From NCBI GenBank assembly GCA_947561715.1, contig OX387201.1, forward strand, positions 15,948,001 to 16,012,000: a stretch of 64,000 nucleotides of DNA, in the 5' to 3' direction. The notes beneath the pieces were generated by a model. That model did no database searches, was not told the origin of the DNA, and saw nothing but the letters and a program-made list of their open reading frames with translations. A program made the position numbers and the translations under genes. The DNA comes from Ascidia mentula (taxonomy: Eukaryota > Chordata > Ascidiacea > Phlebobranchia > Ascidiidae). Positions 1-64,000 of this stretch are shown in pieces; the first letter of the stretch is position 1, and each line of letters opens with the position of its first letter.

Positions 1-46
1 AAAGAAAATGTTTGCATTTGAATTTTAAATCAATGTTTTTGCGCAG

Positions 47-1728
47 AGTGGGATGACGAAAGTGTATTTATACTTCGGGATAAACTTCTCCAATTTTTGT
101 GGAAAAAGAGATTAAATTGGACAACTTGGTACAAAACGAAAATGTTCGGAACTAAATTTCACAAAGAAATGGTTGTTTCTCGAAGTAAAAATCATCCAGA
201 AAAGAAAGATTGGCGTGACGAAGATTGTGTGACGTCAGTGGCTACTTTACAGGAGATTCACCGTTCCTGGATTTTCAGCGCAGTCAGTTAATTTATTTAT
301 TTATTTCTTGCTTTTCGGTGTTATGTCAAATGACAACATATTTTTATCAAATTCAAAGATTGAAATCACATCCGCTCGTTAATTTATGTTAGGAAAGGAT
401 AAAGGGTTTGATTGAATGTCGCACAGGTGGAAGCCGTTGAATCTCACAACAAGATCATAAATAATAACTTGATTCAACTTTCAAAACAACAATTGGTTGA
501 CGACCTACCAGGAGGTGATGGACGAGGTGACATAGGATTGGCTTTTCAATATATTCAAGATAATGGATTGTGCGCAGAGGAAGAATATTCGTACGTTGGA
601 AAGGTGAAGATTATTATTTTGACATGAAAGTCCTGAAAACACAAATCAGTCTCATGGTATTATTTGTTATCGACCGGTCATCGGGCCATTCCCCCTACCC
701 CCCTAATGTAGCTAATAATATGTTATTTCATGTTGTGAAAAGAATGCGACTTTCTTCCGCCGATAAATTTAGCGATGAAAAACTTTAACCCGAACTCGTT
801 ATTTGTCATCATTCACTTCATCAATTCATCAACGGTCATCAGTCAATATAACTAACTTTGCGGACTTGTGCTGTTCTCAAAGAGGTTGACGTTACCAACC
901 AAAGAGTGTATGCTTTGCTTCGTATGATCAAACAAAGTTGAGAAACATTTACTTTATCGCTTTGTGTTAATGCTATTGATTTTAAAGTATTTGTATATTT
1001 ATCTTTACACACAGAAACTTAGAACTCCTAAACATGTTCCCAAACCCAAAGTTGACATTCAAGGATGGGAATTGATTCCTTATGGAAACGAGGAAGAATT
1101 GGAAACAGTTGTTTCACAGATTGGTCCGGTTGCTGCAAGTTTGTTGGTTTCTGACAAGTTTAAATATCTAAACCATTCAAACTACGAAGGTAAGGCTTTA
1201 CTAATTGTGCTTAATACTCCACTGTAACATCGCTTGCAACTCAGATATTTTCTATGACTCTGGTGAATATGACGAGTCAAATGATAACTCTCTGGCGCAC
1301 GCAGTGTTGGTAGTAGGATATGGAAGAGATTCTTCCAAACAAGAAGGAGAAGACAAGTACTGGACCGTGAAAGATAGGTACTGGAGTAGATGGTTCGCTA
1401 TGTCCAACTTCTTTATCTTAATCTTGTATGATTAAACGTAACAAACCAGAATTAGCATATTCTACCATGCTATGATAGTTAATACTGTTGGTTGTTTCGT
1501 GTTTTTTGCAGTTGGGGGAACGACGACGAAAAAAATCAACAGTCTGGATACAAAAAGATTGCAAGACATCGTGGAAACAACTGCAACATTGCTGGGAATG
1601 CGATGTACCCTGTGGTAATGAACCGCTATTTACATCTAAGATTTTGTGTAACTTTGTTTCTTCAGCTTTTTCTTCGTTTGCTTTTCAGGGCTGCGGACCA
1701 ACTTGGGAGGCATGGAAAGAAATGTGCG
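47..1728 (+). CDS. Papain-like cysteine protease module 1 (5' end outside window), active-site Cys lost
   Basis: C1A peptidase module in exons of about 47-282, 427-603, 1015-1189, 1245-1377, 1512-1614 and 1689-1728, each bounded by AG/GT sites. The 5' edge of the first exon is uncertain. The DWRDEDCVTSV start of the mature enzyme, LAHAVLVVGYG around the catalytic His, and GNNCNIAGNAMYPV at the C-terminus are all readable. Aligned without gaps to module 2, the catalytic Cys is Ser (RSW for SCW) and the oxyanion-hole Gln is Leu, so this module should be inactive. The residue expected to be Asn in the C1A Asn-Ser-Trp motif is Asp (KDSWG, split by the intron at 1378-1511). Its propeptide exon lies upstream of the window. 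The last exon ends in phase 1, matching the first exon of the next module, so it is probably part of a poly-protease chain. Confidence 0.8.
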
Positions 1729-1817
1729 GTAGGTTAACTGTTGGTGTTAAAGCGCCTCCATGTGGAGTCAAGAAATAGTGCGAATGACCGCAACATGTCA
1801 GAAATTATTAATTGCAG

Positions 1818-3643
1818 CAAAATGCTACCTGGATGAAAATGAGGAGGAAAGGCGGAAGAAGATTTGGGAGAAAAATAAGATGAAAGTTGCTGAACACAAT
1901 AAGAAATATGTGAACGGAGAGATTACCTACAGTGTTTGTTTGACTCAGTTCAGCGACCAGGTGAGAATTACTTTTTTTAGTTCATATTTTACTGGCTTAA
2001 ACACAATGACTATCCAGTTTCTTTAAAGTAAGTTGTGAAACATGGCTTACTTTTATACACCACTGGAGTTCTTTTTAATTTAAGCTACGTTTATTTTCAC
2101 AAGGAATTGTCTTGGATGAATGGATTAAATTCGATAACTTGGACACAAATGAAAATGTTCGGAGACAAATTTCAAACAAAACGTATTGTTTCTCGAAGTA
2201 AATATCATCCTAAAAGCAAAGATTGGCGTGACGAAGACTGTGTGACGTCAGTAGACAATCAAGGGGAATTCCTGTCTTGTTGGATATTTGCAGCTGTAAG
2301 TCTGAATCGATCGATTACGTACAGCCGTCACAACATGTTACACAGGTAGCAGAATAAGAACATATAGAAATAATAACGCAGGTGGCAGCCGTGGAATCTC
2401 ACAACATTATCACGAATGAAACCTTGATTAAACTTTCGAGACAACAATTGATTGACGACTTACCAGGAGGTGATGGACGAGGTGACATAGGATTGGCTTT
2501 TCAATATATTCAAGACAATGGGTTAAGCACAGAGAAAGAATATCCTTATATTGGAAAGGTACCGCTTCAACTTGTTTTAGTGTAAAAAAAGCTGTTTTCT
2601 GCATTGCTTGAAAATCTTACCGTTCCCTCGTAGCATGACTTCAATTTACACCAGCTTCAAAACAATATTCAGCAGAACACTAAAGGATGAATAGTTTTGT
2701 CGTGAAAGCAAAAATTGAACAACGGCAATAAAATGTTTGCATTACCAAAAGTAAGCCTCATCGCTGGCAAACAACAACGAAAAATATAAGTTCAAAAACA
2801 ATCCAAATTATCCAATTATCCCATTTCACTTTGAATTTTGAGTAATGATAATCCTGTCCAACATCTCTGTTCCGTAATTTTTTGTGTCTGGCTTAACTCA
2901 TTTCCAAACAGAAATCAGAATCAATGGGAGAAGCGGCCAAACATAAAGTTGAAATAGAAATTCAAGGATGGGAATCAATTCCTTATGGAAACGAGGAAGA
3001 ATTGGAAACAGTTGTTTCACAAGTTGGTCCGGTTGCTGCAAGTTTGTTGGTGTCCGACAAGTTTAAATATGTGAACCACACAAACTACAAAGGTAACGCC
3101 CGACTAATTGTGTTAAATACTCCACTGTAACATAACTTGGAACTCAGATATTTTCTATGACTCTGGTAAATATGACGAATCAAATGAAAACTCTCTGGCG
3201 CACGCAGTGTTGGTTGTCGGTTATGGAAGAGATTCTTCCAAACCAAAAGGAAAAGACAAGTACTGGATTGTCAAAGATAGGTATAAAAAACGGGTATATT
3301 CTACATCACCGTCCCAATGTGCCTGGGGCTTTAACTTATTGCTACCAAACACAACAACTTTGTCGTCCAGGGTGTCAATAATTGTAATCTTAACGTAGTA
3401 TATTCACAGAGATGGGCATATTGACATTTCATGTTTATTTGCAGTTTGGGAATCCGCGACGAAAAATATTCATATTCTGGTTACAAGAAAATAGCAAGAC
3501 ATTGTGGAAACAACTGCAACATTGCTGGGAATGCCATGTACCCTGTGGTATGAAACCATCTGTTTAATGTCTAAATTACCCACTTACGGTATTTTTTTGT
3601 TAGGATTGTGGACCGACTTGGGAAGCATGGAAACTAATTTACG
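1818..3643 (+). CDS. Papain-like cysteine protease module 2 with I29 propeptide
   Basis: Seven exons: 1818-1960 (I29 propeptide; RRKKIWEKNK, EHNKKYVNGE, LTQFSD), 2104-2295, 2382-2558, 2912-3092, 3148-3280, 3445-3547 and 3604-3643. Exon sizes nearly equal those of module 1 (177, 133, 103 and 40 nt identical). Gln and Cys of the active site are present (NQGEFLSCWIF), and the His is in LAHAVLVVGYG. The Asn is replaced by Asp and the following Trp by Leu (KDSLG across the intron at 3281-3444). Papain Cys22, Cys56, Cys63 and Cys95 equivalents are all missing, so two conserved disulfides are gone. The final 40-nt exon (DCGPTWEAWKLIY) ends with one extra base, in phase with the exon at 3761. It may be an active but altered cysteine protease, or a binding or decoy domain. 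Confidence 0.85.
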
Positions 3644-3760
3644 GTAAATTAACGCTTTGAAAAATATTGGGGATTTTGCTATGTTGAATGAGCAAATGGT
3701 GTAAAGATACGGAATGACGAAATATTGCGATTGACTGCAATGTAACAGTGTTGAATTTAG

Positions 3761-5375
3761 AAAAAATGTATTGTGATGAAAAGGAGGAAGTCCTGCGAAG
3801 GAAAATATGGGAGGAAAATAAGAAAAAGATTTCTGAACACAATAAGAAATATGTGAACGGAGAAATTTCTTACAGTATTTGCTTGACTGAGTTCAGTGAC
3901 CAGGCAAGATATTTTATGCTTAATATAAGATAGGAAATTAACTTAAAACTGTCACAAAGAAACTTAAATTTACTTTGATTTTTTTGTTTTCGTTGCCATT
4001 ATCATATTCAAGTTAACATGTGAAGGTAAAAAATGTTACCTGTAATTAAATTAAGATATTTTAAAGTAAAAAAAAGTTTTTTATGTCGTTCTTTTCAGCA
4101 GACACTTAAAGAACTCGACTCGATGAGCGGTGTTGCTTTCACGTTGGACCGCAAAAATATTGAAACCACAAAGTCAGAAACCGTGGTTGAAAGCGATGGA
4201 GGAAAAGATGATGAGGGAGAGGATGGAGAAGGTGGTAGTGGGGACGGTGCTGGAACTGGAAGAAAGGGTGGAGGATTTGGAGAAGGGACTAGGGGTAAAA
4301 ACATGGATGCAGACGAAGATGAGGGTGTGGATTGGCATAACAAGGGTTGCGTGACGCCTGTTAAACATCAACGTGAGTTACCTGTTTGCTGGATATTCAG
4401 TGCGGTGAGTATCGAAATTGTCGAGCAGCAAGAAAAACTGAGGTAATTAATTTTCCTTACATACTCATTTTTGTTTGAAGGTTGGAGCCATTGAATCACA
4501 TCTGTGCATTCGTACTGACAGGCTGATCAAATTATCTGAGCAGAATGTAGTTGATTGCCTTATCGATGGCGATGAAGCACGAACGGGGCACCCAAGTGAA
4601 GCATTTCAATACATCATAAAAAACGGCATCACCAGCGACGACCAATATCCCTACGTTGGAAGCGTATGTTTTATAAAAATATTTCCACAAACACATGTTT
4701 ATTAACCTGACTCTTTAGTTTCGTCACTCACGTCAAATTATGCTGCCAAAATCTGACAATCTGCACAAACATTTCAGAAACAAAAGTGCCAAATGGATGA
4801 TGGAAACAAAACAATAGTCGCCAGAGTTACGGAGGTAGGGTTTGTGCCGTATGGAAATGAACGTGAATTAGAAAAAATCGTTCGAACCAGAGGACCTGTT
4901 TCTGTCTGTTTGATGATTACCAAAAGAGATGAATTCAGAAACAAGAAATTCAGAAGTATACTTTTAATGTATTTTAACTCCTTGTTTTGGTTAAAAATTA
5001 TATTTTTAGCCATATTTTATGACGATGAATGGGAAAAAGCCCCTGAAGCTCTGGCAGGAATCTCTGATACCGATGCACGAAAATCCCATGAGGAGAAAAT
5101 GACCAAATATTTGTTCCATTCCGTGTTGGTCGTTGGTTATGGAATAGATCACAACAAGGCACCTGGTGAAGGCAATTACTGGATTATCAAAGACAGGTGA
5201 AACCAAAATCGCCAAATTGTCTCAGCAAACAATTCACATTAATTTTGTTCGCAGTCATGGCGCCATTGAAAGCGAAGGCAAGAAATCTGGTTTCAAGAAA
5301 ATAGCTAAAGACCGAGGAAACAACTGCAACATTGCTGGGAACGCCATCTATCCTGCAGGTGTCGAATTTACATAA
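3761..5375 (+). CDS. Papain-like cysteine protease module 3, C-terminal module with acidic insert
   Basis: Exons 3761-3903 (I29), 4099-4404, 4481-4663, 4778-4955, 5010-5196 and 5255-5375 (stop TAA). The first intron uses a GC donor (CAG|GCAAGA), and its acceptor is a NAGNAG pair (cagcag at 4096-4101). The second exon is 306 nt against 192 in module 2. The extra 38 codons are a Gly/Asp/Glu-rich tract (about 4183-4325) between propeptide and mature enzyme. Gln and Cys are present (HQRELPVCWIF) and His is in FHSVLVVGYG. Asn is Asp and the following Trp is His (KDSHG). Unlike modules 1 and 2 it keeps the Cys56/Cys95 pair (VVDC and KCQMDD). The 40-nt linker exon of the other modules is absent and translation stops, so this is the likely C-terminus of the whole gene. 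Confidence 0.82.
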
Positions 5376-6299
5376 CGCCCTTAAAACTATGTTATCTTTT
5401 CATTGTATGTTATTTTCGCAGTTTGGAAAATGCTCGTTTTGTAACCTTTGCAATAACTTAATTTCCAAATTCAAATTTGTAATGAGATGTTGTATGCGTT
5501 TTACAGTTTGTAAAAAGCAGTAAAGTTCTTGTTTTGAAGTGAACCATTTCACGCGTATTTAAGAATTGCATCACGTCGTTGTTTTTTTATTATTTCTTAG
5601 AACCACTTCTATAACTTGTATTTCTGATTTGCTTTAAACTAAATTTCAAAACTTAATTGCCCGAATGTCCGTAATCTTTCTCAATCACGAAAACTTACTT
5701 GTGATTTTATTTTTTTATTTTGTTGTAATCTTCTTTCGATGCGCTATCAAAGCGTGGCACGTTTCATTGGACAATTTACTTCACAGTCCCGACTAGGAAT
5801 TATTTGTCGGCAGTCGTCCGGACGCACATTCAAAACGATCGGGTGCAGGGATTGTGGTGTTTTAAAATTGCGCATTTTTAGTTTTATTACAAAGATTGTA
5901 ACCAGAAACAATCAGATTCTTTTTTCGGTAAAATTATCTCGAAATTTGTTTCGATGATTAAAAAATTTCTGTTTATGCAAAGCCATTGTTATATGCCAGC
6001 CTTAGCTAAAAGCAACGAGCAGATTGGTAAACACTTGCCTGTATAAGAAACACCATAAAAAGTTATTCAAACATCGTGGCCCTGAAAATTTGACGAAATA
6101 ACCTTCGTGTAACTTTCGTGTTTGTTAAAATGCCACATTGTGAACTATAGTGCATGTTTATGCAGGTTCGAAATTATTATTTATTATAACATATAGGCTA
6201 CTTTGGAATGCATGGATGTACTACATCATCGCTTGCAACTCACTGACATATCAGCAATGTAGTATTAATTACGTTAACTTGTTCTTCACGCCTTTTCGC
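5376..6299. other. Intergenic DNA, no gene recognised
   Basis: AT-rich sequence after the protease stop codon, presumably with its 3' UTR at the start. One 72-codon open frame on the plus strand at 5739-5957 has no recognisable domain, and I do not call it a gene. No canonical AATAAA was found close to the stop. Confidence 0.5.
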
Positions 6300-8830
6300 A
6301 ACCCATCACCTCTGACATTGCGCTTCTTTTTCTATTTGTGAGTACCTTTTTTGATGCTCGTTGAGCCTCTTAGACGCATGAGCAATCGGATGCTCGATAC
6401 CGTTCTGTTCCTGCATCAGCACGGCACCTATTCCATACTGCGATGCGTCGGTTGCCAGGATGAGATGCTTCGATGCGTCATAGTGACCCAGAGTCGTTGC
6501 ATTGACAACATCGTCTTTGAGACGTCGGAAAGCGTCGTTGCACGCTTTGCTCCAGTAAAATGATTGCGATTTGCGCAAGAGAGCGTATAGGGAGTGCTGC
6601 TTTCTCGGAGAGGCTTGCAATAAAACGGCCATAATAGTTGACTTTCCCGAGGAAGGCCTTCAGTTGGTGAAGGTCCTTGGGACATGGTAGCTCACGTACG
6701 GCTTCGATTGATGAATCTGAAGGACGTTTTCCGTCTTTGTCGATGATATGTCCAAGATATTCCACTGAATCTTTGAAGAATTCACATTTGTCCAAACGAA
6801 CCCGGAATCCAAATTCTTGCAGGCGTTTAAGCAGATTTTCGAGGTTCTGAGCGTGTTCATTTTCAGTCGCACCTGTAACAATGAGATCGTCCAAGTATGC
6901 TGCAACACCTGATAGTCCAGCAATAACAGTGTCCATGCAACGCTGGAACTGTGCGGGGCTAGAGGCCACCCCCGAAACACATGCGATTGTACTTGAACAA
7001 CCCAAAAGGTGTGTTGATCACACAAAGTTTCTTGGCATCTTTTTCGAGCTCGAGCTGCATATATGCGTAAGCTAAATCCAGTTTTGAGAATTTGGTGCCT
7101 CCCCGCAATTTTTCAAACAACTCGTCGAGGTTGGGCAGAGGATGCTGATCCACTTCAATTTGTTTATTCAGTGCTTTAAAGTCCCCACAAATGCGCACAG
7201 AACCGTTGGGTTTGCTAACTGCAACGATTGGTGCAGCCCACTCACTGTAATCCACGTGATCCAAAACGCCAAGCTTCACTTTTCGTTCAATTTCTTCTTT
7301 CACAGCTTCTCTTCAAGTAAACGGAATTGGTCTATGCTTTGAAAAAGCTGGCCGCGCGCCAGGCTTTAAACGTATCGGCACTTTCATCTTCGTGCAGAGA
7401 CCTAGATGTTTGGAAGCAAAAACCTTGGGATAACGGCGAATTATTTGAAGAACCTTATCTTTTGCCGTCGGGCTTTGCGTTACGGAAGCACACATATTAA
7501 CCTCGTCTGTAGAGACGGAAAATCCAATGGCTTCTTGTGAAAGCTGCATTGGCGCCGTTGGGTTGTTGTGAAACCACCCAAAGGCATCACTCCAGGTAAA
7601 ACCAAACAAATTGGTGGCTTTTTCGTCGTCGACCACCAGCAGACGCATGCTTTCCTTTCTACGTACTCCAACAGTTACGGAAACGAAGCATTGGCCTTTT
7701 AGCTGTAACTGTTTGCCCGAATATACCTTCAAAGAAATTTCCGTTGGAGAACATGGCGGTGATCCAAGTTCGCGATATCCTACTAGTCCAACCATTGAGC
7801 AGGTAGCTCCAGTATCCCACTGGAAATCCATGCGTTTACCGTTGACTGTGGCACGGATCCACTGATTACCTCTTCGGTAGAACACGGCAGGTTTAGTTGT
7901 GCGGCTCATATTCGGTTCCTTACGAGATGACACGTATGCAGTGTACTCCGTATCGAGTTTCGCCTTGGACAGTCTTTTCTTTGGTGCTTCGCGAAGCACT
8001 GGGGACAAGATTTGTATTTTCCTTTATTTTGTGTCTTTGAGGGCTTGTTATCCTCCTTTCTTCGCTGCCGCGGCTTATAACCTGAACTCATTTTGTGGAC
8101 AACTACGGGGTCTTTCATATTTTCCCCTTTTAAGTCTGTCTCCAGGGTCCTGACGTAAGTTGAAGCCTTCTTCAATACGTCCTCTAATGATGGGTCAGGA
8201 TCCAACAAACATTGACGGCGCACATCTGCGTGTGGTGTCGAATTGATAATGACATCTCTGATTTGTTTGTCGGCATAGCTCTGACTACATTCGTTTCTTT
8301 CGCAAATGAATCGGCAATTGCTTTCCAGTCCACGAAGCTTCGCAGCCCAATCGCTGTAAGATTGTCCAGGCTCCATTTTGCAGTTGTAGAACTCTCGGCG
8401 TGCAGCTTGGATATGCAGTGTCTTTGAAATGCCGTGACAGTCGTTCTGTCAGGTCATCAAATGATTTGGACGTGATGTCTTCTCCCCCATTAAGGTTTTG
8501 CAGAAGTGAGTAGGTGTCTGATCCTACCCATGACAAAAAGTTGACACGCTTCTTTTCTGCACTTGATATGTCATATACAGTGAAATACTGGTTAAAACGT
8601 TGCAAATACTGCTCTCACTTCTCTTTTGTTTTATCAAATTGTTCAAATTTGGGTGCAGTTTTCTCTTGCACGGGTGGCACGTTATGAGTTGCCTCCAGAA
8701 GCTTCAGCATCAATTCCAGTTGCTTTGCCATCTGGTGCATAATAGCTTTGACTTCGGCGTCGATTGGCATGTTGTTTCTGAATCCCCTGTCACCACTGTT
8801 ACGACTTTTTAATTGCCTGTCTGATAGGTT
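6300..8830 (-). mobile_element. Ty3/gypsy retrotransposon fossil, broken
   Basis: Minus-strand LTR-retrotransposon coding region in the usual order. Gag runs from about 8770 to 7970 and includes a CCHC-type knuckle. An aspartic protease with DTGA lies near 7800. Reverse transcriptase spans about 7300-6480 (YLDD box), then RNase H starts and the element is cut off near 6300. No integrase and no terminal repeats were identified. The reading frame is interrupted about three to five times, so it is a dead, truncated copy. The domains remain easy to read, suggesting moderate age. It sits between the protease gene and the GPCR gene and has no visible link to either. Confidence 0.88.
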
Positions 8831-9327
8831 TTCTATTGTCGCGGGTAAATTGCGAAGTCAACTTTTAATGCCAACATAACACGTCCACACACAAGCCACT
8901 GAAACATAGAATGGAATCATAAACAATGAACCTTGAATGCTTTACAAGTGACCTCTGTTACGTCACAGATTGATGCGTCAACAACACATGTATGTATATG
9001 TACAAGATATATATAGGCGATGTATATCAGTATAGGCCTGTATGTTAAATTGGAACACACTTTGTATAGAGCTCATGCTATTGCGTTATAAAGGTTTAGC
9101 AATCTAAGACAAACTTTCCACAAAGAACACTGACGAAATGACGGGACTGTTTTTGATGATGGTGAAATAACATGATGATGCGAGGAACTGCAAAACGACA
9201 CACTGAATATATTTACAAAACTCACATCTAATATGAGACAAAAAGTTCAAGTGTGTTTTTGGGCTTTCTGTCGGACTTCCTGAAATGTACTTGAATGTCA
9301 CAGTAACAAGGTTGCTGAAGATTTGCA
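8831..9327. other. Non-coding stretch beside the GPCR 3' end
   Basis: No gene recognised. It contains an AT/TG-rich simple-sequence patch around 8988-9035, and its right part is the probable 3' UTR of the minus-strand GPCR gene that stops at 9328. Confidence 0.45.
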
Positions 9328-12300
9328 TCAGAGCTGGCTTGTATTCCGACCCTTGGATGTCGTCTCATGGGTAGAGTGAGCAACCTGACCGCTTTTTGTG
9401 GATGAGGTTCGGAACTCTTCCACTTTCTTGCGGCATTTTTCTGTAATCTTATCAACAAAGTTGGAGTAGAGTATTGGGTTGAGGGCGCTGTTGATTGGGA
9501 GAAGAACGATGGCAGCAACTGCGTATGAAACGCTGTCAATCTTAACTCCGCTAAAGTTGACGAACACCATGATCGAAAGAGGAATCCAGCAACAGAAATC
9601 GGTGACAATTAGACGAACTACTTTACGTTGAAGAGCTGTAAAATAATTCGGATAAAATATTTCCGATTCAATCCAAGGCAAGAATCTACCTGTAGTTTTT
9701 CCTCCGGATTTCTGTAATTTATTTGATGATTTTGTGGCCTTTATAATGATTGCAGTGTAAGTTGCAGAAACAAACATAAACACCATAAAATTGATGATGG
9801 ATATTGAGAGAGAATATTTCCACACCCAATCTTTAGTAGTGACGAAGAGATTTGGGATGCATACACTGTTGGCACTGTAATATCTGTGAATGATAAGATG
9901 AATTTGATTATTTTGCCATAATATGCAGTTCTAGCCTTCGTTTCAAACATCCTCATTCCACTGCATGATGGTTACGTTGTCCTCGTTTTATAAACACATA
10001 CATGTTGCAGTGAAAAAACGAAAAAACACTAACGCCTATGCCATGCATTAAACACCGTCAAAAGACAATATAAAATACTGTGTCTCTTAGCATTTTTCAT
10101 GTGTGGCTGCTTTATCTTATCTTGCGCCACACTCACCCGAATTGGTTTGAAATATTCAACAGATTTCTTTGTGGGTAGTTGGTGGAAAGAAATTGATCGA
10201 GTTCGTTCCATGACGTCATTGCTGATACTTGCTGTAGAACGGCATCAGGCTGAGATGATAATTGCTGGGAGTAAGTGAGCAATTTCGTGGTGAAGTTCTT
10301 TGCTGCATCGAAGTGGACAACCACGTTGCTGAAGTAAGGATTGTTTTCTATCAAAACTTTTTCGACGAAACTGCTTTGAGTGAAGCTCGAGAGTGGTATG
10401 AGGGCCAAGGTGAGTGATATTGCCCAAGTGAATGTGACCATCAGAAGAACAGATCGAAAACTTGGCTTGTGTAATGCTGACATCGGCTGAAACATCAAAA
10501 ATGAGTTTTTCTTCAACATTAAAACACATTCAAAAGTCGTGTACATTAGGTAATTACAACGGAAGAGTTGCATATTGCGCACTGTGCATAGTTAACTACA
10601 AACACAATCAGGAGCTGAACCAGAATTTTTTTCCAGGGGTGAGCAGTTGCTATCCAAAACTCATTGTGACGTAATTATGGCAAATTTGGTCGCTAGACGG
10701 GTAAATGGACAAATTCACTGTACAAAGCATTAAGTGATAAACGAAACATAATCTCAAAAAAGTATTTAAAAAAAACCTACTCACTCACATTATAAACTGC
10801 ATACAAAAAAAATTGGCCATTGCAAAACGTGCTGAAGCACAAGCACTGTGCTAACGTACTTACATTATAAACTGCAAACAAGCGTGTTGCAGTTAGTAGA
10901 AACATAGTCATCACAGACGTCTCGCTCGAAAGCACGACCAACACTCCCATGACGATACAAGATCTGCTTGTTAACCACGACAGTGATTGAGCGCAATAAC
11001 TTCCGCTGTACACACCACCCGCTATACCCAACATCAACAGGTAGATTGCCATGAAGAAATCTGCTACAGCTAAGTTTAAAACCAGCATGTGATTGGTTCT
11101 CATGGCCGCTCCTCTGTCTTCTGATAATATTGTTTTCAGAGTTCTTGATTCGCCAATTATGACAACCTGAAAGTTTCTTATGTTGAGTCAACAGAAGCAA
11201 AGTCTTTGGTGCATTGGTACATACCAAGTTTCCAAAGAAGGCAAGCAAAGCCATGATCCACACGATTGCTCGTAATATCGGGTTGGCGATAAGATCGTAC
11301 CGTGACGACAAGATATTGGCACCCGTGTTAAATTGCTTTGAACATTCGTCACTCCAGTCACTGCAGTCGCGGTGGCCATCCATAATCTTTCATATGCAAA
11401 GTATGGAAACTGTACTAAAAGCTATAACACAGCGATACATGCAGGGTTCCAACTTTCTTGGAAGAAAGATGTATATCGACATGCGTGCATCGCTGTGTTC
11501 TCATTTGATTAAATTAAGTGTACGTACTTGGTTCTTGTGGACGTACAACGGTTTCTTGTTCTTGCAGTAAAACCTTCCATCTATTCCTGTGCAATTCAGT
11601 TCATCTTCAGCCTTATCACAATTCACCACAAAATCGCACACAACTTGGGAGGAAACTGAAACCTAAATAAACAAATTTAATGTTGCTCAAAAAATGTAAC
11701 GTACTTTATTTGGTTGTTAACTTGGAATTAACAAACTCGATTTTATACATTTTAGTTCGTAGGACGAAAGAAGTGTTGAAGTCAAATTCAAGCGGAATAT
11801 CAGTTGTAATTTACTTTTTCATGTTCATGCGTGTCATCTCAGTTTGTTAACCCCAAAACGTAAAGCAAACCAGTGGTTCAAAGGTGGTTTTACCATTTGT
11901 CCATGTAAGGAGGAACAATAGAATCTTTTCGGACAAATGCTTCTGTGCTCATCCGTTCCATTGTCGCAATCTTTTCGTCCGTCGCAAACTTTTGTCTTCA
12001 AAATGCTCATGTATTTTCCGCTTTTGCACCTGAATCTGTGCATGAAAATGAGTAAATCAGTTACAGTTTGAAAAAACTAACGCATTCACCGCAAGCAGGA
12101 AGTCGATGTATTGGACAAAAAACATGTGAAGTTAATCAAAATATTTGCTCATCCACTGCAATTTAAGCACCTTGAAATAATGTCGTAACCACATGTTACA
12201 TAGAACTGAAATTAATTTTCACAATAAAAGAGGAATTATCGTTTCGATTTGCATTCAAAACCCCAAGCACACCTCCTTCAAGTAAGTCGCTTTTATAAAC

Positions 12301-15300
12301 AACTCAACCTGTCCGGACAATTGCTTTCATCCCATCCATCTCCTGTACAATCAATTATTCCGTCACAAATCTTCGTATAGGTAATGGGAATCAATACCGC
12401 TATTGTACGATTTCCGTGCGGTATCTGCAAATAAAAAATTTTTAAAAAACACTTCAAGAATATATATGTGCAAAAAAAAGCCATAATATTGCAAAGCTGC
12501 AGACAGGGTGTGTACATGCACTGTTTCGACCTGTACCTTAAGAATGTTTGTTAAAATTTCGGTGAAAAATACCAAAAGCTATGTCATTTTGTTAGTCTTT
12601 TTTCATTTATTTTTTATTGAACATGTTCCCAAAGACGTGTAACCACGTTAAGCGTTAAAGGAAACACCCCAGAGAATCCTCACAATTTTTTGTCACTGCT
12701 CACAATCAAAATGTTTGATAACAAATTGTGCGACTAAATCCAAGGTAGCGACATGAGTTCTTACGTTTATTAAACACGAATTCATTCCTACAGCTGGTCC
12801 TCCTGACGACCCAGATGCGTTCTTGGTACAGTTGAATAACCCGGTTGGACACTGAGCCTCACACTCGTCCTCTGGAAACCCAGGAGGAAAGTGCCATTTG
12901 ACGTACTTAGGAAGTTTGCAATCCTCCACACCGTTACAGAGAATCCCGTTGTAAACTGGTTTTGGGTAAATATATGGTGGTCTGGGACATGGATCTAGAT
13001 GGCATCTACGTTTTAAAATTGATACGGCATTTTCATTTAAATAAACAAATGGATTTTGTTGATCATTGTATTCGAGATATTACTGAAAAAATTCTCATAT
13101 TCGTTTATGCTCAAACAAACCCTAATCATTCGCTTGATTGGTCGATTTTTGCCTACAAATAACATGCTATACCTGCAAGTATGTCCAGCTTCACTCAGCA
13201 ATCCTTTGGAACATGGCAACGTTCCTTTGCAGAAACCGTACCTGTTCCATCATGTCAGTTTAGAATATTTGAACATTTGAAAACATACCAACCCGGTTAA
13301 CTTACTTTTCGTCCAGATTGTCCGAACAGTCAGCAATTCCATCGCATATTGAAGTTTGGTTGATAAACTTGGTGGTGTTGCCAGTTCCACAACTCACTTG
13401 ACCGGGTGAACATGAGTGGGAACTTTACATTAAAAACAGTAGGTTAAAATTCACCGAATGGCGATGCTTACATTAATAGCTTGTTAAAAATGTTGTTTTG
13501 CAAAACTAATCTCTAAAGAGTAATGGCTATAACAGCATGCAGTTTGGTTTTATGGGACAAAATCAGGATTAAGTAAGGAAAAATTTGCGACAAGAGCAAT
13601 TTTGATATCTATCATGTGAAAATCCGTTGCTTTGCACCAGTTAAAAAGGCTTGTATTATTTGCTACAACATGTTGTTGTTAATTTATTCACCGAATTCTT
13701 CCAGAAAAACAGTCACCTGATTGCAGTCCTGGAAGTCACGTGATTGCAAATGTTGGAAACTTGATTCTCGCACAAGCACTCATCCGACAAATCCGGACAA
13801 TCTACTATTCCGTCACAAACCCTGCGACGCGGAATAATTATGTTGTTGTCAAAACAACGGGTGCAGGTTTTGTCGTTGAACGTCACTCCAGAATTGTTAC
13901 GTATGTCCCTGTGCATATGTTTTTTATTGATTAAAATATTAGTATAGCTTTTCTTGTTACCCATATAATATTAAAAACGGTTAAATTACGTATTCAACCA
14001 TACAAAATGTGTTAAAATTCACGCAAGTAACGACCGAGTTTCACCTTCCATCTTGCCTCCCATCGTTTGCAATGTAGCAAAGATCCGACCCATCGTCACA
14101 ATCTTGCACACTGTCCCATAACAACTGTTGAGGTAGGCGGCAAATTCGGCCTTTTCTTGCACATTTGAATCCGATTCCGTTTTTCCAATCATCGTCTTCG
14201 GGGCATCCATCGCAAGCAAACCCGTTACAAACGGTTGAACGTAAAAAGCATCTGTTGCTGTTCTGACATTTGTAATGACTCGGACAACCTACGTCACAAG
14301 GCGTCAAACCTTGACACGTGACCGTTCCGTTGCAAATATAATCTCGGTGCAGCAGACAAGTTTTGTTGTGTGATGAAGTAGTACAGCTGAAAAAAATATA
14401 TAGATGTTTAAAACTTCAATTAATCCGGTCGAGTCAAAAAAGTCTGGCCCAATATTTTTTGCAAAAAAGGCAGAAAAAAGTAATATCGCATATTTTTGCT
14501 GCTGCTGTATAATTTAATTTGCACAATCACTTGGATGCAGCAACTTTTTTAAAGGCTAATTTTAAAATAATGTATTTTTTGTATTTCTGTGTTGAGTCCA
14601 AAATAACATCATCGGTTTCTACAACTTCCACTGGTAAAAACAGAAACAAAAAAAGGAAGCGCGATGTCGGCGCGAAAAACGTTGAAGAAATAAAAAGTAT
14701 GCAAAAGCCGGTTTTGAATATAACGAAGAAAATATTAGTAAAAATGTTGTGAAACTAAAAATTAAACTTATATTTTATTAATGACAATCCTTAGCATGAC
14801 CCACAATTTAAATGAGAAGATTGCATAAATTACCAGAACATTTTTCGAACACAACTATTTAAATAATGTTTACTAATTATTATGTCAACGAATTGTTTAA
14901 CAAAGAACCGGTACATGGTGTTTTGCAAGGTTTTGTATTTAACCATCGACGTGTCTGTTTACATTGAAAGGCGCGAACAGCTTATTCCGGATACAGTCAA
15001 CATTAATCACATGAGTTCATGCAAAAGGTGACCTCTAAGTACTTCGAACTTCAAGACAAACAATATATCTGCTCCGAAATTCATTAGCAAACGTTTTGAT
15101 GGTATCTGCAAACATTGTCAATGCAAAATGCATGTACTTACATCTGTTTCTTTTACCACGTCCTGGATCGACGTTTTAATAGTATACCTTGTAATGTAAA
15201 GATCACAAGTTGAACATGATGACGTGTTTGATGTGATTTCGTCACTTCCGTCACAGTCTTGAACGTTGTTGCAAAATTGTGAAGCATTTATGGATAAACC

Positions 15301-15981
15301 ATTCGAGCAAAAGAACGCTGCAGAAAATAAAGTGTCAAAATCAAATCCAGTCATTTAAACTTTGCGCAAAAGGCTACTACTCAAATGCTGAACAATACAC
15401 AAAAGAAAAAAATGGCATGCGTGGCATCGATAAAACCTTTACCAGGACAAGCGCCTATGAAGTCGAAAGTTTCAGAAAGTTCCAGGCAAAAAGGTTTATT
15501 CATCGCCTGTCGGTGTTTTACACATTGTAACATTTACTTGATCTAATTGAGTCATCTGAATTCCAAATTTTCTTTATTTGCAAAATGGATTTAAGTTAGC
15601 GTTATCTTATATTTCTAATCATGGCTAATTTATGTCAGTCTAACTTATTTTTCCCGGACGCATTTATTACTATGTGAATTCCAAAGTGTCAATCAAGGAC
15701 ATTTCAGCATTTTAACGCAGATTTGAACTCCGTGAGCTGCATACAGATGGCCACTGTTTCAACCTGTAAGGTCGCATCAGTTCTGCTAGGTGTAACTATA
15801 GATGATTACTGGCTCCATGCTCATTTGCAGATATAAGATTTTAATATAAGGTAAATATTTAAAGCGATAAAAAAATAAGGAGGGGTGTGACGTCATGAAC
15901 ATATTTAGGAACCAACTTACCTTTGGCGTTTGCAGAGGTTGCGAAATAAATGATCGAAGCGCAAAACCACAAAATCCACAT
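9328..15981 (-). CDS. LDLa-repeat rhodopsin-family GPCR (GRL101/relaxin-receptor-like, without LRRs)
   Basis: Exons in transcript order: 15981-15921 (signal peptide MWILWFCASIIYFATSANAK), 15317-15142, 14386-14045, 13908-13717, 13392-13306, 13241-13173, 13005-12765, 12424-12309, 12029-11894, 11662-11528, 11386-11225, 11166-10864, 10486-10137, 9883-9690 and 9635-9328 (TGA). Phases agree at every join except exon 2 to 3, so a small exon between 14387 and 15141 is probably missing. The ectodomain has about nine LDL-receptor class A repeats (CDGIVDCPDLSDEC, CDGIADCSDN, KICDGIIDC, KVCDGRKDC, GHRDCSDWSDEC). TM1 starts around ILRAIVWIMALLAFFGNL and TM2 holds LNLAVADFF. TM6 has DFCCWIPL and TM7 has NSALNPILYS. 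No leucine-rich repeats lie between LDLa and TM1, unlike RXFP1/2. The DRY position reads TRL. It is a membrane receptor; the ligand is unknown. Confidence 0.9.
14387..15141 (-). other. Long GPCR intron, possibly hiding a small exon
   Basis: Intron between the first and second LDLa exons. Exon 2 ends in phase 0 (GAT|GTAAGT), but exon 3 starts with the third base of a codon, so at least one short exon or another splice site is expected here. A candidate acceptor (TTTGCAG) lies on the minus strand near 15110, but I found no donor giving the right phase. A plus-strand open frame at 14519-14752 is Lys-rich, matches nothing I know and is not called. Confidence 0.4.
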
Positions 15982-16119
15982 TGCACTTTATCCGATGTTT
16001 AAAAACCTGCTATGAATTGAAGAACCCTCGCTTTTCGATGCTGCGAAAACAATCTTGCTCTCCGTTATATAATCTGGGCTCGCTTATTTGACAAGGTACA
16101 GTAATAAATTCAGGCCTAC

Positions 16120-16269
16120 CTTGTTAGTTCGTGCTCCACGCGGTTCGTGCTCACGTTCGTGGTAAAAAACGACAGGAACATCCTGTAAGTTGGGTTGAAC
16201 TTCGTTCGCTTTTGTGTAATTTGACACAACATCCTCGTCGGAGTCGCGGGGATGTCGAAAATATTTCAA
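16120..16269 (-). CDS. Possible exon of unknown gene, or upstream GPCR 5' exon
   Basis: Open minus-strand stretch encoding a hydrophilic peptide (HPRDSDEDVVSNYTKANE, then VPVVFYHEREHEPRGARTNK), followed by a good donor (AAG|GTAGGC at 16119-16118). It lies just upstream of the GPCR signal-peptide exon on the same strand, so it could be a 5' exon of that transcript or a piece of another gene. I do not recognise the family. Confidence 0.25.
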
Positions 16270-16429
16270 TCAAGCAACATATCCAAAAATTTTAAACCAA
16301 TTTTATTTGGTTTTATTGGCAACACAACACAATTTTCTTAGGTTATCAATTTTTGTCAGGCAAAATAGAAACCAAATTCCTTAGCTGCCACTATACCACA
16401 CTCTCAACAAAATGTTAGGAAAATATTTG

Positions 16430-16790
16430 CATGTTATTACTCTGGCGGCTCATCTGGCCATTCGCCATTTCCGCTACTTTCTAGAGGGCCGTTTATTTAC
16501 TCTTCACACCGACCACAAACTGTGAAACTTTTGCGTTACAAGAGGCATCGGATCCATGGTCAGCAATACAACAGCCCACTTTCCGCCATATCCAAGTACA
16601 CAATGGACCTTCGATGTCTATGGTAAATACAGTTGTGTTTCTGACACATTACATACAGCATTAATTGGCTCATACAATATCCTGCAAAGGGAGTATACAA
16701 GTACGTCACTTCTCGTACCTCCAAAACACTGACCAAATCCGGAAAACGTAGGACACGATGGGCTTTCCTAGTGTCTGAAAACAAATTGTG
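16430..16790 (+). mobile_element. Gypsy RNase H fragment, fossil
   Basis: Short Ty3/gypsy remnant. The RNase H signature AAHLAIRHFRYFLEGRLFTLHTDHK is split here as AAHLAIRHFR and FLEGRLFTLHTDHK. It is broken and only a few hundred bases long. The same fragment recurs at about 30607-30920 inside the gene array, next to the same flanking DNA, so it is part of the ancestral array flank. It marks the left edge of array-related sequence. Confidence 0.7.
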
Positions 16791-16968
16791 GGCGCCCTTG
16801 GCAATTTACTAAATTGTGAGGAACATTGATAGAATATAATGTGCCGGTGCGAGGAAGATCACATTAAACTCTGGTGTGAAGCCCAGTCTTTGCAATACAA
16901 AGTCCTTAGTTTCCAAGAAAATTCAGAGATATTATAATTACTAGCTATATTTTTGAGCAAATCCTGTA

Positions 16969-17143
16969 CGTCACAATTTACGTGGTTATTGTCAAGGTAC
17001 TTTATTTTGTGACGTCATTGTTGGATTGTTATGTGTATATTGATGGACAGTCATAATGGAATGTTGATCATTAAAAAAAAGGAGGCAGACTGTTAACAGC
17101 TATTTTGCAGCAGTAAAGCAAGTTTAAAGAGAAACAAAACGAC
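16969..17143 (+). repeat. Left terminal repeat of the Gmr1-like element (partial)
   Basis: About 175 bp matching the first part of the right repeat at 18576 with only a handful of differences. It contains a TGACGTCA palindrome and a short TATA-like A-rich run. It passes directly into integrase-like sequence. Confidence 0.85.
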
Positions 17144-18575
17144 CTCGGTACACAGTTTGTATCTGAGTGCATGAAAGAGGTGGAACGACTCCTTATGGTC
17201 AAACACTTGGCTACGACCCTATACCACCCAATGAGTAATGGTCTGGTTAAAGAATTCAATGGTACCTTGAAACGGATGTTGAAAAGGCTTTGTTGTGATC
17301 AGCCCCGACACGCCGTCCGATATTATGTCGAGCTATCGAGTACGTGGTCGACTTAAGGAATCGGATCGCAAACACCTTGCAGTTAGCCAAAGAAGAACTG
17401 TCAAAGTCACACAGTAGGCACAAACAGTACTTTGACAGGAAAACCAAACCGCGGAGATTTAAAGAAGGCGATATAGTTCTTCTATTGCTCCCAACCGACC
17501 ACAACAAACTGTTAATGCACTGGAAAGGTCCATTTACCGTTCTCGAAAGATTTGGTACCAACGACTACGTGCCTGACATTAATGGAAAGACAAAGACGTT
17601 TCACATAAATTTGTTAAAACAGTACATACAGAGACATGTCTCGGGTAAGGAAGGTCCAGCTGAGGAAGAAAGGTACGGACAGGATTCCCATTCATGTGCG
17701 ACCGCTCTCGTTGCAAGTGGTTCGGATCAGGTGACCTACGGAGAACAACTTGACGAGGCGCAATGCAAGCAAGCGGAACAACTCGTCCGACAGAACGAAT
17801 CTGTGTTCAGCGACGATCCAGGAAGTGTGGAGTTCATTGAGCATGGAATTGAGTTGACTGACGACCAACTTGTGCGCTCTAAGGCTTATCCCGTGCCTTA
17901 CCACATGCGACAGGAGCTCGAAAACGACATTGAGGAAATGATGCGACTGGGCATAATACAGCGTTCGCGTTCCGCTTATGCTTCGCCGGTGGTCATCGTA
18001 AAGAAAAGGGATGGTGCGTTAAAAACCTTAAAGTGCATGCTGACAAGTCAGCCGATGTTGCGCTTGCCTGATGTTTACAGAGAGTTTGTTCTGCGAACCG
18101 ATGCGTCCCAAACCGGAATAGGATGTGTTCTACTGCAACAACATGACGGAAGACTCTACCCCGTGAGCTACGCAAGTAGGAAGTTGTCTCCCGCGGAGGC
18201 GGCATATTCGACTATTGAGAAGGGGTGCCTTGCAATCATATGGGCAGTTAAAAGGTACAGGATTTACCTTTACGGATGCGAGTTCGTGTTGCATACGAAT
18301 CACCATTCCCTGAAGTATCTATCCTCAGCAAAACATGACAATGACCGTGTGATGCGCTGGGCGATGTATTTGCAGAGTTATCGCATTCGCTTTGAGTATA
18401 TTAAGGGTTCGGAGAATGTTGGTGCCGATTTTCTAAGTAGGTCGTAACAACAACGTTGGTAAAAGTTGTACGGCGTTTGTACATAAATCACTGTGTGGCC
18501 TTTCTTTGCGTTTGGTAATTTGTTTTGTGTTGGTTGTCGAAAATAAAACGATGTTTTCCCTTAGATAGGGGGTGA

Positions 18576-18805
18576 TGTCACAAATTACGTGGTTATTGTC
18601 AAGGTACTTTATATTGTGACGTCATTGTTGGATTGTTATGTGTATATTGATGGACAGTCATAATGGAATGTTGATCATTATAAAAAGGAGGCAGACTGTT
18701 AACAGCTATTTTGCAGCAGTAAAGCAAGTTTAAAGAGAAACAAAACGACAATTAAACTAACCCGACACCGTCGCCCGAGAAAACAGTCTAAGGTCAGACG
18801 CGACA
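18576..18805 (+). repeat. Right LTR of the Gmr1-like element
   Basis: 230 bp starting TGTCACAA and ending GCGACA, the usual TG...CA ends, followed by the target duplication CTGTA. Comparison with the spacer copy near 31198, which lacks the element, fixes the right boundary. Confidence 0.87.
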
Positions 18806-18835
18806 CTGTATCTCATGTGAACTCCTAAATGCGTT

Positions 18836-18989
18836 AATCAGAATTGTTCTTCTGGCACTCAAGTTTCTAGTGCTTATTTGAAACCGACGTTTCGTCTGCC
18901 ATCCGGCGAGACTTCCTCAGGGTTATGTTAGCAATATTGCATCAAGCGCATCAACACAAAAATCGCAAGAAAAACGCAAGAAAATGCGT
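18836..18989 (-). mobile_element. Short Penelope-like insert with hammerhead-like motif
   Basis: A 154-bp insertion relative to the paralogous spacer near 31228, bounded by the 8-bp direct repeat AAATGCGT (18828-18835 and 18982-18989). On the minus strand it reads CTGAGGAAGTCT, a loop, AGACGAAAC (18920-18889). This resembles the hammerhead-ribozyme core (CUGAnGA, stem II GUCU/AGAC, GAAAC) known at the ends of Penelope-like retroelements. One core base differs from the CUGAUGA consensus, so self-cleavage is doubtful. It is probably a truncated copy. Confidence 0.6.
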
Positions 18990-19668
18990 GTCCAGGATAT
19001 AGTGTAAATTGTTTCCTCTGCTCTGGGCTGTCTGTGGTGCAGTTGTGTTTGGTCAATCATTCTATTCTATTTCTATTGGTTGCCACGTAAACTGCTTATG
19101 CAAAAAGAATTCAGAAGTTAAACGTTGCCTGCCTCGGTCCACATTAAGGACCGGGGTGGCATAATTTAAAAAAAGAGAAGTGTTTAATCACACGCTACAC
19201 AAACAATGTCGTTCGAGAGCCATGTTTGCTATTCATGGGTCCCCAAACTGGTATGGGCCCTCGGCGTCGCAATGGGGTGTCTTTATTATATAGAATGGGA
19301 GCCATTGTTTAAATAAGATTTCAAACTTCTTCATAACCTTGTATTAGAATCACAAATGAATGGTAGTTCGTAGAAACACGAAACAGCAAGATGTGTGTGG
19401 AATAATGTCAATACTTGCGATCTTTTCCATATTGTTGCACGAGTCAGATAAGCACACATCAGATATTTTGTGCAAGGCACTTTTGAACAGCAACCAATCG
19501 GAAATAATACGAATGAACAGAATACGATAAGAGTAAAATTGAATATTTTAGCACAAAATACAATTGTACATGCATAAAGAAGCGCTTCGGAAAAGGATAT
19601 ATATAGACAGAGTTAATTGCCTCCTAACAATATGGAATATTTGACAGGTGATTTGATATTATTTAAGC

Positions 19669-19811
19669 CAGGGTTTCTCAACGGCCTTGAGGGAGCGGGG
19701 TTTGCATGAGTCTTTTGCTTGTCGTCTGCGTTTTTTTATATGAGTGGGAGCCACAGGTCCAGGGGCATTGTTGTAGGGGGCCACAAAGCAATAAAAGGTT
19801 AAGAACCACTG
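19669..19811. mobile_element. hAT-like MITE, copy A
   Basis: 143 bp with terminal inverted repeats CAGGGTTTCTCAAC and GTTAAGAACCACTG. Flanking 8-mers ATTTAAGC and ACTTAAGT agree at six of eight positions, compatible with an old hAT target duplication. The right flank contains the stop codon of NTase-TPR gene A. It has no coding capacity. Confidence 0.75.
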
Positions 19812-19813
19812 AC

Positions 19814-22800
19814 TTAAGTACACTTGTCTATTAATTCTTTACAACGCCGCATTTTATAATCCGAAACCTGCCTCCTTTTATACAGATCATAGGCAAGTTC
19901 AAGCTTTGTCAATGCCTCTGGTCGCCTCCCTAACAGCAGTAAACAACGGCCAATCGTGCAATAGCTCTCTGAACGATAGACCAAATCGGTTACGCAAAGT
20001 ACATCCAAACTATTTAGAGAATAGTGAAGCGCCTCCGCGAAGTAGCCAAGTTCAAGGCAGGTTGAGGCAAGCCATAAATTGCACTGACCTATATCGTTTT
20101 GCGAATTATTTCGGTCGAAGTAAGTATATTGGCTCAGTGCATGTTTGAGGAAATGCAACGCGCTGTAGAGTCTATTTAGTTTGTAGTGGCAAAAACCAAG
20201 GGCAAAGTAACAATCGGTTTTATGTTTGTTGCTAAAGCCTTCAGGAGTTTTCCGTTCCACGCTTTTTACTAAAATTTCAAGAAACTTTTGAGCACTATCA
20301 AGAATTTTGCTCTCTATCAGTTCGTTGACTATGGTTGTTAACTTTGCGATGAGTTCATCGTACCTCGAGGTACTCGCTTCGATCCAAATATCAGCAGCTG
20401 TGACAAAACTTTCACAACTCAAGTCATGCTGGTGATTTTTGTAGTAGGAATATCCAAGACCGAAATGGCAAGATGCGATATCTTTCATGTAGGTTTCGTT
20501 GGTAGAACAACGGTTCTTTTTCAACACTTGTAATCGTGCCAAGGCCGAAGCAAAACGTGATATTGCCTGTTCGTTTCTGCAGAGTTCTTGAAAACACTTG
20601 GCTTTGGCTATGTCGCAATTGGCAAGGTTGATTGCATTGAACTGAACAGTTCCCAATCGAATCCCACTCTCAAATTGTTTAAAATGATTTAGAGCTTGTT
20701 TGTATCTTCCGTTTTGAGATAAACGTTTGGCCAACTGAAATTTAAGTTGGCTTTCTGTCTCCAAAGAAGTCGTTCGTTGCAATATTTCTTCAATTATTTC
20801 GATTTCTATTGCTCTGTAATGTCTGTGCTCTGGGTGGCTGGTCTTGGAGGCCTTCCGGAAGACAGCATGGGCAACTGCAAATATTAAAATAAAACTTTTA
20901 AGAAAACAAAATTTTACATGCCTGTAAAAATATCTCTGGATAAAATCCACTGAATGTTTTTCTCTCATTTTCGAGTTCCAACATTTAATGACGTTATTGT
21001 AGCGCTTGCATTACTGCATTGTAGCGAAGCGGATTTATTGCCTTTTTCGTCGAGTTTCTTTGATTTTCGGTTATTGTTTACACGTGGAGTCTTAATTTTG
21101 CAACGCAATAAAGCGGTACAACGCTTATACTTTCATATTGGTCGTAAAAAACACTTGTAAATAACGATTCGTAATTTCGCTGTATCACTGTACACGTGTG
21201 CCCAACTTATTGTAGCGTTTGTTTCGTGCATAAAGGTCAATTAGTACACGATCCCAAACTCCGTTATTGAGCAAATTTTCTGTTAGGTTTGATACCAATA
21301 TTTGAATTGGGCCGAATATTAAAACCTACGTAAACTATTCGGTGTAATTTAAACACTATAAGTTTCTTTCCGCAACATCCCTACTTTACACACGACAAGC
21401 CTACAAATCGTATGACACGAAAGGAGGTTTATCTTTTGATTTAATTTACCTTTGAGCCCAATGCAACAGTTGGGGCGTTTCCTAATCTTCTCGTACACTT
21501 CGCATGCTTCACAATATTTTTCCAAGTTAGCAAAACAAAAAAACAGGGTGTGGAGGCAGAAAAGTTCGTCGTCATCATCGTTATATCTTCTTTTGCCTTT
21601 CAACAAAGCACGACCTTCTGCTATCGCTTTATCATAACACTTTAGCCAATATAATATAGCCAACTTGCTTAACCTTCCAAGTTCAGAACCACCTTCAACA
21701 GCAGTATTGTCACAGGAACGTTTAACCAAGGATTGTAATGTCAAAGCCGTTTCAAAATACCTGACCAGGTTGTCTTGCCCCAACATCTCTACAAGCGAAT
21801 CGCTCACAATATCATACTGGCCTTTGCGTTTTGTGTAAACGCGCAAACGTAATTCGCAAGCCAAAGACAGTGCAAACAAAATGTCCTCCATTAGGGATTG
21901 ATTGATGACGTTATTCTCAAACAATTTGCGCGCTATGTCGAAGGACGACTGTGCGGCCAGTCTGTGGATTCTACCCAGTGAAGCAACAAACAAGCTCGTA
22001 CTTCGGTAGACCAAACGTTTAACATCAAAAAATTCTTTTTGGTGGAAAGAGGGTAAAGTTGTTAAGGGACTGAAATTATTAAAGTCAGCATCCAAACTTG
22101 CTGCAATACGGTCAAGGTCACCAATTAGCGCTTTACTTTTAAGGCCATCTCGGTATAACTCATAAACAGCTTGTGAACCGGACACAAAGCATGTGCTTTC
22201 GAGCACTTCAGCCAATCGATAGCCGTTTTTCAAAGCTTCGTCGTTATCCAAATATTTCAGCATGCGTGACACTGTTTTAATGAGCTCTGTTCTCCAATGT
22301 TTGTTTTCTGTTTCCATTCTTCCCAAAGGAAATTTCGATGCGTGTGGCATCATTCCATCAAAAGATACACCTCTTGGGGTGTTCTCGTCATAAAACCAAT
22401 TATTCTCTTCACATTCCTGGTCGTTTAGGTAAGGTAGCGAAGCACTTGGAATGATGGTTTCTCCAAAGTTGATTACAATCAAATGAAAAATAACTGACAC
22501 CCATCTAAAATACTCCAGTATTTCTTCATAATCATCTCTCTCGTATACATTGTCTTGCAATAGATATGCATGTTCAAAATCAGAATACGGAGTAATCTCA
22601 CTCAAAGCAAGGGATCCCATACCAATAAGTGCATATTCGCATGGACATGGTCCTATAACTGATATACTATAATCCATAATGTCAGACATAAGTGATTTAT
22701 ATTCATATGTTATCAATAATTGCAGTTTTTCCAAACTTTCGGCTCTGGATATAACGGCATTTCCGCCTGAAATATCAAGTTCTTTCAGGCGTGACGATGT

Positions 22801-23154
22801 GTTTTTCCTCATCTGGTCAATAGTTTGCACAAAATGTTGTGATTTTTCAATCAAATTATGTTGATGTATTTTAGCATTTGTAAGTTTCAACGTGAGGCCG
22901 CAAAGGTCGGCAAGACATTGTTCATATACTTCCTCACTTGCTGGATCTCTGACAATGGCTGCATTTAACAATACAGCGCTTCTGATTAAACATATCTTCT
23001 GTTCATGTTTGCAGTCACATTTTTCAGCCAGTATTTTGTACTCTCTGCCCAATCTAAACAAAACATTTGCACACTGCAGTGGATCTTGCTCTCTTCCATG
23101 TTTTCCACACATGGTTCTCAATTCAGCAGAAAATAATTTGATGTCTTCAGACAT
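19814..23154 (-). CDS. NTase-TPR gene, copy A (intact)
   Basis: Two exons: 23154-21450 (donor AAAG|GTAAAT) and 20874-19814 (acceptor TTTGCAG|TTGCCC). Phase 1 join, 921 aa. Residues 1-145 are helical and Cys-containing. Residues 146-205 form a DUF294/GlnD-type nucleotidyltransferase-like core with G180-S181, ten residues, then D192-F-E194 (TPYSDFEHAYLL). Residues 258-335 resemble the matching C-terminal partner region (TPRGVSFDG, FPLGR, TELIK, FVSGSQAVYELY). About seven TPRs follow at 611-644, 653-686, 700-733, 743-776, 787-820, 829-862 and 870-903. No signal peptide or membrane segment, so probably cytosolic. The catalytic pair is D-x-E rather than D-x-D, so activity is unproven. Its 575-bp intron is the longest of the family. 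It carries GF-S extra residues near 780-783 and the MITE directly follows the stop. Confidence 0.92.
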
Positions 23155-23165
23155 TGTTTTTATGA

Positions 23166-23400
23166 CCTATCCAAAATTATTGAAATCAGATTTCACTATC
23201 TGTACCATATTACAGCTTTAATTGAAAACAAATCCCAAAGCCTGTTTTTACCTGGTAGATCCTGCTGTTACCTGGTAGATTATAAGGCAACTAATATTGT
23301 GCTTACTTCCCTGTTTATCATGGAAGTGACTGGATCACAAAAACTAAGCAGAGCAGTGACGTCAGTATAGATATAATGTGTCAAGATGGAATACACTTTT
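23166..23400 (-). promoter_or_regulatory. Conserved 5' flank of NTase-TPR genes with CRE-like palindrome
   Basis: Sequence shared by all copies just upstream of the ATG. A perfect TGACGTCA lies at 23357-23364 in copy A, and the same site is at 28991 (B), 51179 (F), 56935 (G) and 62575 (H). C and E have one-base variants. The palindrome is the CREB/ATF consensus. An AG in TTTTGGATAG lies 12 nt before every ATG and could accept a cis-spliced leader exon or an SL trans-splice, which is common in tunicates. Confidence 0.5.
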
Positions 23401-25634
23401 TACATTTGAAGTATGACTGTTGATAAAAACAGAAACTTTAATTTAGGTATGGTGAGAAACTTACCTTAGAATACTTAAAACTAGACAAAAATAGTTGTCA
23501 TTGCATGTCATTTAACAGCAGCAAACTCATAGTTTGGGAACACATTTTCCAAGTAATCCAATTTCGGTTTACTAATTAAACTATTTAGTGCCTGTTTTCT
23601 GCGATCTTGCAAAATAAATGCTGATCTCATTATAAACTACCAGTAGATCACAAGAAATTGTGTCAACGTTTTGTCCGAAGTATCGGTTTCATGCCCCACG
23701 AACGACGGAGGTTCAGCCGTTGCGCTGCACCCGTGCCCATGAATAGCAAAATTGACCCACGATCACTATTGTTCACTTTGAAATGAAAGAATTTCTTTTG
23801 TAAATCTGAGCCCCACCTATATCAACATGCGCACACCAGAAAAAAGGTTCTCGGGAATTTTATTTCTCACAATGGCGGTTTAGCTATTTGCTTCAAATGC
23901 CCAGCAACAAGGTAAGCTCGTACATTCACCACAGCTGCTTCCTGGTCTAAATCTAGCAACATTTAATAAACCATTCAGAAATAAAAGCAAAACTCAAACA
24001 AGATCAATTCATTTGTGGCTGAAATACTCGTCGATGCGCCACAAAAAAAGCCGCATGACTCACGCGAGTTTGGCGCAAACAGTTTCGTGTCACGTGTTTT
24101 GCAATATATCTGCCAGCAGACATCACTTTTTCATCTACAACTTGAGCATTACTACATGTTGTGCACATGAACTAAGTTTTACGTTTTTATGTAAATATTC
24201 AGGGGTCAAACGTTGTTGATTCGGACCAAGCTAAATAATCCAGGTTATACTTGCCACCAAATACATCCTGGAATCAAGAAAGACCACGTGCGTTTCAAGA
24301 GAAGCTTTATTACAATTACACCACCAGCATTGTAACAAACGAATTGCAAATAGTTTTAATAACGAAAAGAAAGCGGAAAATTTACAAGCGCGGAAAGGGT
24401 GGTGTTTGTACACAACATGATACACTGTCAGTTGATGACCATCCACATATTAAAGGCCTTCATCATTCTGTCAGGATTCATTTCCTTGAAGAAATTCTCG
24501 CACACTTTGTACAGAACGGGATTTTCTTTTTTTCGCACAATCGCCTCGGCGAAGTGCGAAACCGCCCAACTGCGAAGATTGCTAAGCAACGCTGCGTCAT
24601 CTAGTGGTGGTACAGGAGCGATGGCGAAAATATCGAAATGCATTATGTCCGCTGCTTCTCGGGCTGTAGGTCTCTGCGCAATTACAATTCAGTGTAATGT
24701 ATGAGGGTGGATTTTTATAATACACATGAAAAAAAGACAAATTTTAAGTGATTTACTAATTAATATGATAAAACGTTTTAGCCAAAGAAAGTGAATCACG
24801 ATACCTCAATGGTTTATTTGCGGCTCGAAAGTTGGTTGATTAAAAACTATTCTTATTTCATTACAATTCTTCCCATAGATTTTAGTGTGAATTGTTCTTT
24901 TGCGTTTTTGAGAAATAACGAAACGCATTGTTGGACGTCATATCAATGCAAGTAAACCTTTGCAGTGTCAACACTCAACAAACTGCGGGCAAGATTTTTA
25001 ACCGTTCTCGATGCATTGACATCAGTTAAGTCGGGGAGATCATTTTATCTGTAGGTTATAAAGTCAAGTCCATGCGCAGTTTGTTAAATTGTGAGGACAG
25101 AAAGCGTCGGTGCGAGATTGATCACATTAAATTCTGGTGGAGTCCAGAATCCTTAGATTCCAGCAAACAACGTCGTTCGAGAGCCCTGTTTGCTATTCAA
25201 GGGTCCCAAAACTGATATGGGACCTAGGCGCCGTAATGAGGTGTCATTATATACAATGGAAGCCACCCCTTAAATAAGATTTCAAACTTTTTCATATCCT
25301 TGTATTATAATCACAAATCAATGGTAGTTTGTAGAAAAACGAAACAAAAAGATGTGTGAAATAATGTCAATACTTGCGATCGATTCAATATTATTGCACA
25401 TGGAGGCAGAGAAGCACACATCAGATATTTTGTGCAATGTACTTTTGAACCCAAATACAACCAATCGGAAATAATACGAATGAACAGAATACGATAAGAG
25501 TAAAATTGAATATTTTTGCAAAATATACAAATGTTTATGCATAAAGAAGCGCTTCGGAAAAAGTATGTATATATATAGTTAATTGCCTCCTAACAATATG
25601 GAATATTTGACAGGTGATTTGATATTATTTATGC
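23401..25634. repeat. Type 1 spacer between copies A and B
   Basis: Nearly identical to about 56990-59105 and, in its right half, to 41085-42031. It holds the kinase-like terminal exon (24673-24428) and no other gene. The first 250 bp next to gene A are shared with type 2 spacers. Confidence 0.8.
24428..24673 (-). CDS. Terminal exon resembling the end of a protein kinase domain (isolated)
   Basis: Preceded by a good acceptor (AATTGCGCAG), open for 81 codons in phase 0 and ending in TGA. It starts RPTAREAADIM, the pattern of protein-kinase subdomain XI (RPTAxEAL), then FDIFAIAPVPPLDDAALLS and a helical tail ending NMWMVIN. No other kinase exon is seen nearby, so this looks like one exon carried along by segmental duplication. 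Copies near 41085-41190 and 58000-58240 are decayed. It could also be an alternative 3' exon. Kinase identity rests on one short motif. Confidence 0.4.
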   Translation of the reverse strand, partial: RPTAREAADIMHFDIFAIAPVPPLDDAALLSNLRSWAVSHFAEAIVRKKENPVLYKVCENFFKEMNPDRMMKAFNMWMVIN

Positions 25635-25777
25635 CAGGGTTTCTCAACGGCCTTGAGGGAGCGGGGTTTGCATGAGTCTATTGCTTGTCGCCTGAGTTTT
25701 TGTATATGAGTGGCAGCCACAGGACCAGGGGCATTACTGTAGGGGGCCACAAAGCTTTAAAAGATTAAGAACCACTG
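25635..25777. mobile_element. hAT-like MITE, copy B
   Basis: Same 143-bp element, ends and position as in unit A. It abuts the canonical stop position of gene B (25780-25782). Confidence 0.75.
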
Positions 25778-25779
25778 AC

Positions 25780-28700
25780 TTAAGTACATTTATCTATTAA
25801 TTCTTAACAACACCGCATTTTAAAATCCGAAAACTGCATCCTTTTAAACAGATCATAGGCAAGTTCAAGCTTTGTCAGTGCCTCTGGTCGCCTCCCTAAC
25901 AGCAGTAAACAACGGCCAGCCGTGCAATAGCTCTCTGATCGTAATTCCAAATCGGTTACGCAAAGTACCTCCAAACTACTTATAGAATAGTGAAGCGCCT
26001 TCTCGAAGTAGCCAAGTTTAAGGTAGATAAAGGCAAGACATAAATTGCACTGACCTATATCTTTTTGTGAATCATTTCGGTCGAGGTAAGTATATTGGCT
26101 CAGTGCATGTTTGAAGAAATGCAACGCGCTGTAGGGTCTATTTAGTTGGAGGTGAAGAAAACCAAACCAAAAGTAACAATCGGTTTTATGTTTGTTGCAT
26201 TCAGGAGTTTTTCGTTCTAAGATCTTTACTAAAATTTCAAGAAACTTTTGAGCACTATCAAGACTGTTGCTCTCCATCAGTTCGTTAACTATGGTTGTTA
26301 AAGTTGCGATGAGTTCATTGTACCTCGAGATACTCAAATCGATCCAAATATCAGCCGCTGTGACAAAACTTTCACAACTCAAGTCATGCTGGTGATTTTT
26401 GTAGTAGGAATATCCAAGGCCGAAATGCCAAGAGGCGATATCTTTCATGTAGGTTTCGCTTGTAGAACAACGGTTCTTTTTCAACACTTGTAATCTTGCC
26501 AAGGCCGAAGCAAAACATGAAATTGCCTGTTCGTTTGTACAGAGTGCTTGAAAACACTTGGCTTTGCCTATTTCGCACTTGGCAAGGTTGATTGCATTGA
26601 ACTGAACAGTTCCCGTTCGAATCCTACTCTCAAATTGTTTAAAATGATTTAGAGCTTCTTTGTATCTTCCGTTTTGAGATAAACGTTTCTGTCTCCACAA
26701 AAGTCGTTTGTTGCAATATTTTTTCAATTATTTCGATTTCTATTGCTCTGTAATGTCTGTGCTCTGGATGGCTGGTCTTGGAGGCCATCCGGAAGACAGC
26801 ATGGGCAACTGCAAATATTAAAATAAAACTTTTGAGAAAACAAAAATTGTACATGCTTTCAAAAATTTCTCTGGATAAAATCCACTGAATGTTTTTCTCT
26901 CATTTGTGAGTTCCGACATTTAATTAATTTACTACATTGTAGCGAAAAGGATTAATTGACATTTTTGTCGAATTTCTCTTATTTTCGTTTTTTGTTTACT
27001 CGTGGAGTATATCTACGTATACTTCTCGGTGTAATTTAAACACCAGTGTTCAGTCTGCAACATCTCTACTTTACACATGACAAGTCTACAAATCCTATAA
27101 CACGAAAGGAGGTTTATCTTTTGATTTAATTTACCTTCAAGACCAATGCAACAGTTGGGGCGTTTCCTAATCTTCTCTTACACTTCGCATGCTTCACAAT
27201 AAGTTTGCAAAACAATAAAACAAGGTGTGGAGGCAGAAAAGTTCGTCGTCATCATCGTTATATCTTCTTTTGCCTTTCAACAAAGCACGACCTTCTGCTA
27301 TCGCTTTATCATAACATTTTAGCCAATATAATATAGCCAACTTGCTTAACCTTCCAAGTTCAGATTCACCTTTAACAGCAGTATTATCGCAGTAATGTTT
27401 AACCAAGGATTGTGATGTCAAAGCCGTTTCAAAATACCTGACCACGTTGTCTTGCCCCAACATCTCTACAAGCGAATCGCTCACAATATCATACTGGCCT
27501 TTGCGTTTTGTGTAAACGCGCAAACGTAATTCGCACGCCAAAGATAGTGCAAACAAAATGTCCTCCATTAGGGATTGATTGATGACGTTTATCTCAAATA
27601 ATTTGCGCGTTATTTCAAAGGACGACTGTGCGGCCATTCTGTGGATTCTACCCAGTGCAGCAACAAACAAGCTCGTACTTCGGTAGACCAAACGTTTAAC
27701 ATCAAAAAATTCTTTCTGGTGGAAAGAGGGTAAAGATGTTAAGGGACTGAAATTATTAAAGTCAGCATCTAAACTTGCTGCTATACGGTCAAGTTCACCA
27801 ATTATTGCTTTACTTTTAAGGCCATCTCGGTATAACTCACAAACAGCTTGTGAACCAGACACAAAGCATGTGCTTTCGAGCACTTCCGCCAAGCGATAGC
27901 CGTTTTTCAAAGCTTCGTCATTGTCCAAATATTTCAGCATGTGTGACACTGGTTTAATGAGCTCTGTTCTCCAATGTTTGTTTTCTGTTTCCATTCTTCC
28001 CAAAGGAAATTTCGATGCGTGTGGCATCATTCCATCAAAAGATACACCTCTTGGGGTGTTCTCGTCATAAAACCAATTATTCTCTTCACATTTCTGGTCG
28101 TTTAGGTAAGGTAGCGAATGACACTTGGAATGACGGTTTCCCCAAAGTTGATTACAATCAAATGAAAAATAACTGACACCCATCTAAAATACTCCAGTAT
28201 TTCATCATAATCATCTCTTCCGTATACATTGTCTTGTAATAGATACGCATGTTCAAAATCAGAATACGGAGTAATCTCACTCATAGCAAGGGATCCCATA
28301 CCAATAAGTGCATATTCGCATGGACATGATCCTACAACTGATATACTATACTCCATAATGTCAGACATAAGTGATTTGTATTCATACGTTATTAATAATT
28401 GTAGTTTTTCCAAACTTTCGGCTCTGGATCTCACGGCGTTTCCGCCTGAAATCTCAAGTTCTTTCAGGCGTGACGACGTATTTTTCCTCATCTGGTCAAT
28501 AGTTTGCACAAAATGTTGTGATTTTTCAATCAAATTATGTTGATGTACATTAGCATTTTTTCAACGTGAGGCCGCAAAGGTCGGCAAGACATTCTTCATA
28601 TACTTCCTCACTTGCTGGATCTCTGACAACGGCTGCATTTAACAATACTGCGCTTCTGATTAAACATATCTTCTGTTCATGTTTGCAGTCACATTTTTCA

Positions 28701-28828
28701 GCCAGTATTTTGTACTCTCTGCCCAATCTAAACAACACATTTGCACACTGCAGTGGATCTTGCTCTCTTCCATGTTTTCCACACATGGTTCTCAATTCAG
28801 CAGAAAATAATTTGATGTCTTCAGACAT
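25780..28828 (-). pseudogene. NTase-TPR copy B, frameshifted pseudogene
   Basis: Exon 1 spans 28828-27135 (1694 nt, 11 fewer than intact copies) and exon 2 spans 26808-25780 (1029 nt, 26 fewer than C, F and G). Exon 1 carries a 5-bp loss near 28557, a 2-bp gain near 28125 and an 8-bp loss near 27201. Exon 2 carries a 26-bp loss near 26690 and a premature TAA near 25805, where others encode Lys near the C-terminus. Splice sites are kept. The NTase motif (GSLAMSEITPYSDFE) is still readable. The many breaks make a functional protein unlikely. Confidence 0.9.
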
Positions 28829-31800
28829 TGTTTTTATGACCTATCCAAAATTATTGAAATCAGATTCGGTTTAGCCCAAAGCCGATACACGCTGCTGTTA
28901 CATGGTAGATTATTTAGCAACTAATATTGTGCTTACTTCCCTGTTCATCATCGAAGTGACTGGATCACAAAACAAAACAAAGCAGAGCAGTGACGTCAGT
29001 ATAATTAGAATGTGTGGGTAGATATTTTAACCTAATCACGGAAGAACAATGGGAATTTTCCCGGTTCAGGCGTGGCATGTGTAAACTAGCATTTACGACA
29101 TGTTTGCTGGAAATATCATTCTTTCCGAACTAAAATAGTTATCTAGGAATTACACAGGGTTATTTTAAAAACAAGCAAAACATCTTACTTAAACGAAAGG
29201 GGTTACAGCCGATGCCCTGCACCAGGGCTTATGAATATCAAAATGGACTCACGAACTTGCGTCCTAAAGCTTTTCAGCTGGCATGGATTTTTAAATGATT
29301 TAAACATACATCTATTTCCTGTCCTGTGGTAAATCCGGCACTGGGTGGTGCAGAACATAAATTCACACTAAACACGAAAACTGAAACCACTTTTATCACA
29401 ATCAACACACACCATTTGCATTTTTACATTTCTCTCATGACTGTCACTTTCTTCTTAACGCTCTGAATCATTTTGTAAAACAGAATCTACCTGTGAGCGC
29501 GTTTTTGGTGGGTTTCTAAACCCCTGTTTGAAGGTCAAATAACACTTAAGAAATAGCATATAGTTCCATGTAGGTCCAACTTGATAAAGGATATGGGTCA
29601 CGTCAATCCTTACCACAGGATACATTGCCCTCCCAGCCATAAGTGATAAATATATTCTCTTCTACAGTTCAAATTTAGTTACGGTAAACATGTAATCAGT
29701 CAGACAACTCTCTGTAGCAAGTAGAAGCGCAAAGGAACCGAAAATGGTTTAGGAATGTCAGAAAGAACCCATGTTTGCCGAAGTTTAACCGACTATTTTA
29801 CTACGCAGAGCAAATCCTATACCAAGCAAAGTAAACACAAACCTTGTGATTCTTAAACGCAACCGTTTTTTCATAAAAACGTTGTATTGTAGCGGGTGCT
29901 TGATAGCATGTAGTTTATTGACAGCCCGTCGCTACACTATCTTGCTCCTTATTCGAGAGACACGCTTCAATGAATTCAAGGGTGGCATCCGCCACACACT
30001 TAGATCTCAAACGATTCATTTAACAAGATACAAATCATTCGTACATCTAATTCCCACCTAAATATACACAGACCCTGACAAAGGGAGTTCTGCTGCATTC
30101 ATCACAGTTTTACCTCAGGGTTTATACAAGTACGTCACTTGTCGTACCTCCAGAACACTGACCAAATCTGGAAAACGTAGGACATAAGGGACTTTCCTAG
30201 TGTCTGTAAACAAATTGTGGGCACCCTGGGCAATTTAATAAGAGGACCAGCTTATATAATGAAGCAACAAACCTCTGATTTACGTCAGCAGATTTTATTT
30301 TGAAAAATCGATTTCGCTTATGTAGGTTACCATAAGCATCGTCAGTTTCTGCAAAAATTACGTAATAGTAATGACGAAAGCAATAAAATACACACAAAAC
30401 ACCGCTGAAACTTGAAGTCTTTTCTTCAAGCTATCTCCTTAAGCTCAAACTGTGAACTACAGCATGGTAGCGAGCCTATTGTAGGTGGTAGCGGAGATAA
30501 GGAAAAAACCGCACGCTCACACGTGACTGTAAAAACCTGAAGCACAAACAAGTGTACCAGGAGCAATGAATGCGACTAAAAATGGAACTGCAATAATGTC
30601 AATACTTGGTCAGCAATACAACAGCCCACTTGTCCGCCATATCCAAGTACACAACGGACCTTCAATGTCTATGGTAAATACAGCTGTGTTTCTGACACCT
30701 TTCCTAGAGCATTAATTGACTCCATACAATATCCTGCAATCGATTTGAATCAAATTGCTCTTGCCAAAGCACAGCAAGATCCAGATGTACAAGCTTGTTA
30801 ATCTGTCCTGCAAGAAAGTTGTGATGGATACCTAACAGGTGAGACTTTTATGTGATGTGTTCACTGGTGTTTGCAGACCAATTATCCCACAATCATGACA
30901 AAGAAAGGTGTCATATAGAAAGGAGTATACAAGTACGTCACTTCTCGTACCTCCAAAACACTGACCAAATCCGGAAAACGTAGGACATGAGGGGCTTTCC
31001 TTGTGTCTGAAAACAAATTGTGGGCGCCCTTGGCAATTTAATAAATTGTGAGGAACATTGATAGAATATAATGTGCCGGTGCGAGGAAGATCACATTAAA
31101 TTCTGGTGTGAAGTCCAGTCTTTACAATGGAAAGTCCTTAGTTTCCAAGAAAATTCAGAGATCTTATAATTACTAGCTATATTATTAAGCAAATCCTGTA
31201 TCTCATGTGAACTCCTAAATGCATGTCCATGATATAGTGTAAATTGTTTCCTCTGCTCTGGGCTGTCTGTGGTGCAGTCGTGTTTGGTCATTGATTCTAT
31301 TCTATTTCTATTGGTTGCCACGTAAACTGCTGATGCAAAAAGAATTCAGAAGTTAAACGTTGCCTGCCTGGGTCCACATTAAGGACCGGGGTGCGGAACA
31401 ATTTAAAAAAAGAGAAGTGTTTAATCACACACTATACACAAACAATGTCGTTCGAGAGCCATGTTTGCTATTCATGGGTCCCCAAACTGGTATGGGCCCT
31501 CGGCGTCGCAATGGGGTGTCTTTAATATATGGAATGGGAGCCATTCTTTAAATAAGATTTCGAACTTCTTCACAACCTTGTATTAGAATCACAAATGAAT
31601 GGTAGTTCGTAGAAACACGAAACAGCAAGATGTGTGTGGAATAATGTCAATACTTGCGATCTTTTCCATATTGTTGCACATGGAGTCAGATAAGCACACA
31701 TCAGATATTTTGTGCAAGGCACTTTTGAACAGCAAGTACAACCAATCGGAAATAATACGAATGAACAGAATACGATAGGAGTAAAATTGAATATTTTAGC

Positions 31801-31918
31801 ACAAAATACAAATGTACATGCATAAAGAACCGCTACGGATAAGGATATATGTATAGACAGAGTTAATTGCCAGCTAACATTATGAAGAAATTGACAGGTG
31901 ATTTGATATTATTTAAGC
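28829..31918. repeat. Type 2 spacer between copies B and C
   Basis: Contains the conserved 5' flank of B, a signal-exon relic near 29440-29330, a protease-like relic at 29640-29455, a shortened relic of the 70-codon exon around 29930-29995, and gypsy debris at about 30607-30920. The right part is the 3' flank of C, with a small GGTCC/GGACC hairpin near 31373-31390. No intact gene is seen. Confidence 0.7.
30607..30920 (+). mobile_element. Gypsy fragment in spacer, fossil
   Basis: Shares its left half with 16550-16690 and extends into a stretch resembling the region between RNase H and integrase (LNQIALAKAQQDPDVQA). It is broken, about 0.3 kb long, with several breaks. It is absent from the E, F and H spacers. 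Confidence 0.5.
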
Positions 31919-32164
31919 CAAGGTTGCTCGACGGTCTTGGTGAGCGGGACAATAGATGAGTACGCGCTGATTACGTTATATCAAAATTCTTTAGAAAAAG
32001 GTTTTTCATGGCTGGTTTTGCTTGTCGTCTGGGTTTTTATATGTGAGTAGCAGCCACAGGTCCAGGGGTGTTACTGTAAGGGGCCACAAAAAGATAAAAG
32101 TTTGAGAACCACCGACTTAAGTACATTTATCTATTAGAAAGCAATAAAATGTTAAGAACCACTG
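31919..32164. mobile_element. hAT-like MITE, copy C, rearranged
   Basis: Degenerate version with an internal extra segment of about 65 bp (around 31955-32020). A short local duplication at its gene side means the MITE end and the last bases of the gene occur twice (about 32100-32135 and 32140-32170). Confidence 0.65.
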
Positions 32165-32166
32165 AC

Positions 32167-35132
32167 TTAAGTACACTTATCTATTAGTTCTTCACAAAGC
32201 CGCAATCTGTAATCCAAATCCTGCATCCTTTTAAACAGATCATAGGCAAGTTTAAGCATTGTCAATGCCTCTGGTCGCCTCCCTAACAGCAGTAAACAAC
32301 GGCCAGTCGTGCAATAGCTCTCTGACTGATAGTCCAAATCGGTTTCGCAAAGTAAGTCTAAACTATTTAGAGAATAGTGAAGCGCCTCCTCGAAGTAGCC
32401 AAGTTCAAAGCAAGTTGAAGCAAGCCATGAATTGCACTGACCTATATTGTTGTGGGAATAATTTCGGTCGAGGTAAGTATATTGGCTTAGTGCCTGTTTG
32501 AGGAAATGCAACGCGCTGTAAAGTCTGTTTAGTTTGTAGTGAAGAAAACCAAGCCAAAAGTAACAATCGGCTTTATGTTTGTTGCATTCAGGAGTTTTTC
32601 GTTCCAAGCTCTTTACTAAAATTTCAAGAAAGTTTTGAGCACTATCAAGACTGTTGCTCTCTATCAGTTCTTTGAATATAATTCTCAAAGTTGCGATGAG
32701 CTCACCGTACCTCGGGATACTTGCTTCGATACAAATATAAGCAGCTGTGACAAAACTTTCACAACTCAAGTCATGCTGGTGATTTTTGTAGTAGGAATAT
32801 CCAAGGCCGAAATGGCAAGCTGCGATATCTTTCATGTAGGTTTCGCTGGTAGAACAACGGTTCTTTTTCAACACTTGTAATCGTGCCAAGGCCGAAGCAA
32901 AACATGAAATTGCCTGTTCGTTTTTACAGAGTTCTTGAAAACACTTGGCTTTGCCTATTTCGCACTTGGCAAGGCTGAATGCATTGAACTGAGCAGGTCT
33001 CCTTCGAATCCTGATCTCAAATTGTTCAAAATGATTTAAAGCGTCTTTGTATCTTCCGTTTTTAGATAAACGTTTGGCCAACTGATATTTAAGTTGGCTT
33101 TTTCTCTGCAAAGAAGTCGTTTGTTGCAATAATTCTTCAATTATTTCGATTTCTATTGCTCTGTAATGTCTGTGCTCTGGGTGGTTGGTCTTGGAGGCCT
33201 TCCGGAAGACAACATGGGCAACTGCAAATATTGAAAAAAAGTTATATTGAGCACATTTTCTGTCAGATTTGATACCAATATATGAATTTGATCGAATATT
33301 AAAATCTACGTATACTATTCGGTGTAATTTAAACACTAGGGTTCATTCCGCAACATCCCTACTTTACACACGACAAGTCTACAAATCCTATAACACGAAA
33401 GGAGGTTTATCTTTTGATTTAATTTACCTTCAAGCCCAATGCAACAGTTGGGGCGTTTTCTAATCTTCTCGTACACTTCGCATGCTTCACAATATCTTTC
33501 CAAGTTAGCAAAGCAAAAAAACAGGGTGTGGAGGCAAAAGAGTTCGTCGTCATCATCACTATATCTTCTTCTGCCTTTCAACAAAGCACGACCTTCTGCT
33601 ATTGCTTTATCATAACATTTTAGCCAATATAATATAGCCAACTTGCTTAACCTTCCAAGTTCAGAACCACTTTCAAGAGCAGTATTGTCACAGGAACGTT
33701 TAACCAAGGATTGTAATGTCAAAGCCGTTTCAAAATACCTGACCACGTTGTCTTGGCCCAACATCTCTACAAGCGAATCGCTCACAATATCATACTGGCC
33801 TTTGCGTTTTGTGTAAACGCGCAAACGTAATTCGCACGCCAAAGATAATGCAAACAAAATGTCCTCCATTAGGGATTGATTGATGACGTTTATCTCAAAT
33901 AATTTGCGCGTTATTTCAAAGGACGACTGTGCGGCCATTCTGTGGATTCTACCCAGTGCAGCAACAAACAAGCTCGTACTTCGGTAGACCAAACGTTTAA
34001 CATCAAATATTTCTGTTTGGTGGAAAGAGGGTAAAGTTGTCAAGGGATTAAAATTATTAAAGTCAGCATCTAAACTTGCTGCAATACGGTCAAGGTCACC
34101 AATCAGCGCTTTACTTTTAAGGCCATCTCGGTATAACTCATAAACAGCTTGTGAACCGGACACAAAGCATGTGCTTTCGAGCACTTCAGCCAATCGATAG
34201 CCGTTTTTCAAAGCTTCGTCATTATCCAAATATTTCAGCATGTGTGACACTGGTTTAATGAGCTCTGTTCTCCAATGTTTGTTTTCTGTTTCCATTCTTC
34301 CCAAAGGAAATTTCGATGCGTGTGGCATCATTCCATCAAAAGATACACCTCTTGGGGTGTTCTCGTCATAAAACCAATTATTCTCTTCACATTCCTGGTC
34401 GTTTAAGTAAGGTAGCGAAGCACTTGGAATGATGGTTTCTCCAAAGTTGATTACAATCAAATGAAAAATAACTGACACCCATCTAAAATACTCCAGTATT
34501 TCTTCATAATCATCTCTCTCGTATACATTGTCTTGCAATAGATATGCATGTTCAAAATCAGAATACGGAGTAATCTCACTCATAGCAAGGGATCCCATAC
34601 CAATAAGTGCATATTCGCATGGACATGATCCTACAACTGATATACTATACTCCATAATGTCAGACATAAGTGATTTGTATTCATATGTTATTAATAATTG
34701 TAGTTTTTCCAAACTTTCGGCTCTGGATCTCACGGCGTTTCCGCCTGAAATCTCAAGTTCTTTCAGGCGTGACGACGTATTTTTTCTCATCTGGTCAATA
34801 GTTTGCACAAAATGTTGTGATTTTTCAATCAAATTATGTTGATGTACATTGGCATTTGTAAGTTTCAATGCGAGGCCGCAAAGGTCGGCAAGACATTCTT
34901 CATATACTTCCTGACTTGCTGAATCTCTGACAATGGCTGCATTTAACAATACTGCGCTTCTGATTAAACATATCTTCTGTTCATGTTTGCAGTCACATTT
35001 TTCAGCCAGTATTTTGTACTCTCTGCCCAATCTAAACAATACATTTGCACACTGCAGTGGATCTTGCTCTCTTCCATGTTTTCCACACATGGTTCTTAAT
35101 TCAGCAGAAAATAATTTGATGTCTTCAGACAT
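32167..35132 (-). CDS. NTase-TPR gene, copy C (intact)
   Basis: Exons 35132-33428 (1705 nt) and 33221-32167 (1055 nt), 919 aa, intron 206 bp. The domain plan is as in copy A: NTase motif with G-S, ten residues, D-F-E in exon 1, and about seven TPRs in exon 2. Compared with A it has MSEI instead of LSEI in the motif and the shorter ECNKHK joint between TPR4 and TPR5. The intron is of the short class shared with F and G. The CRE-like site upstream is a variant (TGACGACA). It is one of four copies with an open frame. Confidence 0.92.
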
Positions 35133-35671
35133 TGTTTTTATGACCTATCCAAAATTATTGAAATCACATTCAGTTTGACCTTATATTCCCTCCATTTGAA
35201 CTATCTGTAACATATTACGGCTTAAATTTGAAACAAATCCCAAAGCCGATACACGCTGCTGTTACATGGTGGATTATTCAGCAACTAATATTATGCTTAC
35301 TTCCCTGTTCATCATCGAAGTGACTGGATCACAAAACTAAAAGCAGAGCAGTGACGACAGTATAGCTAGAATGTGTGGGTAGATACTTTAACCTAATCAC
35401 GGAAGAACGATGGGGATTTTCCCAGTTCAGGCGTGGCATGTGTAAACTAGCATTTACGACATGTTTGCTGGAAATATCATTCTTTCCGAACTAAAATAGT
35501 TATCTAGGAATTACACAGGCTTATTTTAAAAACAAGCAAAACATCTTACTTAAACGAAAGGGGTTGCAGCCGATGCCCTGCACCAGGGCTTATGAATATC
35601 AAAATGGACTCACGAACTTGCGTCCTAAAGCTTTTCAGCTGGCATGGATTTTTTAAATGATTTAAACATAC

Positions 35672-35782
35672 ATCTATTTCCTGTCCTGTGGTAAATCCGG
35701 CACTGGGTGGTGCAGAACATAAATTCACACTAAACACGAAAACTGAAACCACTTTTATCACAATCAAACACACCATTTGCAT
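35672..35782 (-). CDS. Signal-peptide-like exon in type 2 spacer (C unit)
   Basis: ATG at 35782 opens 37 codons with a hydrophobic N-terminus (VVSVFVFSVNLCSA, then PPSAGFTTGQEID) and a good donor (GAT|GTATGT). It ends in phase 0. The AG 12 nt before the NTase ATG (GATAG|GTCATAAAAACAATG) is open and in the same phase, so a spliced leader version of the NTase-TPR protein is formally possible. The same exon is intact at 45927-45817 and altered in B, F and H. It might equally be a decayed first exon of an unrelated secreted protein. Confidence 0.35.
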
Positions 35783-35815
35783 TTTTACATTTCTCTCATG
35801 ACTGTCACTTTCTTC

Positions 35816-36001
35816 TTAACGCTCTGAATCTTTTTGTAAAACAGAATCTACCTGTGAGCGCGTTTTTGGTGGGTTTCTAAACCCCTGTTTGAAGGTCAAA
35901 TAACACTTAAGAAATGACATATAGTTCCATGTAGGTCCAACTTGATAAAGGATATGGGTCACGTCAATCCTTACCACAGGATACATTGCCCTCCCAGCCA
36001 T
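35816..36001 (-). pseudogene. Possible cysteine-protease 3' relic in type 2 spacer
   Basis: The frame contains MAGRAMYPVV and, further on, VGPTW, in the same order as IAGNAMYPVV and CGPTWEAW of the protease modules at 1-5375. Similar copies lie at 29640-29455 and near 46140, 51820 and 63220. The match is short and the spacing is unlike the intron-containing genes, so it may be coincidence. Confidence 0.25.
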
Positions 36002-37329
36002 AAGTGATAAATATATTCTCTTCTACAGTTCAAATTTAGTTACGGTAAACATGTAATCAGTCAGACAACTCTCTGTAGCAAGTAGAAGCGCAAAGGAACC
36101 GAAAATGGTTTAGGAATGTCAGAAAGAACCCATGTTTGCCGAAGTTTAACCGACTATTTTACTACGCAGAGCAAATCCTATACCAAGCAAAGTAAACACA
36201 AACCTTGTGATTGTTAAACGCAACCGTTTTTTCATAAAAACGTTGTATTGTAGCGGGTGCTTGATAGCATGTAGTTTATTGACAGCCCGTCGCTGCACTA
36301 TCTTGCTCCTTATTCGAGAGACACGCTTCAATGAATTCAAGGGTGGCATCCGCCACACACTTAGATCTCAAACGATTCATTTAACAAGATACAAATCATT
36401 CGTACATCTAATTCCCACCTAAATATACACAGACCCTGACAAAGGGAGTTCTGCTGCATTCATCACAGTTTTACCTCAGGGTTTATACAAGTACGTCACT
36501 TGTCGTACCTCCAGAACACTGACCAAATCTGGAAAACGTAGGACATAAGGGACTTTCCTAGTGTCTGTAAACAAATTGTGGGCACCCTGGGCAATTTAAT
36601 AAGAGGACCAGTTTACATAATGAAGCAACAAACCTCTGATTTACGTCAGCAGATTTTTTTTTGAAAAATCGATTTCGCTTATGTAGGTTACTATAAGCAT
36701 CGTTAGTTTCTGCAAAAATTACGTAATAGTAATAACGAAAGCAATAAAATACACACAAAACACCGCTGAAACTTGAAGTCTTTTCTTCAAGCTATCTCCT
36801 TAAGCTCAAACTGTGAACTACAGCATGGTAGCGAGCCTATTGTAGGTGGTAGCGGAGATAAGGAAAAAAACCGCACGCTCACACGTGACTGTAAAAACCT
36901 GAAGCACAAACGAGTGTACCAGGAGCAATGAATGCGACTAAAAATGGAACTGCAATAATGTCAATACTTGCGATTGTTTTAACATTGTTGCACATAGAGG
37001 CAGATAAGCACACTTCAGATGTTTTGTGCAAGGCATGTTTGAACCCAAATACAACCAATCGGAAATAATACGAATGAACAGAATAAGATAAAAGTTAAAT
37101 TGACTAGATTTTGCCAAAATTTCAAATGTATATGCATAAAGAAGCGCTTCGGAAAAGATATACGTATATACAGGGTTGCCTCCTAACATTATGGAATATT
37201 TGACAGGTGATTTGATATTATTCAAGCCAGTTTCTCGACGGTCTTGGGGGAGCGCTGATTACACATGAGTCAGCGCTGATTACGTTATATCAAAATTCTT
37301 CAAAAAAAAGGTTTTCCATGGCTGGTTTT

Positions 37330-38130
37330 AAATGCGGTTTAAGTTTAAATGCAGGAACAATACTATAGACGACGGCATGGAGACGAAATTAAGAAAGGTG
37401 AAATCGTTCTGTTGAAAAACCCGGTCGTTCCGCCAGGCGAATGCCTGAAGTTCATGAGACCGTGCAGTGCCCTTTCAATGTTATTGAACAACACGGCTTG
37501 GTGAATTGCCTTATCGAAGGAGGAGATGCAAAACAGCTGCGGGTACATTTCAAACGCTTGGAAAATACTAACCTCCCTTTTCATGAAACAGAACGCCGAC
37601 ACACGCTGCCGGTTGAGCTCATGCCACTGACGAACACCGCAAAGCGACACACGCACGAACGCACCCACTGCACCGGATACAGGGTTGCCCACTCGGCCAT
37701 TGTTGGTCAAGGTTTGGACGCCGACACAAATAATACTGCGGCTCTCCTGGTAGTTTCAGTATTTATGCTGCGACGAACACAACTTGTCATGATTAATACG
37801 TTGGCCAAACCAAAAACAAATTTTCAACAAGATGGACACAACACAGATTGGAATTCAACCAAAGGCAAGTTGAGTAACAACGACAAGACGGCTCTGCGCC
37901 ACCATTTTGCAAACGCGCACCCACCGCAGCAACGCGCCTAAGAATATCAAGTTGTTTTTCAGTGGTATTTGTGGAACAGCCTAATGGCCAAAGGACTGGA
38001 TGTGTGCGAAGCCAAATGACTGAACCACACCCAAGTTTCAATAAACATTCAAAAAATGATTCTCCCCCGAATTTGGTACCAGTTGCTGGCAGTTTTGTTT
38101 GGTTTTGTGCTTTGTGAATGGAGTACATTT
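37330..38130 (+). mobile_element. Gypsy-type integrase C-terminal fragment, fossil
   Basis: Reads as the C-terminal part of an LTR-retrotransposon integrase (IKKGEIVLLKNPVVPPGE, then RVHFKRL) followed by non-coding sequence with no repeat partner in the window. It is a truncated remnant, broken, and inserted in the 3' flank of unit D. Confidence 0.6.
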
Positions 38131-38328
38131 TTTACTTTTGAACCCAAATACAACCAATCGGAAATAATACAAATGAACACAAAACGATAAAAGTTAAATT
38201 GACTAGATTTTGCAAAATAAACAAATGTTTTTGCATAAAGAAGCGCTTCGGAAAAAGTATGTATATATATAGTTAATTGCCTCCTAACATTATGGAATAT
38301 TTGACAGGTGATTTGATATTATTTATGC

Positions 38329-38471
38329 CAGGGTTTCTCAACGGCCTTCAGGGGGCGGGGTCTGAATGAGTCTTTTGCTTGTCGTCTGAGTTTTTGTATA
38401 TGAGTGTCAGCCACAGGTCCAGGGGTATTACTGTAGGGGGCCACAAAGCTATAAAAGATTAAGAACCACTA
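38329..38471. mobile_element. hAT-like MITE, copy D
   Basis: Same element and same position relative to the stop codon as in other units. Confidence 0.73.
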
Positions 38472-38473
38472 AC

Positions 38474-38696
38474 TTAAGCACATTTGTCTATTAATTCTTT
38501 GCAACGCCGCATTTTATAATCCAAAACCTGCATCCTTTTAAACTGATCATAGGCAATTTCAAGCTTTGTCAATGCCTCTGGTCGCCTCCCTAACTGCAGT
38601 AAACAACGGCCAATCGTGCAATAGCTCTCTGACCGATAGTCCAAATCGGTTTCGCAAAGTACCTCCAAACTATTTAGAGAATAGTGAAGCGCCTCC
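38474..38696 (-). pseudogene. NTase-TPR copy D, 3' fragment only
   Basis: The last 70 or so codons of exon 2 (LCETDLDYRSESYCTIGR to the stop) are intact. Homology stops abruptly near 38696 inside the TPR region. The rest of the gene, its 5' flank and half a type 1 spacer are missing and replaced by about 2.4 kb of unrelated DNA. Confidence 0.92.
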
Positions 38697-39577
38697 GACG
38701 CTAATTCGCTGAATTTCCGGGTTGCCCAAACTGATTTGGGCCTGATAATTTTGGGTCATGTAATATCTGCAGCCGGGTTTAGCAGCTTTTACGCAGTGAA
38801 CAGCATTCTATTAATTATTTTGACACGCATAAGTATTGATGTCGACTGCACACAAACTTTATCTGCAACGCACTCTAAAAAGTAGCAAAACGACAGCAAC
38901 AAACATAACAAATTTGCAGTATATGTTGCAACCCATTCAGCTAATCACTGAATCACCGAAATGAAAAACTAGTGAGTGATTCTATTTCTGCTTCCACGCC
39001 TACTTCTTTTTCACGTAAACGAGCACTGTCGAAATTAGGCGATCCGCTTGACTGCATAACTTTTGGGTGACTGAACAAACCACATTCAGGACCAACTCCC
39101 GCGTCTTACTTTGCACCTGGATTTCCTCGGTCACGATCATAAACAACCATCACCTCACCGATTGGAAATAATTAATAACCAATAGAGTCAATAATGTTTC
39201 AAATGGTAAGCCGTGGAAAGAGCCACTGTTTTCACATAATAGATCTTGCAATTATGTCGTATCACAATCGGAAAAATTATGTTCGATCTTACTAGACTTA
39301 TCACCAAGTCATGTGTGATGATACGATAGTCTAGCCATATCTCCCCCATTGTTATTATCCTAGGGTATGTAAGGAAATGTAACATCGGTCAAAGATAAAT
39401 TGTCGTGCATAAATCATCTCTGATATCATGCTTGTACAATGCCAGAGATCACAGGTATTACCCCTATATCTTTCTTGATCCACGCTCGATTCAGTCACAC
39501 TAAACATGTTAGGCAATCAGTGAAATTTATTCACATACAGTTTTGCGAAACGAAATTATAAATGACTGCAAGTACAC
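38697..39577. other. Unique DNA replacing part of unit D, no gene seen
   Basis: No match to other array units, no clear open frame and no recognised repeat. Together with the next feature it fills the gap between two array breakpoints. Confidence 0.5.
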
Positions 39578-40859
39578 TCAGTCTGAGGCACTTGATGAAG
39601 GACTATCATCAGATGACACATATTTATCTGTACCAGCAGAGGACACAGATGTTGTTGAATCATCAGTGAATGCAGATATTGCTGTATCATCAGTGGATGC
39701 AGATGTTCCTCTGTCATGAGATTGTTCTGTATTATGACTCTTATCAATGTCCCTTGGCCTCTTTCTTATTCTTCCTCCATCACAATCTGCAGCACCTGAC
39801 AGTACTGCCTTGATGTCATTGATGACATCTTGCCCATTAGCCAACTTATGACTTGTAAACTGCAGGCATTCTAAACAAAAACAAAGCAAATAAAATATCA
39901 GCACTGTTGTAGTGAGGTGTTTATTCGAGGTACAAACTGAAGGAATGACACAATGGGCGAATAAACCATGAGGGACGAGAGTAAAAGAAAAAAGGCAATT
40001 TGTCCGGTTCGCTGTAGGAGCGCAAACGTAATAAGAGAGGCCGCTACACTGTCATATTTTCTAAACTTAACATGACCTACGAAGTCAAAAAATTTTTAAG
40101 AAAAATAACAACTTACTACGAAGGACATCATCTAATGAAGAACCACGAAATGTTTTTTTGTAGCTTTTCGTTGGCATCCAAGCCCCGACCAAGAGTATGT
40201 CATGGCGAATGATCTCGTCATGAAGCACCTCATAAATGACCTTACTGTCGAGCGTAACATTCTTCTTTCTATTTTTCTGGCAACAATTTCATAGTCCTGT
40301 GAAGTGAAAAGTCAGCTTGAAACATGTAAGAGCTACTGAACTCCATTTGGATATGAAATTCAAATTTGTATGTTCACACATATGTTGCATATAAAAAACA
40401 AACACAATCTTACTTTAAAGTGATCCAGAATTTCATTAAGTTCTTCGTCAAATGAAGCCGGTTGAAATGTTGGCATTTTAGTTTCTGTTAAAGTTTGTTA
40501 ACAGAAATTTGGACTTTATTTGCTTTTACAATATTCAATATATTTGCAACATCAGTTTTGATCATTTTCATTTCCCAGTGCATGTTACTGAGGTTGGTTG
40601 CATCATCAACTTTGGCTATTTTTTTGGAGCTGGCTGTTGCGGAGTAATAAACATTCTGCAAAGCAAGCACAGCAAACTTTAATTGCAACAAGTGTGAAAA
40701 AATATTTGTAAGCTTTACACCCAAACTCCCTTTTTGGGTAAATAGCATTTTCCCTTAGTAGTGTAGGCATTTTTAAAGTTTTGGGGCTACCATCATCCTC
40801 AGAAGACTCATTGAATTTTTCTGCAGTATATGCCTTTTTTATGCACCGATCATGTGAAT
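39578..40859 (-). CDS. Unrecognised spliced gene or gene remnant inside the array
   Basis: Several minus-strand open stretches have plausible splice sites: acceptor at 40860 (TTATTTAG|ATTCAC), exon 40484-40414 (MPTFQPASFDEELNEILDHF, donor AAA|GTAAGA), exon 40296-40117 and a last exon 39870-39578. The last exon ends in a Ser/Asp/Thr-rich tail after GGRIRKRPRD, a basic NLS-like patch. Exact joins are uncertain. I do not recognise the family; the basic patch and acidic tail would suit a nuclear protein. It is present once, only in the disrupted D region. Confidence 0.35.
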
Positions 40860-41084
40860 CTAAATAAAACATTACACAATATTGTAATTTAAAAGTCTGC
40901 ATATTACTCAGCTAATAAAAGTATAAATTTTGCATGAAGATTCACATACCCCATTTCATTAAACTGTGCTTTTTGAAAAGTAACACATTTCATATTTTTA
41001 ATTTTACAAATTTTGGTTAAGGCCGCATCTCACAATTAAATCCTAAAAATTGAGTTTTAGAAGTCATTTGTCATTGTGCACACT

Positions 41085-42031
41085 GCCCAACTGCGAAGGT
41101 TGCTAAGCAACTCTGCGTCATCTAGTGGTGGTACAGGAGCGATGCGGCAAATATCGAAATACTGCTTCTCGGGCTGTAGGTCTGTGCGCAATTTAAATTC
41201 AGTGTAATGTATGTAGGGTGGATTATTATAAAACATATGAAAAAAAAGACAAATTTTAAGTGATTTACCAATTAATATGATAAAACGTTTTAGCCAAAGA
41301 AAGTGAATCACGATACCTCAATGGTTTATTTGCGGCTCAAAAGTTGGTTGATTAAAAGCTATTCTTACTTCATTACAATTCTTCCAATAGATTTTGGTGT
41401 GAATTGTTCTTTTGCGTTTTTGAGAAACAACGAAACGCATTGTGTGACGTCATATCAATGAAAATAAACCTTGGCAAGGGCAACACTCAACAAACTGCGG
41501 GCAAGATTTTTAACCGTTCTCGATGCATTGACATCAGTTAAGTCGGGGAGATCATTTTATCTGTAGGTTCTAAAGTCAAGTCCATGCGCAATTTATTAAA
41601 TTGTGAGGACAGAAAGTGTGTCGGTGCGAGATTGATCACATTAAATTCTGGTGGAGTCCAGAATCCTTAGTTTCCAGCAAACAACGTCGTTTGAGAGCCC
41701 TGTTTGCTATTTAAGGGTCCCAAAACTGATATGGGACCTAGGCGCCGTAATGAGGTGTCATTATATACAACGGAAGCCACCCCTTAAATAAGATTTCAAA
41801 CTTCTTGTTGCACACTTCAGATGTTTTGTGCAAGGCACGTTTGAACCCAAACACAACCAATCGGAAATAATACGAATGAACAGAATACAATAAAAGTTAA
41901 ATTAACTAGATTTTGCAAAATATACAAATGTTTATGCATAAAGAAGAGCTTCGGAAAAAGTATGTATATATATAGTTAATTGCCTCCTAACAATATGGAA
42001 TATTTGACAGGTGATTTGATATTATTTATGC
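41085..42031. repeat. Partial type 1 spacer upstream of E's 3' end
   Basis: Begins inside the kinase-like exon (VPPLDDAELLSNLRSWAV on the minus strand, truncated at 41085) and continues like 24570-25634. The left breakpoint is the edge of the foreign 2.4-kb segment. Confidence 0.75.
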
Positions 42032-42174
42032 CAGGGTTTCTCAACGGCCTTCAGGGGGCGGGGTCTGCATGAGTCTTTTGCTTGTCGTCTGAGTTTTTGT
42101 ATATGAGTGGCAGCCACAGGTCCAGGGGCATTACTATAGGGGGCCACAAAGCTATAAAAGATTAAGAACCACTG
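42032..42174. mobile_element. hAT-like MITE, copy E
   Basis: 143 bp, same ends and position as in unit A, abutting the stop codon of copy E (42177-42179). Confidence 0.75.
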
Positions 42175-42176
42175 AC

Positions 42177-45100
42177 TTAAGTACATTTATCTATCAATTC
42201 TTTACAACACCGCATTTTATAATCCGAAACCTGCATCCTTTTAAACAGATCATAGGCAAGTTCAAGCTTTGTCAGTGCCTCTCGTCGCCTCCCTAACTGC
42301 AGTAAACAACGGCCAGTCGTGCAATAGCTCTCTGACCGATAGTCCAAATCGGTTTCGCAAAGTAAGTCTAAACTATTTAGAGAATAGTGAAGCGCCTTCT
42401 CGAAGTAGCCAAGTTCAAAGCAGGTTGAAGCAAGCCATGAATTACACTGACCTATATTGTTGTGGGAATAATTTCGGTGGAGGTAAGTGTATTGGCTTAG
42501 TGCCTGTTTGAGGAAATGCAACGCGCTGCAAAGTCTATTTAGTTTGTAGTGGCAAAAACCAAGGGCAAAGTAACAATCGGCTTTATGTTTGTTGCCAAAG
42601 CGAGTTTTCCGTTCCATGCTGTTTATTAAAATTTCAAGAAACTTTTGAGCACTATCAAGACTGTTGCTCTCTATCAGTTCGTTGACTATGGTTGTTAAAG
42701 TTGAGACGAGTTCATCGTACCTCGAGATACCCGCTTCGGTCCAAATATCAGTAGCTGTGACAAAACTTTCACAACTCAAGCCATGCTGGTGATTTTTGTA
42801 GTAGGAATATCCAAGGCCGAAATGGCAAACTGCGATATCTTTCATGTAGGTTTCGCTGGTAGAAGAACGGTTCTTTTTCAACACTTGTAATCGTGCCAAG
42901 GCCGAAGCAAAACATGAAATTGCCTGTTCGTTTTTACAGAGTTCTTGAAAACACTTGGCTTTGGCTATGTCGCAATTGGCAAGGTTGATTGCATTGAACT
43001 GAACAGTTCCCGGTCGAATCCTACTCTCAAATAATTGCTTAAAATGATTAAGAGCGTCTTTGTATCTTCCGTTTTGAGATAAACGTTTGGCCAACTGAAA
43101 TTTAAGTTGGTTTTCTGTCTCCACAGAGGTCGTGTGTTGCAATATTTCTTCAATTATTTCGATTTCTATTGCTCTGTAATATCTGTGCTCTGGGTGGATG
43201 GTCTTGGAGGCCTTCCGGAAGACAACATGGGCAACTGCAAATATTAAAATAAAACTTTTGAGAAAACAAAAATTCTACATGCTTTTAAAAATATCTCTGG
43301 ATAAAATCCACTCAATGTTTTTCTCTCATTTTTGAGTCCCGACATTTAATGACGTCATTGTAGCGCTTACTTTACTACGCGGATTAATTGAACTTTTCGT
43401 CGAAATTCTCTTATTTTCGCTTTTTGTTTACTCGTGGAGTAAATCTACGTATACTTCTCGGTGTAATTTAAACACTACATATGTTCAGTCTGCAACATCC
43501 CTACTTTACACACGACAAGTCTACAAATCGTAAAACACGAAAGGAGGTGTATCTTTTGATTTAATTCACCTTCAAGCTCAATGCAACAGTTGGGGTGTTT
43601 TATAATCTTCTCGTACACTTCGCATGCTTCACAATATCTTTCCAAGTTAGCAAAGCAAAAAAACAGGGTGTGGAGGCAAAAGAGTTCGTCGTCATCATCG
43701 TTGTATCTTCTTTTGCCTTTCAACAAAGCACGACCTTCCGCTATCGCTTTATCATAACACTTTAGCCAATACAATATAGCCAACTTGCTTAACCTTCCAA
43801 GTTCAGAACCACTTTCAAGAGCAGTAATATCACAGTAATGTTTAACCAAGGATTGTTATGTCAAAGCCGTTTCAAAATACCTGACCACGTTGTCTTGCCC
43901 CAACATCTCTACAAGCGAATCGCTCACTATATCATACTGGCCTTTGCGTTTTGTGTAAACGCGCAAACGTAATTCGCACGCCAAAGATAATGCAAACAAA
44001 ATGTCCTCCATTAGGGATTGATTGATGACGTTTATCTCAAATAATTTGCGCGTTATTTCAAAGGACGACTGTGCGGCCAGCCTGTGGATTCTACCCAGTG
44101 CAGCAACAAACAAGCTCGTACTTCGGTAGACCAAACGTTTAACATCAAATATTTCTGTTTGGTGGAAAGAGGGTAAAGTTGTCAAGGGATTAAAATTATT
44201 GAAGTCAGCATCTAAACTTGCTGCAATACGGTCAAGGTCACCAATCAGCGCTTTACTTTTAAGGCCATCTCGGTATAACTCATAAACAGCTTGTGAACCG
44301 GACACAAAGCATGTGCTTTCGAGCACATCAGCCAATCGATAGCCGTTTTTCAAAGCTTCGTCATTATCCAAATATTTCAGCATGTGTGACACTGGTTTAA
44401 TGAGCTCTGTTCTCCAATGTTTGTTTTCTGTTTCCATTCTTCCCAAAGGAAATTTCGATGCGTGTGGCATCATTCCATCAAAAGATACACCTCTTGGGGT
44501 GTTCTCGTCATAAAACCAATTATTCTCTTCACATTTCTGGTCGTTTAGGTAAGGTAGCGCAGCACTTGGAATGATGGTTTCTCCAAAGTTGATTACAATC
44601 AAATGAAAAATAACTGACACCCATCTAAAATACTCCAGTATTTCATCATAATCATCTCTCCCGTATACATTGTCTTGCAATAGATATGCATGTTCAAAAT
44701 CAGAATACGGAGTAATCTCACTCATAGCAAGGGATCCCATACCAATAAGTGCATATTCGCATGGACATGATCCTACAACTGATATACTATACTCCATAAT
44801 GTCAGACATAAGTGATTTGTATTCATATGTTATTAATAATTGTAGTTTTTCCAAACTTTCGGCTCTGGATCTAACGGCGTTTCCGCCTGAAATCTCAAGT
44901 TCTTTCAGGCGTGACGACGTATTTTTCCTCATCTGGTCAATAGTTTGCACAAAATGTTGTGATTTTTCAATCAAATTATGTTCATGTACATTAGCATTTG
45001 TAAGTTTCAACGTGAGGCCGCAAAGGTCGGCAAGACATTCTTCATATACATCCTCACTTGCTGGATCTCTGACAATGGCTGCATTTAACAATACTGCGCT

Positions 45101-45274
45101 TCTGATTAAACATATCTTCTGTTCATGTTTGCAGTCACATTTTTCAGCCAGTATTTTGTACTCTCTGCCCAATCTAAACAATACATTTGCACACTGCAGT
45201 GGATCTTGCTCTCTTCCATGTTTTCCACACATGGTTCTCAATTCAGCAGAAAATAATTTGATGTCTTCAGACAT
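42177..45274 (-). pseudogene. NTase-TPR copy E, one nonsense codon
   Basis: Exons 45274-43570 (1705 nt) and 43234-42177 (1058 nt), intron 335 bp. Both splice sites and the frame are kept through 920 codons except for one TAA at 43858-43856, where other copies have TTA (Leu473). Truncation there would leave the NTase and its partner region without the TPRs. It could be a recent pseudogene, a segregating null allele, a sequencing error, or a gene making a TPR-less product. Exon 2 has one extra residue (FKQLFES) and the RFGNKHK joint. Confidence 0.85.
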
Positions 45275-47915
45275 TGTTTTTATGACCTATCCAAAATTAT
45301 TGAAATCAGATTCTGTTTGACCTTACATTCCCTCAATTTCAACTATCTGTAACATATTACGGCTTAAATTTGAAACAAATCCCAAAGCCGATACACGCTG
45401 CTGTTACATGGTAGATTATTTAGCAACTAATATTATGCTTACTTCCCTGTTCATCATCGAAGTGACTGGATCACAAAACAAAACAAAGCAGAGCAGTGAC
45501 GTCTGCATAGTTAGAATGTGTGGGTAGATACTTTAACCTTACCACGGAAGTACAATGGGGATTTTCCCGGTTCAGGCGTGGCATGTGTAAACTAGCATTT
45601 ACGACGTGTTTGCTGGAAATATCATCCTTTCCGAACTATAATAGTTATCTAGGAATTACACAGGGTTATTTTAAAAACAAGCAAAACATCTTACTTAAAC
45701 GAAAGGGGTTGCAGCCGATGCCCTGCACCAGGGCTTATGAATATCAAAATGGACTCACGAACTTGCGTCCTAAAGCTTTTCATCTGGCATGGATTTTTTA
45801 AATGATTTAAACATACATCTATTTCCTGTCCTGTGGTAAATCCGGCACTGGGTGGTGCAGAACATAAATTCACACTAAACACGAAAACTGAAACCACTTT
45901 TATCACAATCAAACAAACCATTTGCATTTTTCCATTTCTCTCATGACTATCACTTTCTTCTTAACACTCTGAATCATTTTGTAAAACAGAATCTACCTGT
46001 GAGCGCGTTATTGGTGGGTTTCTACACCCCTGTTTGAAGGTCAAATAACACTTGAAAATGCATATAGTTCCATGTTGGTCCAACTTGAAAAAAGAATATG
46101 GGTCACGTCTATCCTTACCACAGGAGACATTGCCCTCTCAGCCATAAGTGATAAATATGTTCTCTTCTACAGTTTAAACTTATTTGCGGTAAACATGTAA
46201 TCAGTCAGACAACTCTCGTTAGCAACTAGAAGCGCAAAGGAACCGAAAGTGGTTTAAGAATGTCAGAAAGAACCCATGTTTGTCGATTTTATTACCCAGA
46301 GAAAATCCTATACCAAGCAAAGTAAACACAAACCTTGTGATTTTAAAACGCAACCGTTTTGTCATAAAAACGTTGTGTTGTGGCGGGTGCTAGATAGCGT
46401 GTCTTTTATTGACTGCCCGTCGCAAGATTCACCTCCTTTTTCGAGAGCCACGCTTCAATCAATTCAAGGGTGTCATCCGCCACATTACTCCTCCCCAGAA
46501 GCGGGATGCTGTTTTTTTTGACGCCCTCTTTTACGAACTTGCCCAACACAGGTTCCGGTTTGGAGCAGTCGACTATAGCAAGTTTAAAGCGATTTAATGG
46601 AAACAGATTGTCCAACACCTTAAATGTATATCACAAAATACTTTTCGTGACGAGCACACACTTTAAAAAGACCTTCATACGGTGGCGAAACTGGGGGAAG
46701 ATATCCATCTTTACGCACGAGAACACATGTGCAATTGCGTAACAAAAGTGTCACAAATACACGAATGCGACAATGTTTTTACCACTGAACCATCAAGATA
46801 AATTGTGATGATTATCGTTTGCTGGTGTTAGTGGCTCTCAAGCGATTCATCTAAAAAGATTACAAATCATTCGTACCTCTAATTCCCACTTAAATATACA
46901 CAGATCCCGACTAAAGGAGTCTGTTGCACTCATCACAGTTTTACTTCACTTCACGTAACTCCAAAACAGCAACCAAATCCGGAAAACGACGGAGATAAGA
47001 GAGTTTCCTAATGTCTGAAAACAGATTGTGGGCACCCTGGGCAATTTAATAAATTGTGAGGATCATTGATAAAATGAAATGTGCCGGTGCGAGGAAGATC
47101 ACATTAAATTCTGGTGAAGTCCAGTCTTTACAATGGAAAATCCTTAGTTTCCAATTCAACGATCTTATAATTACAAAGCTAATTTATCAAGCAAATCCTT
47201 TTAAATGTGAACCGTTAAGGGCTATTTCATGATGCAATGTAAATTGTTTTCTCAACTCTGGGCTGTCTGTGGTGCAGTCGTGTTTGGTCAATCATTCTAT
47301 TCTATTTCTATTGGTTGCCACGTAAACTGCTGATGCAAAAAGAATTCAGAAGTTAAACGTAGCCTGCCTCGGTCCACATTAAGGACCGGGGTACGGCATA
47401 ATTTAAGAAAATACAAGTGTTTAGCGGTGCCTTGCACAAACAATGTCGTTCGTGAGCCATGTTTGCTATTCATGGGTCCCCACACTGGTATGGGCCCTGC
47501 ATGGTGCGACGCAATGGGGTGTCTTTAATACATACAATGAGATCCATTCTTTAAATAAGATTTCAAAATTCTTCATATCCTTGTATTATAATCGCAAATC
47601 AATGGTAGTTTGTAAAAAAACAAAACAACAAGATGTGTGTGGAATAATGTCCATACTTGCGATCGATTCAATATTATTGCACATGGAGGCAGATAACCAC
47701 ACATCAGATGTTTTGTGCAAGGTACTTTTGAACCCAAATACAACCAATCGGAAATAATACGAATGAACAAAATACGATAAAAGCAAAATTGACTAGATTT
47801 TGCTAAAATTCAAATGTATATCCATGAAGAAGGGCTTCGGAAAAGGATATATGTATAGACAGAGTTGCCTCCAAACATTATGGAATATTTGACAGGTGAT
47901 TTGATATTAATTAAG
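45275..47915. repeat. Type 2 spacer between copies E and F
   Basis: Carries a variant CRE-like site (TGACGTCT near 45497), the intact signal-like exon (45927-45817), a protease-like relic near 46140 and an intact copy of the unrecognised terminal exon (46618-46406). It also has the GGTCC/GGACC hairpin near 47371 and the 3' flank of F. Gypsy debris is absent. Confidence 0.75.
46406..46618 (-). CDS. Unrecognised terminal exon, 70 codons (E spacer)
   Basis: Open frame with protein-like composition (LDNLFPLNRFKLAIVDCSK, KFVKEGVKKNSIPLLGRSN, TLELIEAWLSKKE) ending in TAA. An AG (ACATTTAAG|GTG) just precedes the open stretch and could be an acceptor. Repeated at 63706-63494 (intact) and 52311-52095 (frameshifted), shortened in the B and C spacers. 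Family not recognised. As with the kinase-like exon, it looks like one exon of a neighbouring gene captured in the duplication unit. Confidence 0.4.
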   Translation of the reverse strand: MLDNLFPLNRFKLAIVDCSKPEPVLGKFVKEGVKKNSIPLLGRSNVADDTLELIEAWLSKKEVNLATGSQ

Positions 47916-48058
47916 CAAGGGTTTCTCAACGGCCGTGAGGGAACGGGGTCTGCATGAGTCTTTTGCTTGTCGTCTGTGTTTTTGTATATGAGCGGGAGCC
48001 ACAGGTCCAGGGCATTGCTGTAGGGCCCCACAAAGCTATAAAATGTTGAGAAAGCCCG
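47916..48058. mobile_element. hAT-like MITE, copy F
   Basis: Same element with slightly degraded right end (GTTGAGAAAGCCCG), directly beside the stop codon of copy F. Confidence 0.7.
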
Positions 48059-48060
48059 AC

Positions 48061-51030
48061 TTAAGCACATTTATCTATTAATTCTTCACAATACCGCAAT
48101 TTATAATCTGAAACCTGCATCTTTTTATACAGATCATAAGCAAGTTCAAACTTTGTCAATGCCTCTGGTCGCCTCCCCAAATGCAGTAAACAACAACCAA
48201 TCGTGCAAAAGCTCTGTGCCCGATATTCCAAATCGGTTACGCAAAGTACCTCCAAACTATTTAGAGAATAGTGAAGCGCCTTCTCGAAGTAGCCAAGTTC
48301 CAAGCAGGTTGAGGCAAGCCATAAATTGCACACACCTATATCGTTTTGCGAATCATTTCGGCCGAGGTAAGTATATTGGCTCAGTGCATGTTTGAGGAAA
48401 TGCAACGCGCTGTAAAGTCTATTTAGTTTGTAGTGAAGAAAACCAAGCCAAAAGTAACAATCGGCTTTATGTTTGTTGCATTCAGGAGTTTTTCGTTCTA
48501 AGATCTTTACTAAAATTCCAAGAAACCTTTGAGCACTATCAAGACTGTTGCTCTCCATCAGTTCGTCCAATATGGTTTCTAAAGTTGAGATGAGTTCATC
48601 GTACCTCGAGATACTCGCTTCGATCCAAATATCAGCAGCTGTGACGAAACTTTCACAACTCAAGTCATGCTGGTGATTTTTGTAGTAGGAATATCCAAGG
48701 CCGAAATGACAAGATGCGATATCTTTCATGTAGGTTTCGCTGGAAGAACAACGGTTCTTTTTCAACACTTGTAATCGTGCCAAGGCCGAGGCAAAACATG
48801 AAATTGCCTGTTCGTTTGTACAGAGTTCTTGAAAACACTTGGCTTTGTTTATTTCGCACTTGGCAAGGTTGATTGCATTGAACTGAACAGCTCCCGTTCG
48901 AATCCTGATCTCAAATTGTTCAAAATGATTTAGAGCTTCTTTGTATCTTCCGTTTTGAGATAAACGTTTGGCCAACTGAAATTTAAGTTGGTTTTCTTTC
49001 TCCAAAGAAGTCGTTTGTTGCAATAATTCTTCAATTATTTCGATTTCTATTGCTTTGTAATGTCTGTGCTCTGGGTGGCTGGTCTTGGAGGCCTTCCGGA
49101 AGACAACATGGGCAACTGCAAATATTGAAAAAAAAGTTATATTGAGCACATTTTCCGTTAGATTTGATACCAATATATGAATTTGATCGAATATTAAAAT
49201 ATACGTAAACTATTCGGTGTAATTTAAACACTACGTATGTTCAGTCTGCAACATCCCTACTCTACACACGACAAGTCTACAAATCCTATGACACGAAAGG
49301 AGGTGTATCTTTTGATGTAATTCACCTTCAAGCCCAATGCAACAGTTGGGGCGTTTCCTAATCTTCTCGTACACTTCGCATGCTTCACAATATCTTTCCA
49401 AGTTTGCAAAACAATAAAACAAGGTGTGGAGGCAGAAAAGTTCGTCGTCATGTTCACTACATGTTCTTCGGCCTTTCAACAAAGCACAACCTTCTGCTAT
49501 TGCTTTATCATAACATTTTAGCCAATATAATATAGCCAACTTGCTTAACCTTCCAAGTTCAGAACCACCTTCAAGAGCAGTATTATCACAGGAACGTTTA
49601 ACCAAGGATTGTAATGTCAAAGCCGTTTCAAAATACCTGACCACGTTGTCTTGCCCCAACATCTCTACAAGCGAATCGCTCACAATATCATACTGGCCTT
49701 TGCGTTTTGTGTAAACGCGCAAACGTAATTCGCACGCCAAAGATAATGCAAACAAAATGTCCTCCATTAGGGATTGATTGATGACGTTTATCTCAAACAA
49801 TTTGCGCGCTATGTCAAAGGACGACTGTGCGGCCAGCCTGTGGATTCTACCCAGTGCAGCAACAAACAAGCTCGTACTTCGGTAGACCAAACGTTTAACA
49901 TCAAATATTTCTGTTTGGTGGAAAGAGGGTAAAGTTGTCAAGGGATTAAAATTATTAATGTCAGCATCTAAACTTGCTGCAATACGGCCAAGGTCACCAA
50001 TCAGCGCTTTACTTTTAAGGCCATCTCGGTATAACTCATAAACAGCTTGTGAACAGGACACAAAGCATGTGCTTTCAAGCACTTCGGCTAATCGATAGCC
50101 GTTTTTCAAAGATTCGTCATTGTCCAAATATTTCAGCATGTGTGACACTGGTTTAATGAGCTCTGTTCTCCAATGTTTGTTTTCTGTTTCCATTCTTCCC
50201 AAGGGAAATTTCGATGCGTGTGGCATCATTCCATCAAAAGATACACCTCTTGGTGTGTTATCGTCAAAAAACCAATTATTCTCTTCACATTTCTGATCGT
50301 TTAGGTAAGGTAGCGAAGCACTTGGAATGATGGTTTCTCCAAAGTTGATTACAGTTAAATGAAAAATAACTGACACCCATCTAAAATACTCCAGTATTTC
50401 TTCATAATCATCTCTCCCGTATACATTGTCTTGCAATAGATATGCATGTTCAAAATCAGAATACGGAGTAATCTCACTCATAGCAAGGGATCCCATACCA
50501 ATAAGTGCATATTCGCATGGACATGATCCTACAACTGATATACTATACTCCATAATGTCAGACATAAGTGATTTGTATTCATACGTTATTAATAATTGTA
50601 GTTTTTCCAAACTTTCGGCTCTGGATCTCACGGCGTTTCCGCCTAAAATCTCAAGTTCTTTCAGGCGTGACGACGTATTTTTCCTCATCTGGTCAATAGT
50701 TTGCACAAAATGTTGTGATTTTTCAATCAAATTATGTTGATGTACATTAGCATTTGTAAGTTTCAACGTGAGGCCGCAAAGGTCGGCAAGACATTCTTCA
50801 TATACTTCCTCACTTGCTGGATCTCTGACAACGGCTGCATTTAACAATACTGCGCTTCTGATTAAACATATCTTCTGTTCATGTTTGCAGTCACATTTTT
50901 CAGCCAGTATTTTGTACTCTCTGCCCAATCTAAACAACACATTTGCACACTGCAGTGGATCTTGCTCTCTTCCATGTTTTCCACACATGGTTCTCAATTC
51001 AGCAGAAAATAATTTGATGTCTTCAGACAT
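48061..51030 (-). CDS. NTase-TPR gene, copy F (intact)
   Basis: Exons 51030-49326 (1705 nt) and 49115-48061 (1055 nt), 919 aa, intron 210 bp. Domain plan as in copy A. Distinctive residues include an acid-poor loop (RRTCSEHDDE, where A has KRRYNDDDDE at about 520-530), the TPR joint ECNKHK, and SCSQAVYELY in place of SGSQAVYELY. Perfect CRE-like site 149 bp upstream. Confidence 0.92.
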
Positions 51031-53617
51031 TGTTTTTATGACCTATCCAAAATTCTTGTAATCAGATTCGGTTTAGCCCAAAGCTGATACACGCTGCTGT
51101 TACAGCAACTAATATTATATTTACTTCCCTGTTTATCATCGAAGTGACTGGATCACAAAACAAAACAAAGCAGAGCAGTGACGTCAGTATAGCTAGAATG
51201 TGTGGGTAGATACTTTAACCTTATCACGGAAGAACAATGGAGATTTCCCCGGTTCAGACGTGGAATGTTTATAGCATTTATGACATGTTTGCTGGAAATA
51301 TCATTCTTTCCGAACTAAAATAGTTATCTAGGCATTACACAGGGTTATTTTAAAACCAAGCAAAACATCTTACTTTAACGAAAGGGGTTGCAGCCGATGC
51401 CCTGCACCAGGGCTTATGAATATCAAAATGGACTCACAAACTTGCATCCTAAAGCTTTTCAGCTGGCATGGATTTTTAAATGATTTAAATATACATCTAT
51501 TTCCTGTCCTGTGGTAAATCCGGCACTGGGTGGTGCAGAACATAAATTCACACTAAACACGAAAACTGAAACCACTTTTATCACAATCAACACACACCAT
51601 TTGCATTTTTACATTTCTCTCATGACTATCACTTTCTTCTTAACGCTCTGAATCTTTTTGTAAAACAGAATCTACCTGTGAGCGCGTTATTGGTGGGTTT
51701 CTACACCCCTGTTTGAAGGTCAAATAACACTTGAAAATGCATATAGTTCCATGTAGGTCCAACTTGATAAAGGATATGGGTCACGTCTATCCTTACCACA
51801 GGATACATTGCCCTCTCAGCCATAAGTGATAAATATGTTCTCTTCTACAGTTTAAACTTATTTGCGGTAAACATGTAATCAGTCAGACAACTCTCGTTAG
51901 CAACTAGAAGCGCAAAGGAACCGAAAGTGGTTTAAGAATGTCAGAAAGCACCCATGTTTGTCGAAATTTAAATCATTTTATTACCCAGAGAAAATCCTAT
52001 ACCAAGCAAAGTAAACACAAACCTTGTGATTTTAAAACGCAACCGTTTTGTCATAAAAACGTTGTGTTGTGGCGGGTGCTAGATAGCGTGTCTTTTATTG
52101 ACTGCCCGTCGCAAGATTCACCTCCTTTTTCGAGAGCCACGCTTCAATCAGTTCAAGGGTGGCATCCGCCACATTACTCCTCCCCAGAAGCGGGATGCTG
52201 TTTTTTTTTTTTGACGCCCTCTTTTACGAACTTGCCCAACACAGGTACCGGTTTGGAGCAGTCGACTATAGCAAGTTTAAAGCGATTTAATGGAAACAGA
52301 TTGTCCAACACCTTAAATGTATATCACAAAATACTTTTCGTGACGAGCACACACTTTAAAAAGACCTTCATACGGTGGCGAAACTGGGGCAAGATATCCA
52401 TCTTTACGCACGAGAACACATGTGCAATTGCGTAACAAAAATGTCACAAATACACGAATGCGACAATGTTTTTACCACTGAACCATCAAGATAAATTGTG
52501 ATGATTATTTTTGCTGATGTTAGTGGCTCTCAAACGATTCATCTAACAAGATTACAAATCATTCGTACCTCTAATTCCCACTTAAATATACACAGATCCC
52601 GACTAAAGGAGTCTGTTGCACTCATCACAGTTTTACGTCACGGAGTATACAAGTTCGTCACTTCTCGTACCTCCAAAACAGCAACCAAATCCGGAAAACG
52701 ACGGAGATAAGAGAGTTTCCTACAGTGTCTGAAAACAAATTGTGGGCACTCTGGGCAATTTAATAAATTGTGAGGACCATTGATAGAATAAAATGTGCCG
52801 GTGCGAGGTAGATCACATTAAATTCTGGTGAAGTCCAGTCTTTACAATGGAAAATCCTTAGTTTCCAATTCAACGATCTTATAATTACAAAGCTAATTTA
52901 TCAAGCAAATCCTTTTAAATGTCAACCGTTAAGGGCTATTTCATGATGCAATGTAAATTGTTTTCTCAACTCTGGGCTGCCTGTGGTGCAGTTGTGTTTG
53001 GTCAATCATTCTATTCTATTTCTATTGGTTGCCAGGTAAACTGCTGATGCAAAAAGAATTCAGAAGTTAAACGTTGCCTGCCTCGGCATAATAACGGCAT
53101 AATTTAAGAAAATACAAGTGTTTAGTGGTGCCTTGCACAAACAATGTCGTTCGTGAGCCATGTTTGCTATTCATGGGTCCCCACACTGGTATGGGCCCTG
53201 CATGGTGCGACGCAATGGGGTGTCTTTAATACATACAATGAGATCCATTCTTTAAATAAGATTGCAAACTTCTTCTTATCCTTGTATTATAATCGCAAAT
53301 CAATGGTAGTTTGTAAAAAAACAAAACAACAAGATGTGTGTGGAATAATGTCCATACTTGCGATCGATTCAATATTATTGCACATGGAGGCAGATAACCA
53401 CACATCAGATGTTTTGTGCAAGGTACTTTTGAACACAAACACAACCAATCGGAAATAATACGAATGAACACAAAACGATAAAAGTGAAATTGATCAGATT
53501 TTGCTAAAATTAAAATGTATATCCATGAAGGAGCTCTTCGGAAAAGGATATATGTATAGACAGAGTTGCCTCCTAACATTATGGAATATTGGACTTGTGA
53601 TTTAATATTAATTAAGC
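51031..53617. repeat. Type 2 spacer between copies F and G
   Basis: Same layout as the E-F spacer. The terminal-exon copy at 52311-52095 has a T12 run where the E and H spacers have T8, which shifts its frame. The signal-like exon near 51595-51490 is frameshifted near its start. The GGTCC/GGACC hairpin found near 19133, 31373 and 47371 is missing. Confidence 0.72.
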
Positions 53618-53759
53618 CAGGGTTTCTCAACGGCCTTGAGGAACGTGGTCTGCATGAGTCTTTTGCTTGTCGTCTGCGTATTTGTATATGAGCGGGAGCC
53701 ACAGGTCCAGGGGCATTGATGTAGAGCCCCACAAAGCCATAAAATGTTGAGAAAGCCCG
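53618..53759. mobile_element. hAT-like MITE, copy G
   Basis: Same element, closest to copy F in sequence, directly beside the stop codon of copy G. Confidence 0.7.
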
Positions 53760-53761
53760 AC

Positions 53762-56732
53762 TTAAGCACATTTATCTATTAATTCTTCACAATACCGCAA
53801 TTTATAATCTGAAACCTGCCTCCTTTTATACAGATCATAAGCAAGTTTAAACTTTGTCAATGCCTCTGGTCGCCTCCCCAAATGCAGTAAACAACAACCA
53901 ATCGTGCAAAAGCTCTGTGCCCGATATTCCAAATCGGTTACGCAAAGTACCTCCAAACTATTTAGAGAATAGTGAAGCGCCTTCTCGAAGTAGCCAAGTT
54001 CCAAGCAGGTTGAGGCAAGCCATAAATTGCACACACCTATATCGTTTTGCGAATCATTTCGGCCGAGGTAAGTATATTGGCTCAGTGCATGTTTGAGGAA
54101 ATGCAACGCGCTGTAAAGTCTATTTAGTTTGTAGTGAAGAAAACCAAGCCAAAAGTAACAATCGGCTTTATGTTTGTTGCCAAAGCGAGTTTTCCGTTCT
54201 AAGATCTTTACTAAAATTCCAAGAAACCTTTGAGCACTATCAAGACTGTTGCTCTCTATCAGTTCGTTAACTATGTTTGTTAAAGTTGAGATGAGTTCAT
54301 CGTACCTCGAGATACTCGCTTCGGTCCAAATATAAGCAGCTGTGACGAAACTTTCACAACTCAAGTCATGATGGTGATTTTTGTAGTAGGAATATCCAAG
54401 GCCGAAATGACAAGATGCGATATCTTTCATATAGGTTTCGCTGGTAGAACAACGGTTCTTTTTCAACACTTGTAATCGTGCCAAGGCCGAAGCAAAACAT
54501 GAAATTGCCTGTTCGTTTGTACAGAGTTCTTGAAAACACTTGGCTTTGTTTATTTCGCACTTGGCAAGGTTAAATGCATTGAACTGAACAGTTCCCGTTC
54601 GAATCCTGATCTCAAATTGTTTAAAATGACTTAGAGCTTCTTTGTATCTTCCGTTTTGACATAAAAGTTTGGCCAACTGAAATTTAAGTTGGTTTTCTTT
54701 CTCCAAAGAAGTCGTTTGTTGCAATAATTCTTCAATTATTTCGATTTCTATTGCTCTGTAATGTCTGTGCTCTGGGTGGCTGGTCTTGGAGGCCTTCCGG
54801 AAGACAGCATGGGCAACTGCAAATATTGAAAAAAAATTATATTGAGCACATTTTCTGTTAGATTTGATACCAATATATGAATTTGATCGAATATTTAAAT
54901 CTACGTATATTATTCTGTGTACAATTTAAACACTACATATGTTCAATCTGCAACATCCCTACTTTACACACGACAAGTCTACAAATCCTATGACACGAAA
55001 GGAGGTGTATCTTTTGATGTAATTCACCTTCAAGCCCAATGCAACAGTTGGTGCGTTTCCTAATCTTCTCGTACACTTCGCATGCTTCACAATATCTTTC
55101 CAAGTTTGCAAAGCAATAAAACAGGGTGTGGAGGCAGAAGAGTTCGTCGTCATCTTTACTACATGTTCTTCGGCCTTTCAACAAAGCACGACCTTCTGCT
55201 ATCGCTTTATCATAACATTTTAGCCAATATAATATAGCCAACTTGCTTAACCTTCCAAGTTCAGATCCACCTTCAAGAGCAGTATTATCACAGGAACGTT
55301 TAACCAAGGATTGTAATGTCAAAGCCGTTTCAAAATACCTGACCACGTTGTCTTGCCCCAACATCTCTACAAGCGAATCGCTCACAATATCATACTGGCC
55401 TTTGCGTTTTGTGTAAACTCGCAAACGTAATTCGCACGCCAAAGATAATGCAAACAAAATGTCCTCCATTAGGGATTGATTGATGACGTTTATCTCAAAT
55501 AATTTGCGCGTTATTTCAAAGGACGACTGTGCGGCCAGTCTGTGGATTCTACCCAGTGCAGCAACAAACAAGCTCGTACTTCGGTAGACCAAACGTTTGA
55601 CATCGAAAAATTCTTTTTGGTGGAAAGAGGGTAAAGTTGTCAAGGGATTGAAATTATTAAAGTCAGCATCTAAACTTGCTGCAATACGGTCAAGGTCACC
55701 AATTAGCGCTTTACTTTTAAGGCCATCTCGGTATAACTCATAAACAGCTTGAGAACCAGACACAAAGCATGTGCTTTCGAGCACTTCGGCTAATCGATAG
55801 CCGTTTTTCAAAGCTTCGTCATTGTCCAAATATTTCAGCATGTGTGACACTGGTTTAATGAGCTCTGTTCTCCAATGTTTGCTTTCTGTTTCCATTCTTC
55901 CCAAAGGAAATTTCGATGCGTGTGGCATCATTCCATCAAAAGATACACCTCTTGGGGTGTTCTCGTCATAAAACCAATTATTCTCTTCACATTTCTGGTC
56001 GTTCAGGTAAGGTAGCGCAGCATTTGGAATGATGGTTTCTCTAAAGTTGATTACAATCATATGAAAAATAACTGACACCCATCTAAAATACTCCAGTATT
56101 TCTTCATAATCATCTCTCTCGTATACATTGTCTTGCAATAGATATGCATGTTCAAAATCAGAATACGGAGTAATCTCACTCATAGCAAGGGATCCCATAC
56201 CAATAAGTGCATATTCGCATGGACATGGTCCTACAACTGATATACTATAATCCATAATGTCAGACATAAGTGATTTATATTCATATGTTATCAATAATTG
56301 TAGTTTTTCCAAACTTTCGGCTCTGGATCTCACGGCATTTCCGCCTAAAATCTCAAGTTCGTTCAGGCGTGACGATATATTTTTTCTCATGTGGTCAATG
56401 GTTTGCACAAAATGTTGTGATTTTTCAATCAAATTATGTTGATGTATTTTAGCATTTGTAAGTTTCAACGTGAGGCCGCAAAGGTCGGCAAGACATTCTT
56501 CATATACTTCCTCACTTGCTGGATCTCTGACAATGGCTGCATTTAACAATACAGCGCTTCTGATTAAACATATCTTCTGTTCATGTTTGCAGTCACATTT
56601 TTCAGCCAGTATTTTGTACTCTCTGCCCAATCTAAACAATACATTTGCACACTGCAGTGGATCTTGCTCTCTTCCATGTTTTCCACACATAGTTCTCAAT
56701 TCAGCAGAAAATATTTTGATGTCTTCAGACAT
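53762..56732 (-). CDS. NTase-TPR gene, copy G (intact)
   Basis: Exons 56732-55028 (1705 nt) and 54816-53762 (1055 nt), 919 aa, intron 211 bp. An in-frame ATG at 56741 (MKT before MSED) would add three residues; the shared start is preferred. It is a mosaic. The 5' flank and NTase core resemble A (DYSISV, GPCPCEY), while intron and C-terminus resemble F. The TPR4-5 joint combines the RFG of E with the YFWLGFLH of F. CRE-like site 203 bp upstream. Confidence 0.92.
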
Positions 56733-59105
56733 TGTTTTCATGACCTATCCAAAATTAGTGAAATCAGATTTCACTATCTGCACCATATTACAGCTTTAAT
56801 TGAAAACAAATCCCAAAGCCTGATGTTACCTGGTAGCTCCTGCTGTTACCTGGTAGATTATAAGGCAACTAATGTTATGCTTACTTCCCTGTTTATCATG
56901 GAAGTGACTGGATCACAAAAACTAAGCAGAGCAGTGACGTCAGTATAGATATAATGTGTCAAGATGGAATACACTTTTTACATTTGAAGTATGACTGTTG
57001 ATAAAAACAGAAACTTTAAACTAGGTATGGTGATAAACTTACCTTAGAATACTTAAAACTTGACAAAAACAGTTGTCATTGGATGTTATTTAACAGCAGC
57101 AAACTCATAGTTTGGGAACTCAATTTCCAAGTAATCCTATTTCTGTTTACTAATTAAACTATTTAATGCCTGTTTTCTACGATCTTGCAAAATAAATGCT
57201 GATCCCATTATAAACTATCAGTAGATCACAAGAAATTGTGTCGTTTTGTCTGAAGTAGCGGTTTCATGCCCCACGAACGACGGAGGTTCAGCCATTGCGC
57301 TGCACCCGGGCCCATGAATAGCAATATTGACCCACGATCACTATTGTTCACTTTGAAATGAAAGAATTTCTATTGTAAATCTGAGCTCCACCTATATCAA
57401 CATGCGCACACCAGAAAAAAGGTTCTCGGGAATTTTATTTCTCACAATGGCGGTTTAGCTATTTGCTTCAAATGCGCAGCAACAAGGTAAGCTCGTACAT
57501 TCACCACAGCTGCTTCCTAGTCTAACTCTAGCAACATTAAATAAACCATTTAGAAATGAAAGCAAAACTCAAGATCAATTCGTTTGTGGCTGAAATACTA
57601 GTCGAAGCGCCACAAAAAAAAACGCTGCATGACTCACGCGAGTTTAGCGCCAACAGTTTCGCGTCACGTGTTTTGCAATTTATCTGCCAGTAGACTTAAC
57701 CCTTCAGTGCGAACATAACTACATCCTGTGCACGTGAACTTAATTTTACGTTTTTATGTAAATATTCAGGGGACAAACGTTGTTGATTTGGACAAGGCAA
57801 ATAATCCAGTTTATACTTGCCACCAAATATATCCAGGAATCAAGAAAGACCACGTGCGTTTCAAGAGGAGAAGCTTTATTACAATTACACCACCAGCATC
57901 GTAACAAACGAATTGCAAATAGTTTTAATAACGAAAAGAAAGTGGAAAATTTACAAGCGCAGAGAGGGTGATAATTGTACACAACATGATACACTGTCAG
58001 TTGATGACCATCCACATAACAAAGGCCTTCATCATTCTGTCAGGATTCATTTCCTTGAAGAAATTCTCGCACAATTTGTACAGAACGGGATTTTCTTTTC
58101 TTCGCACAATCGCCTCGGCAAAGTACGAAACCGTTTAACTGCGAAGATTGCTAAGCAACTCTGCGTCATCTAGTGGTGGTACAGGAGCGATGGCGAAAAT
58201 ATCGAAATACATTATGTCCGCTGCTTCTCGGGCTGTAGGTCTCTGCGCAATTACAATTCAGTGTAATGAATAAGGGTGGATTATTATAATACACATGAAA
58301 AAAAGACAAATTTTAAGTGATTTACTAATTAATATGATAAAACTTTTTAGCCAAAGAAAGTGAATCACAATACCTCAATGGTTTATTTGCGGCTCGAAAG
58401 TTGGTTGATTAAAAGCTATTCTTACTTCATTAGAGTTCTTCCAATAGATTTTAGTGTGAATTGTTTTTTTGCGTTTCTGAGAAACAACGAAACGCATTGT
58501 GTGACGTCATATCAATGAAAATAAACCTTGGCAGGGTCAACACTGAACAAACTGCGGGCAAGATTTTTAACCGTTCTCGATGCATTGACATCAGTTAAGT
58601 CGGGGAGATCCAGTAAACAAGTAAGTTTCCAGTAAACAACGTCGTTCGAGACCCCTGTTTGCTATTCAAGGGTCCCAAAACTGATATGGGACCTAGGCGC
58701 CGTAATGAGGTGTCATTATATACAATGGGAGCCATTCGTTAAATAAGATTTCAAACTTCTTTGTAACCTTGTATTATAATCACAAATGAATGGAAGTTTG
58801 TCGAAAAACGAAACAGCAAGATGTGTGTGGAATAATGTCAATACTTGCGATCGATTCAATATTATTGCACATGGAGGCAGATAAGCACATTTCAGATATT
58901 TTGTGCAAGGCACGTTTGAACCCAAACACAACCAATCGGAAATAATACGAATGAACAGAATACAAAAAAGTGAAATTGACAAGATTTTGCAAAATTCAAA
59001 TGTATATGCATAAAGAAGGGCTTCGGAAAAGATATATGTATAGACAGAGTTAATTGCCTCCTAACAATATGGAATATTTGACAGGTGATTTGATATTATT
59101 TAAGC
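56733..59105. repeat. Type 1 spacer between copies G and H
   Basis: Almost a copy of the A-B spacer, including the 5' flank and the kinase-like exon region (about 58240-58000). That exon now has an in-frame stop and other changes, so only the A-B version is open. Confidence 0.8.
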
Positions 59106-59248
59106 CAGGGTTTCTCAACGGCCTTGAGGGAGCGGGGTTTGCATGAGTCTTTTGCTTGTCGTCTGAGTTTTTGTATATGAGTGGGAGCCACAGGTCCAGG
59201 GGCATTGTTGTAGGGGGCCACAAAGCAATAAAAGGTTGAGAACCACTG
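59106..59248. mobile_element. hAT-like MITE, copy H
   Basis: 143 bp with ends CAGGGTTTCTCAAC and GTTGAGAACCACTG, an almost perfect 14-bp inverted repeat and the best preserved copy. Confidence 0.78.
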
Positions 59249-59250
59249 AC

Positions 59251-62200
59251 TTAAGTACACTTGTCTATTAATTCTTTACAACGCCGCATTTTATAATCCG
59301 CAACCTGCCTCCTTTTATACAATAGGCAAGTTCAAGCTTTGTCAATGCCTCTGGTCGCCTCCCTAACAGCAGTAAACAACGGCCAATCGTGCAATAGCTC
59401 TCTGACCGATAGACCAAATCGGTCACGCAAAGTACCTCCAAACTATTTAGAGAATAGTGAAGCGCCTTCTCGAAGTAGCCAAGTTCAAAGCAGGTTGAGG
59501 CAAGCCATAAATTGCACTGACCTATATCGTTTTGCGAATTATTTCGGTCGAAGTAAGTATATTGGCTTAGTGCCTGTTTGAGGAAATGCAACGCGCTGCA
59601 AAGTCTATTTAGTTTGTAGTGGCAAAAACCAAGTGCAAAGTAACAATCGGTTTTATGTTTTTTGCTAAAGCCTTCAGGAGTTTTTTGTTCCACGCTCTTT
59701 ACTAAAATTTCAAGAAACTTTTGAGCACTATCAAGACTGTTGCTCTCTATCAGTTCGTTGACTATGGTTGTTAAAGTTACAACGAGTTCATCGTAACTCG
59801 AGATACTCGCTTCGATCCAAATATCAGCAGCTGTGACAAAACTTTCACAACTCAAGTCATGCTGGTGATTTTTGTAGTAGGAATATCCAAGGCCGAAATG
59901 GCAAACTGCGATATCTTTCATGTAGGTTTCGTTGGTAGAACAACGGTTCTTTTTCAACACTTGTAATCGTGCCAAGGCCGAAGCAAAACATGATATTGCC
60001 TGTTCGTTTCTGCAGAGTTCTTGAAAACACTTGGCTTTGGCTATGTCGCAACAGGCAAGGTTGATTGCATTGAACTGAACAGTTCCCGTTCGAATCCCAC
60101 TCTCAAATTGTTTAAAATGGTTTAGAGCTTCTTTGTATCTTCCGTTTTGAGATAAACGTTTGGCCAACTGAAATTTAAGTTGGCTTTCTGTCTCCAAAGA
60201 AGTCGTTTGTTGCAATAATTCTTCAATTATTTCGATTTCTATTGCTCTGTAATGACTGTGCTCTGGATGGCTGGTCTTGGAGGCCTTCCGGAAGACAGCA
60301 TGGGCAACTGCAAATATTAAAATAAAACTTTTGAGAAAACAAAAATTGTACATGCCTTCAAAAATTTCTCTGGATAAAGTCCATTGAATGTTTTTCTCTC
60401 ATTTTCGAGTCCCAACATTTAATGACGTCATTGTAGCTCTTACTTTACTACATTGTAGCGAAGCGCATTTATTGACCTTTTCGTCGAGTTTCTCTTATTT
60501 CGTTATTTGTTTACTCGTGGAGTAAATCTACGTATACTAGTCGGTGTAATTTAAACACTTTAGGGTTCAGTCCGCAACATCCCTAGTTTACACATGACAA
60601 GTCTGCAAATCGTATAACACGAAAGGAGGTTTATCTTTTGATTTAATTTACCTTCAAGCCCAATGCAACAGTTGGGGCGTTTTCTAATCTTCTCGTACAC
60701 TTCGCATGCTTCACAATATCTTTCCAAGTTAGTAAAACAAAAAAACAGGGTGTGGAGGCAGAAGAGTTTGTCGTCATCATCGTTATATCTTCTTTTGCCT
60801 TTCAACAAAGCACGACCTTCTGCTATCGCTTTATCATAACACTTTAGCCAATATAATATAGCCAACTTGCTTAACCTTCCAAGTTCAGATTCACCTTTAA
60901 GAGCAGTATTATCACAGTAATGTTTAACCAAGGATTGTAATGTCAAAGCCGTTTCAAAATACCTGACCACGTTGTCTTGCCCCAACATCTCTACAAGCGA
61001 ATCGCTCACAATATCATACTGGCCTTTGCGTTTTGTGTAAACGCGCAAACGTAATTCGCACGCCAAAGATAGTGCAAACAAAATGTCCTCCATTAGGGAT
61101 TGATTGATGACGTTTATCTCAAATAATTTGCGCGTTATTTCAAAGGACGACTGTGCGGCCATTCTGTGGATTCTACCCAGTGCAGCAACAAACAAGCTCG
61201 TACTTCGGTAGATCAAACGTTTAACATCAAATATTTCTGTTTGGTGGAACGAGGGTAAAGTTGTTAAGGGACTGAAATTACTAAAGTCAGCATCTAAACT
61301 TACTGCAATACGCTCAAGGTCACCAATCAGCGCTTTACTTTTAAGGCCATCTCGGTATAACTCATAAACAGCTTGTGAACCGGACACAAAGCATGTGCTT
61401 TCGAGCACTTCGGCTAATCGATAGCCGTTTTTCAAAGCTTCGTCATTATCCAAATATTTCAGCATGCGTGACACTGGTTTAATGAGCTCTGTTCTCCAAT
61501 GTTTGCTTTCTGTTTCCATTCTTCCCAAAGGAAATTTCGATGCGTGTGGCATCATTCCATCAAAAGATACACCTCTTGGGGTGTTCTCGTCATAAAACCA
61601 ATTATTCTCTTCACATTTCTGATCGTTTAGGTAAGGTAGCGCAGCACTTGGAATGATGGTTTCTCCAAAGTTGATTACAATCAAATGAAAAATAACTGAC
61701 ACCCATCTAAAATACTCCAGTATTTCTTCATAATCATCTCTCTCGTATACATTGTCTTGTAATAGATATGCATGTTCAAAATCAGAATAAGGAGTAATCT
61801 CACTCATAGCAAGGGATCCCATGCCAATAAGTGCATATTCGCATGGACATGATCCTACAACTGATATACTATAGTCCATAATGTCAGACATGAGTGATTT
61901 GTATTTATATGTTATCAATAATTTCAGTTTTTCCAAACTTTCGGCTCTGGATCTAACGGCGTTTCCACCTGAAATCTCAAGTTCTTTCAGGCGTGATGAC
62001 ATGTTTTTCCTCATCTGGTCAATAGTTTGCACAAAATGTTGTGATTTTTCAATCAAATTATGTTGATGTACATTAGCATTTGTAAGTTTCAACGTGAGGC
62101 CGCAAAGGTCGGCAAGACATTCTTCATATACTTCCTCACTTGCTCGATCTCTGACAATGGCTGCATTTAACAATACTGCGCTTCTGATTAAACATATCTT

Positions 62201-62352
62201 CTGTTCATGTTTTCACATTTTTTAGCCAGTATTTTGTACTCTCTGCCCAATCTACACAATACATTTGCACACTGCAGTGGATCTTGCTCTCTTCCATGTT
62301 TTCCACACATGGTTCTCAATTCAGCAGAAAATAATTTTATGTCTTCAGACAT
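59251..62352 (-). pseudogene. NTase-TPR copy H, two 4-bp deletions
   Basis: Exon 1 is 62352-60652 (1701 nt, four short) and exon 2 is 60307-59251 (1057 nt, four fewer than A). The loss in exon 1 near 62214 removes part of the CDCKHE codons and shifts the frame after about 45 residues. The loss near 59320 removes GATC and replaces the last 24 or so residues with an unrelated tail stopping at 59268. Everything between is open, including the NTase motif and TPRs. An internal start could give an N-truncated protein of about 880 residues, but a pseudogene is simpler. Confidence 0.88.
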
Positions 62353-64000
62353 TGTTTTTATGACCTATCCAAAATTATTGAAATCAGATTCAGTTTGACC
62401 TTATATTCCCTCCATTTGAACTATCTGTAACATATTACGGCTTAAATTTGAAACAAATCCCAAAGCCGATACACGCTGCTGTTACATGGTAGATTATTCA
62501 GCAACTAATATTATGCTTACTTCCCTGTTTATCATCGAAGTGACTCTATCACAAAACAAAACAAAGCAGAGCAGTGACGTCAGTATAGCTAGAATGTGTG
62601 GGTAGATACTTTAACCTTATCACGGAAGAACAATGGAGATTTCCCCGGTTCAGGCGTGGCATGTGTAAACTAGCATTTACGACATGTTTGCTGGAAATAT
62701 CATTCTTTCCGGACTAAAATAGTTATCTAGGAATTACACAGGGTTATTTCAAAAACAAGCAAAACATCTTACTTAAACGAAAGTGGTTGCAGCCGATGCC
62801 CTGCACCAGGGCTTATGAATGTCAAAATGGACTCACGAACTTGCGTCCTAAAGCTTTTCAGCTGGCATGGATTTTTAAATGATTTAAACATACATCTATT
62901 TCCTGTCCTGTGGTAAATCCTGCACTGGGTGGTGCAGAACATAAATTCACACTAAACACGAAAACTGAAACCACTTTTATCACAATCAACACACACCATT
63001 TGCATTTTTCCATTTCTCTCATGACTGTCACTTTCTTCTTAACGCTCTGAATCATTTTGTAATACAGAATCTACCTGTGAGCGCGTTATTGGTGGGTTTC
63101 TACACCCCTGTTTGAAGGTCAAATAACACTTGAAAATGCATATAGTTCCATGTAGGTCCAACTTGATAAAGGATATGGGTCACGTCTATCCTTACCACAG
63201 GATACATTGCCCTCTCAGCCATAAGTGATAAATATGTTCTCTTCTACAGTTTAAACTTATTTGCGGTAAACATGTAATCAGTCAGACAACTCTCGTTAGC
63301 AACTAGAAGAGCAAAGGAACCGAAAGTGGTTTAAGAATGTCAGAAAGCACCCATGTTTGTCGAAATTTAAATCATTTTATTACCCAGAGAAAATCCTATA
63401 CCAAGCAAAGTAAACACAAACCTTGTGATTTTAAAACGCAACCGTTTTGTCATAAAAACGTTGTATTGTAGCGGGTGCTAGATAGCGTGTCTTTTATTGA
63501 CTGCCCGTCGCAAGATTCACCTCCTTTTTCGAGAGCCACTCTTCAATCAATTCAAGGGTGGCATCCGCCACATTACTCCTCCCCAGAAGCGGGATGCTGT
63601 TTTTTTTGACGCCCTCTTTTACGAACTTGCCCAACACAGGTTCCGGTTTGGAGCAGTCGACTATAGCAAGTTTAAAGCGATTTAATGGAAACAGATTGTC
63701 CAACACCTTAAATGTATATCACAAAATACTTTTCGTGACGAGCACACACTTTAAAAAGACCTTCATACGGTGGCGAAACTGGGGGAAGATATCCATCTTT
63801 ACGCACGAGAACACATGTGCAATTGCGTAACAAAAGTGTCACAAATGCACGAATGCGACAATGTTTTTACCACTGAACCATCAAGATAAATTGTGATGAT
63901 TATTTTTGCTGGTGTTAGTGGCTCTCAAGCGATTCATCTAACAAGATTACAAATCATTCGTACCTCTAATTCCCACTTAAATATACACAGATCCCGACTA
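62353..64000. repeat. Type 2 spacer upstream of copy H, cut by the window end
   Basis: Contains the CRE-like site (62575-62582), a signal-like exon with altered N-terminus (about 63020-62894), a protease-like relic near 63220 and the intact terminal exon at 63706-63494. It continues like the E-F spacer to the end, implying that the array goes on. Confidence 0.78.
63494..63706 (-). CDS. Unrecognised terminal exon, 70 codons (H spacer)
   Basis: Same frame as at 46618-46406 with two differences (VADATLELIEEW for VADDTLELIEAW). Conservation of the open frame in two of five spacers is weak evidence for use. No function can be assigned. Confidence 0.4.
   Translation of the reverse strand: MLDNLFPLNRFKLAIVDCSKPEPVLGKFVKEGVKKNSIPLLGRSNVADATLELIEEWLSKKEVNLATGSQ

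Follow-up and report, generated by a model that had tools for sequence, protein, structure and literature searches.

A tandem and genome-wide gene family of Ascidia mentula joining a predicted DUF294-type nucleotidyltransferase head to a TPR tail

The window, i.e., the whole 64,000-nucleotide stretch of Ascidia mentula DNA that was analyzed, carries on its minus strand, between positions 19814 and 62352, seven near-complete copies of a two-exon gene plus one fragment (c1 to c8). The copies were located by tblastn with the two exons of c6 joined as the query, corresponding to a spliced reference protein of 919 residues. Exon 1 encodes a helical N-terminus, a nucleotidyltransferase (NTase) core of the form GS-x10-D-x-E, and a partner region, and exon 2 encodes about seven tetratricopeptide repeats (TPRs); the product of an intact gene comprises about 920 residues. 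The number of copies and the two-exon structure had been predicted from the sequence, and tblastn, a repeat finder, and shared splice signals all confirmed them. Specifically, the repeat finder reported seven to eight copies at a spacing of 5.4 to 6.4 kb, the regularity being interrupted around fragment c4 (between 36000 and 42000), and all seven near-complete copies have in common the context of the start codon (ATG), the donor A-G^GT, and the acceptor TTTGCAG^TT. The introns measure 206 to 575 bases. Chance is excluded as an explanation of the repeated two-exon structure. The motif G-S-x10-D-x-E, likewise part of the original prediction, is present as GSLAMSEITPYSDFE.

Both exons are intact in four copies, namely, c1 (exon 1, positions 21450 to 23154, with the N-terminal helical region, NTase core, and partner region; exon 2, 19814 to 20874, with about seven TPRs), c3 (33428 to 35132 and 32167 to 33221), the reference copy c6 (49326 to 51030 and 48061 to 49115), and c7 (55028 to 56732 and 53762 to 54816). 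The other three near-complete copies are broken. Copy c2 is disrupted by several frame changes and a stop: its exon 1 (27135 to 28828) is matched by tblastn in several frames, and its exon 2 (25780 to 26808) contains a frame change and the stop. In c5, exon 1 (43570 to 45274) has a single stop at codon 473, and exon 2 (42177 to 43234) is open. Two frame changes affect c8, one near codon 48 of exon 1 (60652 to 62352) and one close to the end of exon 2 (59254 to 60307). Fragment c4 (38477 to 38734), detected by both tblastn and the repeat finder, covers the last TPRs of exon 2 and is 67% identical to c6. The window copies are mosaics: the sequence upstream of the genes is of one type in c1 and c7 (95.3% identity) and of a second type in c2, c3, c5, c6, and c8 (94 to 97%), and the closest exon 2 pairs, c6/c7 and c1/c8, cross this grouping.

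The surroundings of the cluster contain retroelement remains and a receptor exon. Broken retroelement pieces lie on the minus strand at 6478 to 8448, with a reverse transcriptase (PF00078, 6478 to 7017) and an aspartyl protease (PF13650, 7313 to 8023); the frame at 7906 to 8448 (minus strand) gave no Pfam match. On the plus strand, 17299 to 18447 encodes a retroelement RNase H (PF17917, PF17919) and a Tf2-1-like SH3 piece that scores under the cut-off. A rhodopsin-family receptor exon is located on the minus strand at 9328 to 11389, with 7tm_1 in 9328 to 9930; the minus-strand frame at 10865 to 11389 had no Pfam match and by eye resembles part of an LDL-receptor class A module. The frames at 37402 to 37941 and 39578 to 40051, near fragment c4, were likewise without a Pfam match.

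The window represents one cluster of a larger, genome-wide family. A search with PF03445 that covered the 195.8-Mb assembly (79 contigs), in which the window occupies positions 15948001 to 16012000 of contig C69, identified at least 93 further places over the 21-bit cut-off, none of them in the window. The open frames around these places have at least 800 aa in 59 cases, 450 to 799 aa in 22, and fewer in 12. With a limit of 50 kb, the places form 43 groups, the largest of which comprises 19 places on contig C72. Together with the window's seven copies, the family thus has at least 100 members, broken ones included, and the true number is probably higher, given that only the best candidates were scored and that the window itself was missed. 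Twenty of the 93 loci were taken for study; in a tree, the rows of two of them, L028 and L029, lie on long branches. As a separate observation on the assembly, contig C79 (19461 bases, which we take to be long for an ascidian mitochondrial genome) bears a COX1 stretch with 18 AGA/AGG codons, 16 of them in the matched part, which are read as glycine according to the ascidian code and thus mark the host as an ascidian. Reading them as serine would break well-known COX1 stretches, where the glycines at these positions are presumably conserved.

The head of the protein was compared with domain profiles using window frames, seven full paralogs, and a 22-row alignment (A1) consisting of three window copies and 19 paralogs, the latter chosen by a pattern requiring GS, TP, and SD. 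With PF03445 (cut-off, 21 bits), three window exon 1 frames scored 19.7 to 20.7 bits (c3, 20.7), a 420-aa region of c3 scored 21.6 bits, and the seven full paralogs scored 30 to 47.5 bits; all 22 rows of A1 matched at an E value of 0.01 or better. In the stop-to-stop exon 1 frame of c6, DUF294 at residues 140 to 219 is followed by DUF294_C at residues 362 to 483, both just under their cut-offs. PF10335 (cut-off, 22.5 bits) reached 19.5 to 22.1 bits in the window (c3 exon 1, 20.9; the highest value is that of a window row of A1) and matched 7 of the 22 rows at an E value of 0.01, and NTP_transf_2 matched a single row. The DUF294-type domain of the original prediction therefore holds for PF03445, near the threshold in the window and clearly in the paralogs, and PF10335, named alongside it, stays under its cut-off in the window. 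These scores support the assignment of the window family to DUF294; as the wider family lies clearly over the cut-off, the paralogs can be taken to settle the question. Searches of three proteins against PHROGs returned no match, and PADLOC yielded weak matches only.

Invariant over the 22 rows (numbering of the first row) are GS, E97, TP, SD-x-E, E143-T144, W164, D167, D177, and K185; of these, only GS, TP, and SD had been required by the row-selection pattern. In the twentieth locus, L016, the ET and DG pairs are retained along with GS, SD-x-E, and the lysine, and TPYSD reads TPQSD. Each of the 20 paralog loci, like two proteins of the chlamydia Neochlamydia described below, keeps the GS, the D-x-E, the glutamate of (G)ET, and the aspartate of (F/P)DG. 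The signature of the Pol-beta superfamily, i.e., G-S...D-x-D/E plus a third acid, is accordingly present in every one of the 20 loci examined; candidates for the third acid are the glutamate of (G)ET and the aspartate of DG, both of which are invariant. The position of the second metal ligand is occupied by glutamate, not aspartate. A structure model of exon 1 built with six window rows had a pLDDT of 32.7, which is too low for a fold call. From the profiles, we infer that the head is a Pol-beta-superfamily NTase of the DUF294/DrrA/GlnD-GlnE group with a helical partner region.

The prediction of about seven TPRs in exon 2 was substantiated by matches to the Pfam profile TPR_12 (E values of 3e-16 in the c3 and 9e-16 in the c6 exon 2 frame) and by seven registers placed by eye. 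The model of c6 exon 2 is helical throughout, with a mean pLDDT of 69, and is confident only in its C-terminal half, where blocks of 10 residues reach 73 to 94 from residue 221 onwards. Among the seven full paralogs, L015, L017, L027, and L029 passed a TPR cut-off, L010 and L012 remained below it, and no match was shown for L022 in the TPR profile scan.

Head and tail differ in the selection acting on them. Maximum-likelihood estimates of omega, obtained from five copies with codon models that include the broken c5 and assume no recombination, were 0.306 for exon 1, where omega of 1 was rejected (2dlnL, 47.2), and 0.995 for exon 2, where it was not (2dlnL, 0.001; with seven copies, 0.04). The pN/pS values from counting in five copies were 0.31 for the N-terminus, 0.30 for the NTase region, and 0.27 for the partner region, compared with 0.77 for the TPR exon, both in seven copies and in the same five. 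The head is thus under purifying selection, whereas the tail evolves at an approximately neutral rate, which could reflect relaxed constraint. At the positions that we take to line the TPR groove (2, 5, 9, 12, 13, 33, and 34), pN was 0.133, compared with 0.068 for the remaining non-core positions (permutation P, 0.001), and random sets of seven positions reached this excess in 0.3% of cases. In the register control, the true register ranked second of 34, one scoring higher. The ratio of the groove value to pooled pS was 1.33 with a 95% interval of 0.87 to 1.95, which includes 1; positive selection on the groove as a proven result was therefore dropped, and the excess of nonsynonymous change there is suggestive.

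Homogenization of the heads was evident among ten paralogs, drawn from the 20 loci, whose frames exceed 800 aa. Tracts of 40 codons in which 90% or more of the third positions agree occurred in the heads of 7 of the 45 pairs and in the tails of none, the seven pairs falling in only two clades, both outside the window copies. For L015 and L017, which lie about 0.8 Mb apart, pS was 0.079 in the NTase region versus 0.68 in the tail, and between L010 and L011 identity drops from 84% in the NTase region to 26% in the tail, the alignment of the latter being itself uncertain. Protein constraint does not account for agreement at third positions, so this contrast probably arose through conversion between head sequences or through tail exchange.

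Relatives outside animals were sought in several collections. A tblastn search with L017 against 72,556 plasmid records found one record, pS13 of Neochlamydia sp. S13, with matches at 11 places (E value, 7e-25). Two full pS13 proteins carry many TPRs in addition to an F-box and a DUF294 domain (35.5 and 32.6 bits), and window exon 1 is 25% identical to one Neochlamydia protein over 464 aa that include the N-terminal helical region. When 13 tunicate and the two chlamydial rows were aligned, the same acidic residues were found in both, at a tunicate-chlamydial identity of just 23 to 28%. An F-box was absent from the Pfam matches of five window frames and of the seven paralogs. In the plasmid stretch L030 (1 to 10880), three tetratricopeptide genes lie in a row, and in the protein encoded at 7023 to 10877 the DUF294 and TPR parts are preceded by an F-box and by a stretch that looks OTU-like by eye. 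Pattern scans confirmed no relative in prokaryotic genome contigs or viral contigs and gave none in phages; the Neochlamydia F-box–DUF294–TPR proteins are the closest bacterial relatives among those found. They are of the NEX2 type set out in PMC4209131, which describes an expanded family of 50 proteins with an F-box, sometimes an OTU domain, DUF294, and C-terminal TPRs. The link suggests an exchange of the module between chlamydiae and eukaryotes, in either direction; the single long open frame of many tunicate members would fit a bacterial source and also retroposition.

The closest solved structure was that of DrrA (6yx5), with whole-sequence E values of 0.0012 for A1 and 1.4e-4 for A2, i.e., the family profile with two Neochlamydia rows added. 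A1 aligned with DrrA both in the core and in the helical partner region, each of these two stretches being weak by itself (E values, 2.5 and 5), and the sole PDB match of L017 as a single sequence (E value, 0.07) was irrelevant. SidM_N, the N-terminal domain of DrrA, matched 11 of the 22 A1 rows (best E value, 4.7e-8). Among the seven full paralogs, L017 exceeded its cut-off of 27 bits (29.4 bits), L010, L015, and L022 scored under it, and no match was listed for L012, L027, and L029; in three window exon 1 frames, SidM_N was absent at an E value of 1. The catalytic residues of DrrA are given in part of PMC7815794 as G98-S99-L100, D110, D112, and D150. In the window family, with exon 1 numbered from its ATG (D192, E194, E232, D266), E232 follows E194 by 38 residues, the same spacing as from D112 to D150. 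E232 may thus be the counterpart of D150, with D266, placed near the third acid of GlnE by a weak alignment, as the alternative candidate. The matches to E. coli GlnD and GlnE were weak (E values of 0.0045 and 0.023; probability under 8%), and the full-length GlnD model scored at best 19 bits against a cut-off of 799, in L017, and gave nothing for a window copy. The closest characterized enzyme found is the AMPylase DrrA rather than the PII uridylyltransferase of the original prediction, and PII uridylylation was dropped as the function.

Taken together, we favor, as a tentative reading, a protein nucleotidyltransferase whose head is under catalytic constraint and whose fast-changing TPR arm serves in targeting, plausibly in defense. 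The head would use an NTP to attach a nucleoside monophosphate to a target protein, picked by the TPR groove, in the way that DrrA puts AMP on Rab1. FICD, an unrelated AMPylase, likewise uses TPRs for its target (PMC8065156). We infer that the head is catalytic, that its donor is ATP and its acceptor a protein and not a small molecule, and that the family acts inside the cell in defense or recognition. The expansion, the homogenization of heads, the fast evolution of tails, and the presence of broken copies are in keeping with recognition or defense families, and the assumption of such a role is helped by the head-tail contrast in selection together with the homogenized heads.

A conserved head and a variable tail would also fit a receptor with a cGAS-like head that produces a soluble nucleotide as a signal, or that modifies RNA or a small molecule, and with a tail that senses a switching ligand. 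By their GS...D-x-D/E core, cGAS-like receptors belong to the same superfamily. In animals, they form an immune family of NTase receptors (PMC9980059). However, cGAS/OAS-type families gave no Pfam match at an E value of 0.01 in the seven full paralogs or the 22 A1 rows, and DrrA, the best-matched characterized enzyme, modifies a protein; we regard signal production as unlikely. To the same degree, we doubt a nonimmune expansion of a housekeeping or developmental family by drift, tandem duplication, and gene conversion with relaxed tails. A tail omega of 0.995, not above 1, and the three broken copies among seven speak for it, but frames of at least 800 aa are kept at 59 of the 93 places, and nonsynonymous change is concentrated on the presumed groove positions (P, 0.001), albeit with a register control that is not clean. 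Least probable is a set of pseudo-enzyme adaptors, in which the fold of the head is maintained to bind partners and the genes function as TPR scaffolds: glutamate in place of aspartate at the second metal ligand, the long branches of L028 and L029, and the same three of seven broken window copies agree with it, but the head is under purifying selection and its acids are kept in 20 of 20 paralog loci and two Neochlamydia proteins despite 23 to 28% identity.

If the head is indeed a protein nucleotidyltransferase, animals would possess a Pol-beta-type family of such enzymes beside FicD and SelO, and the module would be common to an animal family and to amoeba-dwelling chlamydiae. In a review on metazoan AMPylation (PMC8097203), FicD and SelO are the enzymes attributed to animals; with a conserved DrrA-like head present in about 100 gene copies of a chordate, there would be a third class, one whose targeting is inherently varied. 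A more far-reaching proposal, which we consider rather doubtful, is an undescribed intracellular recognition system of animals, in which a fixed head of the AMPylase/UMPylase type, kept uniform by gene conversion, would be combined, across about a hundred gene copies, with many different readers made of TPRs or of TPR-like repeats. To our knowledge, tunicates lack adaptive receptors of the vertebrate type. A constant head joined to a variable tail is a known design of recognition families, which makes the family a testable candidate for tunicate recognition. Among the matches listed in a literature search, with most subscription journals and bioRxiv outside its scope, there was no description of the family or of a DUF294 gene family in animals.

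Several known systems resemble the family in part. The antiviral TPR proteins IFIT1/IFIT1B, presumably without an NTase head, share with it homogenized 5′ and diverging 3′ ends, a likeness by description. For IFIT1/IFIT1B, recurrent gene conversion of the 5′ ends and divergence of the 3′ ends are reported in PMC4887208. E. coli GlnD and GlnE share the core motif, GlnD matching over 28 columns only and GlnE weakly over 130 columns; a single table row in PMC3710099 groups DUF294_C, the partner domain of GlnD/GlnE, and DrrA. The Legionella Rab1 AMPylase DrrA/SidM has in common with the family the GSL...D-x-D core, SidM_N, and a weakly aligned partner domain, whereas it has GEF and lipid-binding domains (PMC7815794) where the family has the TPR tail. 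According to a passage in PMC4454073, DrrA-like proteins are very rare and limited to gammaproteobacteria, specifically to strains of Legionella pneumophila. The NEX2 proteins of Neochlamydia differ in being bacterial, in the F-box in front, and in their much stronger TPR scores, but they are homologous in sequence and have the same order of N-terminal helical region, NTase core, partner region, and TPRs, and in both Neochlamydia and the ascidian the family is expanded.
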